DNA of 64,000 bases from Halichondria panicea. Lineage: Eukaryota > Porifera > Demospongiae > Suberitida > Halichondriidae. Every line of letters starts with the position of its first letter. Within the stretch, counting starts at the first letter, position 1. A program made the position numbers and the translations under genes. The notes beneath the pieces are model-generated. The model searched no databases. It was not told the origin of the DNA and saw nothing but the letters and a program-made list of their open reading frames with translations. The stretch lies in the NCBI RefSeq assembly GCF_963675165.1, contig NC_087385.1, forward strand, positions 3,162,501 to 3,226,500, written 5' to 3'. Below, one piece after another: positions 1 through 64,000 of the stretch.

Positions 1-1586
1 ATCGGAGTTCCTTTCTGCGTACTTGTATGCATAATATTATTATTAGTATGCAGCATAACTTACTGACACAACTTTCAAATGAAGGTATCCGAAACCTGAG
101 AACAAAATGAAGAGACACGTACAAGAAGAGACGTACAAGAAGAGACACGTACAAAAAAATATTTTTAAGAAGTATTATTGGTGTTTAATTACACAGAGAC
201 GACGACACACTAATTCTTTGCAGTGTGCTGTAGACATGTGTTGGTGTAAGCTGTATCCACAGACTCTGCAGTCAAACTCTGCAGCATGCTAGAGCGTACT
301 TGAGTTTTTCTGCAGTACATAGAAATAGAAGTCGTCTTCAAAGACGTTTCTTAAGTTGTCTTGAGATGTGACCAAACAGAAATCCACTGTAGCAACAAAC
401 GAAATTGGTGTATGCAAGAATTCACATAAATGAGCCCCATGAGCAGCTTGGGGTAGGTTTGACTCTTCTGTTCAAGGTTTTGGTTTTCCCATCTCTGAAG
501 TCAAAAGAGTGACATTTCTCTCGTATGAAATGTGGTCCTCTGCGGAGGAGCATAGAAGTGTGAAGCACTTTCGTTTTTTCTTGCCGCCTTGATGCCACGG
601 TTGAGGTTTTGTGTCCGATAGTAAACAAACCACTTCCATGAGTAATACCTCTCCATCATCACCACCATTAACACTCAGGATAGGTTAACACTCAGGATAG
701 GCAGATTATCAAGGGTCGGTTTCGTCATTAAGCACGACATACTTTCGATCCCCAGAATTTCATTGTCAAAATTTGCTCAATCGACAAATTGGTTATTCAC
801 AACATAACATGCATCAATATCCTTATTGGAGTAGTACGAGGGTTGTAGGTGCTCGCACTTGCCATTGGTTCATTTTTGCATTAATTTATACTTTAACTTG
901 TTATAATTATTAACTTGTTATAATTATAATGAATTTTATATTAAAGTTAGCTTATCTATTCACTGAGAAGAAAAGTACATGCATCGTTACTTATTGTATT
1001 AAAGATGTATATGTATAAAATCTAAAAAGAAAAGACTTGTGTATATGCATATTGTTATTTATTGTTATAATATTATGGTAGGCCCTCAAGAAAAAGATGA
1101 TTCAGTTACGGGGGGTCACCCGGCCGCCAACTAATACCGCGAGCGGTAAACCATTTACCGCCCGCGGCTAACACTATTATCGCGAGGTCACCGCCTCATT
1201 TTACCGGTCGAGCGGTAAACGAGGAAATGCCGCCAGCGGGTAAAGGGTCACCGCCTCATTTAGCCGTCATTTAGCTGCCAGCGGTAAAACCTTTACCTGC
1301 CTGAAAATACCGCGAGCCTTACCGCCCTAAAATGGCGACATCGCTGTTTATAATTAAAGCGCACCTTGGTTTATCCAGATGCTCAGCCAGTACGTATGGT
1401 TCTTACTGTCCCTAGAAAACTAAGCAAGGTGAGAGTTGACCCCAATCTCCGTTAAACTAGTTTATAGATAAGGTCTGGAAGGTCCTATATTGGCACGGCT
1501 ATGGACTGTAGATGGATTCAAAAGGTTTGTTTTATTCACTTCACCACACGTACACTTGCTTGTAGCTGGTTAAAGGGGTGATGCCC
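1..1586 (+). repeat. Left arm of a large inverted repeat
   Basis: Read forward, this segment matches the reverse complement of 8042-8997, beginning at the first base of the window (ATCGGAGTTCCTTTCTGC pairs with the sequence ending at 8997), so the arm probably continues to the left of the window. Matching blocks run through the ACTTGAGTTTTTCTGCA block (about 300), the GGTAAA/ACCGCC-rich block (1130-1330) and GGCACGGCTATGGAC (1493-1507), and end at GTGATGCCCC near 1586. About 440-1085 has no partner in the right arm and looks like an insertion in the left arm or a deletion from the right. No convincing gene was seen. Short direct duplications are frequent, for example two 17-bp copies at 668-684 and 685-701. 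Confidence 0.85.
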
Positions 1587-1602
1587 CAGATGAAAGCACT
1601 CT

Positions 1603-1831
1603 CATCAGTATGATAGACACACAACACACCACACAACACACCACACACACACACACGCACACACCACATGGCATATGGCGTGCTACACACAGACACACAC
1701 ACACACACACACACAATACACCACACACACACGGCCACACGGCCTGCACAACCCCTCCCCATCCCCACACACACACACACACAAACACGGCGTGCAAACC
1801 ACGCAAACCACACACACACACACACACACAT
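1603..1831 (+). repeat. Short CA-rich satellite array
   Basis: Compound (CA)n repeat with ACGGC and CGGCGTGCA interruptions. It starts shortly after GATGCCCCAGATGAAAGC (1578-1595). The reverse complement of that same flank borders the much longer TG array at 4660-7238, so this is the inverted counterpart of that array, about eleven times shorter. Open frames across it on both strands (Thr/His-rich or Cys/Val-rich) are repeat artefacts. Confidence 0.9.
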
Positions 1832-1832
1832 A

Positions 1833-4062
1833 GCAGCGACTATCCTCTATTTTGTCAGACAAACAATTTTGGGACTGTTGAGTGGGTGAACAAGACTAGC
1901 CACAAACTTCATTTGTTGTCCCTGTTATCCAACACATTCCTGCAGAAAAATAAAAAAAATAATGTTAATAATTATTATTGCAATTTTACTGGTCAAACAA
2001 CTTTTTGTTGTTGAAATAACAGATGAACTTTTGCAGTGTATATTAGGTTATACACACCAGTGTAGTCAACAAACGTAATACGTATCCTGGCTCACCTCGC
2101 TGCTACTGCCACTGTTCTGTACATATGCGGCCCTGCTGCTTAGCACTAGATACAACTACCTACAACTACTTACTTCTAGCGATTCTACATCTGATTGGTT
2201 ACTTGGAGTCGACCTCTCAGTTGATGCATTTAATATTTTTTACATGATACATACAAGCAACATCTATTTTATACATGCAAGTACACACAGGTGATGCAGT
2301 GCGATGCAGTGCAACAGGTGCATCATTAAAAACTAATTTTTAAAAGTCTCTTTGTAGCAGCTAGTGCGAATAGCAACTTTCTATTAACGAGACGGAAACT
2401 GCCTTCAATGTGAGTTTTTTTATATAGACTAGCCAGAGCAAAGCTTTAATGTTGCTTGAGGTTTGTAGAACTGAGGTCAGTTTTGAGACCCCTCGCTACG
2501 CTCGAGATGCTACAGCCTCGGGCCCATAGAGCACAGAAAAAACGCTTCTCAGCACTACAAACTCGACAGCTACAAACTCTACAGCTACGTCTACTACAGT
2601 ATGTATGAAGCAGTATTATACGTAACTACTAAACCGCTTGACAGAAGCAGATCACAGCCAAACCGTCGAGATAGTAGAACCTTCGAGATAGTAGGATAGT
2701 AGGGCATCTTCTCTTTCTTCCTAGTCTCTTTCTTCCTAGTCTCTTTCTTCCTAGTCTAACTTGCACAATCAAAAGTCGAAGCACTTTCAAGCAGTTTTCT
2801 AAGAACTCATTAATTTGTGCATTTAAAAAATGGCAAGTCATGGCGTATAATCGCCTGCACTAGGTAATGAAGTACATCTTAAAATAACCAACGTACACAT
2901 AATTATTCTAGCAGCCAATGATAATGTCATATGATGTCATATGATGTAACAGGTGGTGGTCCACTGGAAGCTGAACTTTCAGTACATGCACTCAAGATAT
3001 ACATGCACTCAAGATATACACAAAAACGTAAAAAAAACAAAAGTTCTACTGTCTGCTCCTTACTGCTCCTTACTGCTAAAATATTCGCATATTTTGTTTA
3101 AAAAATTTATAACTCATGAACCGTATACTTGTAACTTGTAACAAAGTTCCACAGGTAGAACTGGACCTGTCACATTCATGGAATCATCATTGTTGCCTAG
3201 CAACCAACCACCACCCCACAACTAACAATTGTTAACAAAAATTCACAATTATGTACACAAACAATATTGTATGATGTTACGAAGTGACTGAACACATGAT
3301 ATAAGTGTTCAGAATGTTCTCACGGTCACTCAGGGGATCTGCAGAAACTTGTATTTGAGGTTCTATCGGCAGACGCCCTTTTCCCGCGAAATATTTTCTT
3401 CACCTACACACAGGTTTACGTGGCTCATGATTGTACTAACTAGCCTAAACAAACCAAGCTACTCTATAGTGACTTACCTGGTTCAGGAAGATGGTCCACC
3501 TCAAGTGCGTCTTCCTCAGGATTCTCAGGCTTAGCTTGACCTCTGAAAGGAAGCTTCCTACCTAGCCCTCTCACTCTACAAGGCATCGATATTCTCACTC
3601 TCTAGCTTCCCTAGAACCTCCCTGAGGTTGTACTACGAAGACCTTGTAGCAATTATAAAACAGTCACTTTTCTTTCGACAATTCTGATCGAACCGTACCT
3701 CGAAGCAAAATATTAAAAATACCATGTGGAAGAGCAGCTCAATGCCCATGTGCTGGTACTTGCAGTGTGTGCATAGCTCCAACACAGAGTGCACAAAGAT
3801 TTTTTGAAATTTATCAGTAGCTATGCCGACTATAGTCGGCTAAAGTGGGGAAAGGGTTAATATGTAGCATAATATGTAGCAAATGGCAATATAGATATCA
3901 AGAAAAGCATGAGTTCTGGCCAAACTATGTTTGTACACTATGTTTGTACTATGTTCGTATTATTTGCATAATAATGCCACGGTAGATATACGGTAGTGTG
4001 TCTGCGGTAGTGTGTCTGTGGGACACTGCACACCTCGTTTGCGCACCGAGGCATAATAACTT
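1833..4062 (+). repeat. Dispersed repeat R, copy 1
   Basis: Direct copy of 9561-11395 with many small indels. Shared landmarks include CTATCCTCTATTTTGTCAGA (1841), the GAGACGGAAACTGCC block (about 2390), CAAAAGTCGAAGCACTT (about 2768), CAATATAGATATCAAGAAAA (about 3889) and GCGCACCGAGGCATAATAAC (about 4041). The 3150-3860 part also matches 33475-33812. No credible gene was seen inside. Compared with copy 2, this copy carries extra tandem duplications: 15 bp three times at 2711-2755 and 17 bp twice at 2984-3017. The family is unidentified. It may be a long non-autonomous element or a segmental duplication. Confidence 0.8.
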
Positions 4063-4070
4063 GTATGCAT

Positions 4071-4436
4071 CAATGGCGGATCCAGGAAATAGGTTCCAAA
4101 CTACGAGCGCGCAGCGCGAGTAGTGAAAGTCGCGCATAGCTCGAAATTTTTTTGGGGTTACGCCCACTTCCGGTCACACGTAAATAGGTAAAATCCCAGG
4201 GGAAGTCCCATAATAAACTTGCGTAGAGCTAGCTAGCTCTGCCACGAACAGTGCTAACCTAGGCTAACCTGAACACAGTAGGTACAATCATTGAATCAAG
4301 CTACAATACTGGCTAACACAGTAGGTACAATCATTGAATCAAGCTACAATACTGGCTACAATACTGATAAATAGCTAGCTGGTAGCTGTTTAGTCTGAAA
4401 GGGGGGATCCATGGCTCCCCCCTGGATCCGCCACTG
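4071..4436. mobile_element. hAT-like MITE
   Basis: Bounded by near-perfect terminal inverted repeats: CAATGGCGGATCCAGG at 4071-4086 and, inverted, CCTGGATCCGCCACTG at 4421-4436 (one mismatch). Ends of the form CAGTGGCGGATCCAG are common on hAT-type elements. The 366-bp length and lack of coding potential fit a miniature element. Flanking 8-bp sequences do not form a clean target duplication. The interior contains a perfect 43-bp tandem duplication (4273-4315 and 4316-4358) followed by a third partial piece. Confidence 0.55.
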
Positions 4437-4659
4437 TGCAACCAAAATCTTGAAAGTGAAAAAGAAACACCAAAAGTACATCTACACAGACACTGCACCT
4501 GGTTATACCTCCTTTCCTGGCCATACGTCGTCCTTGCTACCGAGATTTTTCAAAATTTCGTTGTGTTGGAGCTATGCGCACGCTTTGGACGACGTCCTTG
4601 CTACCGAGAGCTATGCGCACGCTGTAGGTACCAGCACATGCGCATTGAGCTGCTCTTTC
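4437..4659. other. Spacer before the TG array
   Basis: Non-repetitive 220 bp between the MITE and the TG satellite. It holds a spaced duplication of GTCCTTGCTACCGAG (about 4530 and 4592) and of AGCTATGCGCACGCT (about 4570 and 4609). No gene was seen. Confidence 0.6.
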
Positions 4660-7238
4660 ACGGGGCTGTGTGTGTGTGTGGAGCACGCCGTGTGTGTGTG
4701 TGTGTGGTGTGCACGCCGTGTTTGTGTGGGGGTGTGTGCACGCGTGTGGGGTGTGTTGTGGGTGTGTGTAGAGTGTGCACGCCATGGCCATGTGTTTGTG
4801 TGGGGGGTGTGTGCCGTGTGTGTGTGGGGGGGGTGTGCACGCCGTGTCTGTGTGTGTTGTGTGTGTGTGTGTATGTGGGGGGGTTGGGAGTGTACACGCT
4901 GTGAGTGTGTTGGGTGTGTGTGTGTTGTGTGTTGGGTGTGTGCATGCCGTGTGTGTGTGTGTGTGTTGTGGGGGTGTGCACGCCGTGTGTGTATTGCCCC
5001 TGTGTGTGCGTGTTGTGTGCGTGTGTGTGGGGGGTGTGCACGCCGTGTGCCGTGTGTGTGTGTGGGGGGCCGTGTCTATGTGTGTTTGTGTGTGTGTATG
5101 TGGGGAGTGGGAGTGTGCAATATGTGTGTTGTGTGTGTGTTGTGTGTTTGTGTGGGGGTGTGCATGCCGTGTCTGTGTGTGTTGTGTCTGTGTGTGTTGT
5201 GTGTGTGTATGTGGGGAGTGGGAGTGTGCAATGTGTGTGTTGTGTGTGTTTGTGTGGGGGGGTGTGCATGCCGTTGCCGTGTCTGTGTGTGTTGTGTGTG
5301 TTGTGTGTGTGTGTGCATGTGTGTGTGTGTGTTGTGACCGCCGTGTGTGTGTGTGTGTATGCCGTGTCTGCCGTGTCTGTGTGTGTGTGTGAGGGGGTGG
5401 GTGTGTGTGTGTGTGTTGTGACCGCCGTGTGTGTATGTGTGTGTGTATGCCGTGTCTGTGTGTGTGTGTCTGGTGGGGTGTGCACGCCGTGTTGTGTAGG
5501 GGTGTGAACGCCATGTGTGTGTGTGGGGGTGTGGGGGTGTGAACGCCGTGTGTGTGTGGGGGGGTGTGGTGTGTGTGTGCCGTATGGTTTTTGGGTGGTG
5601 TGTGCACGCCGTGATTTGTGTGTGGGGGGGTGGGGGTGTGCACGCCGTGTTTGTGTGTTTTGTGTGGGGGTGTGAACGCCGTGTGTGGTGTGCGTGTGTA
5701 TGCCCTGTCTGTGTGTGTGTGTTGTGTGGGGGTGTGAACGCCGTGTGTGTGTGGGGGTGTGTGGTGTGTGTGCCGTGTGGTGGTGTGTGCGGTGGTGTGT
5801 GCACGCCATGATTTGTGTGGGGGGGGTGGGGGTGTGCACACCGTGTTTGTGTGTTTTGTGTGGGGGTGTGAACGCCGTGTGTGGTGTGTGGGGGGTGTGC
5901 GTGTGTATGCCGTGTCAGTGTGTGTGTGTGTGTGTGCACGCCGTGTTTTGTGGGGTGTGAATGCCGTGTGTGTGTGGGGGGGTGTGTGTGTGTGGTGTGT
6001 GTGTGTGTGCCGTGTGGTTTTTGGGTAGTGTGTGCACGCCGTGATTTGTGTGTGGGGGGTGGGTGTGCACACCGTGTTTGTGTGTTTTGTGTGGGGGTGT
6101 GAACGCCGTGTGTGGTGTGTGGGGAGTGTGTGTGTGCGTGTGTATGCCGTGTCTGTGTGTGTGTGTGTGTGCACGCCGTGTTTTGTGGGGGTGTGAATGC
6201 CGTGTGTGTGTGGGGGGGTGTGTGTGTGTGGTGTGTGTGTGCCGTGTGGTTTTTGGGTGGTGTGTGCACGCCGTGATTTGTGTGTGGGGGTGGGGGTGTG
6301 CACACCATGTTTGTGTGTTTTGTGTGGGGGTGTGAACGCCGTGTGCGTGTGTGGTGTGGGGGGTGTGTGTGTGCGTGTGAACGCCTGTGTGGTGTGTGGG
6401 AGGCCGTGTGTGTGTGTGGGGAGGGGTGTGTTGTGTGTTGTATGTGGGTGTGAACGCCGTGTGTGTGTGTGGTGTGTGTGTGCAGGCCGTGTGTGTGTGG
6501 GAGCCGTGTGTGTGTGGGAGTGTGTGTATTGTGTGGGGCCGTGTGTGTTTGGTGTGTGGGGGGCCGTGTGTGTGTGTGTGGGGAGGGGGTGTGCAGGCCG
6601 TGTGGGTGTGTAGTGTGTGCAGACCATGTGTGTGTGTGTGTGGGGGGGTGTGGGGGGGTGTGCATGTGTGTGTGTGTGTGGTGTGCACGCCGTGTTTGTG
6701 TGTGTGTGGTGTGTGCGTGTGTGTGGTGTGTGGGAGGCCGTGTGTGTGTGTGTTGTGTGTGGGTGTGAACGCCGTGTGTGTGTGTGGTGTGTGTGCATGC
6801 CGTGTGTGTGTGCAGGCCGTGTGTGTGTGGTGTGTGTGTGTGGGGAGGGTGTGTGTGTGGGGAGGGGGTGTGCAGGCCGTGTAGTGTGTGCAGGCCGTGT
6901 GTGTGGGGGGGTGTGCATGTGTGTGTGTGTGTGGTGTGCACGCCGTGTTTGTGTGTGTGTGTGGGGGTGTGTGTGGTGTGTGGACGTGTGGTGTGTGCGT
7001 GTGTGTGGTGTGTGCAATCCGAGTGTGTGTGGTGTGTGTGGTGTGTGTGTGTATGTGTGTTTGTGTGTGTGTGTGTGTGGTGTGCACGCCGTGTTCGTGT
7101 GTGTGTGTGTGGAGGGGGTGTGCACGCCGTGTGTGTGTGGGGAGGGGTGTGTGTGGGGAGGGAGTGTGTAGGCCACGTGGTGTGTGCGTGTGTGTGGTGT
7201 GTGCAAGCCGAGTGTGTGTGGTGTGTTGTGTGTGTACA
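4660..7238 (-). repeat. TG-rich compound satellite array
   Basis: About 2.6 kb of (TG)n with a recurring GGTGTGCACGCCGTG-type core, so the CA-rich strand is the complement. Long stop-free frames on both strands encode only CVCV or THTH strings and are not genes. A higher-order period is visible: the marker GTGATTTGTG (once CATGATTTG) recurs with its ATTTG at 5614, 5811, 6044 and 6276, giving spacings of 197, 233 and 232 bp. The array ends at TGCTTTCATCTGGGGCATC (7245-7263), the reverse complement of the flank beside the 1603-1831 array. Confidence 0.93.
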
Positions 7239-7263
7239 TTCACCTGCTTTCATCTGGGGCATC

Positions 7264-8041
7264 ACCTAGCAAGTTGAAAAATACGGCCTGGTATTGATTG
7301 TATCTGGGCGTGGCAGGAACCGGAAACTAAAGCAGAGATTCTTCACATTTTGTTTCCTGCTTTTTTTCTGTAATACTAAAGGTGTACGTAGAGGCATTTT
7401 ACTCCCGTAAAATTTACAGTAATGTAGCTCCGTGTCATGTTCTCAATTTATAGCTAGCTAGCTATGGCATGCAACGTGTTGTCTTGTTTGAAGCAAGATG
7501 GCCTCACTCTCATGGCAAAACAGGCACAGGCTCTCAAGCTCCTGTTTGAGGGAAGGGACGTGGTTCCCAACAGGGTACGGGTATGGCAAGTCTCTCTGCT
7601 ATATCAGTTGCTACCCTTTTTAATACTACAAGCTAGGTAGGACCAAGGCTCCTCCTGTTGACAAAAGTGTTGTTCTTGTTATTGTCTCTCCCCTTGTATC
7701 TCTCATCATGAGACTCATGATTGACCAGGTCAGGAGTCTAAACAATAGCCTGAATAGAGGTGTTTCTGCTGCCATCCTCAGTAGCAATAAAGGAATCGAC
7801 AAAGATTTGGTTGCCACTGCCAAAGAAGTGTCTTCTGGGAAATATTTCCTGCTGTATACTGCCCCAGAGGCTGTTGTTTAAGACCACTGTTGGAGGATTC
7901 ATTTTTTGTTGTGTACCTATACCGCAGAGTCAATTTGTATTAAAAAACCACGCCCAGATCACGCCCAAATACAATCAATACCAGGCCTAGTAGGCGATCT
8001 AGCATTCAATTGGAGACGGATCGGCCTGGGGTCGAGGCTAG
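7264..8041. mobile_element. Inserted element with 8-bp target duplication
   Basis: The flank GGCATCACC occurs on both sides (about 7256-7264 and 8041-8049), consistent with an 8-9 bp target-site duplication made on insertion into the inverted-repeat arm. Both ends begin with CTAGC in inverted orientation. Sub-terminal inverted repeats GGCCTGGTATTGATTGTAT followed by TGGGCGTGG sit at about 7284-7310 and, inverted, at about 7943-7986. An 8-bp duplication is typical of hAT elements, but that class is an inference. The interior carries the RecQ-like fragment described separately. Confidence 0.6.
7464..7881 (+). pseudogene. RecQ-like DNA helicase fragment
   Basis: Two frames join into the N-terminal part of a RecQ/DEAD-type helicase. 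Frame 1 (from the ATG at 7464) reads KQAQALKLLFEGRDVV, resembling the Q-motif region. It then reads QVSLLYQLLPF where GKSLCYQLLPF (motif I, the ATP-binding Walker A lysine) is expected, so the Gly-Lys is lost. A frameshift before about 7630 leads to frame 2 with IVSPLVSL and MIDQVRSLN, matching motif Ia (SPLVSLMxDQV), then GVSAAILSSNKGIDKDL and YFLLYTAPEAVV and a TAA at 7879-7881. Motif II (DEAH) and everything downstream are absent. A 9-bp near-duplication lies inside motif Ia (SLIMRLMIDQ). The fragment cannot encode an active helicase. It is enclosed by the inverted repeats of the surrounding element, so it was probably captured by it. Confidence 0.7.
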
Positions 8042-8997
8042 GGCATCACCAAGTCACCCCATTTTTCGAAACTTTCACTTTAACCAGCTACAAGCAAACA
8101 AACATTTATTCCTGTGTACGTGTGGTGAAGTGAATAAAACAAACCTTCTTTTGAATCGTCCATAGCCGTGCCAAAATACATTTATAGGACCTTCCAGTTT
8201 AACAGAGATAGGGAGGATCTAGGAAGCACAGGTCAACTCTCACTCACCTCACTGCCTCTGAGGCTCACGTTGCTCACGTTCACTAATAGTAAGAACCATA
8301 CGTAAACCAAGGTGCAGGCGGTCAGGGCGGTATTTTCAGGCGGGTAAAGGTTTTACCGCTGACGGCTAAATGAGGCGGTGACCCTTTACCCGCTGGCGGC
8401 ATTTTCTCGTTTACCGCTCGACCGGCAAAATGAGGCGGTGACCCTTTACCGCTCGCGGTAATAGTGTTAGCCGCGGGTGGAGGCAGGCGGAGGCTCATGG
8501 GCAAAAAGTGGAATAGCAGAATTCCCTCTACTCAAGAAAATGATTTATGTGAGTATTATCACTTCTTGTGCATACACCAATTTCGTGTTAGATTTGACTT
8601 GTTATTATAGGCTACAGTGGATTTGTGTTTGGTCACATCTCAAGACAACTTAGGAGAAGACGACTTCCCTAAATGGGTTATGGCTATGTGCAGAAAAACT
8701 CAAGTACGCTGATACGTCACCCAGCTTACACCAATTAGTGTGTCATTAGTGTGTCGTGTCGTCGTCTCTGTGTAATTAAACACCAATAATACCACTACGG
8801 CTTGTAATTTGTCTTAAAAATATGTTTTCGTACGTGTCTCTTCATTTTGTTCTCACCTGGGCGCTCCAAGAAGGTTTCGGATACCCATATACCCTTCATT
8901 TTGAAAGTTGTGTCAGTAAGTTATTTGTAAAGCTAACATGTGCATAATCTTATACTTATGCATACAAGTACGTTTGCATGCAGAAAGGAACTCCGAT
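8042..8997 (-). repeat. Right arm of the large inverted repeat
   Basis: Reverse complement of 1-1586 without the 440-1085 segment. The shared blocks appear in inverted order: AGCTACAAGCAAACAAAC, the GGCGGTGACCCTTTACCG-rich block (about 8330-8500), the GTCTTGAGATGTGACC block (about 8635) and the ATCGGAGTTCCTTTCTGC end at 8997. No gene was seen. Private differences from the left arm are mostly small tandem duplications, such as GACACACTAAT repeated near 8740. Confidence 0.85.
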
Positions 8998-9560
8998 GAA
9001 AGAAGCCAGGAACCTATGGTTTAAAGGGGACCTGGAAGAGCATGACGTCAGCCAGCAGCTCGTTGAACAACACATGATGCTGGAAACGAACAGCCTCTGC
9101 TCATTACATCTTTAATCTTTCCTATCATGAGAAGACAGGAGAATTTTAATTTTGGACTTTCATTCAAGAAAAGGTTATCGAGATCCCGTCAAAAGAAAAA
9201 CCGACCCAAAAGAAAAACCCATCAATTTCAAGTCCGGAATCTCTCGAAAGTTTTCGATAGACACTTCTCATTCTGAGGAGCGCGAGAGCGATCGGGACTG
9301 TAACATCAGGAAGCACAGGTCATTCATCTAACTATAATTATATATACTTTAAAGCTACGTGTATGCAGAACTCTACATGTATGCATTCGTTATTATATTA
9401 TTTTCTTCGTGATGATGACAGTATTTCACGTGCTTCTAATTGAAATTGATTAATCAAACAAAATGATTTGTCCATGTAACAATTGCATTGGTTAGTTGAT
9501 TTAGCATAAGCTTCTGCCTTGCGACATAATAAGCTACATGAACACAACAGACATTGCTAA
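8998..9560. other. Spacer between inverted repeat and R copy 2
   Basis: No firm gene. A 39-codon open frame runs from the ATG at 8996 to the TAA at 9113-9115 (contains LEEHDVSQQLVEQHMM) and starts at the outer edge of the inverted-repeat arm. It is too short to assign and has no recognisable domain. The rest is AT-rich with no features seen. Confidence 0.5.
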
Positions 9561-11395
9561 TAGAATGCAGTGACTATCCTCTATTTTGTCAGACAAACAA
9601 TTTTGGGACTGTTGAGTGAACAAGACTAGCCACAAACTTCATCTGTTGTCCTTGCTACAAAAATAACAAATGTTAATTGTTAAAAAGAACAATTTTATTG
9701 GTCATACGATGAGCATAGATTCATTGTCCACGCACACTTTTTGTTGTTGAAATAACAGATCAACTTTTGCAGTGTATATTACGTAATAGGTTATTATACA
9801 CACCAGTTCTAAACTAGTCAACAAACGTAATACGTATCCTGGCTCACCTCGCGCTGCCACTGCCACTGTTTTGTACATACGCGGCTCCACCACCTCTGCT
9901 AATCAATGCTGCCTAGCACTACAAACTACTATCTACCTACAACTACTTAGCTTCTAGCGATTCTACAAACGCATGCAACAAGTACGAACAAGTACTTGCA
10001 ACCGGTTGTATTTGTATTTTAAATATATGCCTGATTTTATAACCCTAAAGTAGACTCTAAATATTCATGCTTGTCACAAATGGTGCAATCTGATTGGTTA
10101 CTTGGAGTTGACCTCTCAGTTCTATGGAGGTCCATTATATGTTCACTACATGCATTTAATATTTTTTACATGATACATACACATGCAAACACACACAGTT
10201 GATGTGATGCAGTGCATCATTAAAAACTAATTTTTAAAAGTCTGCAGTGCCGCTTTGTAGCAGCTAGTGCGAATAGCAACTTTCTATTAACGAGACGGAA
10301 ACTGCCTTCAATGTGAGTTTTTTTAATATAGACTAGTTGCTTGAGGTGCTTGAGGTTTGTAAGAACAGGGTCTTCTTTGTGGCTTAGCACTATTCTAAAT
10401 CAGTTATAGGAAACGTCCAACGGTCAGTTTTGAGACCTTAGTAGCACCCTCGCTACACTCGAGATGTTACAGCCTCGGGCCTTCGGGTCTCAAAACCCAT
10501 AGAGACCTCAGACTCAGCCTATAACTATGAACATTATAACTATGAACATGCCACTGTTTTTCTTTACATCCAGTACCTGCACAGAAAAAACGCTTCTCAG
10601 CACTACAAACTCTACAGCTACAAACTCTACAGCTACGTCTACTACAGTAAGTATTAGGCTGTATGAAGCTTCTAAAAGCCAAAGCAGTATTATACGTAAC
10701 TACTACTTAACCGCTTGACAGAAGCAGATCACAGCCAAACCTTCGAGATAGTCTTCCTAGTCTAACTTGCACAATCAAAAGTCGAAGCACTTCCAAGTTA
10801 CGAACAGTTTTCTAAGAACTGATTAATTTGTGCATTTAAAAAAATCAATATGGCTGCGGGGGTATTTCCGCAAGTCAGGGCGTATAATCGGTTAACTCAA
10901 AAAATCACCTGCACTAGGTAACGAACGAAGTACTTGCACAAGAACTTAACTCAAATATAATAAGATAGTTACATATTTTCCAACGTACACATATTCTAGC
11001 AGCCATTTTGGAATGATAATGTCATATGACATCATATGATGTAACAGGTGTAACAGGTGGTGGTTCACTGGAAGCTGAGCTTTCAGTACATGCACTCAAG
11101 ATGTAAAAAAAACAAAAGTTCTACTGTTTGCTCCTTATGACTCGAGTTCATTAGTTTATATGTCAAACAGGTCACAAGTCGCCAGAAACAATATAGATAT
11201 CAAGAAAAGCATTCTCAGTAAGCAAACAATGGAGTCAAATGCCCAAGTCTACGCGGCCGGGTCTGGCCAAAATTTAACACTATGTTCGTACTATGTTCGT
11301 ATTATTTGCATAATAATGCCAATATACGGTAGTGTGTCTGTGGGACACTGCACCTCGTATGCACCTTGTTTGCGCACCGAGGCATAATAACGGGA
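9561..11395 (+). repeat. Dispersed repeat R, copy 2
   Basis: Direct copy of 1833-4062, starting at GCAGTGACTATCCTC and ending near GGCATAATAACGGG. Where copy 1 has three 15-bp units at 2711-2755, this copy has one (about 10751). Where copy 1 has one GTAACAGGT, this copy has two (11041-11058). It also has ATTATAACTATGAAC-type duplications at 10520-10550 that copy 1 lacks. No gene was seen. Confidence 0.8.
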
Positions 11396-12002
11396 TCTGG
11401 TAAGTGTACAGTAGCATCTGCCTTGCAGAGATCGAACCCAACCCACCATGTCACCGTGAGAACATTGAGAACACGTCTAGTCACTCATACAACAATCGCT
11501 AATCAGTTGGGGGTGGTCAGTTGCTGTTGCTAGGTAACGATGATGATGTCATGGTACCCCCGGTCTACCTGTAGGAATAGTTACGAGCCATTGAAACAAT
11601 GTATGGTTCATGAGGTATGGATTTTTAAATGTCTGTAGAGTAGAGGGTATTAATTTTGGGTATTTGTTAGTATCCCATCAGCATCGCAATTGTATCCCAA
11701 TTGTTTCTCAGGTATATAAGTACTTGCATGTTGTTAATTTTCTAGCACCCACACCTTGATTATTCAGTGAGGATCTGCCTTGGACGGTCCAGCTAGCGCT
11801 CGGTTGAAAAGGTTGGGCAGAAGTGGAGGTAGCGACGAATGATATTTTTGAGGCAATGGGTGCGTAGTTAGTGGTCTTCAATACAGGATTTTGTAGAATC
11901 TTTGAAATTGTGTGTGTGTAAGAGCGTTCCTTATATGTGATTGTATGTCCAGGGGGGAAACTATAGACTGTACTACTACTACGTGGATAGTCTAATGTGT
12001 GG
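11396..12002. other. Spacer with inverted R-family piece
   Basis: No gene was seen. About 11505-11585 is the reverse complement of 33478-33535 (shared GCTAGGTAACGATGATGATG and TACCTGTAGGAATAG blocks), so an R-family fragment lies here in opposite orientation. The remaining sequence up to the CA array is unremarkable. Confidence 0.6.
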
Positions 12003-14467
12003 TTTATTATCCCACACACACCCCACACACACACACAACACATACACACACCACACACACACACACACACACATGCAAACCCCTACTAACACACACACAC
12101 ACCCCACACACACACACACACACACATGCACAACCCCACCCCCAAATACACACAGCGTGCACACCCCCCACACACACTCACGGCATGCACACCCCCCCAC
12201 ACAAACACACACACAACACACACATTGCACACTCCTACCCCCCACATACACACAGCGTGCACACCCCCACACACAATCACGGTGTGCACACCCCCACACA
12301 CAATCACGGCGTGCACACCCCCCACACACACACAACACACACACAATACGCACACACAGGGGCAACACACAACACACACGCACTGCAGACACGGCGTGCA
12401 CATCCCCACACACACACAACACACACACACAATACGCACACACAGGGGCAACACACACACTGCAGACACGGCGTGCACACCACCCACATACGCAAACCCC
12501 CCCACACATACAACACACACACACACACACACCACACACACACACGGAACACACACACAACACCACACACCACACACAGCGTGTACACTCCCACCCTCCC
12601 ACATACACACACACACAACACACACACACACGGCGTGCACACCCCCCACACACGCACACACACAACACAAACACCACACAAACACGGCATGCACACACCC
12701 CCACACAAACACACACATGGCATGCACACCCCCCCAACACACACACAACACACATACACTCTACACACACCCACAACACCCTCACACAAGACACACAGAC
12801 ACGGCGTGCACACTCCCTATACACACACGGCGTGCACCCATCACCATACACACCACACACACACACACACACACACACACCACACACAACACACCACACC
12901 CACACGGCTTACATACCACACACACACACACACACAACACACCACACACACGGCTCGCACATACACAACACACCACACACAACACACACAACACACCACA
13001 CACACGGCTCGCACAGACACAACACACCACACACAACACACCACACACACTCGGCTCAAACACACGCACACACACACACACGGCGTGCAACACCCCCTCC
13101 ACACACACACACCACACACCCCCCACACAAACACGGCGTGCACACCACACACACACACACACGGCGTGCACACCCCCTCCACACACACACACAACGTGCA
13201 TACCCCCCCACACACACACACACACAACATACGACATGCACACACCCCCCATACAAACACACACATGGCGTTCACACCCCCCAACACACACACACACACT
13301 ATACACACACACTCACACATCATACACCACACATACGGCGTGCACAATCCCACCCTCCTCATACACACACACACAACACACAGACACGGCGTGCACACCC
13401 CCCACCCACACACACACACAACACACACACACCACACACACACGACATGCACACACCCCCTGCACACACCCCCACACAAACACACACAACACACACACGG
13501 TGTGCACACCCCCCCTGCACACCCCCCCACACACACACACACACACACAACATACGACACACACACACACCACACACACACACGGAACACACACAACACA
13601 ACACACTCACACACCACACACACAGCGTGTACACTCCCATCCCCCCACATACACACACACAACACACACACACACGGCGTGCACACCCCCCTCACACACA
13701 CACTACACACATACGGCATGCACACACCCCCACACAAATACACACATGGCGTGCACACCCCCCACCACACACACACACTCTACACACACCCACATACACA
13801 CACTCTACACACACCCACATACACACACACAACACACACACACACACACACACGGTGTGCACACCCCCCACACACATACACAATACACGACATGCACACA
13901 CTCTACACACAAACACACACAACACACACACACTCTACACACACAAAAACCACACACACAAACACGGTATGCACACCCACCCCCCCCACACACGCACAGA
14001 CACGGCGTGCACACCCCCCCTGGACACACACACACGGCGTGTACGCCCCTTCCCTACACACACACACACGCACGGCATGCACACCCCCCCATACAAACAC
14101 ACACAACACACACACAACACACACAACACACGACATGCACAAACCCCCCACACAAAGACACACATGGCGTGCACACCCCCCAACACACACACACACACAC
14201 TCTACACTCACCCACAACACACTCACACACCACACACATACGGCGTGCACACCCCACATATACAAACACACATACTCTACACACACCCACAACACACTCA
14301 CACACAACACACATACGGCATGCATACCCCACATACACAAACACCCCCCCACATACACACACACCCCACATACACACGCACACACGGAGTGCACACTACC
14401 CCCACACACACACAACACACACCACACACACAACATGCACACAAACACACACAACACACACATACTC

Positions 14468-14498
<31 letters not shown>

Positions 14499-14841
14499 GG
14501 CGTGCACACCCCCAACACACACACACACATACACACACACACACAACACACGGCTGCACACCCCCCCTACACACACATCACACACACAAACACACACACA
14601 ACACACTACACACACACACACACGGCTTACACACACAACACACCACACACACACACACGGCTTACACACACACAACACAACACACCACACACGGCTTGCA
14701 CAAACCACACACATGCACACACACCACCCCCACACCCCACAACACACAACACACCACACACACACGGCTTGCACACACCACACACACACGCACACATACC
14801 ACCCCTACACCCCACACACTCACACAAACACGGCGTGCACA

Positions 14842-14876
<35 letters not shown>

Positions 14877-15138
14877 GTGCACACACAGCGTGCACACTCC
14901 CTCCACACACACACACACACACACAAACACGGCGTGCATACCCCCACACACACACACACACATACACACACACACACAACACACACACGGCTGCATACCC
15001 CCCCTACACACACATCATACACACAAACACACACACAACACACCACACACACACACGGCTTACACACACACAACACACAACACACAACACACCACACACA
15101 CATGGCTTGCACAAACCACACACATGCACACACACCAC

Positions 15139-15176
<38 letters not shown>

Positions 15177-15401
15177 CACACACACACACACACAACACAC
15201 CACACACACGGCTCGAACACACACACACACACACTCCACAAACACTTGGCTTGCAAACACACGCACACACCACATGGCTTGCACACTCCCTCCCCACACA
15301 CACAACACACACGGCGTGCTCACTCCCCCACACAAACACGGCGTGCACACCAAACACACACAACACTCACACTGCGTGCACACACAATGTGCACACCCCC
15401 T

Positions 15402-15437
<36 letters not shown>

Positions 15438-15664
15438 CACACCACACACACGGCTCGCACACACACACACACACACACCACACACACTCGGCTTGCACAC
15501 ACACACACAACACGGCTTGCACACTCCCTCCCCACACACACAATATACACGGCGTGCTCACCCCCCCACACAAACGTGCTCACCCCCCCACACAAACACG
15601 GCGTGCACACCAAACACACACACACACACTCACACTGCGTGCACACACAACGTGCACACCCCCT

Positions 15665-15706
<42 letters not shown>

Positions 15707-15940
15707 CACACCACACACACGGCTCGCACACACACACACACACACACCACACACACTCGGCTTGCACACACACACACACAACACGGCTTGCACACTCCCT
15801 CCCCACACACACAATATACACGGCGTGCTCACCCCCCCACACAAACATGACGTGCTCACCCCCCTACACAAACACGGCGTGCACACCAAACACACACACA
15901 CACACTCACACTGCGTGCACACACAACGTGCACACCCCCT

Positions 15941-15974
<34 letters not shown>

Positions 15975-16411
15975 CACACCACACACACGGCTCGCACACA
16001 CACACACCACACACACTCGGCTTGCACACACACGCACACACAACACGGCTTGCACACTCCCTCCCCACACACACAACACACACGGCGTGCTCACCCCCCC
16101 ACACAAACACGACGTGCACACCAAACACACACACTCACACGGCGTGCACCCCCTCCACACTCACACAGGATATGCACACCCATCCCACACAAACACATCC
16201 AATACACACCCCACACACACACAGCGTGCATACTCCCACCCCCCCCCACATACACACACACAACACACACAGACACTGCACGCACACCCCCCCACACACC
16301 CCCCCACACACCACCCCCACACACAACACACACCCCACACACACACAGCGTGCATACTCCCACCCCACCACACACACACACAACACACACACACACTCTA
16401 CACACACACAC

Positions 16412-16442
<31 letters not shown>

Positions 16443-16918
16443 GGCATGCACACCCCCACTCCTTCCGCACACACACACACAACACGCACAGACACGGCGT
16501 GCACACGCCATACACACGGCGTGTTTACCCCCCACACACACACACACACACAACACACACGGCATGCACACCCCAAACACACACACACAACACACACAAC
16601 ACACACACTCACACACCACACACACGGCGTTCACACTCCCACCCCCCACATACATACTACACACATAACACACATAACACACACACACCCCCCCACACAT
16701 ACACACACAACACACACCACACACACACGACAAGCACACACCCCCCAAAACAAACACACACACACATGGCATACAAACACACACACACACACAACACACT
16801 CACACACTACACACATACACTGCGTGCAAACCACACACACACACACGGCGTGCACACCCCCTCCACACTCACAAACGATATGCACACCCCCCACACAACA
16901 CACATCACACACACACTC
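12003..16918 (+). repeat. CA-rich compound satellite array, first block
   Basis: About 4.9 kb of (CA)n interrupted by ACGGCGTGCACACCCC, ACGGCATGCACACC, ACGGCTTGCACAC and similar cores. These cores keep mostly alternating purine-pyrimidine order around the palindrome GTGCAC. A higher-order unit is clear from the marker GGCTTGCACACTCCCTCCCC at about 15276, 15514, 15785 and 16047, giving spacings of about 238, 271 and 262 bp. A second internal duplication is marked by CGGCTGCACACCCCCC or its variants (about 14552, 14989) and GCTTGCACAAACCACAC (about 14697, 15105). Frames of over 1,000 codons here are artefacts. Confidence 0.93.
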
Positions 16919-17012
16919 TGCGCACTTAAGGCCCGGGTCCAGATTTCAACACCAAAATTTACACTATGTTCATACTGCTGTATTATTTGCAATATACAGT
17001 GTATGCTGAATC
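16919..17012 (+). repeat. R-family fragment inside the satellite
   Basis: A 95-bp non-satellite island. It contains AATTTACACTATGTTCATAC and TGTATTATTTGCA, matching AATTTAACACTATGTTCGTA and CGTATTATTTGCA in R copy 2 (about 11272-11311). The preceding GGCCCGGGTCCAG matches GGCCGGGTCTGG just upstream in R. It marks either an insertion into the array or a junction between two array blocks. Confidence 0.65.
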
Positions 17013-17921
17013 CAACACACACATACACACTCTACACACACCCACAACACACTCACACACCACACACATACGGCGTGCACACCCCACATACACAAACACC
17101 CCCCACATACACACACACCCCACATACACACGCAAACACAGCGTGCACACCCCCCACACACACACAACACACACCACACACACACAACATGCACACAAAC
17201 ACACAAACACACGCAACACACACATACTCTACACACACACACACACACACACAAAAACGGCGTGCACACCCCCCACACACACACACACACATACACACAC
17301 ACACACAACACACACACGGCTGCACACCCCCCAACACACCCACACACTCTACACACACCCACAACACACTCACACACCACACACATAAGGCGTGCACACC
17401 CCACATACACAAACACCCCCCCACACACACACACACACACCCACATACACACGCACACACGGCGTGCACACCCCACATACACAAACACCCCCCCATATAC
17501 ACACACACCCCACACACACACGCACACACGGCGTGCACACCCCCCCACACACACACAACACACACCACACACACACACAACATGCACACAAACACACACA
17601 AACACACAAAACACACACATACTCTACACACACACACACATACACACACACACACAACACACACGGCTGCACACCCCCCTACACACACATCACACACACA
17701 AACACACACACAACACACCACACACACACGGCTTACACACACACAACACACAACACACAACACACCACACACACACGGCTTGCACAAACCACACACATGC
17801 ACACACACCACCCCCACACCCTACAACACACAACACACCACACACACACGGCTTGCACACACCACACACACGCACACATACCACCTACACCCCACACACA
17901 CACACAAACACGGCGTGCACA

Positions 17922-17958
<37 letters not shown>

Positions 17959-19748
17959 AAAAAAAACACACACACACACACAACACACCACACACACGGC
18001 TCGCACACACACACACACACACCACAAACACTTGGCTTGCAAACACACGCACACACTACACGGCTTGCACACTCCCTCCCCACACACACAACACACACGG
18101 CGTGCTCACCCCCCCCACACAAACACGACGTGCACACCAAACACACACACACACACTCACATTGCGTGCACACAACAACGTGCACACCCCCTCCACACAC
18201 ACACACACACACACACACAACACACCACACACACACGGCTCGCACACACACACACACACACACCACACACACTCGGCTTGCACACACACACACACACAAC
18301 ACGGCTTGCACACTCCCTCCCCACACACAACACACACAATATGCTCACCCCCCACACAAACACGTCCAATACACACCCCACACACACACAGCGTGCATAC
18401 TCCCACCCCCCCACATACACCCCCGACATACACACACACAACACACACAGACACTCCGCGCACACCCCCCCACACACCCCCCCACACACAACACACACAC
18501 CCCACACACACACAGCGTGCATATTCCCACCCCACCACATACACACACACAACACACACACACTCTACACACACACACCACACACACACAAACACACACA
18601 CACACGGCATGCACACCCCCACTCCTTCCCCACACACACACACAACACGCATAGACACGGCGTGTTTACCCCCCCACACACACACACACACACAACACAC
18701 TCACACACTACACATACACTGCGTGCAAACCACACACACACACACGGGGTGCACACCCCCTCAACACTCACAAACGATATGCACACCCCCCCACACAAAC
18801 ACACACAACACACACATCACACACACAGCGTGCATACTCCCACCCCCCAACACACACACAACTCATATCACACACATGACATGCACAAACCCCACACAAA
18901 CACACACAAAACACACGTGGCATGCACACCCCCCCAAAACACACACACACACTCTACACACACAAACCACACACACACACACATACAAACACACACGCCA
19001 CACACACGGCGTGTACAACCCCCCCACACACGCACGGTATGCACACTCCCCCATAAACACACACACAAAACACACACACACAACACACACACACAACACA
19101 CTCACACTACACACACGGCGTGCACACTTACACACACAACACACACAGACACGGCGTGCACACACCCCCCCACACATACACACACATACACACACATACA
19201 CACACACACCACACAACACACACCACACACACACACACACACCCCCACACAAACACACACAACACAGCACACCCCCCCATCACACACACAACACACCACA
19301 CATGGTTTATACACACACACACACACTCCACACACACAAATACCACACACACACACACACTCCACACACACAAAAACCACACACACACACAACACACCAC
19401 ACGGCCTACACACCCCCTCCCCACACACACCACACACACACACAAACACGGCGTGCACACCAAACACACACACACACGGCGTGAACACCCCCTCCACACT
19501 CACACACGATATGCACACCCCCCACACAAACACACACACACCACACACACAGCGTGCATACTCCCACCCCCCCACATACACACACACGGCGTGCACACCC
19601 CCTTCCACACACACAAACACACAACACACACCACACAAACTCGACATGCACACACCCCACACAAACACACACAAAACACACGTGGCATGTATGCACATCC
19701 CCCCCACATCACACACACACAACACACACAAACTCTACACACACACAC

Positions 19749-19780
<32 letters not shown>

Positions 19781-22700
19781 AACACGGCATGCACACCCCC
19801 ACTCCCTCCCCACACATACACAAAACATGCACAGACACGGCGTCCACACGCCACACACACGGCGTGTACACCCCCCACACACACACATACACATAACACA
19901 CACGGCATGCACACCCCCCATACAAACACATTTAACACACACAACACACACACACACATCACACACACACGGCTTGCACACTCCCACCCCCCACATACAT
20001 ACTACACATAACACACACACACACAAAACACACATGACATGTGCACCCCCCCCCAACACACCCACCCCCAACACACACACACACACACTCTAAACACACA
20101 CACACTCACACATACGGCGTGCACACTCCCACCCCCCACATAAACACACACAACACACAGACCCGGCGGCACACCCCCCTCCACACACACAACACACACA
20201 CACAACACCACACACACCCACACAAACACACACAATACACACACACACCCCCAACACACACACATAACACACACACACACACTCTATACACACAAACACA
20301 CACCACACACACACAAACACACACAAACACACACACACAACACGCACAGACACGGCGTGCACACCCCCCCCCCCCCCCCCCCCCCCGCACACAAAACACA
20401 CATTACACACACGAAAGGCATACACACCCCCCCATACAAACACACACACAACACACAACACACACACAACACACTCACTCACTACACACACGACGTGCAC
20501 ACTTACACACACACCACACACACACGGCATGCACACCCCCACACAACACAATACACCCCCCCAACACACACACACAACACACCACGCACGGCTTACACAC
20601 ACACACACACTCCACACACAAATAAACCACACACACACACACAAACATGGCATGTATACCCACACACACACACACACACACCACATACACACACAAACAC
20701 CCACACACACACACAACACACCACACACACACACAAACACCCACACACACACACACACAACACACCACACAAACACGGCTTGCACACACCACACAGCCTA
20801 CACACCCCCTCCCCACACACACCACACAAACACGGCGTGCACACGAAACACACACACACATACATACACACACAAACACGGCGTGCACACCACACATACG
20901 CATACACGCGCGCGCGGCGTGCACACTCCCCTCCACACACCACACACACACTACACACAGACACACACACACACAACACAACACACACACACTCGGCTTG
21001 AACACACCACTCACACCACAGGTCCTGCACACCCTCTCCCCACACACACCACACACACACACACAAACACACGGCACACACACACACACACACAAATACA
21101 CACACACAAACACGGCGTGCACACCCCCTTCACTCACACACACCACAAGACACACACACACAAGAACCACACAAACACGGCGTGCACACCCCCTTCACTC
21201 ACACACACCACAAGACACACACACACAAGAACCACACACACACGGTTTGCACACACCACACGGGCCTGCACATCCCCTCCCCATACACACCACACATAAT
21301 GCACACCCCGTCTACACACACACACACACACATACATACACACACACCACACTCACGGGGCTTGCACACACCACACACACGCACACACCACACAACCTGC
21401 ACACCCCCTCCCCACACACACCACACACAAACACGGCGTGCACACCCCCTCCACACACAAACACACACACCACACTCAGACACACACACACACACACGGC
21501 TTGCACACATCACACACGAACACACCACACCACACAGCCTGCACACCCCCTCCTCCCAACATACACCACACGGCGGGCACACACCCCCCACACACAAATA
21601 TGGAACATACACACACACACGCGTGCACACCCCCCACACACACACACACACACACACACAAACACGGCGTGTACACCAAACACACACACCCCCCTCCTCC
21701 CTCACACACACCACAAAAACGGCGTGCACACCACACACACACACACGGCGTGCACACCACACACACACACACGGCGTGCACACCACACACACACACACAC
21801 TCACGGCGTGCACACCCCCTCCACACACACACCCCCACACACGCGTGCACAACCGCCCACACACACATACACAAACAAACACGGCGTACACACAACATAC
21901 ACACACTGCACACCCCATCCTCACACACACTCACACACACTACAAACACACACACGGCATGCACACCCCCACATACCCCACAAACACGGCTTGCACACCA
22001 CACTACACACACACACACACACACATACTCACGGCGTGACACGCCCTCCTAACACACACACACACACCCCCACACACGCGTGCACAACCCCCTACACACA
22101 CACACACAAACAAACACGGCGTTCACACCACACACACACACTGCACACCCCATCCTCACACACACTCACACACACTGCACACACACCCGGCATGCACACC
22201 CCCCGACATACCCCACAAACACGGCTTGCACACCACACCACACACACACACACACGGCGTGCACAACCTCCACCCACATACCCACACACACACCACCACA
22301 CACACACCAACACACACACACACTGCACACCCCATCCTCACACACACTCACACACACTACACACACACACACGGCAAGCACACCCCCTCACATACCCCAC
22401 AAACACGGCTTGCACACCACACCACACACACACACACACGGCGTGTACAACCCCCTCCACCCACATATCCACATACACATGGCCTGCACACACCACCACA
22501 CACACACCAACACACCACACGTGTGCATACCGCCCTCCACACACACACACAGCGTGCATACCCCCCAGCACAACCCACCACACAAACACGGCACACGCAA
22601 AAACAACACACAGCCTGCACACCCCCTCCACATACATACACGGCGTGCACACACATACCCCCCACGCACACCACATAAACACATGCACACCCCCCCAACT

Positions 22701-23098
22701 AAACACACACACACGGCGTTCACATCCCCACACAACACACACACACACATGCACACCCCCCCAACTACACACATACACGGCGTTCACACCCCCACACAAC
22801 ACACACACACACACACACACAACACACACACACATACACACAAACACGGCTTCCCCCTACACACAACACACACGATGTGCACACACACACACCCCCTACA
22901 CACATGCACGGTGTGCACACCCACACACACACGGCGTGCATCCCCACCACACACATACACAAAACCAACATGGCCTGCACACACCCCCACACACGCACAC
23001 ACACCACACGCGTGTAACACATACACACAACACACACACACATGACACACACATACACACAACACACACACACAGGACACACACACACACGGCGTGCA
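17013..23098 (+). repeat. CA-rich compound satellite array, second block
   Basis: About 6.1 kb of the same satellite. Long stretches duplicate the first block: GCTTGCACAAACCACAC recurs at about 17778, the ACGGCTGCACACCCCCC marker at about 17330 and 17663, and the ACACCCCACATACACAAACA unit at about 17082, 17397 and 17470. A 23-base cytosine run sits at 20364-20386. From about 20800 on, ACGGCGTGCACACC cores alternate with CCCCCTCCACACAC. No genes. Stop-free frames are artefacts. Confidence 0.93.
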
Positions 23099-23542
23099 AA
23101 CACCACGCCGTGTTTTTGTGTGTGGTGTGTTGTGTGTGTGCACGCCGTGTTTGTGTGTGTGTGTATGTGTGGGGAAGGGGTGTGTGTGGTGTGTGCAAGC
23201 CGTGGTGCACACCCCCCATACACACAACACACACACACACCCCCCACACACATACACCCCTACACACACACACACACCACATGCCCACCACGTGTGCACA
23301 CACCCCTACACACACACACACACACACACACGCATGCACACGCCCCCACATACACACACACACCACACACACAACGTGCACACACCCCCCACAACGCGTG
23401 CACACCCCCCACACACAACACGCTCACACACAAACACACACACAACACACACACCACACACACAACACACCACACACACACGGCTTGCAAACACACACAC
23501 ACAACACACACCACACACACACGGCTTGCACACACACACAAA

Positions 23543-23583
<41 letters not shown>

Positions 23584-24184
23584 ACGCCGTGTTTGTGTGT
23601 GTGGTGTGTTGTAGTGTGTTGTGTGTGTGTGCACGCCGTGTTTGTGTGTGTGGTGTGTTGTAGTGTGTTGTGTGTGTGTGCACGCCGTGTTTGTGTGTGT
23701 GTGTGGGGGTGTGCACGCCGTGTGTGTGTGTGTGTGTGTGTGGTATGTGTGGTGAGGGGGTGTGTAGGTCGTATGTGTCGTGTGTGCAAGCCGTGGTGCA
23801 CACCCCCCCTACACACAACACACACACACACCACACACACATACACCCCTACACACACACACACACCACATGCCCACCACGTGTGCACACATCCCTACAC
23901 ACACACACACTACACGCATGCACACGTCCCCACACACAAACATACACCACACACACAACGTGCACACACCCCCCACACACAACACGCCCACACAAACACA
24001 CACACGACATGCACACATCCCCCACAACGTGTGCACACCTCCCCCACACATAACACGCCCACACACAAACACACAACACACACACACACACACACATACC
24101 ACACACACCACACACACACGGTTCCACACACACACAACACACACGGCTTGCTCACACACACACACACACACACACAAACACGTG
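23099..24184. repeat. Strand-switching CA/TG satellite
   Basis: The CA strand flips five times: CA to TG near 23098, TG to CA near 23208, CA to TG at CACGTG (23543-23548), TG to CA near 23798, and CA to TG at CACGTG (24179-24184). Each flip forms an inverted repeat that could fold back. The whole cassette is tandemly duplicated: ATGCCCACCACGTGTGCACA occurs at 23281 and 23870, a spacing of 589 bp. Confidence 0.88.
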
Positions 24185-25447
24185 TGTGTGTGTGTGTGTG
24201 CACGCCGTGTTTTTGTGTGTGTGTGTGTGCAAGCCATGTGTGTGGTGTGTTGTGTGTGGTGTGTTGTGTGTGTGTGTGTGTGCAAGCCGTGTGTGTGGTG
24301 TGTTGTGTTGTGTGTGTGTGTGGCGTGTGTGTGGTGTGTGTGTGTGTGGGTGTATTGAGGGGTGTGTTGTGTGTTGTGTTGTGTGGGGGGGGTGTGCACG
24401 CCGTGCGCCGTGTCTGTGTGTGTCTGTGTGTATTTTGTTTTGTCTTGTCTTGTGTGTTTGTGTGGTGGGGGTGTGTATGCAGTGTTTGTGTGTGGTGTGT
24501 GTGTGTGTGTTTGTGTGTGTGTGTGGGGGGGTGTGCACGCCGTGTGTTGTATGTGTGGGTGTGGGGTGATGGGGGTGTGCACGTTGTGTGTGTGTGTGTG
24601 TGGTGTGCACGCCGTGTTTGTGTGTGTGTGTGTGGGGGGGTGTGTGGTGTGTGTACGGAAGGAGTGTGCAAGGCCGTGTGGTGTGTGCATGTCTGTGGTG
24701 TGTGCAAGTATGTGGTGTGTTGTGTGTGTGTATGTGTGGTGTGTGTGTGTGTGTGGTGTGTGTGTGTGTATGTGTGAAGGGGGTGTGCACGCTGTGTTTG
24801 TGTGTGGTGTGTGTGGGGAGGGGGTGTGCAGGCCGTTTGGTGTGTGCGTGTGTGTGGAGTGTGCAAGCCGAGTGTGTGTGTGGTGTTAGGGGGGGTGTGC
24901 ACGCCATGTGTGTGTTGTGTGTTAGTGTGGGGGGTGTGTGCATGCCGTGTGTGTGTGTTGTGTGTGTGTGTGTGTGGGAGTGTGTGCACGCCGTGTATGT
25001 GTGTCCGGGGGCGTGTGCACGCTGTGTCTGTGTGTTGTGTGTGTGTATATGGGGGTGGGAGTGTGCAGGCCGTGTGTGTGTTATGTGGGTGTGCACGCCG
25101 TGTCTGTGCACGCCGTGTCTGTGTGTGTGTGTGTGTGGGGGGGGTGTGTGTGTGTGTGTGTGTGGTGTGTATGTGTGTTGGGGGGTGTGCACGACATGTA
25201 TGTGTGTTGTGTGTGTGTGTGTTGTGGAGGTGTGCAAGCCGTGTGTGTGGTGTGTTGTGTTGTGTGTGTGTGTGGCGTGTGTGTGGTGTGTGTGTGTGTG
25301 GGTGTATTGAGGGGTGTGTTGTGTGTTGTGTTGTGTGGGGGGGGTGTGCACGCCGTGCGCCGTGTCTGTGTGTGTCTGTGTGTATTTTGTTTTGTCTTGT
25401 CTTGTGTGTTTGTGTGGTGGGGGTGTGTATGCAGTGTTTGTGTGTGG
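24185..25447 (-). repeat. TG-rich satellite with a 954-bp duplication
   Basis: TG array whose two ends are near-identical: about 24290-24496 and 25244-25447 share GTATTTTGTTTTGTCTTGTC (24429 and 25383, spacing 954 bp) and the GTGTATGCAGTGTTTGTG tail. Beyond the second copy the sequence leaves the satellite directly at GGCAGTAGACGGG. Confidence 0.88.
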
Positions 25448-25623
25448 CAGTAGACGGGAAAGATTCTTGTGTTTGGTGGAAGAGATGTTGTGATACTGTT
25501 TTTGAGAGATATTCAATGACTCTATTTCCATGAACCATTTACGAAGGGCCCGGGTTTTTCTTTGCTTGTCATATCATCCAGAGCATGGAAACCACCTCCT
25601 TCAGCCGGCCTTTTCCAGTGACA
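25448..25623 (+). repeat. Duplicated 150-175 bp unit, copy 1
   Basis: Matches 26263-26410: GGCAGTAGACGGGAAAGATT, then GGTGGAAGAGATG, GGGCCCGGGTTTTTC, TCATCCAGAGCATGG and CCGGCCTTTTCCAGTGACAC. Copy 1 has about 27 extra bases between GAGATG and GGGCCC. It begins exactly where the TG array ends, so it may be the flank of the satellite-bearing unit. No gene was assigned. Confidence 0.8.
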
Positions 25624-26262
25624 CACTGCTCTTTGATAGCAGACATTGTATTTGGTAGCTTTTCTCAAATTGGGCATGAATTAACTTACGGTGGTGGTGA
25701 ACAATGGATTGTAATTGATTGCCCCAGAAACAGTAACAGGCCAGAAACAGTAACAGGGACAGACACACTAAACACTGAAAAAGACTTGCGTGACTAAACA
25801 CAAGCAGGAGAGTATGCACGCGGGAGCATAGATGAAAAAGACTTGCGTGACTCCCCGCTGGTACCATTTTTATTCCTTTTCTAGGAGCCTTACGGCCATG
25901 AGGTGCAGGCACCTGAGAAGTTATTAAGCGAGTGATGTTAGGTATTTTCTTTGCTTGAGAGAACCACGTAACAAACGACTGTAAGACTCCGTATCTTCTG
26001 CCTGCAGCAACTGAATGAGTACAAATGCCAAGAGATCACCAATTGGGGCAAGTGCTATCAGAGCAAAACTGACCACTTTTTTTCTGGTAACCAGATGTGG
26101 CAGACTCTTTGCAACCAGGAGCAGGCAAGACTGTTAACAAGACAAATTGCTTTAAAACTTCCATCATCATCAATTCCATAGCTTGAGCATTGTCTTTGAA
26201 AATTGGCAAATCAGTATCAGATGTTTGAGGTCTTATTCAGCTCGGACAAGTTGGGAGGGTTG
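25624..26262. other. Spacer between the two duplicated units
   Basis: No gene was seen. It includes a perfect 17-bp tandem duplication (25724-25740 and 25741-25757) and a spaced repeat of GAAAAAGACTTGCGTGACT (about 25778 and 25833). Confidence 0.6.
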
Positions 26263-26410
26263 GCAGTAGACGGGAAAGATTCTTGTGGTTGGTGGAAGAG
26301 ATGTCGTTTTTGAGAGATATTCATGACGAAGGGCCCGGGTTTTTCTTTGCTTGTCGAATCATCCAGAGCATGGAAACCACCTCCTTCAGCCGGCCTTTTC
26401 CAGTGACACA
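26263..26410 (+). repeat. Duplicated 150-175 bp unit, copy 2
   Basis: Direct copy of 25448-25623, about 815 bp downstream, shorter by roughly 27 bp in its middle. Both copies end at CCAGTGACACA. Confidence 0.8.
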
Positions 26411-26515
26411 TAGTGTAGCCTTACGAAAGCTGTTAGTTTTTTTGTGTCGCATTGTAACAGTTAAGCAGTTATAGCTGGAATACACACACAGACAGACAGA
26501 CAACACAGACAGACA

Positions 26516-26553
<38 letters not shown>

Positions 26554-26794
26554 GTGACACACAATTATTGTGTCCTACGAATTAACTCTAATGGTGTCGT
26601 CTCTTCCAACATTAGCCTGACTATGCACATCACATCGAGTATTGCATTAGCAATCATTTGGAAACACTTTACGTACTTTAGTTAATACTGTTTAAGCTTG
26701 CTCTTGATCAGGGGAGCTCTCTATACAAAATCGTTGTCGCTATTCACTATTTAGGCAGAGAGCTATTGAGCTTGTAAGTGATATAGGACGCACA
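26411..26794. other. Spacer with CAGA/CA microsatellite
   Basis: No gene. A (CAGA)n then (CA)n microsatellite runs from about 26479 to 26552, followed by ordinary AT-rich sequence up to the next satellite. Confidence 0.7.
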
Positions 26795-27174
26795 CACCAC
26801 ACGGCCCATCCCCACACATACCTACGGCATGCACACCCCCCCACACACACACACACACACACGGCGTGCACACCACACACACACACGGCGTGCATACCCA
26901 CATACCCACACACACGGCGTGCACACCCCTCCACACACGCACACACACACACACGCACACACACACAGACACCACACACACACAGAGACACACACACACA
27001 CACACAAACCACACACACGGCGTGCACACCACACACACACACACAAACACGGCGTGCATACCCACATACCCACACACACGGCGTGCACACCCCTCCACAC
27101 ACACACACACACACCACACACACACAGAGACACACACACACACACACAAACCACACACACACACACACCACACA

Positions 27175-27205
<31 letters not shown>

Positions 27206-27645
27206 ATACACCACACACACACACAGACAGTAGACGAGAACACGGACTGCACACCCCTTCCACACACACACAGACACACACACAAACCACACACACACAC
27301 ACACACACACACACCACACACACACACACACAACACACCACACACAACACAGACACACACACACACAACACACGGCCTGCACACCCCCTCCCAACACATA
27401 CCACACACGGCGTGCACACCACACACACACACAGTGTGTGCACACCCTCCTCCACTCCACTCCACACACACACACACACCCCACCACACACACACACCAC
27501 ACACACATACAAACACACAAATACGGTATGCACATCACACACACACAACACACAAATACGGTATGCACATCACACACACACAACACACCACACACACACA
27601 CACACACCCCCCTCCCCCCACACACACACAAACACGGCGTGCACA
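26795..27645 (+). repeat. CA-rich compound satellite, third block
   Basis: Same family, with CGGCGTGCACACC cores at about 26872, 26911, 27018, 27048, 27079 and 27408. Two successive copies of a roughly 165-bp unit (about 26860-27025 and 27026-27190) share CATACCCACATACCCACACA. Ends at ACGGCGTGCACAAAACTC. Confidence 0.9.
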
Positions 27646-27728
27646 AAACTCTACGCAACGAATTAGTGCGAGCACGAATAAATTATAGATATAATTCTTA
27701 TGCTAGGTAATGAAGGACCTTGACACGA

Positions 27729-28241
27729 CTGCTGGTATGATGCCCAACCTCGTCGATGCTAAAACCATAATCCAAACATGCAAGCATCCGAGATATAATA
27801 GGACCTGCTGGTATGATGCCCAACCTCGTCGATGCTAAAACCATAATCCAAACATGCAAGCATCCGAGATGTGTAACCTGCAAGCACCACAACACCGGCA
27901 ATTCATTTAAAAGCACAATTCATTTAAAAGCACATCGACAGGTCGCCAATACGGAAATTCATTCACCTGTAACTCAAACAACATTATCTACCTAATAACC
28001 TGCACTAAATGTTACACCCAGACAAGACTAAAGGATCGACACCGAACGAATATTAACAATAACAAAACAATCTACGTATGCATACATTTCAATTTTCCGG
28101 ACCACAAAACCTCGAACTTATCAGAGTAATAGACACAGCAACTACTTTACATGAACTGAAACAATTAGAAGACTTTTGAAGATTCACAATTTAGAGACTT
28201 ATGTCCCAAAAGGACTTAATGTTAGCTTGCGTAATTTGTAA
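27729..28241 (+). pseudogene. GIY-YIG endonuclease region of a retroelement
   Basis: Three frames join into the C-terminal region of a retroelement protein with a GIY-YIG-type endonuclease (as in Penelope-like elements). Order: CKHPRCVTCKHH with its CxxxxCxxC cysteines (about 27852-27888), then in another frame CNSNNIIYLITCTKC (the strand preceding and including the Y-I core), then TRLKDRHRTN, HFNFPDHK, and finally HNLETYVPKGLNVSLRNL ending at the TAA at 28239-28241. The segment around the second catalytic tyrosine appears lost. The first frameshift coincides with a perfect 17-bp tandem duplication (about 27897-27930). The entry region is itself duplicated with a period of about 76 bp (27729 and 27805). 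Assignment rests on motif recognition. The parent family is inferred. Confidence 0.72.
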
Positions 28242-28856
28242 CTATGTACACAGTAATAATTAAATTATGTGTATATCATTGTTACTCAAATTATTAACCG
28301 ATCACCGAAACCATAATACTGTACTAAAGTAACATAGAGGTGGGTCCCCTGGGGGACACACACACACACACACTAACATCTAATTATTTGAATCACATGA
28401 GCTAATCGTAAAAAACTGGTACAAAAACTGAGAGAACAAAGAGACAGAAATAAAAGAGCTGAGAGACTGACATTGTCACGTGGGTTCCATTTTGCTTAAC
28501 TTAATTACTTATGTACACAATAACTATAAGGTAAGCAAAATTGAAGTACTTCCTAAACAAAAAATTTAGCTTGCTTTTCATTTTTTTGTGGTGTTTAACC
28601 ATAGAGTCTATGGTTTGACAGTCACACCCGGACTCCGCATGTATGGGAGTGGTCCCGCCTTTCCTCGAGCTATCCACAAGTCAGGAAATTAAAGGGACCG
28701 AAACTTGTGGACTGGGTTTGGTGCTCTGAAGACCGGAAAAAATTATATAAATTGTCAATTCAATGTCCTTCATAAAACTAAATGTGCATCCCGTTTGAGT
28801 CAAAATGGTACGCTTCAGCGGGCGCGGTTCCATCCAACCCAGTTAGCTACTACCCC
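28242..28856. other. Spacer, no gene seen
   Basis: AT-rich sequence with a short (CA)9 run at about 28359. An open frame from 28705 into the satellite is not credible, because most of it is CA repeat. Confidence 0.6.
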
Positions 28857-29440
28857 CCCCCGGCGTGCACACACACACAACACATCCCCTCCTCACACAC
28901 CACACACACACACGCACACACACATACCAGGGCCCCACGGCGTGCACACCACACACCTGCACACACACACACCACACAACACACGACACATGCACACCCC
29001 CTCCACACACACACAGCGTGCACACCCACACACAACTTGCACACACTACACACACGCAAGTGTCAAACGCACACCCACACACGGCCCCCCCACACACCAC
29101 ACACACACACGGCCCCACACAACACACACACCACACACACACACACACAACACACTACACACACACGGTGTGCACACCCAGCGTGCACACCCGCACACTT
29201 GCACACACGCACACACACAAACACCACACGCCCACCACACGGCCTGCACACCCCCTCCCCACACACACACACACACACCACACACACACGGCATCCACAC
29301 ACGGCATCCACACACAACACACACACACACACGGCGTTCACACCCCCACGCAACACACAGCTTGCACACACGCCCACACCACACACCCCCACACACACAC
29401 GGCATTCACACCCCCACACAACACAACACACACACACACA

Positions 29441-29482
<42 letters not shown>

Positions 29483-31225
29483 ACATACCACACACACACA
29501 CGGCATTCACACCCCCACACAACACAACACACACACCACAACACACCACACACACACACACACATACACAAACACGGCCCCACACACACAGACACGGCAT
29601 GCACACCCCCCTCAACACACAACACATACACACCTACAAACCCCCCACACACAAACACGGCGTGCACCCCCACACACACACAACAACACACACACAACAC
29701 ACACTGCACATCCCCCCAACACACCACTACACACACACAGCGTGCACACCCCCCACCCGCACACAACACAAACACGGCATGCACACCCCCACCCCCGACT
29801 CACACACACGGCCACCCTCCACACACACACACGACGCATGCACACCGCCCCCAACACACACACACGACCAACACACACACACGAACACGGCGTGCACACC
29901 CCCCGCACTCACACGGCGTGCACACCCCGCACACACACACACGGCACAGCACACACACACACACACACACACAACACATACACAACACCACACCCCCCAC
30001 ACACACACGGCATGCACACCCCACCCCCGACTCACACACACGGCCACCCTCCACACCCTCCACACACACACACACGACGCGTGCACACCGCCCCAACACA
30101 CACACACGAACACGGCGTGCACACCCCCCGCACACACACGGCGTGCACACCCCCTCCCACACACACACACACAAACACGGTGTGCACACCGCACACCCCA
30201 CACCGCACACCCCACACACACACACACGGCACACCACACACACACACACACACACAACACACACACACAACACATACACAACACCACACCCCCCACACAC
30301 ACACGGCATTCACACCCCCATACAACACAACACACACACACACCCACACACACACACGGCATTCACACCCCCACACAACACAGCACACACACACACATAC
30401 ACAAACACGGCCCCACACACACAGACACGGCATGCACACCCCCTTCAACACACAACACACATCAACACACAACACACACACACCTACACCCCCCACACAC
30501 AAACACGGCGTGCACCCCCACACACACAACACACACACACACACGGCCCCACACACACAGACACGGCATGCACACCCCCTTCAACACACAACACACATCA
30601 ACACACAACACACACACACCTACACCCCCCACACACAAACACGGCGTGCACCCCCACACACACAACACACACACACACACGGCCCCACACACACAGACAC
30701 GGCATGCACACCCCCCTCAACACACAACACACATCAACACACACACCTACACACCCCCCACACACAAACACGGCGTGCACCCCCACACACACAACAACAC
30801 ACACACAACACAACACACACACAGACACTGCACATCCCCCCAACACACCACACCACTACACACAACTACACACAAACAGCGTGCACACCCCCCACCCCAC
30901 CCCCCCCCCACACAACACAAAACACGGCATGCACACCCCCACCCCCAACTCACACACACGGCCACCCTCCACACACGATGCGTGCACACCGCCCCCAACA
31001 CATACCCCCTCCCACACACAAACACGGCGTGCACACCCCACACACACACACGGCACACCACACACACAACCCCCTCCCACACACAAACACGGCGTGCACA
31101 CCCCACACACACACACGGCACACCACACAACACATACACAACACCACACCCCCCACACACACACACACACACACAGCCCACACACCACACACCACACACG
31201 CCACCACAGATAACGGCGTGCGCAC
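28857..31225 (+). repeat. CA-rich compound satellite, fourth block
   Basis: About 2.4 kb of the same family. Distinct local units include ACGGCATTCACACCCCCAC, repeated about 29334-29520 and 30302-30375, and ACGGCATGCACACCCCC followed by TCAACACACAACACACATCA, repeated at about 30427, 30571 and 30700 (spacings of about 144 and 130 bp). Ends with an ATAACGGCGTGCGCACAC core. Confidence 0.92.
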
Positions 31226-31367
31226 ACCCACCCACATAATTACTTTAATGAGTGCCACCACAGTAATTAGCACACTCAGCTTGTCCAGAGAGATAACAGA
31301 CACCCACCCACATAATTATTCACCCACATAATTATTCTAATGGTCAGCACACCCAGAGTCTACTAGC

Positions 31368-31661
31368 TCATTCGAATTTGGCACCTGCAGATGCTTTAGC
31401 AATTGCTGTGGCTGCACACATCACCGGAATGTAAATCCACCTTCTTGCAAGCTTAGCATCACCCTAAAGTAAACGCTACTACCCACCGGGTAAACCCAAC
31501 TGAAAAGTAGTGCACATCATTGAGATTTTTACATGAATAGGTGTCGTCAGAATTAAGCACAGATTTGTTACAGATGGACACAGCATACTCTTCTCAATCA
31601 TAGTAGTTCTTGACGCTTCACATATTGGACTTAGTCGGCTTGTTTTGTTTGAAGCCGCCAT
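31368..31661 (-). CDS. Possible small two-exon gene, function unknown
   Basis: A convincing terminal exon lies at 31368-31463 on the minus strand. It is preceded by a good 3' splice site (GTTTACTTTAG) and encodes GDAKLARRWIYIPVMCAATA and then IAKASAGAKFE before a TGA, an amphipathic Ala-rich C-terminus. A candidate first exon at 31572-31661 starts at an ATG in strong context (CGCATGGCGG), encodes a 30-residue stretch beginning MAASNKTSRLSPICEASRTT, and ends at a GT donor (TCTGTAACA). Both junctions are phase 0, giving a 61-residue protein. No domain was recognised. The exon pairing is inference. The terminal exon could instead belong to a longer gene or to a decayed element. Confidence 0.3.
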
Positions 31662-31682
31662 GCGTGTTGTATTGTGAGTCAA

Positions 31683-33069
31683 ACTGTGCAGACACTAGAT
31701 CACAAGATCACGCACTTTGAAAACTTTGGTGCTCTCAAAATAAAACCATGCATCCACAATCACAATTACAACTCATACTCTGCCTGTTGCAAGGATTCTG
31801 TAGTAACAAAAAACAAGCACCAGTACCTTTGAGACAATGAGAACAACGAGAGATCCGCAACAACAAAATAATAATACTTCAAAAGTAAGCTTACTTCAGG
31901 CACCTTCACGCACCATTTACTATTTATGATACAGCAGGCCTAGGATCAGGATAATTGTGCTTTTTGTGAAGCTGCATTTGGCAGATTGCTGAAAGACGTC
32001 AATGTTTTGGGTAGTGTATAAAACAGGAACTAGCTTGCATGATATTGAGGGATGCAGGTTATAAGTTATAATAATATTTATAGCGGCGGTATTATGGTGC
32101 ATAAAATATAACTTGTTCGATGCGCCATACAAGCGCCTGTTGTGTGACAACCTTGATTGCGAGTGTATATCAACAAAGGAGTGTGATGTTGTTGTTAAGT
32201 CGAAAACCAAGCTGGTTAGCAAGACAACACGGACAAGTGTAGAAGAAATACCACAGCACCTTCACTTTGTGGACTCTTGCATGACGATTATTATTGCACG
32301 AAAAGTTCACCGATGTCACGGGCTTTACTGACCAGGACGCGACCTTTGACCCCGGAATTTTCTTTCAGCTCTTTTTCTCTTGCACTCATGCACCATGTTA
32401 AACACTGAAGGGGGGGGGAATACATTCCAGGTGGTTTTTTCTTAGTAACCAAAAAGACTAATAAATATAATAAATAAAGAAGAAAATAAGAAGGTAGCTA
32501 AAAGAATGGAAGTGTTCAGCTCCAGGTCAAGGTGAGCAACTTACCAAACAAAAGGGTTGTTGCCATGTAATAAGTATGTACTTTAAAGAGCACCATCGTT
32601 CGTTAGATCTTGGGTGTGACGGATCCCTGAGCTCGTTGGACCACAATTTAAATCACCAGCACTTAGCAGTCACTAGTCGTTCACCAGTAGGCATACCCAG
32701 TCCATAATAGCCAGGTTCATTCTCATTTCAAAAGTACTTGATCCAACGTATGTGAGTAGCTGGTGATTGAAAGACTCGACCCAGAACGTGCTGCAAATAA
32801 AAATCATTTGCGACATCCGCATTTTTATATCTTAGTAAACATAATACATGCATGTAAACATAAGGTACTCACCTGAAAATGTTCAACGATATTTTATATT
32901 TAACAAACAAAGCTTACGTTTGTCTGATAACTCAAACAACTCAAACAAGGTCTTTTCTTGAGCCGCTACATTCTTGGTCCCCCTGCAATCCGACGAGCTA
33001 CTTCAATTATGTTGAATGGGCATGTAGTAACGATGTTCGGTTCTGGACACATTAATTTTGAATAAACTG
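31683..33069. other. Spacer, no firm gene
   Basis: No convincing gene. A 72-codon frame at 32113-32331 (plus) contains CDNLDCECISTKECDVV but has no recognisable family or supporting splice sites. A G9 run lies at about 32411-32419. Confidence 0.5.
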
Positions 33070-33360
33070 ACTGACAGCCTGGGCTGATAAGATTAATTTT
33101 ATTCATTGCCAACATTTTTTGTAGATTCATAATGTTATTCATTGCATATAACGTCATGTCATAAGTCAATGTAAAAGGTCGATTATCTTTGGCAACAAAA
33201 TAATACGGCGGACTAAACAGGTATGTTGTTCTCATGCTAGCTTCTTTAGCGGTAGGCTTCTCTTCCCATCAAGGATACTAGTACTTGATCTTGGCACCAT
33301 ATTTGCACTTCTCTTTCTGAAAGTGGCATAACCATTATAGGACTAATTAGTATAATAAAA
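33070..33360 (+). repeat. Repeat family S, copy 1
   Basis: Matches 36724-37046 and 37133-37372 in direct orientation (shared GATAAGATTAATTTTATTCATTG-like block, AGATTCATAATGTTATTCAT, TTTGGCAACAAA). Its end (33256-33350, CTTCCCATCAAGGATACTAG and GATCTTGGCACCATATTTGC) matches the reverse complement of 37385-37515. An open minus-strand frame across 32966-33235 is probably incidental. Confidence 0.7.
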
Positions 33361-33474
33361 GATTTGAGCTTCATTTTGGATCATTTATACACCAGAATAA
33401 ATTTTGGCATTGAATTTCCCGGCTTTAATTAAAAAAAACATTAAAAATACGTATCATGCATTGAAACTATTTCC

Positions 33475-33812
33475 TACAGGTAGCCCGATCCTGGGGATAC
33501 CATGACATCATCATCGTTACCTAGCAACTGACCACCCCCCATTAATTAACGATTTTTTTACACATTTTTTACACATTTAACATAAACAATATTGTATGAA
33601 GGATAAAGTAACTAAATAAGTGTTCTCACGGTAACATGGTTCAATCAGGATCAGCAGAAATTTCTTTGCTAGGCAGACGCTCTTTTCCCGGTTTCTTCAC
33701 CTACACACATGGCTCATGATGTCCACTTGTGTACTAACTAGACCAGCTATCCAGACTCTATATTTATAGCTGCCGTCATATGACGGCTAAAGCCGGGAAA
33801 GGGTTAAGTGCC
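33475..33812 (+). repeat. Dispersed repeat R, partial copy 3
   Basis: Matches 3150-3490 and 3815-3860 of R copy 1. Shared blocks are ACCATGACATCATCATCGTT (here) versus ATGGAATCATCATTGTTGCC, ACAATATTGTATGA, GTGTTCTCACGGT, GCAGACGC and CTTTTCCCG, and the end GACGGCTAAAGCCGGGAAAG with GGGTTAA. The near-palindrome GCCGTCATATGACGGC (33772-33787) corresponds to GCCGACTATAGTCGGC in copy 1. Confidence 0.75.
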
Positions 33813-35989
33813 AAATGCGCAGAGAAAGAACGGTGGTATTTTTACGCGTTGGCTTGGCGAGCTTACGATTGTACTCAAAAAATATTTACCTGGTAGAGTA
33901 TCAGCATGGATGCTCACAGTGTCTCCAGCAAAAATGTTCTTCTGTCAAGTAAAGTGTTTTTTAAGACTAGTAACACGCAGTACATTATAAAGGAAGCTCT
34001 CAGGTATGTATTGATAACTTGTATTAGACAAAATTTTGTTGTGTACCTATCAACACCTGCAATAATTATGCTGAGATTTATCACGCAGGCCAAGGGTTAC
34101 CTTGTCTTGGCTCTTTAATCATACTCGTGCATTAGTTGTTGTTATGTAAATACAAAAAAATAAAGAAGCCGCGGGTGGGCGCGATTAAACGCCCAGTCGC
34201 CATAAGCCTAAAGAAAAGGCAAGGGTATGGCAAAGGCGAGGGTACGGTACTGACCTAACCAATCAATACAGTTATCATCATGGCGATCAGTTACATGTAC
34301 AGTACACTCTCACTCTCGCCTCGATATACGTTTACTGCACAAAACTGACCCTAAAGTACGGCCACTCGCTATTCGCCCGTGCTGGCTGTTGTCCCAAACA
34401 AGACGTATAAGGGGGTGCGGTTTAGCAAATAAAAAAATAGAACAGAATGATTCATTATCACTCCTCCTCAACCTCAAGTAAGGTCGTTTTTAAGCCGCGG
34501 CTATGGTATGACAGTTACTAGATACATTTCACAGTTTCACAGATACATAATATCTGATATTATTATGTAGAACGAGCAACAGATTTTCACAATCCATTCT
34601 TCTTCCCTTCAAACGAACAAACCCTTCAAACGAACAACGAGCAACAACATCACAATCCATTTCACAATCCATTCCTTCAAACGAACAAACCTGTGTCAAC
34701 CACGGTAGAAGAGGGCTCCAATACGTCCACACCATGTAATACGTCGTGCACTTTTTTTTCAACCTATATACACATCCACGGTAATCGTATATGTGATCCA
34801 TAAATCCAGCCTGCACAACCCTGCACAACACTATCTTCTCGTGGAATTTGTACATACTACGATACTGCTGACGATATTGCGGGTACTTTGCACATCGTCA
34901 AATGTTTGTTTTGACGACATACGCATGTGTACTCATTCATGCCAATTATCATCATCCTAATAAATAAATTATTATCATCATCCTATAGTAGTACCTAGTA
35001 CCTATACTAAATGCCTCTTGATGCTGCCTACCACGTGGTAGGCAAACAGAACAAGCTTGCAAGCAACGGACACTAATACAACTGCGGACACTATCAAGGA
35101 TGCACACTTCATGCAGATCTAGCACGACTATACATAAAAGGGTGCAACGGGGAAATGAAAAAATGGCAACAGTTTAGTATAAATGCACATTCTTTCTTTT
35201 CTTTTTCTATCCACATGCCTAGTTTTTCGAATCAGTAGCCTGTCACTTTCACGGCATAGAAACCTTACTTCGTTCACAATCCACTTCAGTTCGTTGTGAT
35301 GTCATAGTTTTACTGGGGCAGGGGACACGTAAGGCAGAGGATGTGGACGTGGGAGAGGACGCGGGGACCTGGAATAGACTATGCCATGGATTTTGCCATG
35401 GATTTTGCTTGGCGTCCAGCCAGTAGATATCAGCATGTCACGGTATTTTACTGCAAGATGCAGGCAAAATCTATTGCGGTATGATTATTTGTGAAACTTC
35501 CGTAAATTTGACCATCAGGTACTCAGCCAAGCAAGTGTACATCCATGGATACACCTCGCCGAAATTGTTTCTCACTTTGTACAATAAGGGTAAGTCACTA
35601 TGATTATTGCCCCCCCGGTTGATACGACCCATCTATTTTATGAGCACCATTCATGTAGTGTGCCCTCCTCTCTCACGACGTGTATGTGTAGACAGGGGTG
35701 ACCAGTGCGCTGTGGTGGAAGCGTGTGTTTTTGCACAAGCTCAAGCTAGGCATTGTCAATCAAAACTCACTCAAGTGAATGAGGAGGAAACTCACAGTAC
35801 AGGCACGAATCTCGTGTGTAATGTACGCCTGTGTAGTACTTTCGCCTGTGTAGTACTTTGTGTAAGCATAGAGAAAAGTTCAGGGGGTGTGGCTTAATCC
35901 TGAAACGATGCGTGTTGTCCCCTACCGTAACGCCGCGAAATTTGAGAGAGACCCCCCAAAACTTCTTTCCATGCTTCTTGTTGATAATG
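33813..35989. other. Spacer, no gene seen
   Basis: Low-complexity-poor, AT-rich sequence. Around 34580-34690 several copies of CCTTCAAACGAACAA and CACAATCCATT are interleaved, giving a locally duplicated 110-bp patch. ATTATCATCATCCTA is duplicated near 34945 and 34971. GCCATGGATTTT is duplicated at about 35381-35404. None of the short open frames here (for example 34529-34855 minus, 35607-35897 plus) carries a recognised domain. Confidence 0.5.
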
Positions 35990-36715
35990 TGTACACGCCA
36001 GTGTATTGCACAACTTCCTCCCCCCCTACACATACACTCATAGCTGTGCCCTGCCCACCCCCCCCAATGCCCCTTACACACACCGGCGTACGCTACACCG
36101 ATGTACTGTACACTATAATACGCACACCCACACACATACACACAGGCCAATGTACTGTACACAACACAACTTCCCCATGCTTATAGCTGTGTACCCCCTC
36201 CCCCCACACATACACGCAACCCATACTATAGCAGCTAATGCAACTCTCCCCCAGCCAGTGTACTGAACACATACACACAGGCTCACACAACCTCCCCCTG
36301 TACGCTACGTTACACACAGCTGTATACAACCACACAGGCCACACAGCCCAATGTACTACGACCCCCCAGGACACACACACACACAGGCAATGTACTGTAC
36401 ACAACTCCTTCACCCCACCCCACACACACAAGCAATGTACTACTCCCCCCTTTACAAACAGGCTTATAGCTAATGTACTATAATTATGCTACACCCCCCC
36501 TCCCCCTACAATGTACTGTACACAACACACACACAGGCACTGTACACAACTTCCCATACACAGGCAATGTACCCCCCAAACAACCTCCCCCCACCATATT
36601 CTCCCCCCCCCCCCCCCACACACACACACAGGTACACAACCTCCCCCCCCCATACACACGCAGGCACTCCACCCAATGTACTATACTACAACTTCCCCCC
36701 CATGCATACTTATGG
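35990..36715. repeat. Degenerate repeat with TGTACTGTACA palindrome core
   Basis: Ten or more irregular units of roughly 60-90 bp share the core CAATGTACTGTACACAAC followed by CTTCCCCCCC and a (CA)n stretch ending in AGG. Cores are visible at about 36100, 36151, 36256, 36348, 36389, 36433, 36470, 36508, 36565 and 36675. A C15 run is at 36603-36617. No coding potential. A related isolated core lies at about 37083. Confidence 0.8.
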
Positions 36716-36723
36716 CCTGGGTC

Positions 36724-37046
36724 AGGCACTGATAAGATTAATGATTAATTTTATTCATTGCTTACATTTCATGTAGTGTTAATGAGATTCATAATGTTTA
36801 TTCATTGCCATAAGGTCAATGTATTTGCTTAGCTAGCTGCTAGATTTGGCAACAAATACTTAAACAAGGTAAGAGTAGCAAAGATTGTTATGAATATGTT
36901 GTTATGATTACGTTGTTATGATTATGTTTCCTTTATGATTATGTTAAAGTAAAAATGTCCAAAACTCTTAGCCACTCTAGAGGTAGGCTATTTTGTGTAT
37001 CCAATAACTCTTACTCTTCCCATCAAGGATACTAGTACCTAGATGT
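36724..37046 (+). repeat. Repeat family S, copy 2
   Basis: Direct match to 33070-33290 and to 37133-37372: ATTTTATTCATTG, GTGTTAATGAGATTCATAATG, TTTGCTTAGCTAGCTGCTAG, GTTATGATTATGTTTCCTT, AAATGTCCAAAACT and CTCTTCCCATCAAGGATACT. GTTATGATTA-type blocks are internally duplicated at 36898-36950. Confidence 0.7.
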
Positions 37047-37132
37047 TCATATACACAACCTCCCCACACAGGCACTCCACCCAATGTACTATACGATATA
37101 TACTGTATACAACTTCCCCCCCATACAGCACT

Positions 37133-37372
37133 GATATGATTAATTTTATTCATTTTATGTAGATGATGTAGATCTAGTGTTAATGAGATTCATAATGTTT
37201 ATTAATGTTATTCATTGCACGTATTTGCTTAGCTAGCTGCTAGAACTATTATAGATTATCTTTGGCAACAATACAGCGGACTTAAACAAGTATTTAGGCC
37301 CTCAAAAGATAGAGTATGTTGTTATGATTATGTTTCCTTGTAAAAATGTCCAAAACTTCTTTAGCCACTCTA
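37133..37372 (+). repeat. Repeat family S, copy 3
   Basis: About 400 bp downstream of copy 2, with the same order of blocks ending at AAAATGTCCAAAACTTCTTT and AGCCACTCT. Here AGATGATGTAGATCTAG near 37160 is a local duplication absent from the other copies. Confidence 0.7.
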
Positions 37373-37384
37373 CCCCACAAACTA

Positions 37385-38045
37385 ATTAGCTTAATTCAAT
37401 TATGCTAATTAGTCCCTTAAATGGTTTCAGAAAAAGAACTGCAAATACGGCACCAAGATCAAGCAAGGCTAGATGTACTAATATCCTTGATGGGAAGAGT
37501 AAGAGTTATGCCTACCTCTGTACTGCATGTAGTGTCATTCCTTAGGGTACGATGGTTTGTGGCAGCATCTTGGATCTTGTCAAGGACTCCACCTGCAGGG
37601 TTTTCTGAGAGAATTTTTCCTTAATTTTTAGCTTGTGGTTGCCTAGAATTCTGCATATTATTTCCATGTTTTCGGAGGATAAAATGTCATTAAAGTTTCC
37701 TTCTTTCCATGTGTTCTCTTCAGGTGTCGTCTTTGGCTTTGCTGTTCCGACTAGGAACTAAGATTTGTAGGTCATTCCATGCTGGATCCAAGCCTGTAGC
37801 CTGCACAAAAAGGTGGCCGGTGTCAATGTTCAATTGGCCTGATATTGTGGTGGGTGGCGACAGTAGACAGTAGCTATTGGTGTCGGTGTTCCAAGTTTGG
37901 CAGCTGTCACATTTTTTTCCTGCCTTTGCAGCTGCCAGTTCTGTTACAACGTGTCATTTCTGTTGCTTTGATCTTTTGGGAGTAGGCAGTTGGGCAGATA
38001 CGGCTGCCACCTGCCACCCATCAGCCACAGCGCTCCAAAAAAGAC
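37385..38045 (-). pseudogene. Degraded coding stretch with zinc-ribbon-like start
   Basis: Reading the minus strand from about 38040, one frame gives AVSAQLPTPKRSKQQ, a TGA, then TELAAAKAGKKCDSCQTWNT (a CxxC pair with a later Cys, zinc-ribbon-like) and GQLNIDTGHLFVQATGLDPA. A frameshift near 37725 leads to EENTWKEGNFNDILSSENME and CRILGNHKLKIKEKF. A second shift leads to AGGVLDKIQDAATNHRTLRN and a stop near 37455. The codon-like texture and shifting frames indicate a decayed gene or element ORF. Its 3' end overlaps the part shared in inverted orientation with repeat family S, so it may be the coding part of that family. Family and function unrecognised. Confidence 0.4.
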
Positions 38046-38819
38046 ATAAACCGATGAACCGTTGGACCTACTTTAAAATCAGTCACTCAAACTCTTAATA
38101 ACGTCATCAATGAGAATTTAATTAACTAGCCACAAAAATTCAGCCAATCATGTGCTTGGAGGCAACAAAGAATGCCTCCAAGAACAATAAAAGAACAATA
38201 AAAAAGTAATTTCAATATTTCATTGGACTATGGTAGCTAAGGACGGGAAACTGCAGTCTCATTTGGAGGAGGCTACATGCGTATTATTATGGAGTGCTGA
38301 GTCAGCAAAAAATTGTCAATATTCAGCATCTTTCATCTGCGATTGCATGCAGTAAAATTAAAAATATAAATTTATGTTATGTAGCTTTGGCACCGCTTTC
38401 ACTTTTGTTCGGGGGCTGGACAATAAGAGTTCTGTCTTCAGCCTGGGAATTACTTAGCAGTGTGTGATGTCACAACACAATGATCACTCGTAGGGTAGGG
38501 GGCCGCAATCAGGCTATAATTAATTACCCATGCAATAGGTACCAAGCCGTTTTAATCGGCCTGGATTCGAGGCTAGTCCTCGCTCACTTTCATAATCATA
38601 TTATCGTAGAACGGCTTGGCAAGTAATCAGGAAATGGCCATGAAGTGACCTTTACCTACAATCCAACCACGAAAATATTATCCACGAAATGTCCACGAAT
38701 ATTTTGTCCCCCGAAAATTACCCGCTATACGGTACTTAATTAGAATTGTGCTAGAGATGTACTCTACTAAGTAAACCGCTGGAGTCGATCATGCTAATCA
38801 TGTACAATTCCCTTTCAGC
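38046..38819. other. Spacer, no gene seen
   Basis: AT-rich, no gene. GAACAATAAA is duplicated near 38180. About 38545-38580 contains ATCGGCCTGGATTCGAGGCTAG, resembling the end of the element at 7264-8041 (ATCGGCCTGGGGTCGAGGCTAG), so related short element ends are scattered here. Confidence 0.5.
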
Positions 38820-39669
38820 GAATACCTGAGCAAGGTGGAGCGAACATACTTACTCCGTAAAATCACTGTGTCATAGGTCTATTCTTTGCTAGCTAGAGCT
38901 GTCTTGTGCAAAGTGTGTGTCTGTTCTCTGCTCAGGGTGTCCACAAGTGTCAAGGTGTGTCAAGGTGAGCGATATAAACCCTTTCATCGTACACTATAAG
39001 CCCAATCCAATATGACATTACGGGGCTGGTAGCCTCGCCTTCAAGGAACTGGGATTGAGGCTAGTTGTGTGTGCTGTGAGTTATAATTTAAGTTCATACT
39101 AATTTGTATACAGGAGCTCATTGAAAGAGGATGCCCCAGTGCCCTTCCCAAGGGGCCGATCTTATAGAACTAAAACTGGAATGCTGTCTCTTGATGCTGC
39201 TCTTGTTCGCTTCTAAACATCTGTGATGAACTGAACAGCTACCAGATACCAGGCGACCTAGTGTTAACTGGGATTGGCTAGTACAATGCTAGTCTCGATC
39301 CGTCTCCAATTGAAGGCCTGGTATCTGGGAAACTGGTAAGTAGTTGGCTAAAATACAATGTTATCTGTAGAGTGCACAGCAAGACGACGGGGGGGGGGGG
39401 GGGGGTTGGAGGGCACAAATTAGTATGAACTGAAATTTACCATTCTGATACAGGGGTACAAATTGGTATGAACTGAAATTCCTATACTGATCCAGATACT
39501 GATCCAGGTACAGACAGGTACAGACAGCTATCTGGCAATCAATACAATTGATAACTAGGTGATGCTCCCAAGACAGCTCATAACCTATATCTCTGACAAA
39601 CTAAACGAATAGACCTAGTTCTTTGTGATTTAACATACTTTCTATTCGCTCCACCTTGCTCAGGTATTC
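38820..39669. mobile_element. 850-bp inverted-repeat-bounded element
   Basis: Perfect 25-bp inverted repeats bound the segment: it begins GAATACCTGAGCAAGGTGGA (38820-38844) and ends with its complement (39645-39669). Immediately outside the right end lies another GAATACCTGAGCAA, forming a small hairpin. The interior has no open frame of note, so this would be non-autonomous. It contains a nested GGCCTGGTATCTGG block with GATCCGTCTCCAATTGAAG (about 39297-39330), related to the 7264-8041 element, and a 17-G run (39389-39405). Confidence 0.5.
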
Positions 39670-41584
39670 CGCCGAATACCTGAGCAACCACAGCACATGC
39701 CGAGGAGGCGGACCTAGCGAGACGGATCGGCCTGGGAGCGTGGTGATACATGTACAACGAGTGTTGCAAGCGTGCGCTTGCTAATGCCTCTCGCCATGTT
39801 TTTTCGCTCAAAAGTGTTATAGAAGAGGTAAATGATTTGTAAGGAATTAATGCCTTGAGCATATGCGCAGGATACAATGCACGAGTTTTTTTAACAAGCA
39901 AGCAAAAAACACAATGGCTACTATGAACACTGAACAGCCACACATAATAACACATGATAAAATGTAGCCAGTACGAAATGAGCCAGAGGGTCCCGCCTGT
40001 CACCATGTGTTAGAACCAGACCACCCAGCTGGAAGCGCTTCAAACTATACCGGACGCAACTAGGGGTTTGGTTATAATTATATGGCATCGAAAACCAGTG
40101 CACATGATGTAATGCCTGACTGTATGCCTGACTGTATGCCCACTTTACACTAGCCGCTAGCCGTTAATAAGAGACCAGTTAGCCAGGAAATTTTAACCCT
40201 TTTGCAACGCTGAGTCAGAAAATGGCTAAACATTGCTGCACATTACACAGCTAAGTCTTAGCTTAGGCAAGGGTTCCGGTGTCTACTTGTCCAACCTTAG
40301 CAGACCCAAAGGAATCCGTGCCTGATAGCAGGTAGTGTGTTTCAGTGTTTTGGATGATTGCAGAGAACACGCAGGACATTATTAAGTCTTATTATAACTA
40401 TGAATGTCCTGCCGTACCATACATACAGGCAAGACTACACAGGCAAGACTACGAAGCAAGACTACGAAAGGGAAGGAAGCAAAAAAGACATTCATTGAAA
40501 TTGACATGTTACCATCCAGATTAGGTCCATATTTTTATACAGGACGTCCTGACGATGCACATGCTTTTTTTCAACAGTTTGTGCATGCGCAAGCGAGGTA
40601 TACGGTAGTGTGTTTGTGTGTCTGTGTATCTGTGTGTCTGTCTGACAGCTGCTCAAGGATGAATCAAGTGCAAGTAAGAGTTTCTATAGGCTTCTAGTCA
40701 TGTTTACTTGGATTTTAATTCGTGGATTTGCAAAATAATGCTTCGTTCTCGAGTTATGCCTAGTTTTGCTTACTTGGAATGCCATTGCAGCCTTCTTGTT
40801 TACCGAGTGTTACTACTCTACTTAGTAGTTAGCTCTGCACTAGAACACTAGCTATTGGTAGCTGCAAGAGTGAGGAAGAGAGCTGCAAGTTGATGAGTTG
40901 ATGGCAGCCATTAATTTTAGACTTGAACTTTTGGCATCGATCGTTTTTAACAACAATCATGGTCGATCATTACCCACTCTTTTGAGTCTGCATGGCAGCA
41001 AAATAATTATTGCAAAAATGTTCATCAGTATAAAAGCTATTAGTAGCTTCGTGTTAGTATAGCTTTGGCATCTCTGGCATCTCCACCGAGGCATCAGCAC
41101 CTGTGGTGCTTTCATTATTACATTTTTTATTACATTTTTTATGGAAAGATTCTGGTACAAATCCATACAGTAACCTGCCTCCAATGTGGCGACGTATGTT
41201 CCCAAACAAACCCACAGCTGTGCATTGAGCTACACATACATGTAACTAGACCGTAATAATTATATACAACATACGGACAACATACGGACAACATACGGTC
41301 CCAGAAAAGCCCATATCCAGGAGATTGCTTTTGCTCATGCTCAAGCAGCAGTACCCAACCAAAAATTCTTGTAAGAATTCTGTTCAGATGTGGTCAGATG
41401 GTGTCAGATTGGATCAGTCTCAGATTGGATCAGTCTTCTGTGCAAAATCTGATTACCATCCAACAAAAGTCTGACTAGCCGATATTGTCTACCAAGTTTC
41501 AGGTAAATTCAAACCAGCTATAATGTGAATAATCTGATTGCAATCTGACACAATTAATGATTGTACTTACATATATTATTCATT
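39670..41584. other. Spacer with one possible coding patch
   Basis: No firm gene. About 40475-40605 (plus) reads with codon-like texture (KKTFIEIDMLPSRLGPYFYT then GRPDDAHAFFQQFVHAQAR) and could be an exon remnant, but no family is recognised. The sequence just upstream (40425-40470) is disturbed by overlapping duplications of CAGGCAAGACTAC. ACATACGGACA is repeated about three times at 41270-41300. Confidence 0.45.
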
Positions 41585-43283
41585 TGTGACAGGGCCTAGG
41601 AAAACCCCCCTTAACGCGGCACTAATTAAATTAAGCTATAGGCCAATTTAGTAGAAATGAAAGACATGGGCAAAAAATTTTTTTTTCACAGGTGCTATCT
41701 TCAACCCTTCCTCTACCTACCTTAGTCTCATGAATCAGCCGCCATTCTTTGGAACCACCGTCTGAGCACTCTTGTCATGAAGTCATTTCAAAATGGAATG
41801 TTGATTGCTCACAAAACCAATGGAATGTAATTAAATTCGTGATCTTACGCCCACACATATTTCCTAATTGTTATACCAGAGATACAAATCGCCAAGCGAA
41901 GGCATCTCTCTCTACTTGAGTTTTTGCTGTGGTGCTAAATCTGTGCCCAAGGACCCCTGCTTATGCTTCGTAGCAGCTTCTATGTACGAAGTGTTTACCA
42001 TGCGTAATGCATGCGTAATGATTATCCAAATGCGTTGAGCAAAGTGCAGTTCTTTACTGCCTCCAAGTTCATCACCTGACTGGACTTCTGCAATTTGATT
42101 GGTCAAGACGGAATTCCGTCGATGACAAGAGTGCTCAGACGGTGGTTCCAAAGAACGGCGGCTGATTAATGAGACTATACCTACCTGTAAAAATTTGGGT
42201 CGCTTTAAACAGGTCAAGCGTGGAAACTCACCGAACGTTCATTTTTTATAATGAAATTTACTGTCTACGTGACATTATTGTTAATTATTTTTAACAAATA
42301 AAAGATGACAACTTGTACAGGACTATTTCATCAGCCCAGTACTTACAATCATCAAGAGGAGCCAGGTATATTATAGCTCCACTTCTTAACAAACATAATT
42401 TAGCAACAGAAATAGATTAGAAAGAGCAGCTATCTAGCTAGCTAGCATGGCGTAGATCCACTCTTGTTTCTTTAGATGTACGTATCCCGTGCCACTTGTC
42501 CTCATAAACACTCCATAACAACCTACAGATAAGTAGTAAGTTAATGTCACTTACATTCTAGCCAATAGACTAGCGTTTCTCAGGCCTCTGACGGGAACCA
42601 TCAATATAAATGTTATACGACAATTCCAGGCCCTTGATCACCCATCCCATCAGGCCTGTTACTACTAAGCACAATGGCAGTGATACCAGTACTAAATTAA
42701 AGGAGCAAAGCTTCTTATAAGGCTACTAATAAGTTGGATCAAGCCTTAGATCGATACGGACGAATACTAAGTGAAAGACTACCTATAATAGATCACTTAG
42801 GCTTCCTTTAAGCTGTATGAAGGACAGAGACACTTTCTGTAGGCTCCATACTCTTTACACAGATAATAACTTATAACAAGACATGAGAGCTTACCATTCG
42901 AGCGATGGGTCTCTTTATTTCTTCGAAGATCCTGCCAAGCAATCCAGCTCTACATAGCTATACTAGCTAGCTAGAGAGTCCTAGAACGCCTAGCCTTCAT
43001 CTAACTCACTTGTCTTCTCCAGAACATCTTTACGAAGCTTTACGAAGCTTTATGAGTATACGGAAGTGCAATAATTGAACTTCAATTATTCATGACGTTT
43101 GAGCGTCATTTACTCAAGAGGGCGTTGCAATACCTTCGTAGTGTTCCCTCGAACATATCTCCGGATAGAAAATAGCTAGGAGGTCGATCATTTTGAAGCT
43201 TAGAGAACGCTTTATCCGATTCAACAATAAAAATAAACTTGGGTATACCCGTGTTAAGGGGTGTTTTCCTAGGCCCTGTCACA
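41585..43283. mobile_element. 1.7-kb DNA transposon-like element (TGTGACAGGGCC ends)
   Basis: Left end TGTGACAGGGCCTAGGAAAA at 41585 and its reverse complement ending at 43283 form inverted repeats of about 35 bp with few mismatches (inner part CCCCTTAACGC on the left, CCCCTTAACAC on the right). A diverged single end of the same type occurs at about 55831-55873. No transposase is visible inside, so this is probably non-autonomous. It encloses the foldback unit at 41714-42186. Target duplication is not clear (left flank TATTCATT, right flank TTTATTGT). Confidence 0.5.
41714..42186. repeat. Foldback (stem-loop) element
   Basis: About 68-bp arms in inverted orientation: 41714-41782 (CAGCCGCCATTCTTTGGAAC then CACCGTCTGAGCACTCTTGT) pairs with 42120-42186 with only a few mismatches, separated by a loop of about 340 bp. 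An open minus-strand frame at 41912-42217 includes one arm and is not taken as a gene. Confidence 0.75.
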
Positions 43284-43290
43284 TTTATTG

Positions 43291-43550
43291 TAGTTTTTCC
43301 ATGAACAAACTGATACACTTTTTTCGTAAATATGGAGCTGCTGCCTTCGTATCTAATAAATTGCACTGGATCGTCCTCCTTGCTCACCCATCTCACCCAT
43401 CTTTGCCATTCCGAGTCGGGGTTTCTTGCCTTTCATAGTTGTGATGAAATCGATGGTGTCACTGTCTTCACATTTGCTTGTCGTCATGGCAGCGTTAACA
43501 GCAAATACCAGCTGGTCGAGAGAATGGCACTTTCCATGAATGATGGCCAT
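43291..43550 (-). pseudogene. Degraded coding stretch of unknown family
   Basis: On the minus strand, frame 1 reads MAIIHGKCHSLDQLVFAVNA then AMTTSKCEDSDTIDFITTMK. A frameshift near 43420 gives NPDSEWQRWVRWVSKEDDPV then QFIRYEGSSSIFTKKVYQFV and HGKTTI. It stops matching exactly at the right end of the element that terminates at 43283. The reading therefore looks like a gene or element ORF truncated by that insertion. CCCATCTCA is duplicated at the frameshift region. No domain was recognised. Confidence 0.3.
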
Positions 43551-43564
43551 TTATGCAGGCCCCC

Positions 43565-43996
43565 AGTGGACCAGGAGAGGGCTCACTGTGTGACTCTGGC
43601 AAGTAGTATAGTATAGCTAGAATATCAGTAGTGAGTATAGTATAGCTAAAATAGAATTAGCAGTAATGAACAGTCTTTATGTGAGCTTGTAAATTTCATA
43701 GATCGTTCACCGATATAGTACTTCAAATTGATATATCTTAGCACTGTTACATTCATATGATGAGCTTAGTCAAGCCTTTATACTATATGATAGGCTGATC
43801 CATAAAAAAAAATTTTGGGATTTTATCTCACCGCTGGCCGAGCATTTAAAATGATAAAAACGGGTGAGCGTAATAACCGTGGCATTCCTTGTTGTATGGG
43901 CATTCTATGGTTGCTAGGCATTTTATTGCCCGATAGACAGATATTTCACTTCACTGTTATTAAGAATCCGACGGTTAAAGGGTTAATTAGTTGCGG
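43565..43996 (+). repeat. Inverted repeat T, left copy
   Basis: Reverse complement of 54205-54545. Shared blocks: CCAGGAGAGGGCTC, GAATTAGCAGTAATGAACAG, CTTAGCACTGTTACATTCAT, GGATTTTATCTCACCGCTGG, TGCTAGGCATTTTATTGCCC and TTAAGAATCCGACGGTTA. The two copies bracket about 10.2 kb that holds most of the transposon fossils in this part of the window. It ends with AAAGGGTTAA, like repeat R. Confidence 0.8.
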
Positions 43997-44003
43997 TTAA
44001 ATT

Positions 44004-44640
44004 TCACTTCCTGTCAGCATCGGAGGCTATAAGAAAGTTGAAGACGCCGTCTTGAGAATTCATCAATGACGCAGATCTTAGTGTAGTTTTAACTCTCTTG
44101 AGCCCACTAAAAGACCTCTCAGTAACTGTGACTAGAGCTTTGATGTTGGGGTAGCATTGGAGTAGAGGGTAGTGCATGTTTTTATTTCCATTTATAATGT
44201 ACCAAGTGTGGATCTCAGCACTGAGGGATGACACGTCAGGTCTCCCACTTTTATCGATGCCCTCTCCACAGTTGAAAGGTCCTCTGTTACCAACACTGAT
44301 GGCACTAAGTATTGATTGACCTTGTAAAGCTGTTTTTTGGTGTGATGTAAAGCGCCTGTCGAGCTCAGCAAGAAGATGGTCCACAATAGGAATTGTGATT
44401 GTTCTTTTGTAGTACTCATACTCAGAAGGACTTTGACGACTACAAATCCTCGGCCGCTACACATAGCTGAAATTGTTTCAAACCACTTACTATGGTAGGA
44501 GTCAACGTTCTCCTTGAGCGATGATGTCAAGGTCTTGATCTCAGACACAGCCTGAACAATGTCCTCCTGAAGGCTAACAGTGAGGCCCCTGAGGTACTTG
44601 TGGGTGAACTCTGTATTGGTGATAGAGAGTAGTTGCATCT
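44004..44640 (-). pseudogene. hAT transposase, C-terminal part, frameshifted
   Basis: Minus strand. First frame (from about 44640) contains KYLRGLTVSLQEDIVQAVSE and ENVDSYHSKWFETI, the region before the catalytic domain end in ZMYM/p52-repressor-like hAT proteins. A single shift near 44460 enters RPRICSRQSPSEYEYYKRTI, then PIVDHLLAELDRRFTSHQKT. The hAT C-terminal dimerisation region follows: YPNIKALVTVTERSFSGLKR then VKTTLRSASLMNSQDG and LIASDADRK before a stop at 44004-44006. Upstream catalytic parts are missing. CTGGAGAGTCTGGAGA at about 44651-44666 is a local duplication. It cannot encode an active transposase. Confidence 0.85.
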
Positions 44641-44944
44641 GTGATTGAGTCTGGAGAGTCTGGAGACCACATGCGAGAACCCTCGGCTGGAATGCTCTCA
44701 AAGCAAGCGACAATCAAGCGACAATGGAGGAGTACAGTTTATTGATCCTGTCAAGAGTCTCTCAATCCATCTAGTCCTACAGAGATTAGGCGCCTTATTA
44801 AAATGGTATGCACACAGACTATAATACCCAACACACAAAACACAGATCGATCCCGAAAATTGTTAACACATTCGTATACACACACCCACAGATCTCCTAC
44901 AAGACTCGACCACGCACGCACACACATGCAAGTTGCCAGAAAGG
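44641..44944. other. Spacer before minisatellite
   Basis: Only the upstream remnant of the hAT frame and unassigned sequence with CA tracts. No other gene was seen. Confidence 0.5.
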
Positions 44945-45273
44945 ATCACACACACAGATCCCTCCTACAAGACTCGACAAGCAAATCGCCAGAAAGGATC
45001 ACACACACACACACACAGATTCCTCTTACAAGACTCGACAAGCAAATCGCCAGAAAGAATCACACATGTACACACACACAGATCCCTCTTACAAGAGAAA
45101 AGATCACACACACACACACAGATCCCTCTTACAAGACTCGACAAGCAAATCGCCAGAAAGGATCACACACACACACACACAGATCCCTCTTACAAGACTC
45201 GACAAGCAAATCGCCAGAATGGATCACACACACACACACAGATCCCTCTTACAAGGCAAATCGCCAGAAAGAA

Positions 45274-45308
<35 letters not shown>

Positions 45309-45835
45309 TCCCTCTTACAAGACTCGCCAAGCAAATCGCCAGAAAGGATCACACACACAGATCCCTCTTAAAGACTTGACAAGCAAATCGCCAGAAAGAA
45401 TCACACACACACACACAGATCCCAGACTCGACAAGCAAATTGCCAGAAAGGATCACACACACACGCAAATCGCCAGAAAGGATCACACACTACACACACA
45501 GATCCCTCTTACAAGACTCGACAAGCAAATCGCCAGAAAGAATCACACACACACACACACACAGATCCCTCTTACACACAGATCCCTCTTACAAGACTCA
45601 CCAAGCAAATTGCCAGAAAGGATCACACACACACACAGATCCCTCTTACAAGACTCGACTCGACAAGCAAATCGCCAGAAAGAATCACACACACACACAC
45701 AGATCCCAGACTCGACAAGCAAATCGCCAGAAAGGATCACACACACACACGCACGCACGCACGCACATACGCACATACACACAACACACACACACACAGT
45801 TACAAGACTCGACAAGCAAATCGCCGGAAAGAATC
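44945..45835 (+). repeat. Minisatellite of about 60-bp units
   Basis: About 14 tandem units. Consensus parts in order are CAGATCCCTCTTACAAGACT, CGACAAGCAAATCGCCAGAA and AGGATCACACAC followed by a variable (CA)n. Unit lengths vary from about 38 to 85 bp, mainly through CA-tract length and partial units. Open frames across it reflect the repeat. Last unit ends at about 45835 (CGCCGGAAAGAATCC). It sits just beyond the hAT remnant. Confidence 0.93.
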
Positions 45836-46869
45836 CTGGCATTATACACGCTAAATAAGCTTATAGCTAGAGATAAACTAGCTAAACAATCAAATTACCC
45901 TTGCAGAGAAGTTTTCAGGAACATGTTTAATAGCAGCAACTGTCACGACGTACACGGAGTAGGAGTCTTAGGTGGTGTTACTGGCCATGAACAGGTGTAA
46001 GATGACTAAATATATTATCCATGATCATACATAACAATCAGGCGTATTAAGAGTGCATGACAACATAATTTTATAACATAAAATAATAGCTATTTTGTAA
46101 ACTGCACTAGGGGTAGATATCTATATCTAGCAATGCAATACTCCAGATCTTGGATAAACATGTCAGCAAAGAATGCTAGCTTACCAGAAGTAGGGCTTCT
46201 TCTTTTGAGTAGCCCATACTTGCATAGCAGTCGACTGGTTCCATTCTCTAGCTCTAGCTTAGTAAATAATCATGGCGCGCGTGTCACCACATGGCCTTTG
46301 ATAAACCACACCTAAAGTTTATTTGAAAGTCTCAGTAATTGGCTTGACCTGGACCACACCTATCGGGAGGAAGTGTCCTGGAAACTTACGTAAATGACGT
46401 GAGGCTGGGTACAACTTACGTGCACTTCAAGTGGCTGCGTTTACTGGTGGTACACGCACTGTGTAAATTCGCACTTGTAGACTATTGTAAACTGATCTGT
46501 AAATGATTAGTTTACAGAATTGTACCTAGGAAATAAAGTCCGGCCAGAATTCGGTCCGGGGGACTAATTACGCGCGCAGAAACGGTCCGTGCCGGACATC
46601 GCATTTCCTCCGCGTATATTGTCGTATATTGTCTGGGGGGATACTCCGTAGTAGCATAATGCAAGTGAAGGGGCCAGAGGAGAATTCATGATGTACTCAT
46701 GGTGGCAGAGAGAGGTAGTGGATCAGAGATGAGGGTACAAAGAAGAGGATCATAACTGCTTGTCATTCAGACAAGCCTAGCTGGGCATTTAAAACCAGGG
46801 AGAAGATAAGCTCATTAATTAACACTCAGTTGTATGAAAAAGGTCATAATGAAATGCATGCATGTTATA
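45836..46869. other. Spacer, no gene seen
   Basis: No gene was recognised. GTATATTGTC is duplicated at about 46613-46633. GTCCGGCCAGAATTCGGTCC (46540-46559) is a partly self-complementary patch echoed by GTCCGGCCGGACAC near 47422. Confidence 0.5.
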
Positions 46870-47175
46870 CAGGTATACTGGAATGAAATGATCAATGATG
46901 TCAAGACAACTATGTCAAGACTTGTGATAGCTGCCAACGAGCCAATCTCACTCTTTGCCTGTCAGCAGTGTCTGGCACAGGATTGTTAATGATTTGATTT
47001 AGCCCACTAGATCTAAAAGAGACACCCCGTGGGAATAAGTACATAAGTACATCATTACATTACCAATGGGCAGAAACTCTTCCACTCAAGACCAAAGAAG
47101 CAGGGAGTGTAGATGATAGAATGTGCAAAATGCGAAGAGTGGTACCACAAGACCTGTATCACAGTTTCTAGAGTG
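46870..47175 (+). pseudogene. Retroelement integrase zinc finger plus PHD finger remnant
   Basis: The first part reads YWNEMINDVK and, after a frame change, TCDSCQRAN, which is the end of the HHCC zinc-binding domain that precedes integrase cores in LTR-type elements (consensus YYWPGMxxDVxxxVxxCxxCQRxN). The frame is broken by a 14-bp insertion in which TGTCAAGAC is duplicated (about 46909-46932). The integrase core that should follow is not recognisable. At 47061-47175 the frame FHSRPKKQGV, a TAG, then MIECAKCEEWYHKTCI matches a PHD finger (CxxC, WYH, C). The TAG replaces what is probably a Trp codon. Whether both parts came from one element is inference from their 200-bp spacing and common strand. 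Confidence 0.6.
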
Positions 47176-48124
47176 ATGTGTTGTGTTGTCTTCCCCCTGA
47201 CTAGACTGATGATAACAAGATTCATGTATTCATGATTAATTTTGTAGCTAGATTTTATTTTGAATATTCAGACTGAGAACTTCTATTGCTGTTTTAATAT
47301 CTTACTGTGACTCTGTCTTTTCACTTCCTTGCTGTAAAATGAAGTTAGCCAATGGGTGGTTTGTACTTCCTATTGATAGACGGACAGTTTCTGCTAAAAA
47401 GTAATCAGTTCAGACCGTTTAGTGTCCGGCCGGACACATTTTTGGCCCAGACTGTATCTGCTGTGACATAGGTCTGCTGTGACATAGGCCCTTGTGAAGC
47501 AGCTCTCTATGTGCATCTTTTGTGTACGTACAAATTTCGATTATTGATTTACTAAATATTTTTGCCGACCACAAATACTATGAAAATTTAACGCATGCGC
47601 AGACAACTAGTACCAGGCCCAGTTGTTCGCCTAACCACGAAAACTCTGCCTGGGATCTAGGCTAACGTATTCTACTGTACATTATGCATTTCAAAATACA
47701 TTTAATAATTCTTAACAGTCCCAAATTCTTCGTTACATAATTAATGAACATATCTAGCACTAGCTGATCGGATGATCCATATTTTGTCACATTGATGCCT
47801 GCATGTATGCAGAGCAACTCCAGTGTAGGACGAACTTGACCCATTCAAAAGTTACTGACTTCCTCTTTCTCTATAGCTCTATCATTTCTTGGATTGTCTT
47901 CCTCTCGTGTAAGTCTTCTTTAATGTTTTTTGAAGCTAAACATAATGTTTCTTGATATTTCTGCTCCTTGCAACACACTTATCCTTGCAACACACTTAAA
48001 AATAACTGAATGGGGGGGCGTCTGTGCCTCGTTTGTAGGCTGTGTACCGCCTTATCCATCATGTCGTTGTGTGGGTGATTACATGTAGTGTATTCTTCGT
48101 CAATGGTTAACCAAAACCAAAACC
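47176..48124. other. Spacer, no gene seen
   Basis: No gene. About 47611-47663 (ACCAGGCCCAGTTGTTCGCC and GCCTGGGATCTAGGCTA) resembles the GGCCTGGTAT-type element ends seen at 7264-8041 and 39300. CTGCTGTGACATAGG is duplicated at about 47459-47489 and CTTGCAACACACTTA at about 47968-47998. Confidence 0.5.
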
Positions 48125-48195
48125 AGGACAGTATTATCCAAGTCATAAGTTTATGAAAGGCACTATGACTATAATTATAATGATATTATATATTA
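48125..48195 (-). repeat. Inverted repeat U, left copy
   Basis: Reverse complement of 51527-51596. Shared blocks are AATATCATTATA, AGTCATAGTGCCTTTCATAA, ACTTGGAT and ACTGTCCTGG. The 51.5-kb copy can be read as an exon-like stretch (VPFINLDDDLDLHCPGAVAV) followed by a GTAAGT donor. This copy has lost that frame. Confidence 0.6.
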
Positions 48196-48909
48196 AAAAT
48201 CTGTCAAGTGCTCGTACCTCAATGAAAAACAATCCAGACCGTCATGAAGTCATCATTGGAATGTTCATATTAACTCCTCCACTTTAAGGAATGTAAAGCT
48301 TAACTGCATGTCGTACCTCCTCTGCCCGGTGTAGTGTGAAGTAGTGTGAAGTAGTCACCACCTGAACCACACTGACTGAGTAGCACTAGCTAATTACTTA
48401 GTATTATATCCTACGTGCATGCATTTCAGCATTTCAGCATTTCAACAAGGACGAAATAGCCAGTGAGTGTAAATTATCTCAGTATCTCAGACGAGAATGA
48501 GACAAACCACTCGAGTCGAAAGCCGATTGTTCATCATCACCATCAAAGTCCATACACACTGACACACCGGCACGAAATCACAAAGGGAAGTTTTTGGCCA
48601 AGTCAGGGGCATACTGTGACTCTGGATTCTGTGGTAGAAGTTGGTTTCAACGTACTGTGCCGCATGTCAAATCATCATTCCCCAAGTAATTATTACCGGA
48701 TTCAATTACGATTGCAGGTGGATTAAAAAGACAGCCCACATAGATTTCCTCAAAGGAAGAAAAAAATGAAATGAAATCCCGAGCTGAACACGAGGCTACG
48801 AGTAAATTAAATTTGAAACTTTTGTCATCATCGGCTCTCTTCGCACTTATCAAGTTGCCTTCTGAATACGTGATTACACTAAGGTCGATTTAATGTTAAA
48901 GAAGGAAAC
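48196..48909. other. Spacer before the P-element-like remnant
   Basis: No firm gene. GCATTTCA is repeated three times at about 48420-48441 and GTAGTGTGAA at about 48336-48356. A minus-strand open frame at 48647-48853 has no recognisable domain. Confidence 0.5.
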
Positions 48910-49440
48910 CACGAACTCGTACGTCTGTATTTTATTTGATGAGATGAAAGTGAGAGAAAGTTTGGTGTGTACGATAAGTACACTGCTCAAGTGGTAGGAT
49001 TCACCAAGGTTTGAACAGAGGTACATCCAATGACATTCCTGGTGTCATGGTCAGAGGTGTGTTCAATTCCCATATGCTACAACTGACACTACTGGTGCAA
49101 AGTTAGTAATATGGGAAGCAATGTAACGCTTTGCACTGACTGCAAGTCCCAACTGCATCTACCAACGAAATATGCTACAAGACCCTGAATCCATACATGA
49201 ATGAAGATCGATACATCTACTTTTTCCCTCACCTTATGAAAACGACAAGGAATTGCTGGTCCCACTCACAATAACACCGGAATTAGTACATTATTACATG
49301 TGAATGCCAATGCAGATCAACGGCAAGCACATCAGTTGTTGTATGATGCAAAGATGTCACTTGCTGAAAGACTTTACCTGCTGTCGAAAGATCACGTCCA
49401 CCTCTCCAGGATGCGAGTTAGCAGAGGCTGGACCAAATAA
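48910..49440 (+). pseudogene. P-element-like (THAP9-type) transposase remnant
   Basis: Pieces in three frames follow the order of P-element-type transposases: CILFDEMKVRESLV (first Asp region, FDE), VYDKYTAQVVGFTK (YDKxTGxxxGF), GVMVRGVF, then a badly broken part where LTASPNC is left of the usual DGASPNR. TLNPYMNEDRYIYFFPHLMK and TTRNCWSHS follow, matching the highly conserved PHLMKTTRNCW block. The end has INGKHIS, ERLYLLSKDHVHLSRMRVS and a stop at 49438-49440. At least four frameshifts and in-frame stops are present. No N-terminal THAP zinc finger was seen. Assignment is by motif order. Confidence 0.8.
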
Positions 49441-50504
49441 CCGTATTGGTTTGTGACATGTGCCTGATCTACTAATGTGCCTGATCTACTACTAGCGTTA
49501 CAGAACGTCCCAACCTCGCCTCTACTGCAGCATTACCCCAGCATTACCCCAGCCACTGGCTTTTGTTACCTGCAAATTTTTTAACGCCCCAGACTGCAAT
49601 CTGGTTCGAGGTGGTGTTTGATGGAACTTGCGATTGCATGCCACCAATGTACTTTACAGTATCACAGTATCACATGGGGAGATCGGGATAGTGCGTCTAG
49701 AGCTGTGTTATCAGTCCAACACTTTGCAGGGATGTCTCTTCAGCAAAAACCATGTACCAAAAACCATGTACCACCTTCAAAATAGGGTTGAGACTGCAAT
49801 CCAGGTTTTCATGATGCGATAAAAGAATCTGATGGAGACCGCAGTAAGTCTTCAAGTCGTCGATCTTCAAGTCGTCGAGTCACCGATACCGAGCATCTAA
49901 ACCAATATGGGTTCGAATCAAACACTTTATCCGACCCTTCTTTTAAGTTCAAACGTAGTATATTCGAAAAACCCATGTACTTATCAAGAAAGTAAATACA
50001 ACAATGGTTTAACTGTTATCACAACACGATAATTGATAATTAACTGTTAACAGTAACTATCTTCCTTGTACATAAAACTCCTGAAAATTCGTCAGTACTT
50101 AGCCTTAGAAGAATTTCCGTCTCTGCCAGTTTCCTGAAGGTGGAATGCCCCAGTGTACGAATGGACAAGTTAATCGAACTTGTTAAGGCCTATAGCCTGC
50201 AACATTTGGACAGTTAGGTGGCTCAGTGATCTCACCTTTTTTAGGCCTAACGGTGGCAATCAGTGAATCACAATAAATTATGAGTTCTGTGGCATGAGTC
50301 TGTGGTAGGACACCTTGGCTAATCGGATCTGTCCTTGGCTGTTCACTACAAGGTACTTTCTTTGCCACACTGAAACAAATAAATAACAGGTACACTCTAA
50401 AAACAGGCTAGGCAGTTTATACATAATGCTCTAAAGTGATCCCTTGCTCTGTGGTTGACTGTTCAAAGAAATCAGTGTTTCCAAGTTATGCACCTTTCTT
50501 TGCT
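49441..50504. other. Spacer, no gene seen
   Basis: May contain unrecognisable remains of the same transposase near its start. Local duplications: GCATTACCCCA (49531-49552), AAAACCATGTACC (49746-49770) and TCTTCAAGTCGTCGA (about 49849-49878). GGGTTCGAATC at about 49909 resembles a tRNA B box, but no cloverleaf can be formed. Confidence 0.5.
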
Positions 50505-50735
50505 AGAGGTGAATGCTGAAAAAGAGAAAATAATTAAATATCAAATGCTGTACACTACACTCTAGTACCTAACTAAGCTACTCTTCCAGTATATTAGGCT
50601 ATTTAGCTCAAAAGATGAGCTTACTTGTGAAATGATCCTTCGCTGGGTGGTATACTGCAACTTAGAGATCCTGGCAGAGTAGCAACAGCTACGCATTTTT
50701 AGATTTTGGTTCCGCGGTGGGTGGTACTACGTAAC
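50505..50735 (-). repeat. Inverted repeat V, left copy
   Basis: Reverse complement of 59395-59640: TTTCTTTGCTAGAGGTGAAT, CTACTCTTCCAGTATA, AGATCCTGGCAGAGTAGC and AGATTTTGGTTCCGCGGTGG. The copies bracket about 8.7 kb including the Tc1/IS630-type transposase and the neighbouring gene. Confidence 0.7.
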
Positions 50736-51526
50736 CGCGGCTATTCATATTTGTGACAGGAGTACATTAACACAATATTTTAGTACTTATGTTATCATAC
50801 GCATTATTATTTTATTTTATTGCTGGTAGTCGTACTGTTAAATGGTTGCAATGCTGGTCCTGGTTGCCTGTTGAGTTGAGTTGGTGCGTCTGTTCCGCTA
50901 ACTTTCTCTCTTTCCTCCTTTCCTCCTCTCTTTTCTCAAACCTTTCCTCAGAAATATCGCCTTTTGTTTTGTTTTGTTTTCTTGGATAATAATTATTGTT
51001 TGTATTTACTTGTATGTTTTTTCCAGAGGTACTGGGTTCTCCCTCAGTATCGGCCCACATCATCTACACTCTCCACTGGACTGCCATCTGTGTTAAAAAG
51101 TTAAGTTATATGGTCACCCCTTCAGAGTTGGTGTCAACGGGACTGGTTGGTTGGTGCCTATCCAGCTCGTCATAAAACTTGCATGTTTTCCTACTTTCCC
51201 CTGTCTTATTTTTACCGTCCTGTTTTCAATAATTATGTGCCTCTGTTCATTTTCTTCTCTCGTATACCACTTTCTTTTAATGCGCTACTGTCTAAACCTA
51301 CATCAGGTAGGCAAGCCGGTGGATTTAGTGGATTTAGACTACACCCAATAAATTCCCGGTAAACATTAGCCTTCATTGTAAAACATCACGAGGAAAATTC
51401 GGATTCTCTACAGTCATGTGCCGTAACGATTAGTTTGTGCCTCAGCTTTCCGGGAGCTGGGTTTCTGTTGGGGCCATGGTTTACGTGGTCTGGATTGTTG
51501 CACTTAGACATAATATCACACTTGAC
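50736..51526. other. Spacer, no gene seen
   Basis: No gene was recognised. A pyrimidine-rich strip (CTTTCTCTCTTTCCTCCTTT, about 50901-50935) is present. Confidence 0.5.
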
Positions 51527-51600
51527 ATAATATCATTATATAGTCATAGTGCCTTTCATAAACTTAGATGATGACTTGGATTTACACTGTCCTGGTGCTG
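51527..51600 (+). repeat. Inverted repeat U, right copy
   Basis: Partner of 48125-48195. In this copy the sequence reads VPFINLDDDLDLHCPGAVAV and GL before GTAAGT (donor-like, at about 51616). It could therefore be a fragment of an exon carried by a repeat. ATAATATCA with ACTTGACATAATATCA is duplicated just upstream. Confidence 0.55.
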
Positions 51601-53350
51601 TGGCAGTGGGATTGGTAAGTGTCAGCGAGGTGAAGTGTTTTAAGCCTCCAAATTGTATCCAAATTGCTGCCTTCCACACCCCCAAATTTTTGGTTGCCTA
51701 TGGCCGTTGTCATTCCTGTATGAAACCCTGATTATACATACTTTAGGAATCCAGGTGCACATAGTTTCATCTTGCAACTGTGGGTGAGTTGAACGAAAAA
51801 AAATTACATGCATACCTACACTGTCTTTTTCTACAGTACTGAGCATTTCTGCCATGATCCTCCTCAGTCACAAACTGCACTGCCAATCCAGATGCAATGT
51901 AGCCTTCAGAAAGCAGAGAATGAGTAATGACTTGACCTAACACCTTCAACAGACATCCAGACACCAAGGACGTGGAGGTATTTTCCGAGCCCCTGCCCCT
52001 ATATAGAGAGCCACTAAAGAACTGAGAGAAGATTTTAGAGCTGAGCTGAAAAATTGTCTGACATTAAGAGGTCGGTCGGTCGGTGTAGTAGGAAACAGCA
52101 CAGAAATCGTATTTCCCACCATACGTATGTCGCACCATTGCTGAAGATTTTGCACCGTTCAAGAGAATATCTCATGTCTCGTCACCACCAACGCAATCAA
52201 AAAGGGCTTCATGCGTACGGCTTGCTTACGGCTTGCTTTATACACATGGATATGCTCAGAATCAGAACTTGATGGGTCAACCGCAACGATTTTCTGATAT
52301 AACCAGAGGGGCCAGAGACGAGGGCTGTGATGAGAACTAGAGGAGCCACCAGATTCAGAGCGATAAGAACCAGAGGGCCAGGGGCCAGTTGCCACGACGA
52401 GGGACGTGATGAGAACTAGAGCCACCAGATTCACAGCTGCCACGGGCTGAGCTGGAGGGGGGCCCATTGGGATCTTCGTCAGACGACGTTCCTCAGGGAT
52501 TCTAAATTAGTGGTTACAGCGCTTGACAAACTGAAAATCACTTGGTCGACACCTTCCAAACATGGCACATATGATTTCTTCTTCACTGAAATCTGTCCGG
52601 TCATTACAATATACATCTACAACTTTTTTTGTGCATTTCTTCTTTTTCGGTGTTTTGTGTGTATGCTGGCGTCGGGTCCGATTTATAATCGAATTAGGTT
52701 TGGGTTACAGGTAAACGGGTTACACCACCCATGATTTCGCTGACAATAGCAGTTTCTGGGTAAATAAAACAACAATAAGACGGCTACTTTATACTTTACA
52801 CAGACACATAATTATGGCACACTATAATTATACCAAAGCACTATGACAGCGAGACCTCGGGCGTTTTATTCCTTTGTCTAGATCTTTCTCTATTGACGGT
52901 GTGATCTGCTTCTTAGTACAAAAACATAATTATAGTCTGTGAATGTATGTACCTTCTCAGTCAAAAACTTTTCTTCGATATAGTCAGCAGTCAGCAGTCT
53001 TCACAACTAGTAGGTGGCTATGACAAGGTCCAAGACTCTGTATGACATTTTTTCTCTCGTGTGGTGTGTGTATATTAATTGATTAATTAACTTTTGCATG
53101 TCGATAGCGAATGAATTTGTGCTTCACGACACTATACTAGACATACTAGACAGCCTATGCGAGGGATTGAATTCTCACTCTTACGCTGATTAGGACTTCG
53201 TGTATAGTAAATTCACAGAGCGTGACAGAATCTCTTCGAGTGGGGAAAATGGAAAATGGTTAGTGTCATATATCCCTAGCTGTTTATGTATGATTTGAAA
53301 CAATTCTTATGCTTCGCCACTGGGTGTGAATGAATGTTGCTGAATGCAAG
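51601..53350. other. Spacer, no firm gene
   Basis: No convincing gene. GATGAGAACTAGAG with GCCACCAGATTCA occurs twice (about 52329 and 52407), within an open minus-strand frame (52159-52467) that has no recognisable domain. Confidence 0.5.
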
Positions 53351-53470
53351 GAATATAGCAGTCTTTCCTGAATGTTTTGATACCTACAATGATTTGGCTG
53401 AAGCGTTTCATACAGATGTTCAGACATTTAATGTTACATTTGCTCACAAAATCATGAATCATGTATCAAG
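53351..53470 (+). CDS. Possible 120-bp internal exon, unknown gene
   Basis: Open stretch NIAVFPECFDTYNDLAEAFH then TDVQTFNVTFAHKIMNHVS, bounded by an AG acceptor (AATGCAAG at 53350) and a strong GT donor (TCAAG/GTATGA at 53470/53471). The length is a multiple of three with matching phases at both ends, as expected for a symmetric exon. No neighbouring exons were found and the family is unrecognised. It may be part of a decayed element, since the nearest identifiable sequence is the oppositely oriented integrase remnant. Confidence 0.3.
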
Positions 53471-53849
53471 GTATGAATAATAATTATTCACCTCATTCAC
53501 TATGTTCTGTTTTGTTAACCTCATTCCATATTCATGGTCATGCAGTTACCAACCTCATTTATAATATAAGATATTTATTGCCTGGCTGCCAAATAAATGG
53601 ATACCCCATAGTCAGGACAACTACGTAGATCATTTAAGTCTAAATTCTCAAATGGGCATGGAACCTCGACTGCACGGAACTTCAATCACTTCAATCCCTC
53701 TAATCACTTCAATCCCTCCATCGAGTCACAACAATGACTCGATTCCCTCAGGCGGTAAACCGGGATCTTCATTACATGGATCAAGCATTACGTGCTCCAT
53801 TTATCCAAGCACTCCATTCATCCAAGCACTTTTTGGGACTCCAGTTATG

Positions 53850-54189
53850 TCAGAGCAAAGATAGTCTGAAGTTATCCTGATTGTTGTCAGGATCTAGATC
53901 TAGGCACTGGATATCCTCATGATAATGAAATAGGGAATAGTAAGTCGAGCAAACACACCTCTCGCCACAGTCGTGTGTTGATTTCCCGGCTCGGTTTTGA
54001 TCACACTCCAATATTTTCACCACCCTTATCGCTCCAAACAACTGGAGCAGTATTACTGGAGATATAGCCTAGCCTAGAGAAACCATCGATGCCACCGTGG
54101 ACTACCAGTCCCCATCTAATTAAACTGTGGTAACCATCGATATGCCACAGTCCAGGTACAGCATACTTCCTACGTCCTACGTGTAACAC
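53850..54189 (-). pseudogene. Eukaryotic DDE integrase-like transposase remnant
   Basis: Minus strand. First frame: GRRKYAVPGLWHIDGYHSLI (first catalytic Asp in WHIDG), RWGLVVHGGIDGFSRLGYIS, then WSDKGGENIGV (second catalytic Asp in SDKGGEN). After a shift, AGKSTHDCGERCVCSTYYSL matches the conserved GKSTHNQRIERLWRDVxRCV block, but the part carrying the catalytic Glu is lost. DIQCLDLDPDNNQDNFRL follows. This is the integrase-core (rve-type) protein common in cnidarian, sponge and fish genomes, possibly IS3EU-like; that label is tentative. Missing residues and a frameshift make it inactive. It abuts inverted repeat T. Confidence 0.8.
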
Positions 54190-54204
54190 GAGATATTGAA
54201 TTCG

Positions 54205-54545
54205 GTATCTAACCGTCGGATTCTTAATTAACAGTGAAGTGAAATGTCTGTAAATTCTCTATCGGGCAATAAAATGCCTAGCACATACAATAAGGAATAA
54301 AATGGTGCAACATTGCACCATGTGAAATGGTGCAACATGTGTTGCCATAGCAACCACGGTTTTAAATGCCCGGCCAGCGGTGAGATAAAATCCAAAAATT
54401 TTTTTTTATGGATCATCCTATTATAATATTATGGCTTGACTAAGCTTCATATGAATGTAACAGTGCTAAGATATGCTCACATAAAGACTGTTCATTACTG
54501 CTAATTCTAGTCGAGCCCTCTCCTGGTCTTTCACCGTCCTGGTCC
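54205..54545 (-). repeat. Inverted repeat T, right copy
   Basis: Partner of 43565-43996. A local near-duplication of AAATGGTGCAACAT (about 54300-54345) is private to this copy. The left copy has ATGATAAAAACGG at that point. Confidence 0.8.
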
Positions 54546-54573
54546 ATAGCGCTAGTCTATATCATGCATGTCC

Positions 54574-54723
54574 TCAGCGTCTGGCATAAAGCTGGTAGAG
54601 GTATCCCTCTCCTTCATAAGCACTGTCATCACCAGAGCCATTGCTGTCCTCAAGCACATCGGCACAAGTAAACAACCTCGTGCGGTAAGATGCTAATGAA
54701 ATTTTAACATAGCTTGGAAAATT
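54574..54723 (-). CDS. Possible terminal exon, acidic C-terminus
   Basis: A minus-strand open stretch with no internal Met, ending at a TGA (54574-54576). After a plausible acceptor (AATTTCATTAG, about 54697) it reads SYRTRLFTCADVLEDSNGSG then DDSAYEGEGYLYQLYARR. The acidic, Gly/Ser-rich composition and codon texture suggest a real C-terminal exon, perhaps of a decayed gene. No upstream exon was identified and no family is recognised. Confidence 0.3.
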   Translation of the reverse strand, partial: NFPSYVKISLASYRTRLFTCADVLEDSNGSGDDSAYEGEGYLYQLYARR

Positions 54724-56383
54724 CTAGTTCCTCTATACAGGCAGTTATTGTGGCCTGTGACGGATGATGACGACTTGGCCAGCATGAGGACTCGCACAAT
54801 GGCTATATCACAATAAGCTATATCACAATACTTGGCTCACGCAGTCTGGTAGAACGACTAATCAGCATAGCATTTTCCACTTCTATCCTTAGCATGGTCC
54901 ATGTTCAACACCCCAGTAGGTGCATACCAGCAGGCAACTGTACAAGACATAGTTGTAAGAGCAACAATCGACTGTTAGATTGTCTAAGCGTGGTTGCTCG
55001 CCGCAGACAGTCAGAATCAGCTGCAAAATCCAATCTAAAATGTGTGACATTTGTTCAGCTTGTGTGTAGTTCAGAAGTGATTCTTGGGGCCAAAGCACTT
55101 AGTCTGTGAGTTGTTTGATGGGGACACAGGACTCTCACCTAAACAATAATAATTTTATTCTCAATTTCAGAACTGATTCCTTATGTCCAACCACTTACCA
55201 TAACCTGAACCTGTCAGTGGAGACATTGGGCTGAGACTGGACGCCCCGAGTGAACCAAAGTACATGTTTAGGAAAACCCAGCGTACAATTTTTTTGTTAC
55301 AGTTATTATTTTTTGCATACTATTTTTACGATACCTGTTGACGTGTCAACCACTGTCATCTTCTGAGTCGTGGTATATACTCTGAATCTCGACAAGTGAA
55401 GTAATCCAGTGCAACTTCATTCAGAGCTGACTGGTCCTCTTCACAAAATAAATGTTTCAAGGACATGTTTCAGGTCCTTGACATCTCTCTTGCTTTCTAG
55501 GAGAGCCTACAGGCTAGGCGAAGGCTGCATGCGCTGGCTTCTATAAAGCTTTTTAGTGCACCTGCAAAACTTACGCAGGGGAAATTCCCCCGCGGTAGTC
55601 AATGGTGACAGGGGAATTCCCGTCACGTAACTCCGTAAATTCATTAAATTTTACTCGAGAAAGATCTCTTTAGTCTAAAGAGCCTGTTCAACCTTCGCGT
55701 TTGCCCTGTTTAAAGCTTCGCAATGAGCCAAAACTTCTCAGGAAAAGGTTTAACTTCACATTTCTCAAGTTTTTCACTACTTTAATCTTTAATTTTCTTC
55801 CGTGTGTACTATACTATAATTAATATATTACCGCGTTAAGGTCCCTTTTCTCTGGCACTGTCACATATGATTGGGGATGAATTGCGTCCACATCTTCGTT
55901 CATCAACCTTTCTGTCTGATTGTATTATTGAAGTTTGTAATTATTTTTTGTCAATTTTCAATCCTAATTTTCAATCCTAATTAATAATTGTTGCAAAAAA
56001 AAGTGAAGTTACCTGTTGCTGTCAAATAGTAGTATGAGACTTCCTCTTGGGATTGCTGCAGAGATCACTTGATCTTAACTTGTCAGGAACTAGTGGTCAA
56101 AACATCTACCAAAACATCTACTTAGCACCTTGTAGCTGATCATTGATTAAGTGCAGTGTAGTATCCAGGTGCGCCAGGTGCGCATGGGCAGCCTAATGAC
56201 TGTTGCTATGCGCATTTAGTGTCATTCAGTAGACTGTGATTTAGATGAATAACTAAGCAGTTGCCATGGGTACTGGACTTTGCAGAATCTTTGCAACACA
56301 GATAGAGTAGAGCCTTTTAAGTAGCAATGTAAACTGTGGTCAACAATGTAAACATTGTTATGTAATCATCATTTAATGCAGAT
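54724..56383. other. Spacer with a solo element end
   Basis: No gene was recognised. About 55831-55873 matches (inverted, diverged) the TGTGACAGGGCC end of the element at 41585-43283. TTTTCAATCCTAATT is duplicated near 55960-55985, AAAACATCTAC near 56098-56122, and CAGGTGCGC near 56167. Confidence 0.5.
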
Positions 56384-57362
56384 TTGAAAAGTCTCAGTAT
56401 TATAGCTATGGCCTATTCATGTGAAGAGAAGAGATCTAAGTCATACTCCTCAGATTTAAGATGGAGAATGATCTACCAAGTAGAAGTAGTTGGTCTGCCC
56501 AATAGAAAGGTAGCTGCTAATCTCCTTGTGGATCCATCTACAGTGCATAGAACAGTGTGTCTATTCAGAGCTACTGGGAACGTTAAAGTCAATATCCTCC
56601 TAATCAGGGAACTGCTAAACTCACTGCTATAGATAAAGTGATGATACTGGAGTTGGTTATTCAAAAACCTGGAATCTATCTAAGGGAAATACAAGGACAT
56701 CTTCTTGAAAGAACGGGGACAGATGTCAACGTAAGCACCATAATGAGGTACATACATGCCTCTGGGATAACAAGACAAAAAATGGTTCTGAGAGCTAAAC
56801 AACAAAGTGAGCTGTTGCGTGCACAGTATTTGATTGACGTTTCAGTCTATAAAGGCCACCCGGAGCTTTTCGTCTTTATAGACGAAACAGGATCTGATCG
56901 GAGGGATTGTATGCGGAAATTTGGATACAGCCTAAGAGGAAAGCCTGCTATTGTTCAAAAATTGCTTTGGCGTGGACAGCGAGTTTCGGCTATATGTGCA
57001 ATCTCACTAGAAGGTGTACTGGATTGCTATACTACAACCGGCACCGTTAACGCTGATACATTCGAGGACTTTATTACTACTTTATTACTAACTCTCTAGC
57101 TAGCAAATTACAACCATTTAATGGAATGAACTCTAACAGTGTGGTGGTACTGGACAATTGTAGCATTCATCATGTGGACACAGTTGTACAGGCCATACGT
57201 TCTACTGGAGCTATAGTACAATTTCTTCCACCATATAGCCCAGACCTAAATCCAATAGAAGAAAGCTTCTCCAAATTGAAATTGGTACTCAAAGCAAACG
57301 AGGAATCATTGGACTATCTTGCCACAGAAACAGGCTATGAACAGCATATCTGTACATGATTG
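56384..57362 (+). pseudogene. Tc1/IS630-type DDE transposase, two frameshifts
   Basis: Three frames form one nearly complete transposase. Frame 1 (ATG 56384) has an N-terminal helix-turn-helix: SSDLRWRMIYQVEVVGLPNR then KVAANLLVDPSTVHRTV. A shift near 56585 enters frame 2 (to about 57070) with a second DNA-binding part (YLREIQGHLLERTGTDVNVS) and the first catalytic Asp in FVFIDETG (codon 56881). An 11-bp tandem duplication (about 57070-57091) breaks the frame. Frame 3 has the second Asp in VVLDNCSIHH (codon 57153) and the catalytic Glu in PPYSPDLNPIEESF (codon 57258), with 34 residues between them (D34E, Tc1-like). Stop TGA at 57360. All three catalytic residues survive, so the copy looks young. 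No clear terminal inverted repeats were found. Confidence 0.88.
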
Positions 57363-57536
57363 TTCACAATGGATAAGGCATGCAGGATATACGTAATTAT
57401 GAAAATATTAATGTATAATGTATTGTGATGTCAAATCAGTGATGCGAATCAGTTCATGAATAAGATAAATATGTGTTGTCAAGTGTTCTTTTCAGGATAT
57501 ACAACTATCTTGGTATAAATGTACATGTGAAGCAGA

Positions 57537-58381
57537 TCAAAGAGATTTAAGTGATGACAAAATGTTCTTTTTCTGCTCAGCAAATTCTTCTTCTGAGAGA
57601 ACATGATCTTCAAACAGCTCTTTCATACGCTTTAAATCTTCCAGACAGCTTCTTCTAAGCTGAGCAGTTTTCATTGGTGAAACAGTTGAGCTGGAAGTTG
57701 GTGTCTCAGGAGTTCGAGTATGTTTCAGTGCACTGGCTATTGCGTTGGCTGCCCCAGTAAAAGCATCAGACATGGTGCTGATGCTCTCCTTTTTTCCCTT
57801 TGTTGGGTTGGGTGAGCCGGTTATAAGGGGTATATTTGGAGGAGCGTCATAATCATCATGATGTCCAGAATGAATTAATCGTGCCCAAAGCCGCAGTTTG
57901 GGTATTGCCATATCAACATGCTTTTCCTTCAAGGTTTTCATGATGTTATCTACTTCATCTTCAACAAGGTCACGTTTGGTTCTTTGATGGTGGTTCACTT
58001 TCATCTATACTGATAGGTCTCCCTTCACACCACAAAGTTACACTCTTCTTGTCAATATTCGTATACATTTCTGACACATCTCTGTCTTCCAACAGCCATC
58101 GCTTGTTGCTACCTCTGCCATGATAGTAGCCTACTTGAAAGCTCAAATCATCTGCAACTTCATTGGGGTAAGACTCAGCAATCTTAGCCTTGAGGCTTAA
58201 CACCGAGTTAAACACTTGTTTGACATCATGCCAAGTCAATGTCTTGTAGCTACTTTTCTTCTTTGGGTTGATAATTCGAATTGTGTAGGAGTAGGAGTCT
58301 TCAGAGTTTCTTTCTAATGGTATTGGAGGATCATCTACTTGTGTCGGAGGATAAGAAGAAACATTCCATGCTGGAGCATAG
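57537..58381 (-). CDS. Uncharacterised protein with SHOCT-like C-terminus, one frameshift
   Basis: Minus strand, convergent with the transposase (stop-to-stop gap about 175 bp). The exon probably starts at 58381 after a TTTTTTTCAAG acceptor. Frame 1 contains SYSYTIRIINPKKKSSYKTL, then FQVGYYHGRGSNKRWLLEDR and MYTNIDKKSVTLWCEGRPI, an alpha/beta-looking domain (about 100 residues) that I associate only with uncharacterised proteins of early-branching animals. A shift near 57985 leads to KRDLVEDEVDNIMKTLKEKH, a Ser/Thr/Pro-rich linker, and a C-terminal helical pair LEDLKRMKELFEDHVLSEEE followed by FAEQKKNILSSL, which resembles SHOCT modules. The shift may be a real lesion, a sequencing error or a missed feature. 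Codon texture is good throughout, so this is the best candidate for a recently functional host or element gene. Confidence 0.6.
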
Positions 58382-58669
58382 CTTGAAAAAAAGTAAGTCA
58401 CATGATATGACACATGCTAGCATTTTTAGCATAATTATATCTGTGGTCTCTGATCTGTGGGTTTACTACAAGGTTTACTACAATAACTTTGTTCATATAA
58501 GGAACGCGCAACGCTCTAATCGTTTAGCTGTGTTGCAAAGATTCTGCAAAGTCCAGTATAAATATTTCATAATACAAGAAATTTACAGATAGAAAACCAC
58601 ACCCACTTTTCAATATTTCATTGAGTTGCATTCTGTTCACTAAGTAGTCTTGAAACAGTCTTGAAACAG

Positions 58670-58815
58670 CGGTGCTGTGCACACGCGCGTGCTTGTGTGT
58701 GTGTCTGTATGTGTGCCCGCGTGGTGTACGTGCGTGTGTGTGTGGCTGCCCGCGCGCGTGTTTGTGTACAGCTCGGTTGGTGCCCACGTGTGTGTGTGTG
58801 TGTGCCCAAGTACCA
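58670..58815. repeat. GT-rich patch
   Basis: Irregular GT repeat with CGCGCG islands (ACACGCGCGTGC, CCCGCGCGCGTG) and CACGTG. It lies in the putative intron between the exon at 59137-59324 and the one ending at 58381. Open frames on both strands are artefacts. Just downstream a 20-bp-scale duplication (GTGTGTGAAGGTGTACAG, about 58864-58899) occurs. Confidence 0.8.
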
Positions 58816-59136
58816 AGTACCAACAATTCAGTGCTGCCAAAAGTCAATTCTTATTGCTTAGGCTTGTGTGAAGGTGTACAGTGTGTGAAGGTGTACAGGT
58901 TGAGGTTGATTGAATAATAATGTTCTGACCTGGCTTGTTGGCGTATTGTTTACTTGAAATAGGCTGTACTGCTCCCCAGCTAGGATTAGGTGGCTTGTGT
59001 GATTAGTTGTGTGTTTGCCTGCCTGTGATATGCATTGTAATTCTGTGCCCAAAGTTTTTATGTACTCCCAGTTTGTTGTAGGTGCCTATGAGTACGCCCT
59101 GTGCATGTAAAACATACTAGCTAGAAATTCATTTAC
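58816..59136. other. Putative intronic spacer
   Basis: No gene features beyond the duplication at about 58864-58899. If the flanking exons belong together this is intron. Confidence 0.4.
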
Positions 59137-59324
59137 CTGTGCGGCACAGTCTTGCAAAAAAGTATACGCTTTGACCATCACTAGTCCATCAGCTTTCGAC
59201 TGGACTAACTCCACTCTGCCTGGAGACACCAGAAGTATCATCTTCACCTTCTGGTACATGAAGTATTGGTGCCTTTCCTGCTGAAGTACCCTTCTCTCTT
59301 TTCTTCCGATTGCGTCTTAACTAC
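59137..59324 (-). CDS. Possible upstream exon of the SHOCT-like gene
   Basis: Minus-strand stretch LRRNRKKREKGTSAGKAPIL then HVPEGEDDTSGVSRQSGVSP and VES, a TGA, then WTSDGQSVYFFARLCRTG, ending at a good donor (GCACAG/GTAAAT at 59137/59136). A candidate acceptor (GACAG) precedes 59324. The basic-then-acidic disordered composition suits an N-terminal region. The single in-frame TGA lies in a 12-bp insertion that partly duplicates GTGATGG. Linking it to the gene at 57537-58381 is inference: same strand and 0.75 kb apart, but the simple splice phases do not match, so another exon would be needed. Confidence 0.3.
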
Positions 59325-59394
59325 CTGTCATTTAAGATTTAAGGTCTAGCATAATTAGTATTAACCGAATAGCATAGTACCGTACCGCCCACCG

Positions 59395-59640
59395 CGGAAC
59401 CAAAATCTAAATTTACTTTCATTATCAGCTCCTAGCAAAGAAAGATGCAGTAGCTTTGTTGCAAACTAGTAGCTACTCTGCCAGGATCTGCCCTAGCGAA
59501 GGATCATTTCACAAGTAGGCTTGTCCACCTACCTAGATAGCTGTGTGAAATATACTGGAAGGGAAGAGTAGCCTGAGTGTAGTTAAATTATTTTGCATTC
59601 ACCTCTAGCAAAGAAAGATGACAGTTTTCTTTATTCTTAT
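59395..59640 (+). repeat. Inverted repeat V, right copy
   Basis: Partner of 50505-50735, starting in CGCCCACCGCGGAACCAAAA. The motif TAGCAAAGAAAGATG occurs twice in this copy (about 59435 and 59606). Confidence 0.7.
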
Positions 59641-60599
59641 TCAGCAAAGTAGTCTACAGTAGTTACTGTCTCCTGGTTTCCAACGAAACAGCCAAGGGCC
59701 AGAGCAAGGGACTTATATAGCATTATGTAGAGCTGATTTAGTATGCTTTTGCACTTTCCTAGATAGCTTATGAGTGTGTAAAGTATACTTGTGTAGAAGC
59801 TGAGTTAGTTTAGAGCGTTATTTTAGAGCCTGTTTTTAGAGTGTAGTGTAGAGTGTTTGATATTCAATTTAGTGTGGCAAAGAAATAGTAACAGTAACAG
59901 TTAACAGTTCTCTTCAAGCTACCTTGTAGTTCTATCTGAACAGTAACAGTTCTCTTCAAGCTACCTTGTCGAAGAGTCAGCCAGCCAAGGACAGAGCGAG
60001 AGATTACTTTAGAGTGCGTATGCGTATGATTATTAGCTAGTAGCTAGCTGATAATCCTATACGCTTACCTACGTAGTATACTTGCTCCAGCAGTGTGTTG
60101 AAGTGTTGAAGGCCGAGTTTAAAAAGCCAGTGTTGCAATGTAAAGGGGTTATCATTGATTTGCTTAGCTATCTGTTGGTCTCATCAGCTGTGAAGAATGC
60201 GGGCCAACATATTGGTTGAGGTCCATAGGCAGGCCAGGTGGAACTGCTTACGTGTTTGCACAGGGTTAGTTTACACCTTGTAAACTATGCAGTATACTTG
60301 AATTTACAACAAAGTTTACAGTGAGCTTGTAAACTTCAGTAGATGAACCAGGATTTCGAATACTTAATACTTCAAACTATGTGTATTGTAAACTATGTGT
60401 AGACTTTTGGTCATGGGGGTAAACTATGATTGTATACTTAAAGTATGACTGGTATCCCTTGTAGATTAATTAGCAAGTAAACCGCATTTCATGAATGCCA
60501 AAAATGGATTGATTAAAATAAATTATATAGCAAACAAGTTCGAGTTCAGTTTGTAGGTTGAAGGTTCACAGTTGGTTATCTGCATGGAAAGAATGGGTA
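59641..60599. other. Spacer, no gene seen
   Basis: AT-rich. CAGTAACAGTTCTCTTCAAG and CTACCTTGT with its neighbours is duplicated at about 59900-59970. No gene was recognised. Confidence 0.5.
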
Positions 60600-60975
60600 C
60601 TAATAAGAATGGGTACTAATAAGTATAATTCCTTCAAGCGATTCTCCAACTGCAGGCTCTAAGGAATCATCTCCTACAGCAGACAGTAGGCGTGCATTCA
60701 TTGTGGAAGAAACAGAAGGATTTCCAACTTTCCGCACTTTCTTAGCAATGAGACTTTTTTCCAGTCTTTTCTCCAGAATTTGCATTAGTCCTTGAATTCA
60801 TCTAGTCCTACATGTTTCAAAATGAAGGCAAGGATGAGTTGCTCCACAAGCTCCTCAGTCATATATACAGGATCAGTCATATATACAGGATGTTCAAATG
60901 CTTCCAGTATTAATTTTATCGATCTCTCTTGGACTACCTCGCCTCTTAAACTTTTGAGGGGATTACTTACTACTA
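60600..60975 (-). pseudogene. Degraded helical protein fragment
   Basis: Minus strand. SIKLILEAFEHPVYMT, then EELVEQLILAFILKHVGLDE and FKD, a frame change at about 60795, then MQILEKRLEKSLIAKKVRKV, GNPSVSSTMNARLLSAVGDD and SLEPAVGESLEG. Amphipathic helical character and continuity across the frame change suggest a once-coding stretch. An 18-bp perfect tandem duplication (60855-60872, 60873-60890) adds an in-frame repeat of DPVYMT. Family unrecognised. Confidence 0.35.
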
Positions 60976-61300
60976 TAATTATATATACTATATACATAAT
61001 TATATGTACTATAATACAATATACAATACGAGACGGCTTATAAGTACTCAGACGATTACCACAACAGTATTAAATTTTATATAACTGAACCATATAATAT
61101 GTGATCCGTGAAACATCGTCTTTGAAAACCAAAGCATCTCTGCGGCAACTAATAAATTGATTTAGAGAACATTCAACTTCAAAGCAAACCAACCTTTGAT
61201 AACTGTGTTTGAATACTTGCAATCAGGCTGCTTTAAAATTTCCTGGGAGAAATAAATAAATTCATACTAGGTAAAAATCTGAGGTATTGTGTATTGTATT
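60976..61300. other. Spacer, no gene seen
   Basis: Very AT-rich (ATATAATTATATATACTATATA-like), no gene. Confidence 0.6.
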
Positions 61301-61710
61301 TTATTTGGAGACTTGCATACAGAGTGGATACCTTTGTCTGCAACAATTACTAGTGACAATCCTCTTTCGTTTTTGTTTTGCGCCTTCACTACTACTCGAG
61401 GGAGATGTTGAACAAACTTGCTTTTTCTCAAGGTCCAACAACGTCCAACAACGTCCAACAACTTCTTTTCCAGCAACGACGTCTTGGTTTTCTACGTCTA
61501 ATTCTTCACGTTCAATACAAGAGACAGGGGGATACAAGAGACAGGGGGTCGGCTGAACTATTCCTAGGCAACGAGTGATTCAGAGACAGGATCTTGATCT
61601 TGAAGAAGCATCCCTGGTGGTTGATATCCTCTTCCAGCCTTTCATTAAGGTCAAGCGGTTGGCTCGGGAATTGAGGGGAGTGGACTTGGTCAAACATAGT
61701 GTTGATCTAG
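61301..61710 (-). pseudogene. Possible degraded coding stretch
   Basis: Minus strand. FDQVHSPQFPSQPLDLNERL then EEDINHQGCF, frame changes, then SCIEREELDVENQDVVAGKE and a Ser-rich/basic tail (PSSSSEGAKQKRKRI). GTCCAACAAC is repeated three times at about 61434-61463 and a 17-bp unit twice at about 61515-61548. Both distort any frame. No domain was recognised, so this is weak. Confidence 0.25.
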
Positions 61711-62432
61711 CAGTAGGCCTATAAAACCATATCAGCATCAATTTAGCCAATGGAATCTTTTCATGTGATATTTTTGTTTCCTTTAATTAGGACACCACGC
61801 CTTTCCAGCAGTCCTTATTACTTGGTTGGTGACTCATCTTCTCATCTTCTAATTTAATAAGTAGCACATGGCCATATTTAGCCAATGGAATTTTCAATGC
61901 TTTTCATGTGATATTTTAATGTGATATTTTAATTAGAACACCACACCTATACAAAGCTAGCTAGATTGTACTACTACTCTAGATATATGTACAGTGTGCC
62001 CCATGCCGGAACGAAAAGATCAGTAAAACACTGTACTTCGAGCATAAGAAATTGTACGTGAGTGGTAATGTATGACCCAACGATCAGACCCTAATGGAGG
62101 ATCGATAATGATTTTTGTTTCTCTGATGCGCAGATACAAATTTTGGACTCTACTAAGCTACTATCTACTAAGCTACTATCATGTGTACGTACGTATACGT
62201 GTACGTGCATGTATAAAAGTGATTCTGTTCACAGGTTATGCTTCTTGTGATGAACTTCCTTGTCATAACTCTGATAGCAGTGATATACATACTGTGATGT
62301 ACATACTGATACTAGAGGATGATTTTGATATGTCTGGGGTAGGTTCTACGTATAATGTATCACGTCAGTATCACGTCAGACGTCAGGTTCAATTTCATCA
62401 CAACTTCTATCTTGTTACAGAATGATCACTGA
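61711..62432. other. Spacer, no gene seen
   Basis: TAGCCAATGGAATTTTC and TTTTCATGTGATATTTT blocks recur (about 61745-61772 and 61878-61932), and TGTGATATTTTAAT is tandemly repeated. AGCTACTATCTACTA is duplicated near 62156. No gene was recognised. Confidence 0.5.
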
Positions 62433-63008
62433 GTGAAATTGAAGCTGAATTTGAAGATAGGGAGTCGTGTGTGGTGAACCAACAGATCCCAGTGAGATTT
62501 TATATAATGTTTCTCTTGACTTGGCAATCGCTATTCAAAGTGGGAATGAATGTTTTGTTTTTGTTCTTCTTCTCCTTGGTCTATACCCAATGCCAAACAA
62601 AACCTTGTGAAAGTAGAAAGTACTAAGGCCTTAATTTCGCAAGTACCAAAATGTCATTCTCTGTATTCACTGGACCTCTGCAAAATTACCCTCCCGAATA
62701 AAACCGTTCCTATGTCCAGTTTCAATCGTCATCAATGAAAACCATTAGGACATCAACTGGCTCGACAAATGTTCTGTTACCAAAGTCTCGGTTTGCTCCC
62801 TACAAAATCTCTTCTCACGCCCAGGTTTTTATGAGAAAACTGAACTATGGAGAAATCGCCCTGGTACTCTAACGGATGTGTATGATGGTAGGGTTTGGAA
62901 TGAGTTCCTAAACCCCGACCATTTCTTTTGCTCCCTTATAAACTCTAAACATAAGTTGGGGCAATTTATTCGTCAATTCAAAACTTACCGAAATTTATTT
63001 TTTTGGTA
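62433..63008 (+). pseudogene. EnSpm/CACTA (Tnp2-type) transposase remnant
   Basis: Several frames follow the N-terminal order of Tnp2-type transposases: MFLLTWQSLFKVGMNVLF (the hydrophobic block before the zinc site), PKCHSLYSLDLC (the conserved CPKCHSLY with the first Cys changed), FNRH, then TKVSVCSLQNLFSRPGFYEK, TELWRNRPGTLTDVYDGRVW and NEFLNPDHFF, matching the conserved RPGFxEKCExWRxR and DVYDGxVW blocks. The next expected block (LNxDWFQPF, with a catalytic Asp) is gone and the frame ends at a TAA (63006-63008). At least three frame changes. Inactive. Recognition is from motif order. Confidence 0.75.
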
Positions 63009-64000
63009 AACAAAATTAAACTTTAATGTATCATTGTATTTAATGTATCAATCATTGTATCTTACATCTATACTCTTACATCTATAAAATAATAGTTCAA
63101 ACATAGTGTTAACTTTTGATCTTGAGAGCTTGAGAGCTTGACCCGGGTACGTGGAGAGGGGAGTGACTGGGGATCAGAGTTCAAGCTAGAAAATAAAGAG
63201 TGAAGGTCAGTTGACTGTATGTATACACTTGTATACCTAGAGCTCGGCTGTTGAATGCTGGAGCAGCAAGCATGCTTCCCACTTCACTTAGGTGAATTAG
63301 GCTAGTAGTTTGTTTTGTCTGTTTGTGTAATTACTATTATATGAAGCGTTGTGTTGAGAAGGCTTGCACACGAAGCTACTGATGGGTTTCTGATAGACTA
63401 TGGCAAGTTTGTGCTTCCAACAAGTTTGTGCTTCCAATTCCAACTGCAACCATAGGGTCATCGTAGAGTCTGGTTTCAATGCTTGAGAGGACAGCACTGA
63501 GAGGACAGACTATTTGACTTTGTGCTTCCAACAGCAACCCATAGGACCATCGTAAGAAGAAGAAGCCTTCTTGACAACACCACAACACCACATGCAGGAT
63601 ACTACGGTGTGTAATCAGTGCCAAAATAGGAATGCAAAAATTAGAAGCAGAAGTTCACAAAATTATGACCACAACCCACAGAACTGCAACCATGCACAAC
63701 TGATAAAACTGTAACCCAAAAAATGGGTGCATCAATGAAACTGGATGCACGGGCAGTGATAGCTGTGGGTTTGAAACATAGGAAATGATTGGAAATGATT
63801 GGAATTGATTCAGTTACATGGAATGGAGACTTGGGGCACACTTTAACCTTTAGTGACCTTTTAAAAGGAGGCTATAAAAAGAAAAGAGAGATGTTTCATG
63901 CATCATACAATAATGAAAGCACTGCGGGTGCTGATGTGCCACGGTGGAGGTGCCAAAGCTAATAACATAATACACACACACATTACAATTATTATGATGA
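63009..64000. other. Right end of window, no gene seen
   Basis: No gene was recognised. AATGTATCATTGTATTTAAT-type and TCTTACATCTATA duplications occur at 63018-63090, CAAGTTTGTGCTTCCAA at about 63403-63437, GAGAGGACAG at about 63485-63506, and GGAAATGATT at 63780-63799. Short minus-strand open frames lack domains. Confidence 0.5.

What the first reader, a model, noticed from the sequence alone, without database searches (positions are those of the whole stretch)
1..64000. Pervasive short tandem duplications across the whole window
Outside the satellite, perfect or near-perfect tandem duplications of roughly 8-43 bp occur every few hundred bases. Examples: 668-701 (17 bp x2), 2711-2755 (15 bp x3), 2984-3017 (17 bp x2), 4273-4358 (43 bp x2), 11041-11058 (9 bp x2), 25724-25757 (17 bp x2), 27897-27930 (17 bp x2), 60855-60890 (18 bp x2), about 61515-61548 (17 bp x2). 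Units of 17-18 bp recur. Comparing paralogous copies shows these are copy-specific events: R copy 1 has three 15-bp units where copy 2 has one, and one GTAACAGGT where copy 2 has two. They look like a mutational signature of this genome, for example fill-in of staggered breaks or polymerase-theta-type end joining, rather than ancestral microsatellites. An assembly artefact is an alternative.
Basis: partly seen in the sequence, partly recalled or inferred. Interest (0 to 1): 0.8.

Follow-up and report, generated by a model that had tools for sequence, protein, structure and literature searches.

The report
Centromere-side hotspot of short duplications

Summary
All nine listed duplications are present. 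Outside the CA/GT satellite the window holds 82 perfect tandem duplications (TDs) of period 8-18 in 44.0 kb; chance gives about 1. The window's satellite forms one zone on each of nine large contigs (candidate centromeres). A prediction written before fetching was met: 14 stretches at or beside the satellite on seven other contigs hold 28 TDs in 15.3 kb (1.83 per kb; P about 4e-16), though C8 and C10 were poor. Beyond about 180 kb the density is near background. Unit length has a ceiling: 155 pooled events of 8-17 bp, with a pile-up of 21 at 17, and three longer. Transposon copies show that TDs and 3-38 bp deletions are copy-specific. Best reading: recurrent breaks with ends staggered by up to 17 nt, joined by NHEJ after fill-in (TD) or trimming (deletion). 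Ku and ligase IV matches exist. Break type and centromere identity are inferred; indel-to-substitution ratios support the reading in one element, not in another. Fill-in TDs are known; I did not find the centromere-side zone or the 17-bp ceiling in print.

The parts
11961..25460 (.). main block of the CA/GT satellite with CACGGCGTGCACACC motifs (three mask runs); further blocks at about 4641-7270, 26441-27670 and 28851-31260
   Evidence: dinucleotide mask; its 20-mer and 18-mer lie in one zone per contig
668..701 (.). 17-bp perfect TD
893..927 (.). 17-bp perfect TD
2555..2588 (.). 15-bp TD (94%) shared with the other R copy at 10603-10636 (100%): inherited, then mutated
2710..2757 (.). 15 bp x 3.2; single in R copy 2
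2983..3020 (.). 17-bp perfect TD; single in R copy 2
4272..4358 (.). 43-bp perfect TD, the only perfect unit above 18 bp (period up to 60) in the masked window
11040..11059 (.). 9-bp TD in R copy 2; single in R copy 1
25724..25757 (.). 17-bp perfect TD
27899..27934 (.). 17-bp perfect TD
35826..35859 (.). 17-bp perfect TD
45557..45593 (.). 17-bp perfect TD
47965..47998 (.). 17-bp perfect TD
49458..49491 (.). 17-bp perfect TD
58865..58898 (.). 17-bp perfect TD
60855..60891 (.). 18-bp perfect TD, the only 18 in the pooled hot set
61515..61548 (.). 17-bp perfect TD
63404..63437 (.). 17-bp perfect TD
56270..58560 (+). element A: Tc1/mariner-like DNA transposon (DDE_3 transposase, + strand; second ORFs on - strand); copies elsewhere serve as clocks for TDs and deletions
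57068..57090 (+). 11-bp TD private to the window copy; the DDE_3 match changes frame here (profile 2-72, then 70-137)
46528..47468 (.). element B, repeat with copies on C1, C2, C3, C5 and C14; the window copy carries many private deletions

Best explanation
The window lies in a narrow zone of local hypermutation that flanks a satellite found in one zone per contig, the candidate (peri)centromere of contig C9. DNA there is broken again and again with staggered ends of up to 17 nt. Ku/ligase IV end joining closes the breaks. If both overhangs are filled in before joining, the overhang is duplicated in tandem: 17 bp when intact, 8-16 bp when trimmed first. If the ends are trimmed, a small deletion results. 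Shown: the excess, its local nature, the 8-17 bp spectrum with pile-up and ceiling at 17, and that TDs and deletions are private to single copies. Inferred: that the satellite marks the centromere, that the lesion is a staggered break, that NHEJ with fill-in does the joining, and that 17 nt is the size of the stagger.
For: Density: window 82 in 44.0 kb, 14 prospectively chosen near-satellite stretches 28 in 15.3 kb, 19 loci elsewhere 42 in 179.3 kb; prediction noted beforehand. Distance: under 180 kb from the satellite 75 in 47.4 kb, beyond 30 in 129.3 kb. Pooled spectrum 8-17: 21, 23, 15, 15, 15, 13, 12, 10, 10, 21; 18: 1, 19: 0, 20: 1, 43: 1. The ceiling holds for near-perfect copies too. 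TDs of 17 bp are joined without excess microhomology (13 of 21 exact, 11.5 expected); TDs of 8-16 bp show an excess (46 of 134 exact, about 73 expected; Fisher P 0.03). In element A, leaving out the diverged copy L039, all six private insertions of 8-50 bp are perfect TDs (11, 15, 12, 17, 10, 9 bp) that the other aligned copies lack. Three hot copies of A have 16 private deletions of 3 bp or more and 5 of these TDs against 30 substitutions. Of 19 hot deletions of 3 bp or more (A and E), 15 have 0-1 bp of microhomology. Ku domain matches at two loci and a short ligase IV match (24 of 34 positions) are present. Cell experiments show that breaks with 3' overhangs give TDs through Ku80 NHEJ and CST-Pol alpha fill-in (PMC5730883, passages; PMC8355091, first part, passages and discussion).
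Against: Near-satellite stretches on C8 and C10 hold only 1 TD in 3.5 kb (4 stretches), and on C9 stretches at 3.05 and 3.35 Mb hold none, so the zones are patchy. Four stretches 0.29-0.46 Mb from the satellite on C14 and C15 hold 0, 1, 1, 1, so the edge is soft. Centromere identity rests on one satellite zone per contig on nine contigs; no CENP-A data. The 17-bp pile-up rests on 21 events (P 0.002 against about 10). Deletions do not share the ceiling (3-38 bp). Indel-to-substitution ratios are mixed: in element E the hot copy (5 indels of 3 bp or more to 21 substitutions) does not differ from four cold copies (9 to 43); cold copy L044 of element B has many length differences (13 to 29 substitutions), of unclear polarity; element A fragment L037 on C14, about 70 kb from the satellite, shows no event in 319 sites. 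Short inverted repeats also exceed chance (22 against 6). An Stn1 search found nothing, but nothing in its controls either. No reads were available.
Confidence: 0.57

Rival explanations
1. Assembly or polishing artefact in a repeat-rich zone.
For: The excess sits beside satellite, where assembly is hardest; no reads could be checked.
Against: No periodicity of TD positions in the window between 60 and 2000 bp, 500 bp included. Imperfect, aged TDs follow the same spectrum (17 bp: 22 perfect, 4 with one mismatch, 1 with two; 0 expected). R copies 1 and 2 share a 15-bp TD that has since diverged. TDs and deletions fall within transposon copies that otherwise agree almost base for base.
Confidence: 0.07
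2. Ordinary mutation with relaxed constraint: TDs arise everywhere at this rate but survive only in gene-poor DNA.
For: The zone looks gene-poor: of nine ORFs tested (of 147 of 100 aa or more listed) Pfam matched only two transposase pieces and a SHOCT below its cut-off. In element E hot and cold indel-to-substitution ratios are alike (5 to 21 against 9 to 43).
Against: An eight-fold difference is too large if most of the 19 loci elsewhere is non-coding (assumed, not measured). In element A hot copies show 21 indels of 3 bp or more to 30 substitutions, against 3 to 17 in cold copies L041-L043 of element B.
Confidence: 0.15
3. Footprints of a mobile element: target-site duplications left by an excised or aborted insertion (for example a LINE endonuclease whose second nick lies up to 17 bp away).
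For: A variable 8-17 bp length is typical of LINE target-site duplications (recalled); a fixed 17-bp stagger would suit a nuclease.
Against: No symmetric motif at the edges of 59 exact TDs. Direct repeats in the window gave no clear insert flanked by 17-bp target-site duplications (judged by eye). DNA transposons give fixed short lengths (recalled).
Confidence: 0.12
4. Polymerase-theta end joining or replication slippage.
For: Over all 150 two-copy events junction microhomology exceeds chance (55 with 2 bp or more, about 25 expected); short inverted repeats exceed chance (22 against 6); a DNA polymerase A family gene with a 1254-aa open frame is present.
Against: 59 of 150 events have no junction microhomology and 17-bp TDs show no excess. 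Spaced repeats of 9 bp or more with spacer 0-14 number 67 against 137 TDs, on a background of about 10 to 13 per class at longer spacers. In mouse ES cells, TDs by theta joining are larger and almost all carry microhomology (PMC5730883, passages). Only 6 of 156 events have 3 or more copies.
Confidence: 0.09

Closest known systems
Small tandem duplications from staggered breaks (Ku80 NHEJ; 53BP1-Shieldin-CST-Pol alpha fill-in; PMC5730883, PMC8355091)
   Same: perfect spacer-free duplication of tens of bases at most, little microhomology, deletions alongside
   Different: those follow Cas9 nickase breaks, with 43-nt overhangs in the assay that I read; here they are natural, concentrated beside a satellite, and capped at 17 bp
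Natural TD insertions in rice and human (Vaughn and Bennetzen 2014, Messer and Arndt 2007; known to me only as cited in the two papers above)
   Same: short insertions are commonly TDs, attributed to nearby opposite nicks
   Different: cited as a general class of insertion; no centromere-side zone or length cap in what I saw
Centromere breakage and break-induced replication (review PMC12321929, passages)
   Same: centromeres break often and repeats expand there
   Different: that model expands existing satellite monomers by homology; here non-satellite DNA is duplicated with little or no homology

Membership tests
NHEJ fill-in tandem duplication | exact duplication of flanking sequence without spacer | tested here: met
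   6 of 6 private insertions of 8-50 bp in element A copies other than L039; L039, 90% identical, has 8- and 16-bp length differences that are not TDs and of unclear polarity
NHEJ fill-in tandem duplication | little junction microhomology | tested here: inconclusive
   met for 17-bp TDs; 8-16 bp show moderate excess
NHEJ fill-in tandem duplication | small deletions at the same loci | tested here: met
   19 deletions of 3-38 bp in hot copies of elements A and E
NHEJ fill-in tandem duplication | dependence on Ku, ligase IV, CST | not testable with these tools
   Ku and ligase IV domain matches present; Stn1 search uninformative
Polymerase-theta end joining | microhomology at nearly all junctions, templated inserts | tested here: not met
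   59 of 150 junctions without any, though overall there is an excess; spaced repeats fewer than TDs
Micro- or minisatellite slippage | many copies, pre-existing repeat | tested here: not met
   150 of 156 events have fewer than 3 copies; other copies of the locus have a single unit
DNA-transposon excision footprint | one fixed target-site duplication length | tested here: not met
   all lengths 8-17 occur
Centromeric satellite | one zone per chromosome | tested here: inconclusive
   one zone on each of C1, C3, C4, C5, C8, C9, C10, C14, C15; single matches on C2 and C6; none on C7, C11, C12, C13, C16, C17 with the two words listed in full. One search lists 100 of 398 matches only. L004 on C16 holds 1.26 kb of satellite-like sequence
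Centromeric satellite | CENP-A chromatin | not testable with these tools
   no chromatin data

The most novel reading that the evidence does not exclude
Centromeres of this genome are made by their own damage. A break of one geometry, a 17-nt stagger, recurs in the centromere and its flanks. Fill-in duplicates 17 bp or less and trimming deletes. The resulting tandem pairs are the seeds from which satellites grow, so the amorphous CA/GT satellite is the end state of this process. This would answer where the first tandem duplication of a satellite comes from.
Probability: 0.3. Interest if true: 0.88.

Novelty: new variant of a known kind. Interest (0 to 1): 0.72.

Why it matters
[quoted passage not shown] Here is a zone beside candidate centromeres where first-step duplications of non-satellite DNA are frequent and can be measured against transposon copies. 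The sharp 17-bp ceiling is a physical clue to the break or the fill-in enzyme. Both can be tested with whole-genome counts, reads and CENP-A mapping.

Tried and rejected
Even spread over the genome: rejected by 19 loci elsewhere. Selection or gene-poverty alone: disfavoured by indel-to-substitution ratios in element A against cold element B copies, but element E shows no difference, so this is not settled; for that reason I moved the best explanation from 0.60 to 0.57 and this rival from 0.12 to 0.15 (and trimmed two other rivals by 0.01 each) on re-checking. Polishing-window periodicity: none (window positions only). A cut-site motif: the third base of the unit is A/T in 51 of 59 exact TDs, but the mirrored position is not and the strand is arbitrary, so I treat it as chance. 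LINE-type target-site duplications in the window: nothing clear. Stn1 search: uninformative. Automatic polarising of element B was unreliable where reference copies disagree, so for B I rely and the printed alignment. The cold copies of element E align poorly around one variable stretch. The 15-bp 'deletion' scored for cold copy L034 is the absence of L035's private TD, not a deletion, and is left out of the 9 to 43. Not counted in any density: L001-L008, which came with a copy search, and the targeted copies L034-L048 and L071-L075; the distance table also leaves out the window and 7 of the 20 loci, on contigs without a located zone.

Print searches: searches covered TDs, staggered breaks, centromere, end joining, topoisomerase signatures, sponge genomes and the assembly size. 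No listing named a centromere-side TD excess or a 17-bp ceiling. I read passages of PMC5730883 and PMC12321929, and the first of seven parts, passages and the discussion of PMC8355091; the other papers only as listings.
Full report
What was checked. The window is G000:C9:3162501-3226500 of an unnamed 131.5-Mb assembly in 39 contigs, taken to be eukaryotic. With the CA/GT satellite masked, 83 perfect TDs of period 8-60 remain in 44,030 bases; resampled sequence gives about one.

It is local. Twenty 10-kb loci were taken at round coordinates from 15 contigs. Nineteen hold 42 TDs of period 8-18 in 179,250 usable bases (0.23 per kb), against 0.02 per kb by chance and 1.86 per kb in the window. The twentieth, L027 on C15, holds 22 in 9.7 kb. 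On C9 the flanks at 3.10, 3.15, 3.24 and 3.30 Mb hold 12 (one of them 20 bp), 3, 8 and 2 per 4 kb. Eight 1.2-kb stretches at 2.60-3.05 and 3.35-4.00 Mb hold one in all.

What the hot zones share. Two exact words of the window's satellite (56 and 75 matches, all listed) fall in one zone per contig: C1 6.07-6.09 Mb, C3 3.61 (one match), C5 4.19-4.21, C8 3.70-3.71, C9 3.17-3.19, C10 3.60-3.62, C14 3.95-4.11, C15 3.16-3.17. There are single matches on C2 and C6, and two on C18. A third word, of which 100 of 398 matches were listed (C1 to C5 only), adds C4 4.71 and widens C1 (to 6.11), C3 (3.52-3.61) and C5 (3.93-4.21). No match was seen on C7, C11-C13, C16 or C17 with the two fully listed words, though L004 on C16 near 3.357 Mb holds satellite-like sequence. 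One zone per chromosome, between about a third and two thirds along it, is what a centromeric satellite would show; chromatin data are lacking.

A prediction. Before fetching I noted that 14 stretches of 1.2 kb placed close to the satellite on C1, C3, C4, C5, C8, C10 and C14 should hold 15 or more TDs if the link is real and about 5 if not. Three of them fell between satellite blocks and the other 11 within 60 kb. They hold 28 in 15,330 usable bases (1.83 per kb; Poisson P about 4e-16 at the rate elsewhere). Misses: on C8 the two stretches hold 0 and 1, and on C10 0 and 0, one of these being almost wholly satellite; L056 on C5 holds 0. By distance, 22 stretches within 180 kb of the satellite hold 75 in 47.4 kb and 22 beyond hold 30 in 129.3 kb; this table includes L027, which was noticed because it was rich, and leaves out the window and 7 loci on contigs without a located zone. 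Four stretches 0.29-0.46 Mb away on C14 and C15 hold 0, 1, 1 and 1, so the edge is soft.

The length spectrum. In the pooled hot set (window, L027, four C9 flanks, 14 prospective stretches; 85,050 bases) periods 8 to 17 count 21, 23, 15, 15, 15, 13, 12, 10, 10, 21, then 18: 1, 19: 0, 20: 1 and 43: 1, searched to 80. Near-perfect copies keep the ceiling. The 17-bp TDs have no more junction microhomology than chance (13 of 21 exact, 11.5 expected); the 8-16 bp TDs have more (46 of 134 exact, about 73 expected). This fits a fixed 17-nt stagger: filled whole it gives 17 bp, trimmed first it gives less and joins with some microhomology. A melting limit of about 17 bp between opposite nicks would explain the ceiling but not the pile-up.

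Polarity. Element A is a 2.3-kb Tc1/mariner-like transposon with near-identical copies. The window copy has private TDs of 11 and 12 bp. A copy on C14 at 3.878 Mb has TDs of 17, 10 and 9 bp. A copy on C8 about 150 kb from its satellite has one of 15 bp. The other aligned copies have single units. The 11-bp TD coincides with a frame change in the transposase match. Three hot copies together show 30 substitutions, 16 deletions of 3 bp or more and 5 TDs; the left half of the cold copy on C5, 0.56 Mb off, shows one substitution and no indel of its own. Cold copies of element B (L041-L043) show 17 private substitutions and 3 indels of 3 bp or more; the window copy 17 and 11.

Polarity, results against. 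Element E gives no contrast: window copy 5 indels of 3 bp or more to 21 substitutions, four cold copies together 9 to 43. Cold copy L044 of element B, the most diverged, has 13 length differences of 3 bp or more to 29 substitutions. L037, an element A piece on C14 about 70 kb from the satellite, shows no event in 319 sites, and L039 has two length differences that are not TDs. So the density map, not the ratios, carries the claim of a local zone.

Artefact. Reads were not available. Against an artefact speak the lack of periodicity, aged TDs with the same spectrum, a TD shared by R copies 1 and 2 and later diverged, and indels confined to single copies of otherwise matching transposons.

Mechanism. 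Ku domain matches at two loci (one with a stop in its open frame) and a short ligase IV match are present, so loss of classical NHEJ is unlikely to be the cause. Mouse experiments show that breaks with 3' overhangs yield TDs through Ku80-dependent joining (PMC5730883, passages) and Pol alpha-primase fill-in guided by CST (PMC8355091). I infer that similar breaks recur beside these candidate centromeres. The cause of the breaks is open: kinetochore-linked breakage, topoisomerase, or a nuclease of a centromere-seeking element.

Verdict. Fill-in TDs are a known kind. A centromere-side zone of TD and deletion hypermutation with a 17-bp ceiling is, as far as my searches show, a new variant, and it bears on how satellites start (PMC12321929, passage).

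Noticed in passing
window 23117-25337: The satellite switches several times between CA-rich and GT-rich blocks, as if pieces had been inverted.
   Followed up: no
window 44878-45835: Minisatellite-like array with CA-rich linkers and a related array on C8 (L047).
   Followed up: partly
window 27729-27870: Perfect 76-bp period over 1.9 copies, a larger duplication than the 17-bp class.
   Followed up: no
window 57540-58416, - strand: Element A carries ORFs on the other strand beside the transposase, one with a SHOCT match below Pfam's cut-off; an unusual content for a Tc1/mariner-like element.
   Followed up: partly
hot-set TD edges: Third base of the unit is A or T in 51 of 59 exact TDs, but the mirror position is not; unexplained, possibly chance.
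   Followed up: partly
G000:C16:2915727-2917043: DNA polymerase A family domain in a single open frame of 1254 codons (candidate POLQ or POLN).
   Followed up: no
L009 2437-3650: Scattered pairs of a 40-bp unit, a different repeat from the 8-17 bp class, in a cold locus.
   Followed up: no
L057-L060 (C8, C10): Near-satellite stretches there are poor in TDs, so the zones differ between chromosomes.
   Followed up: partly
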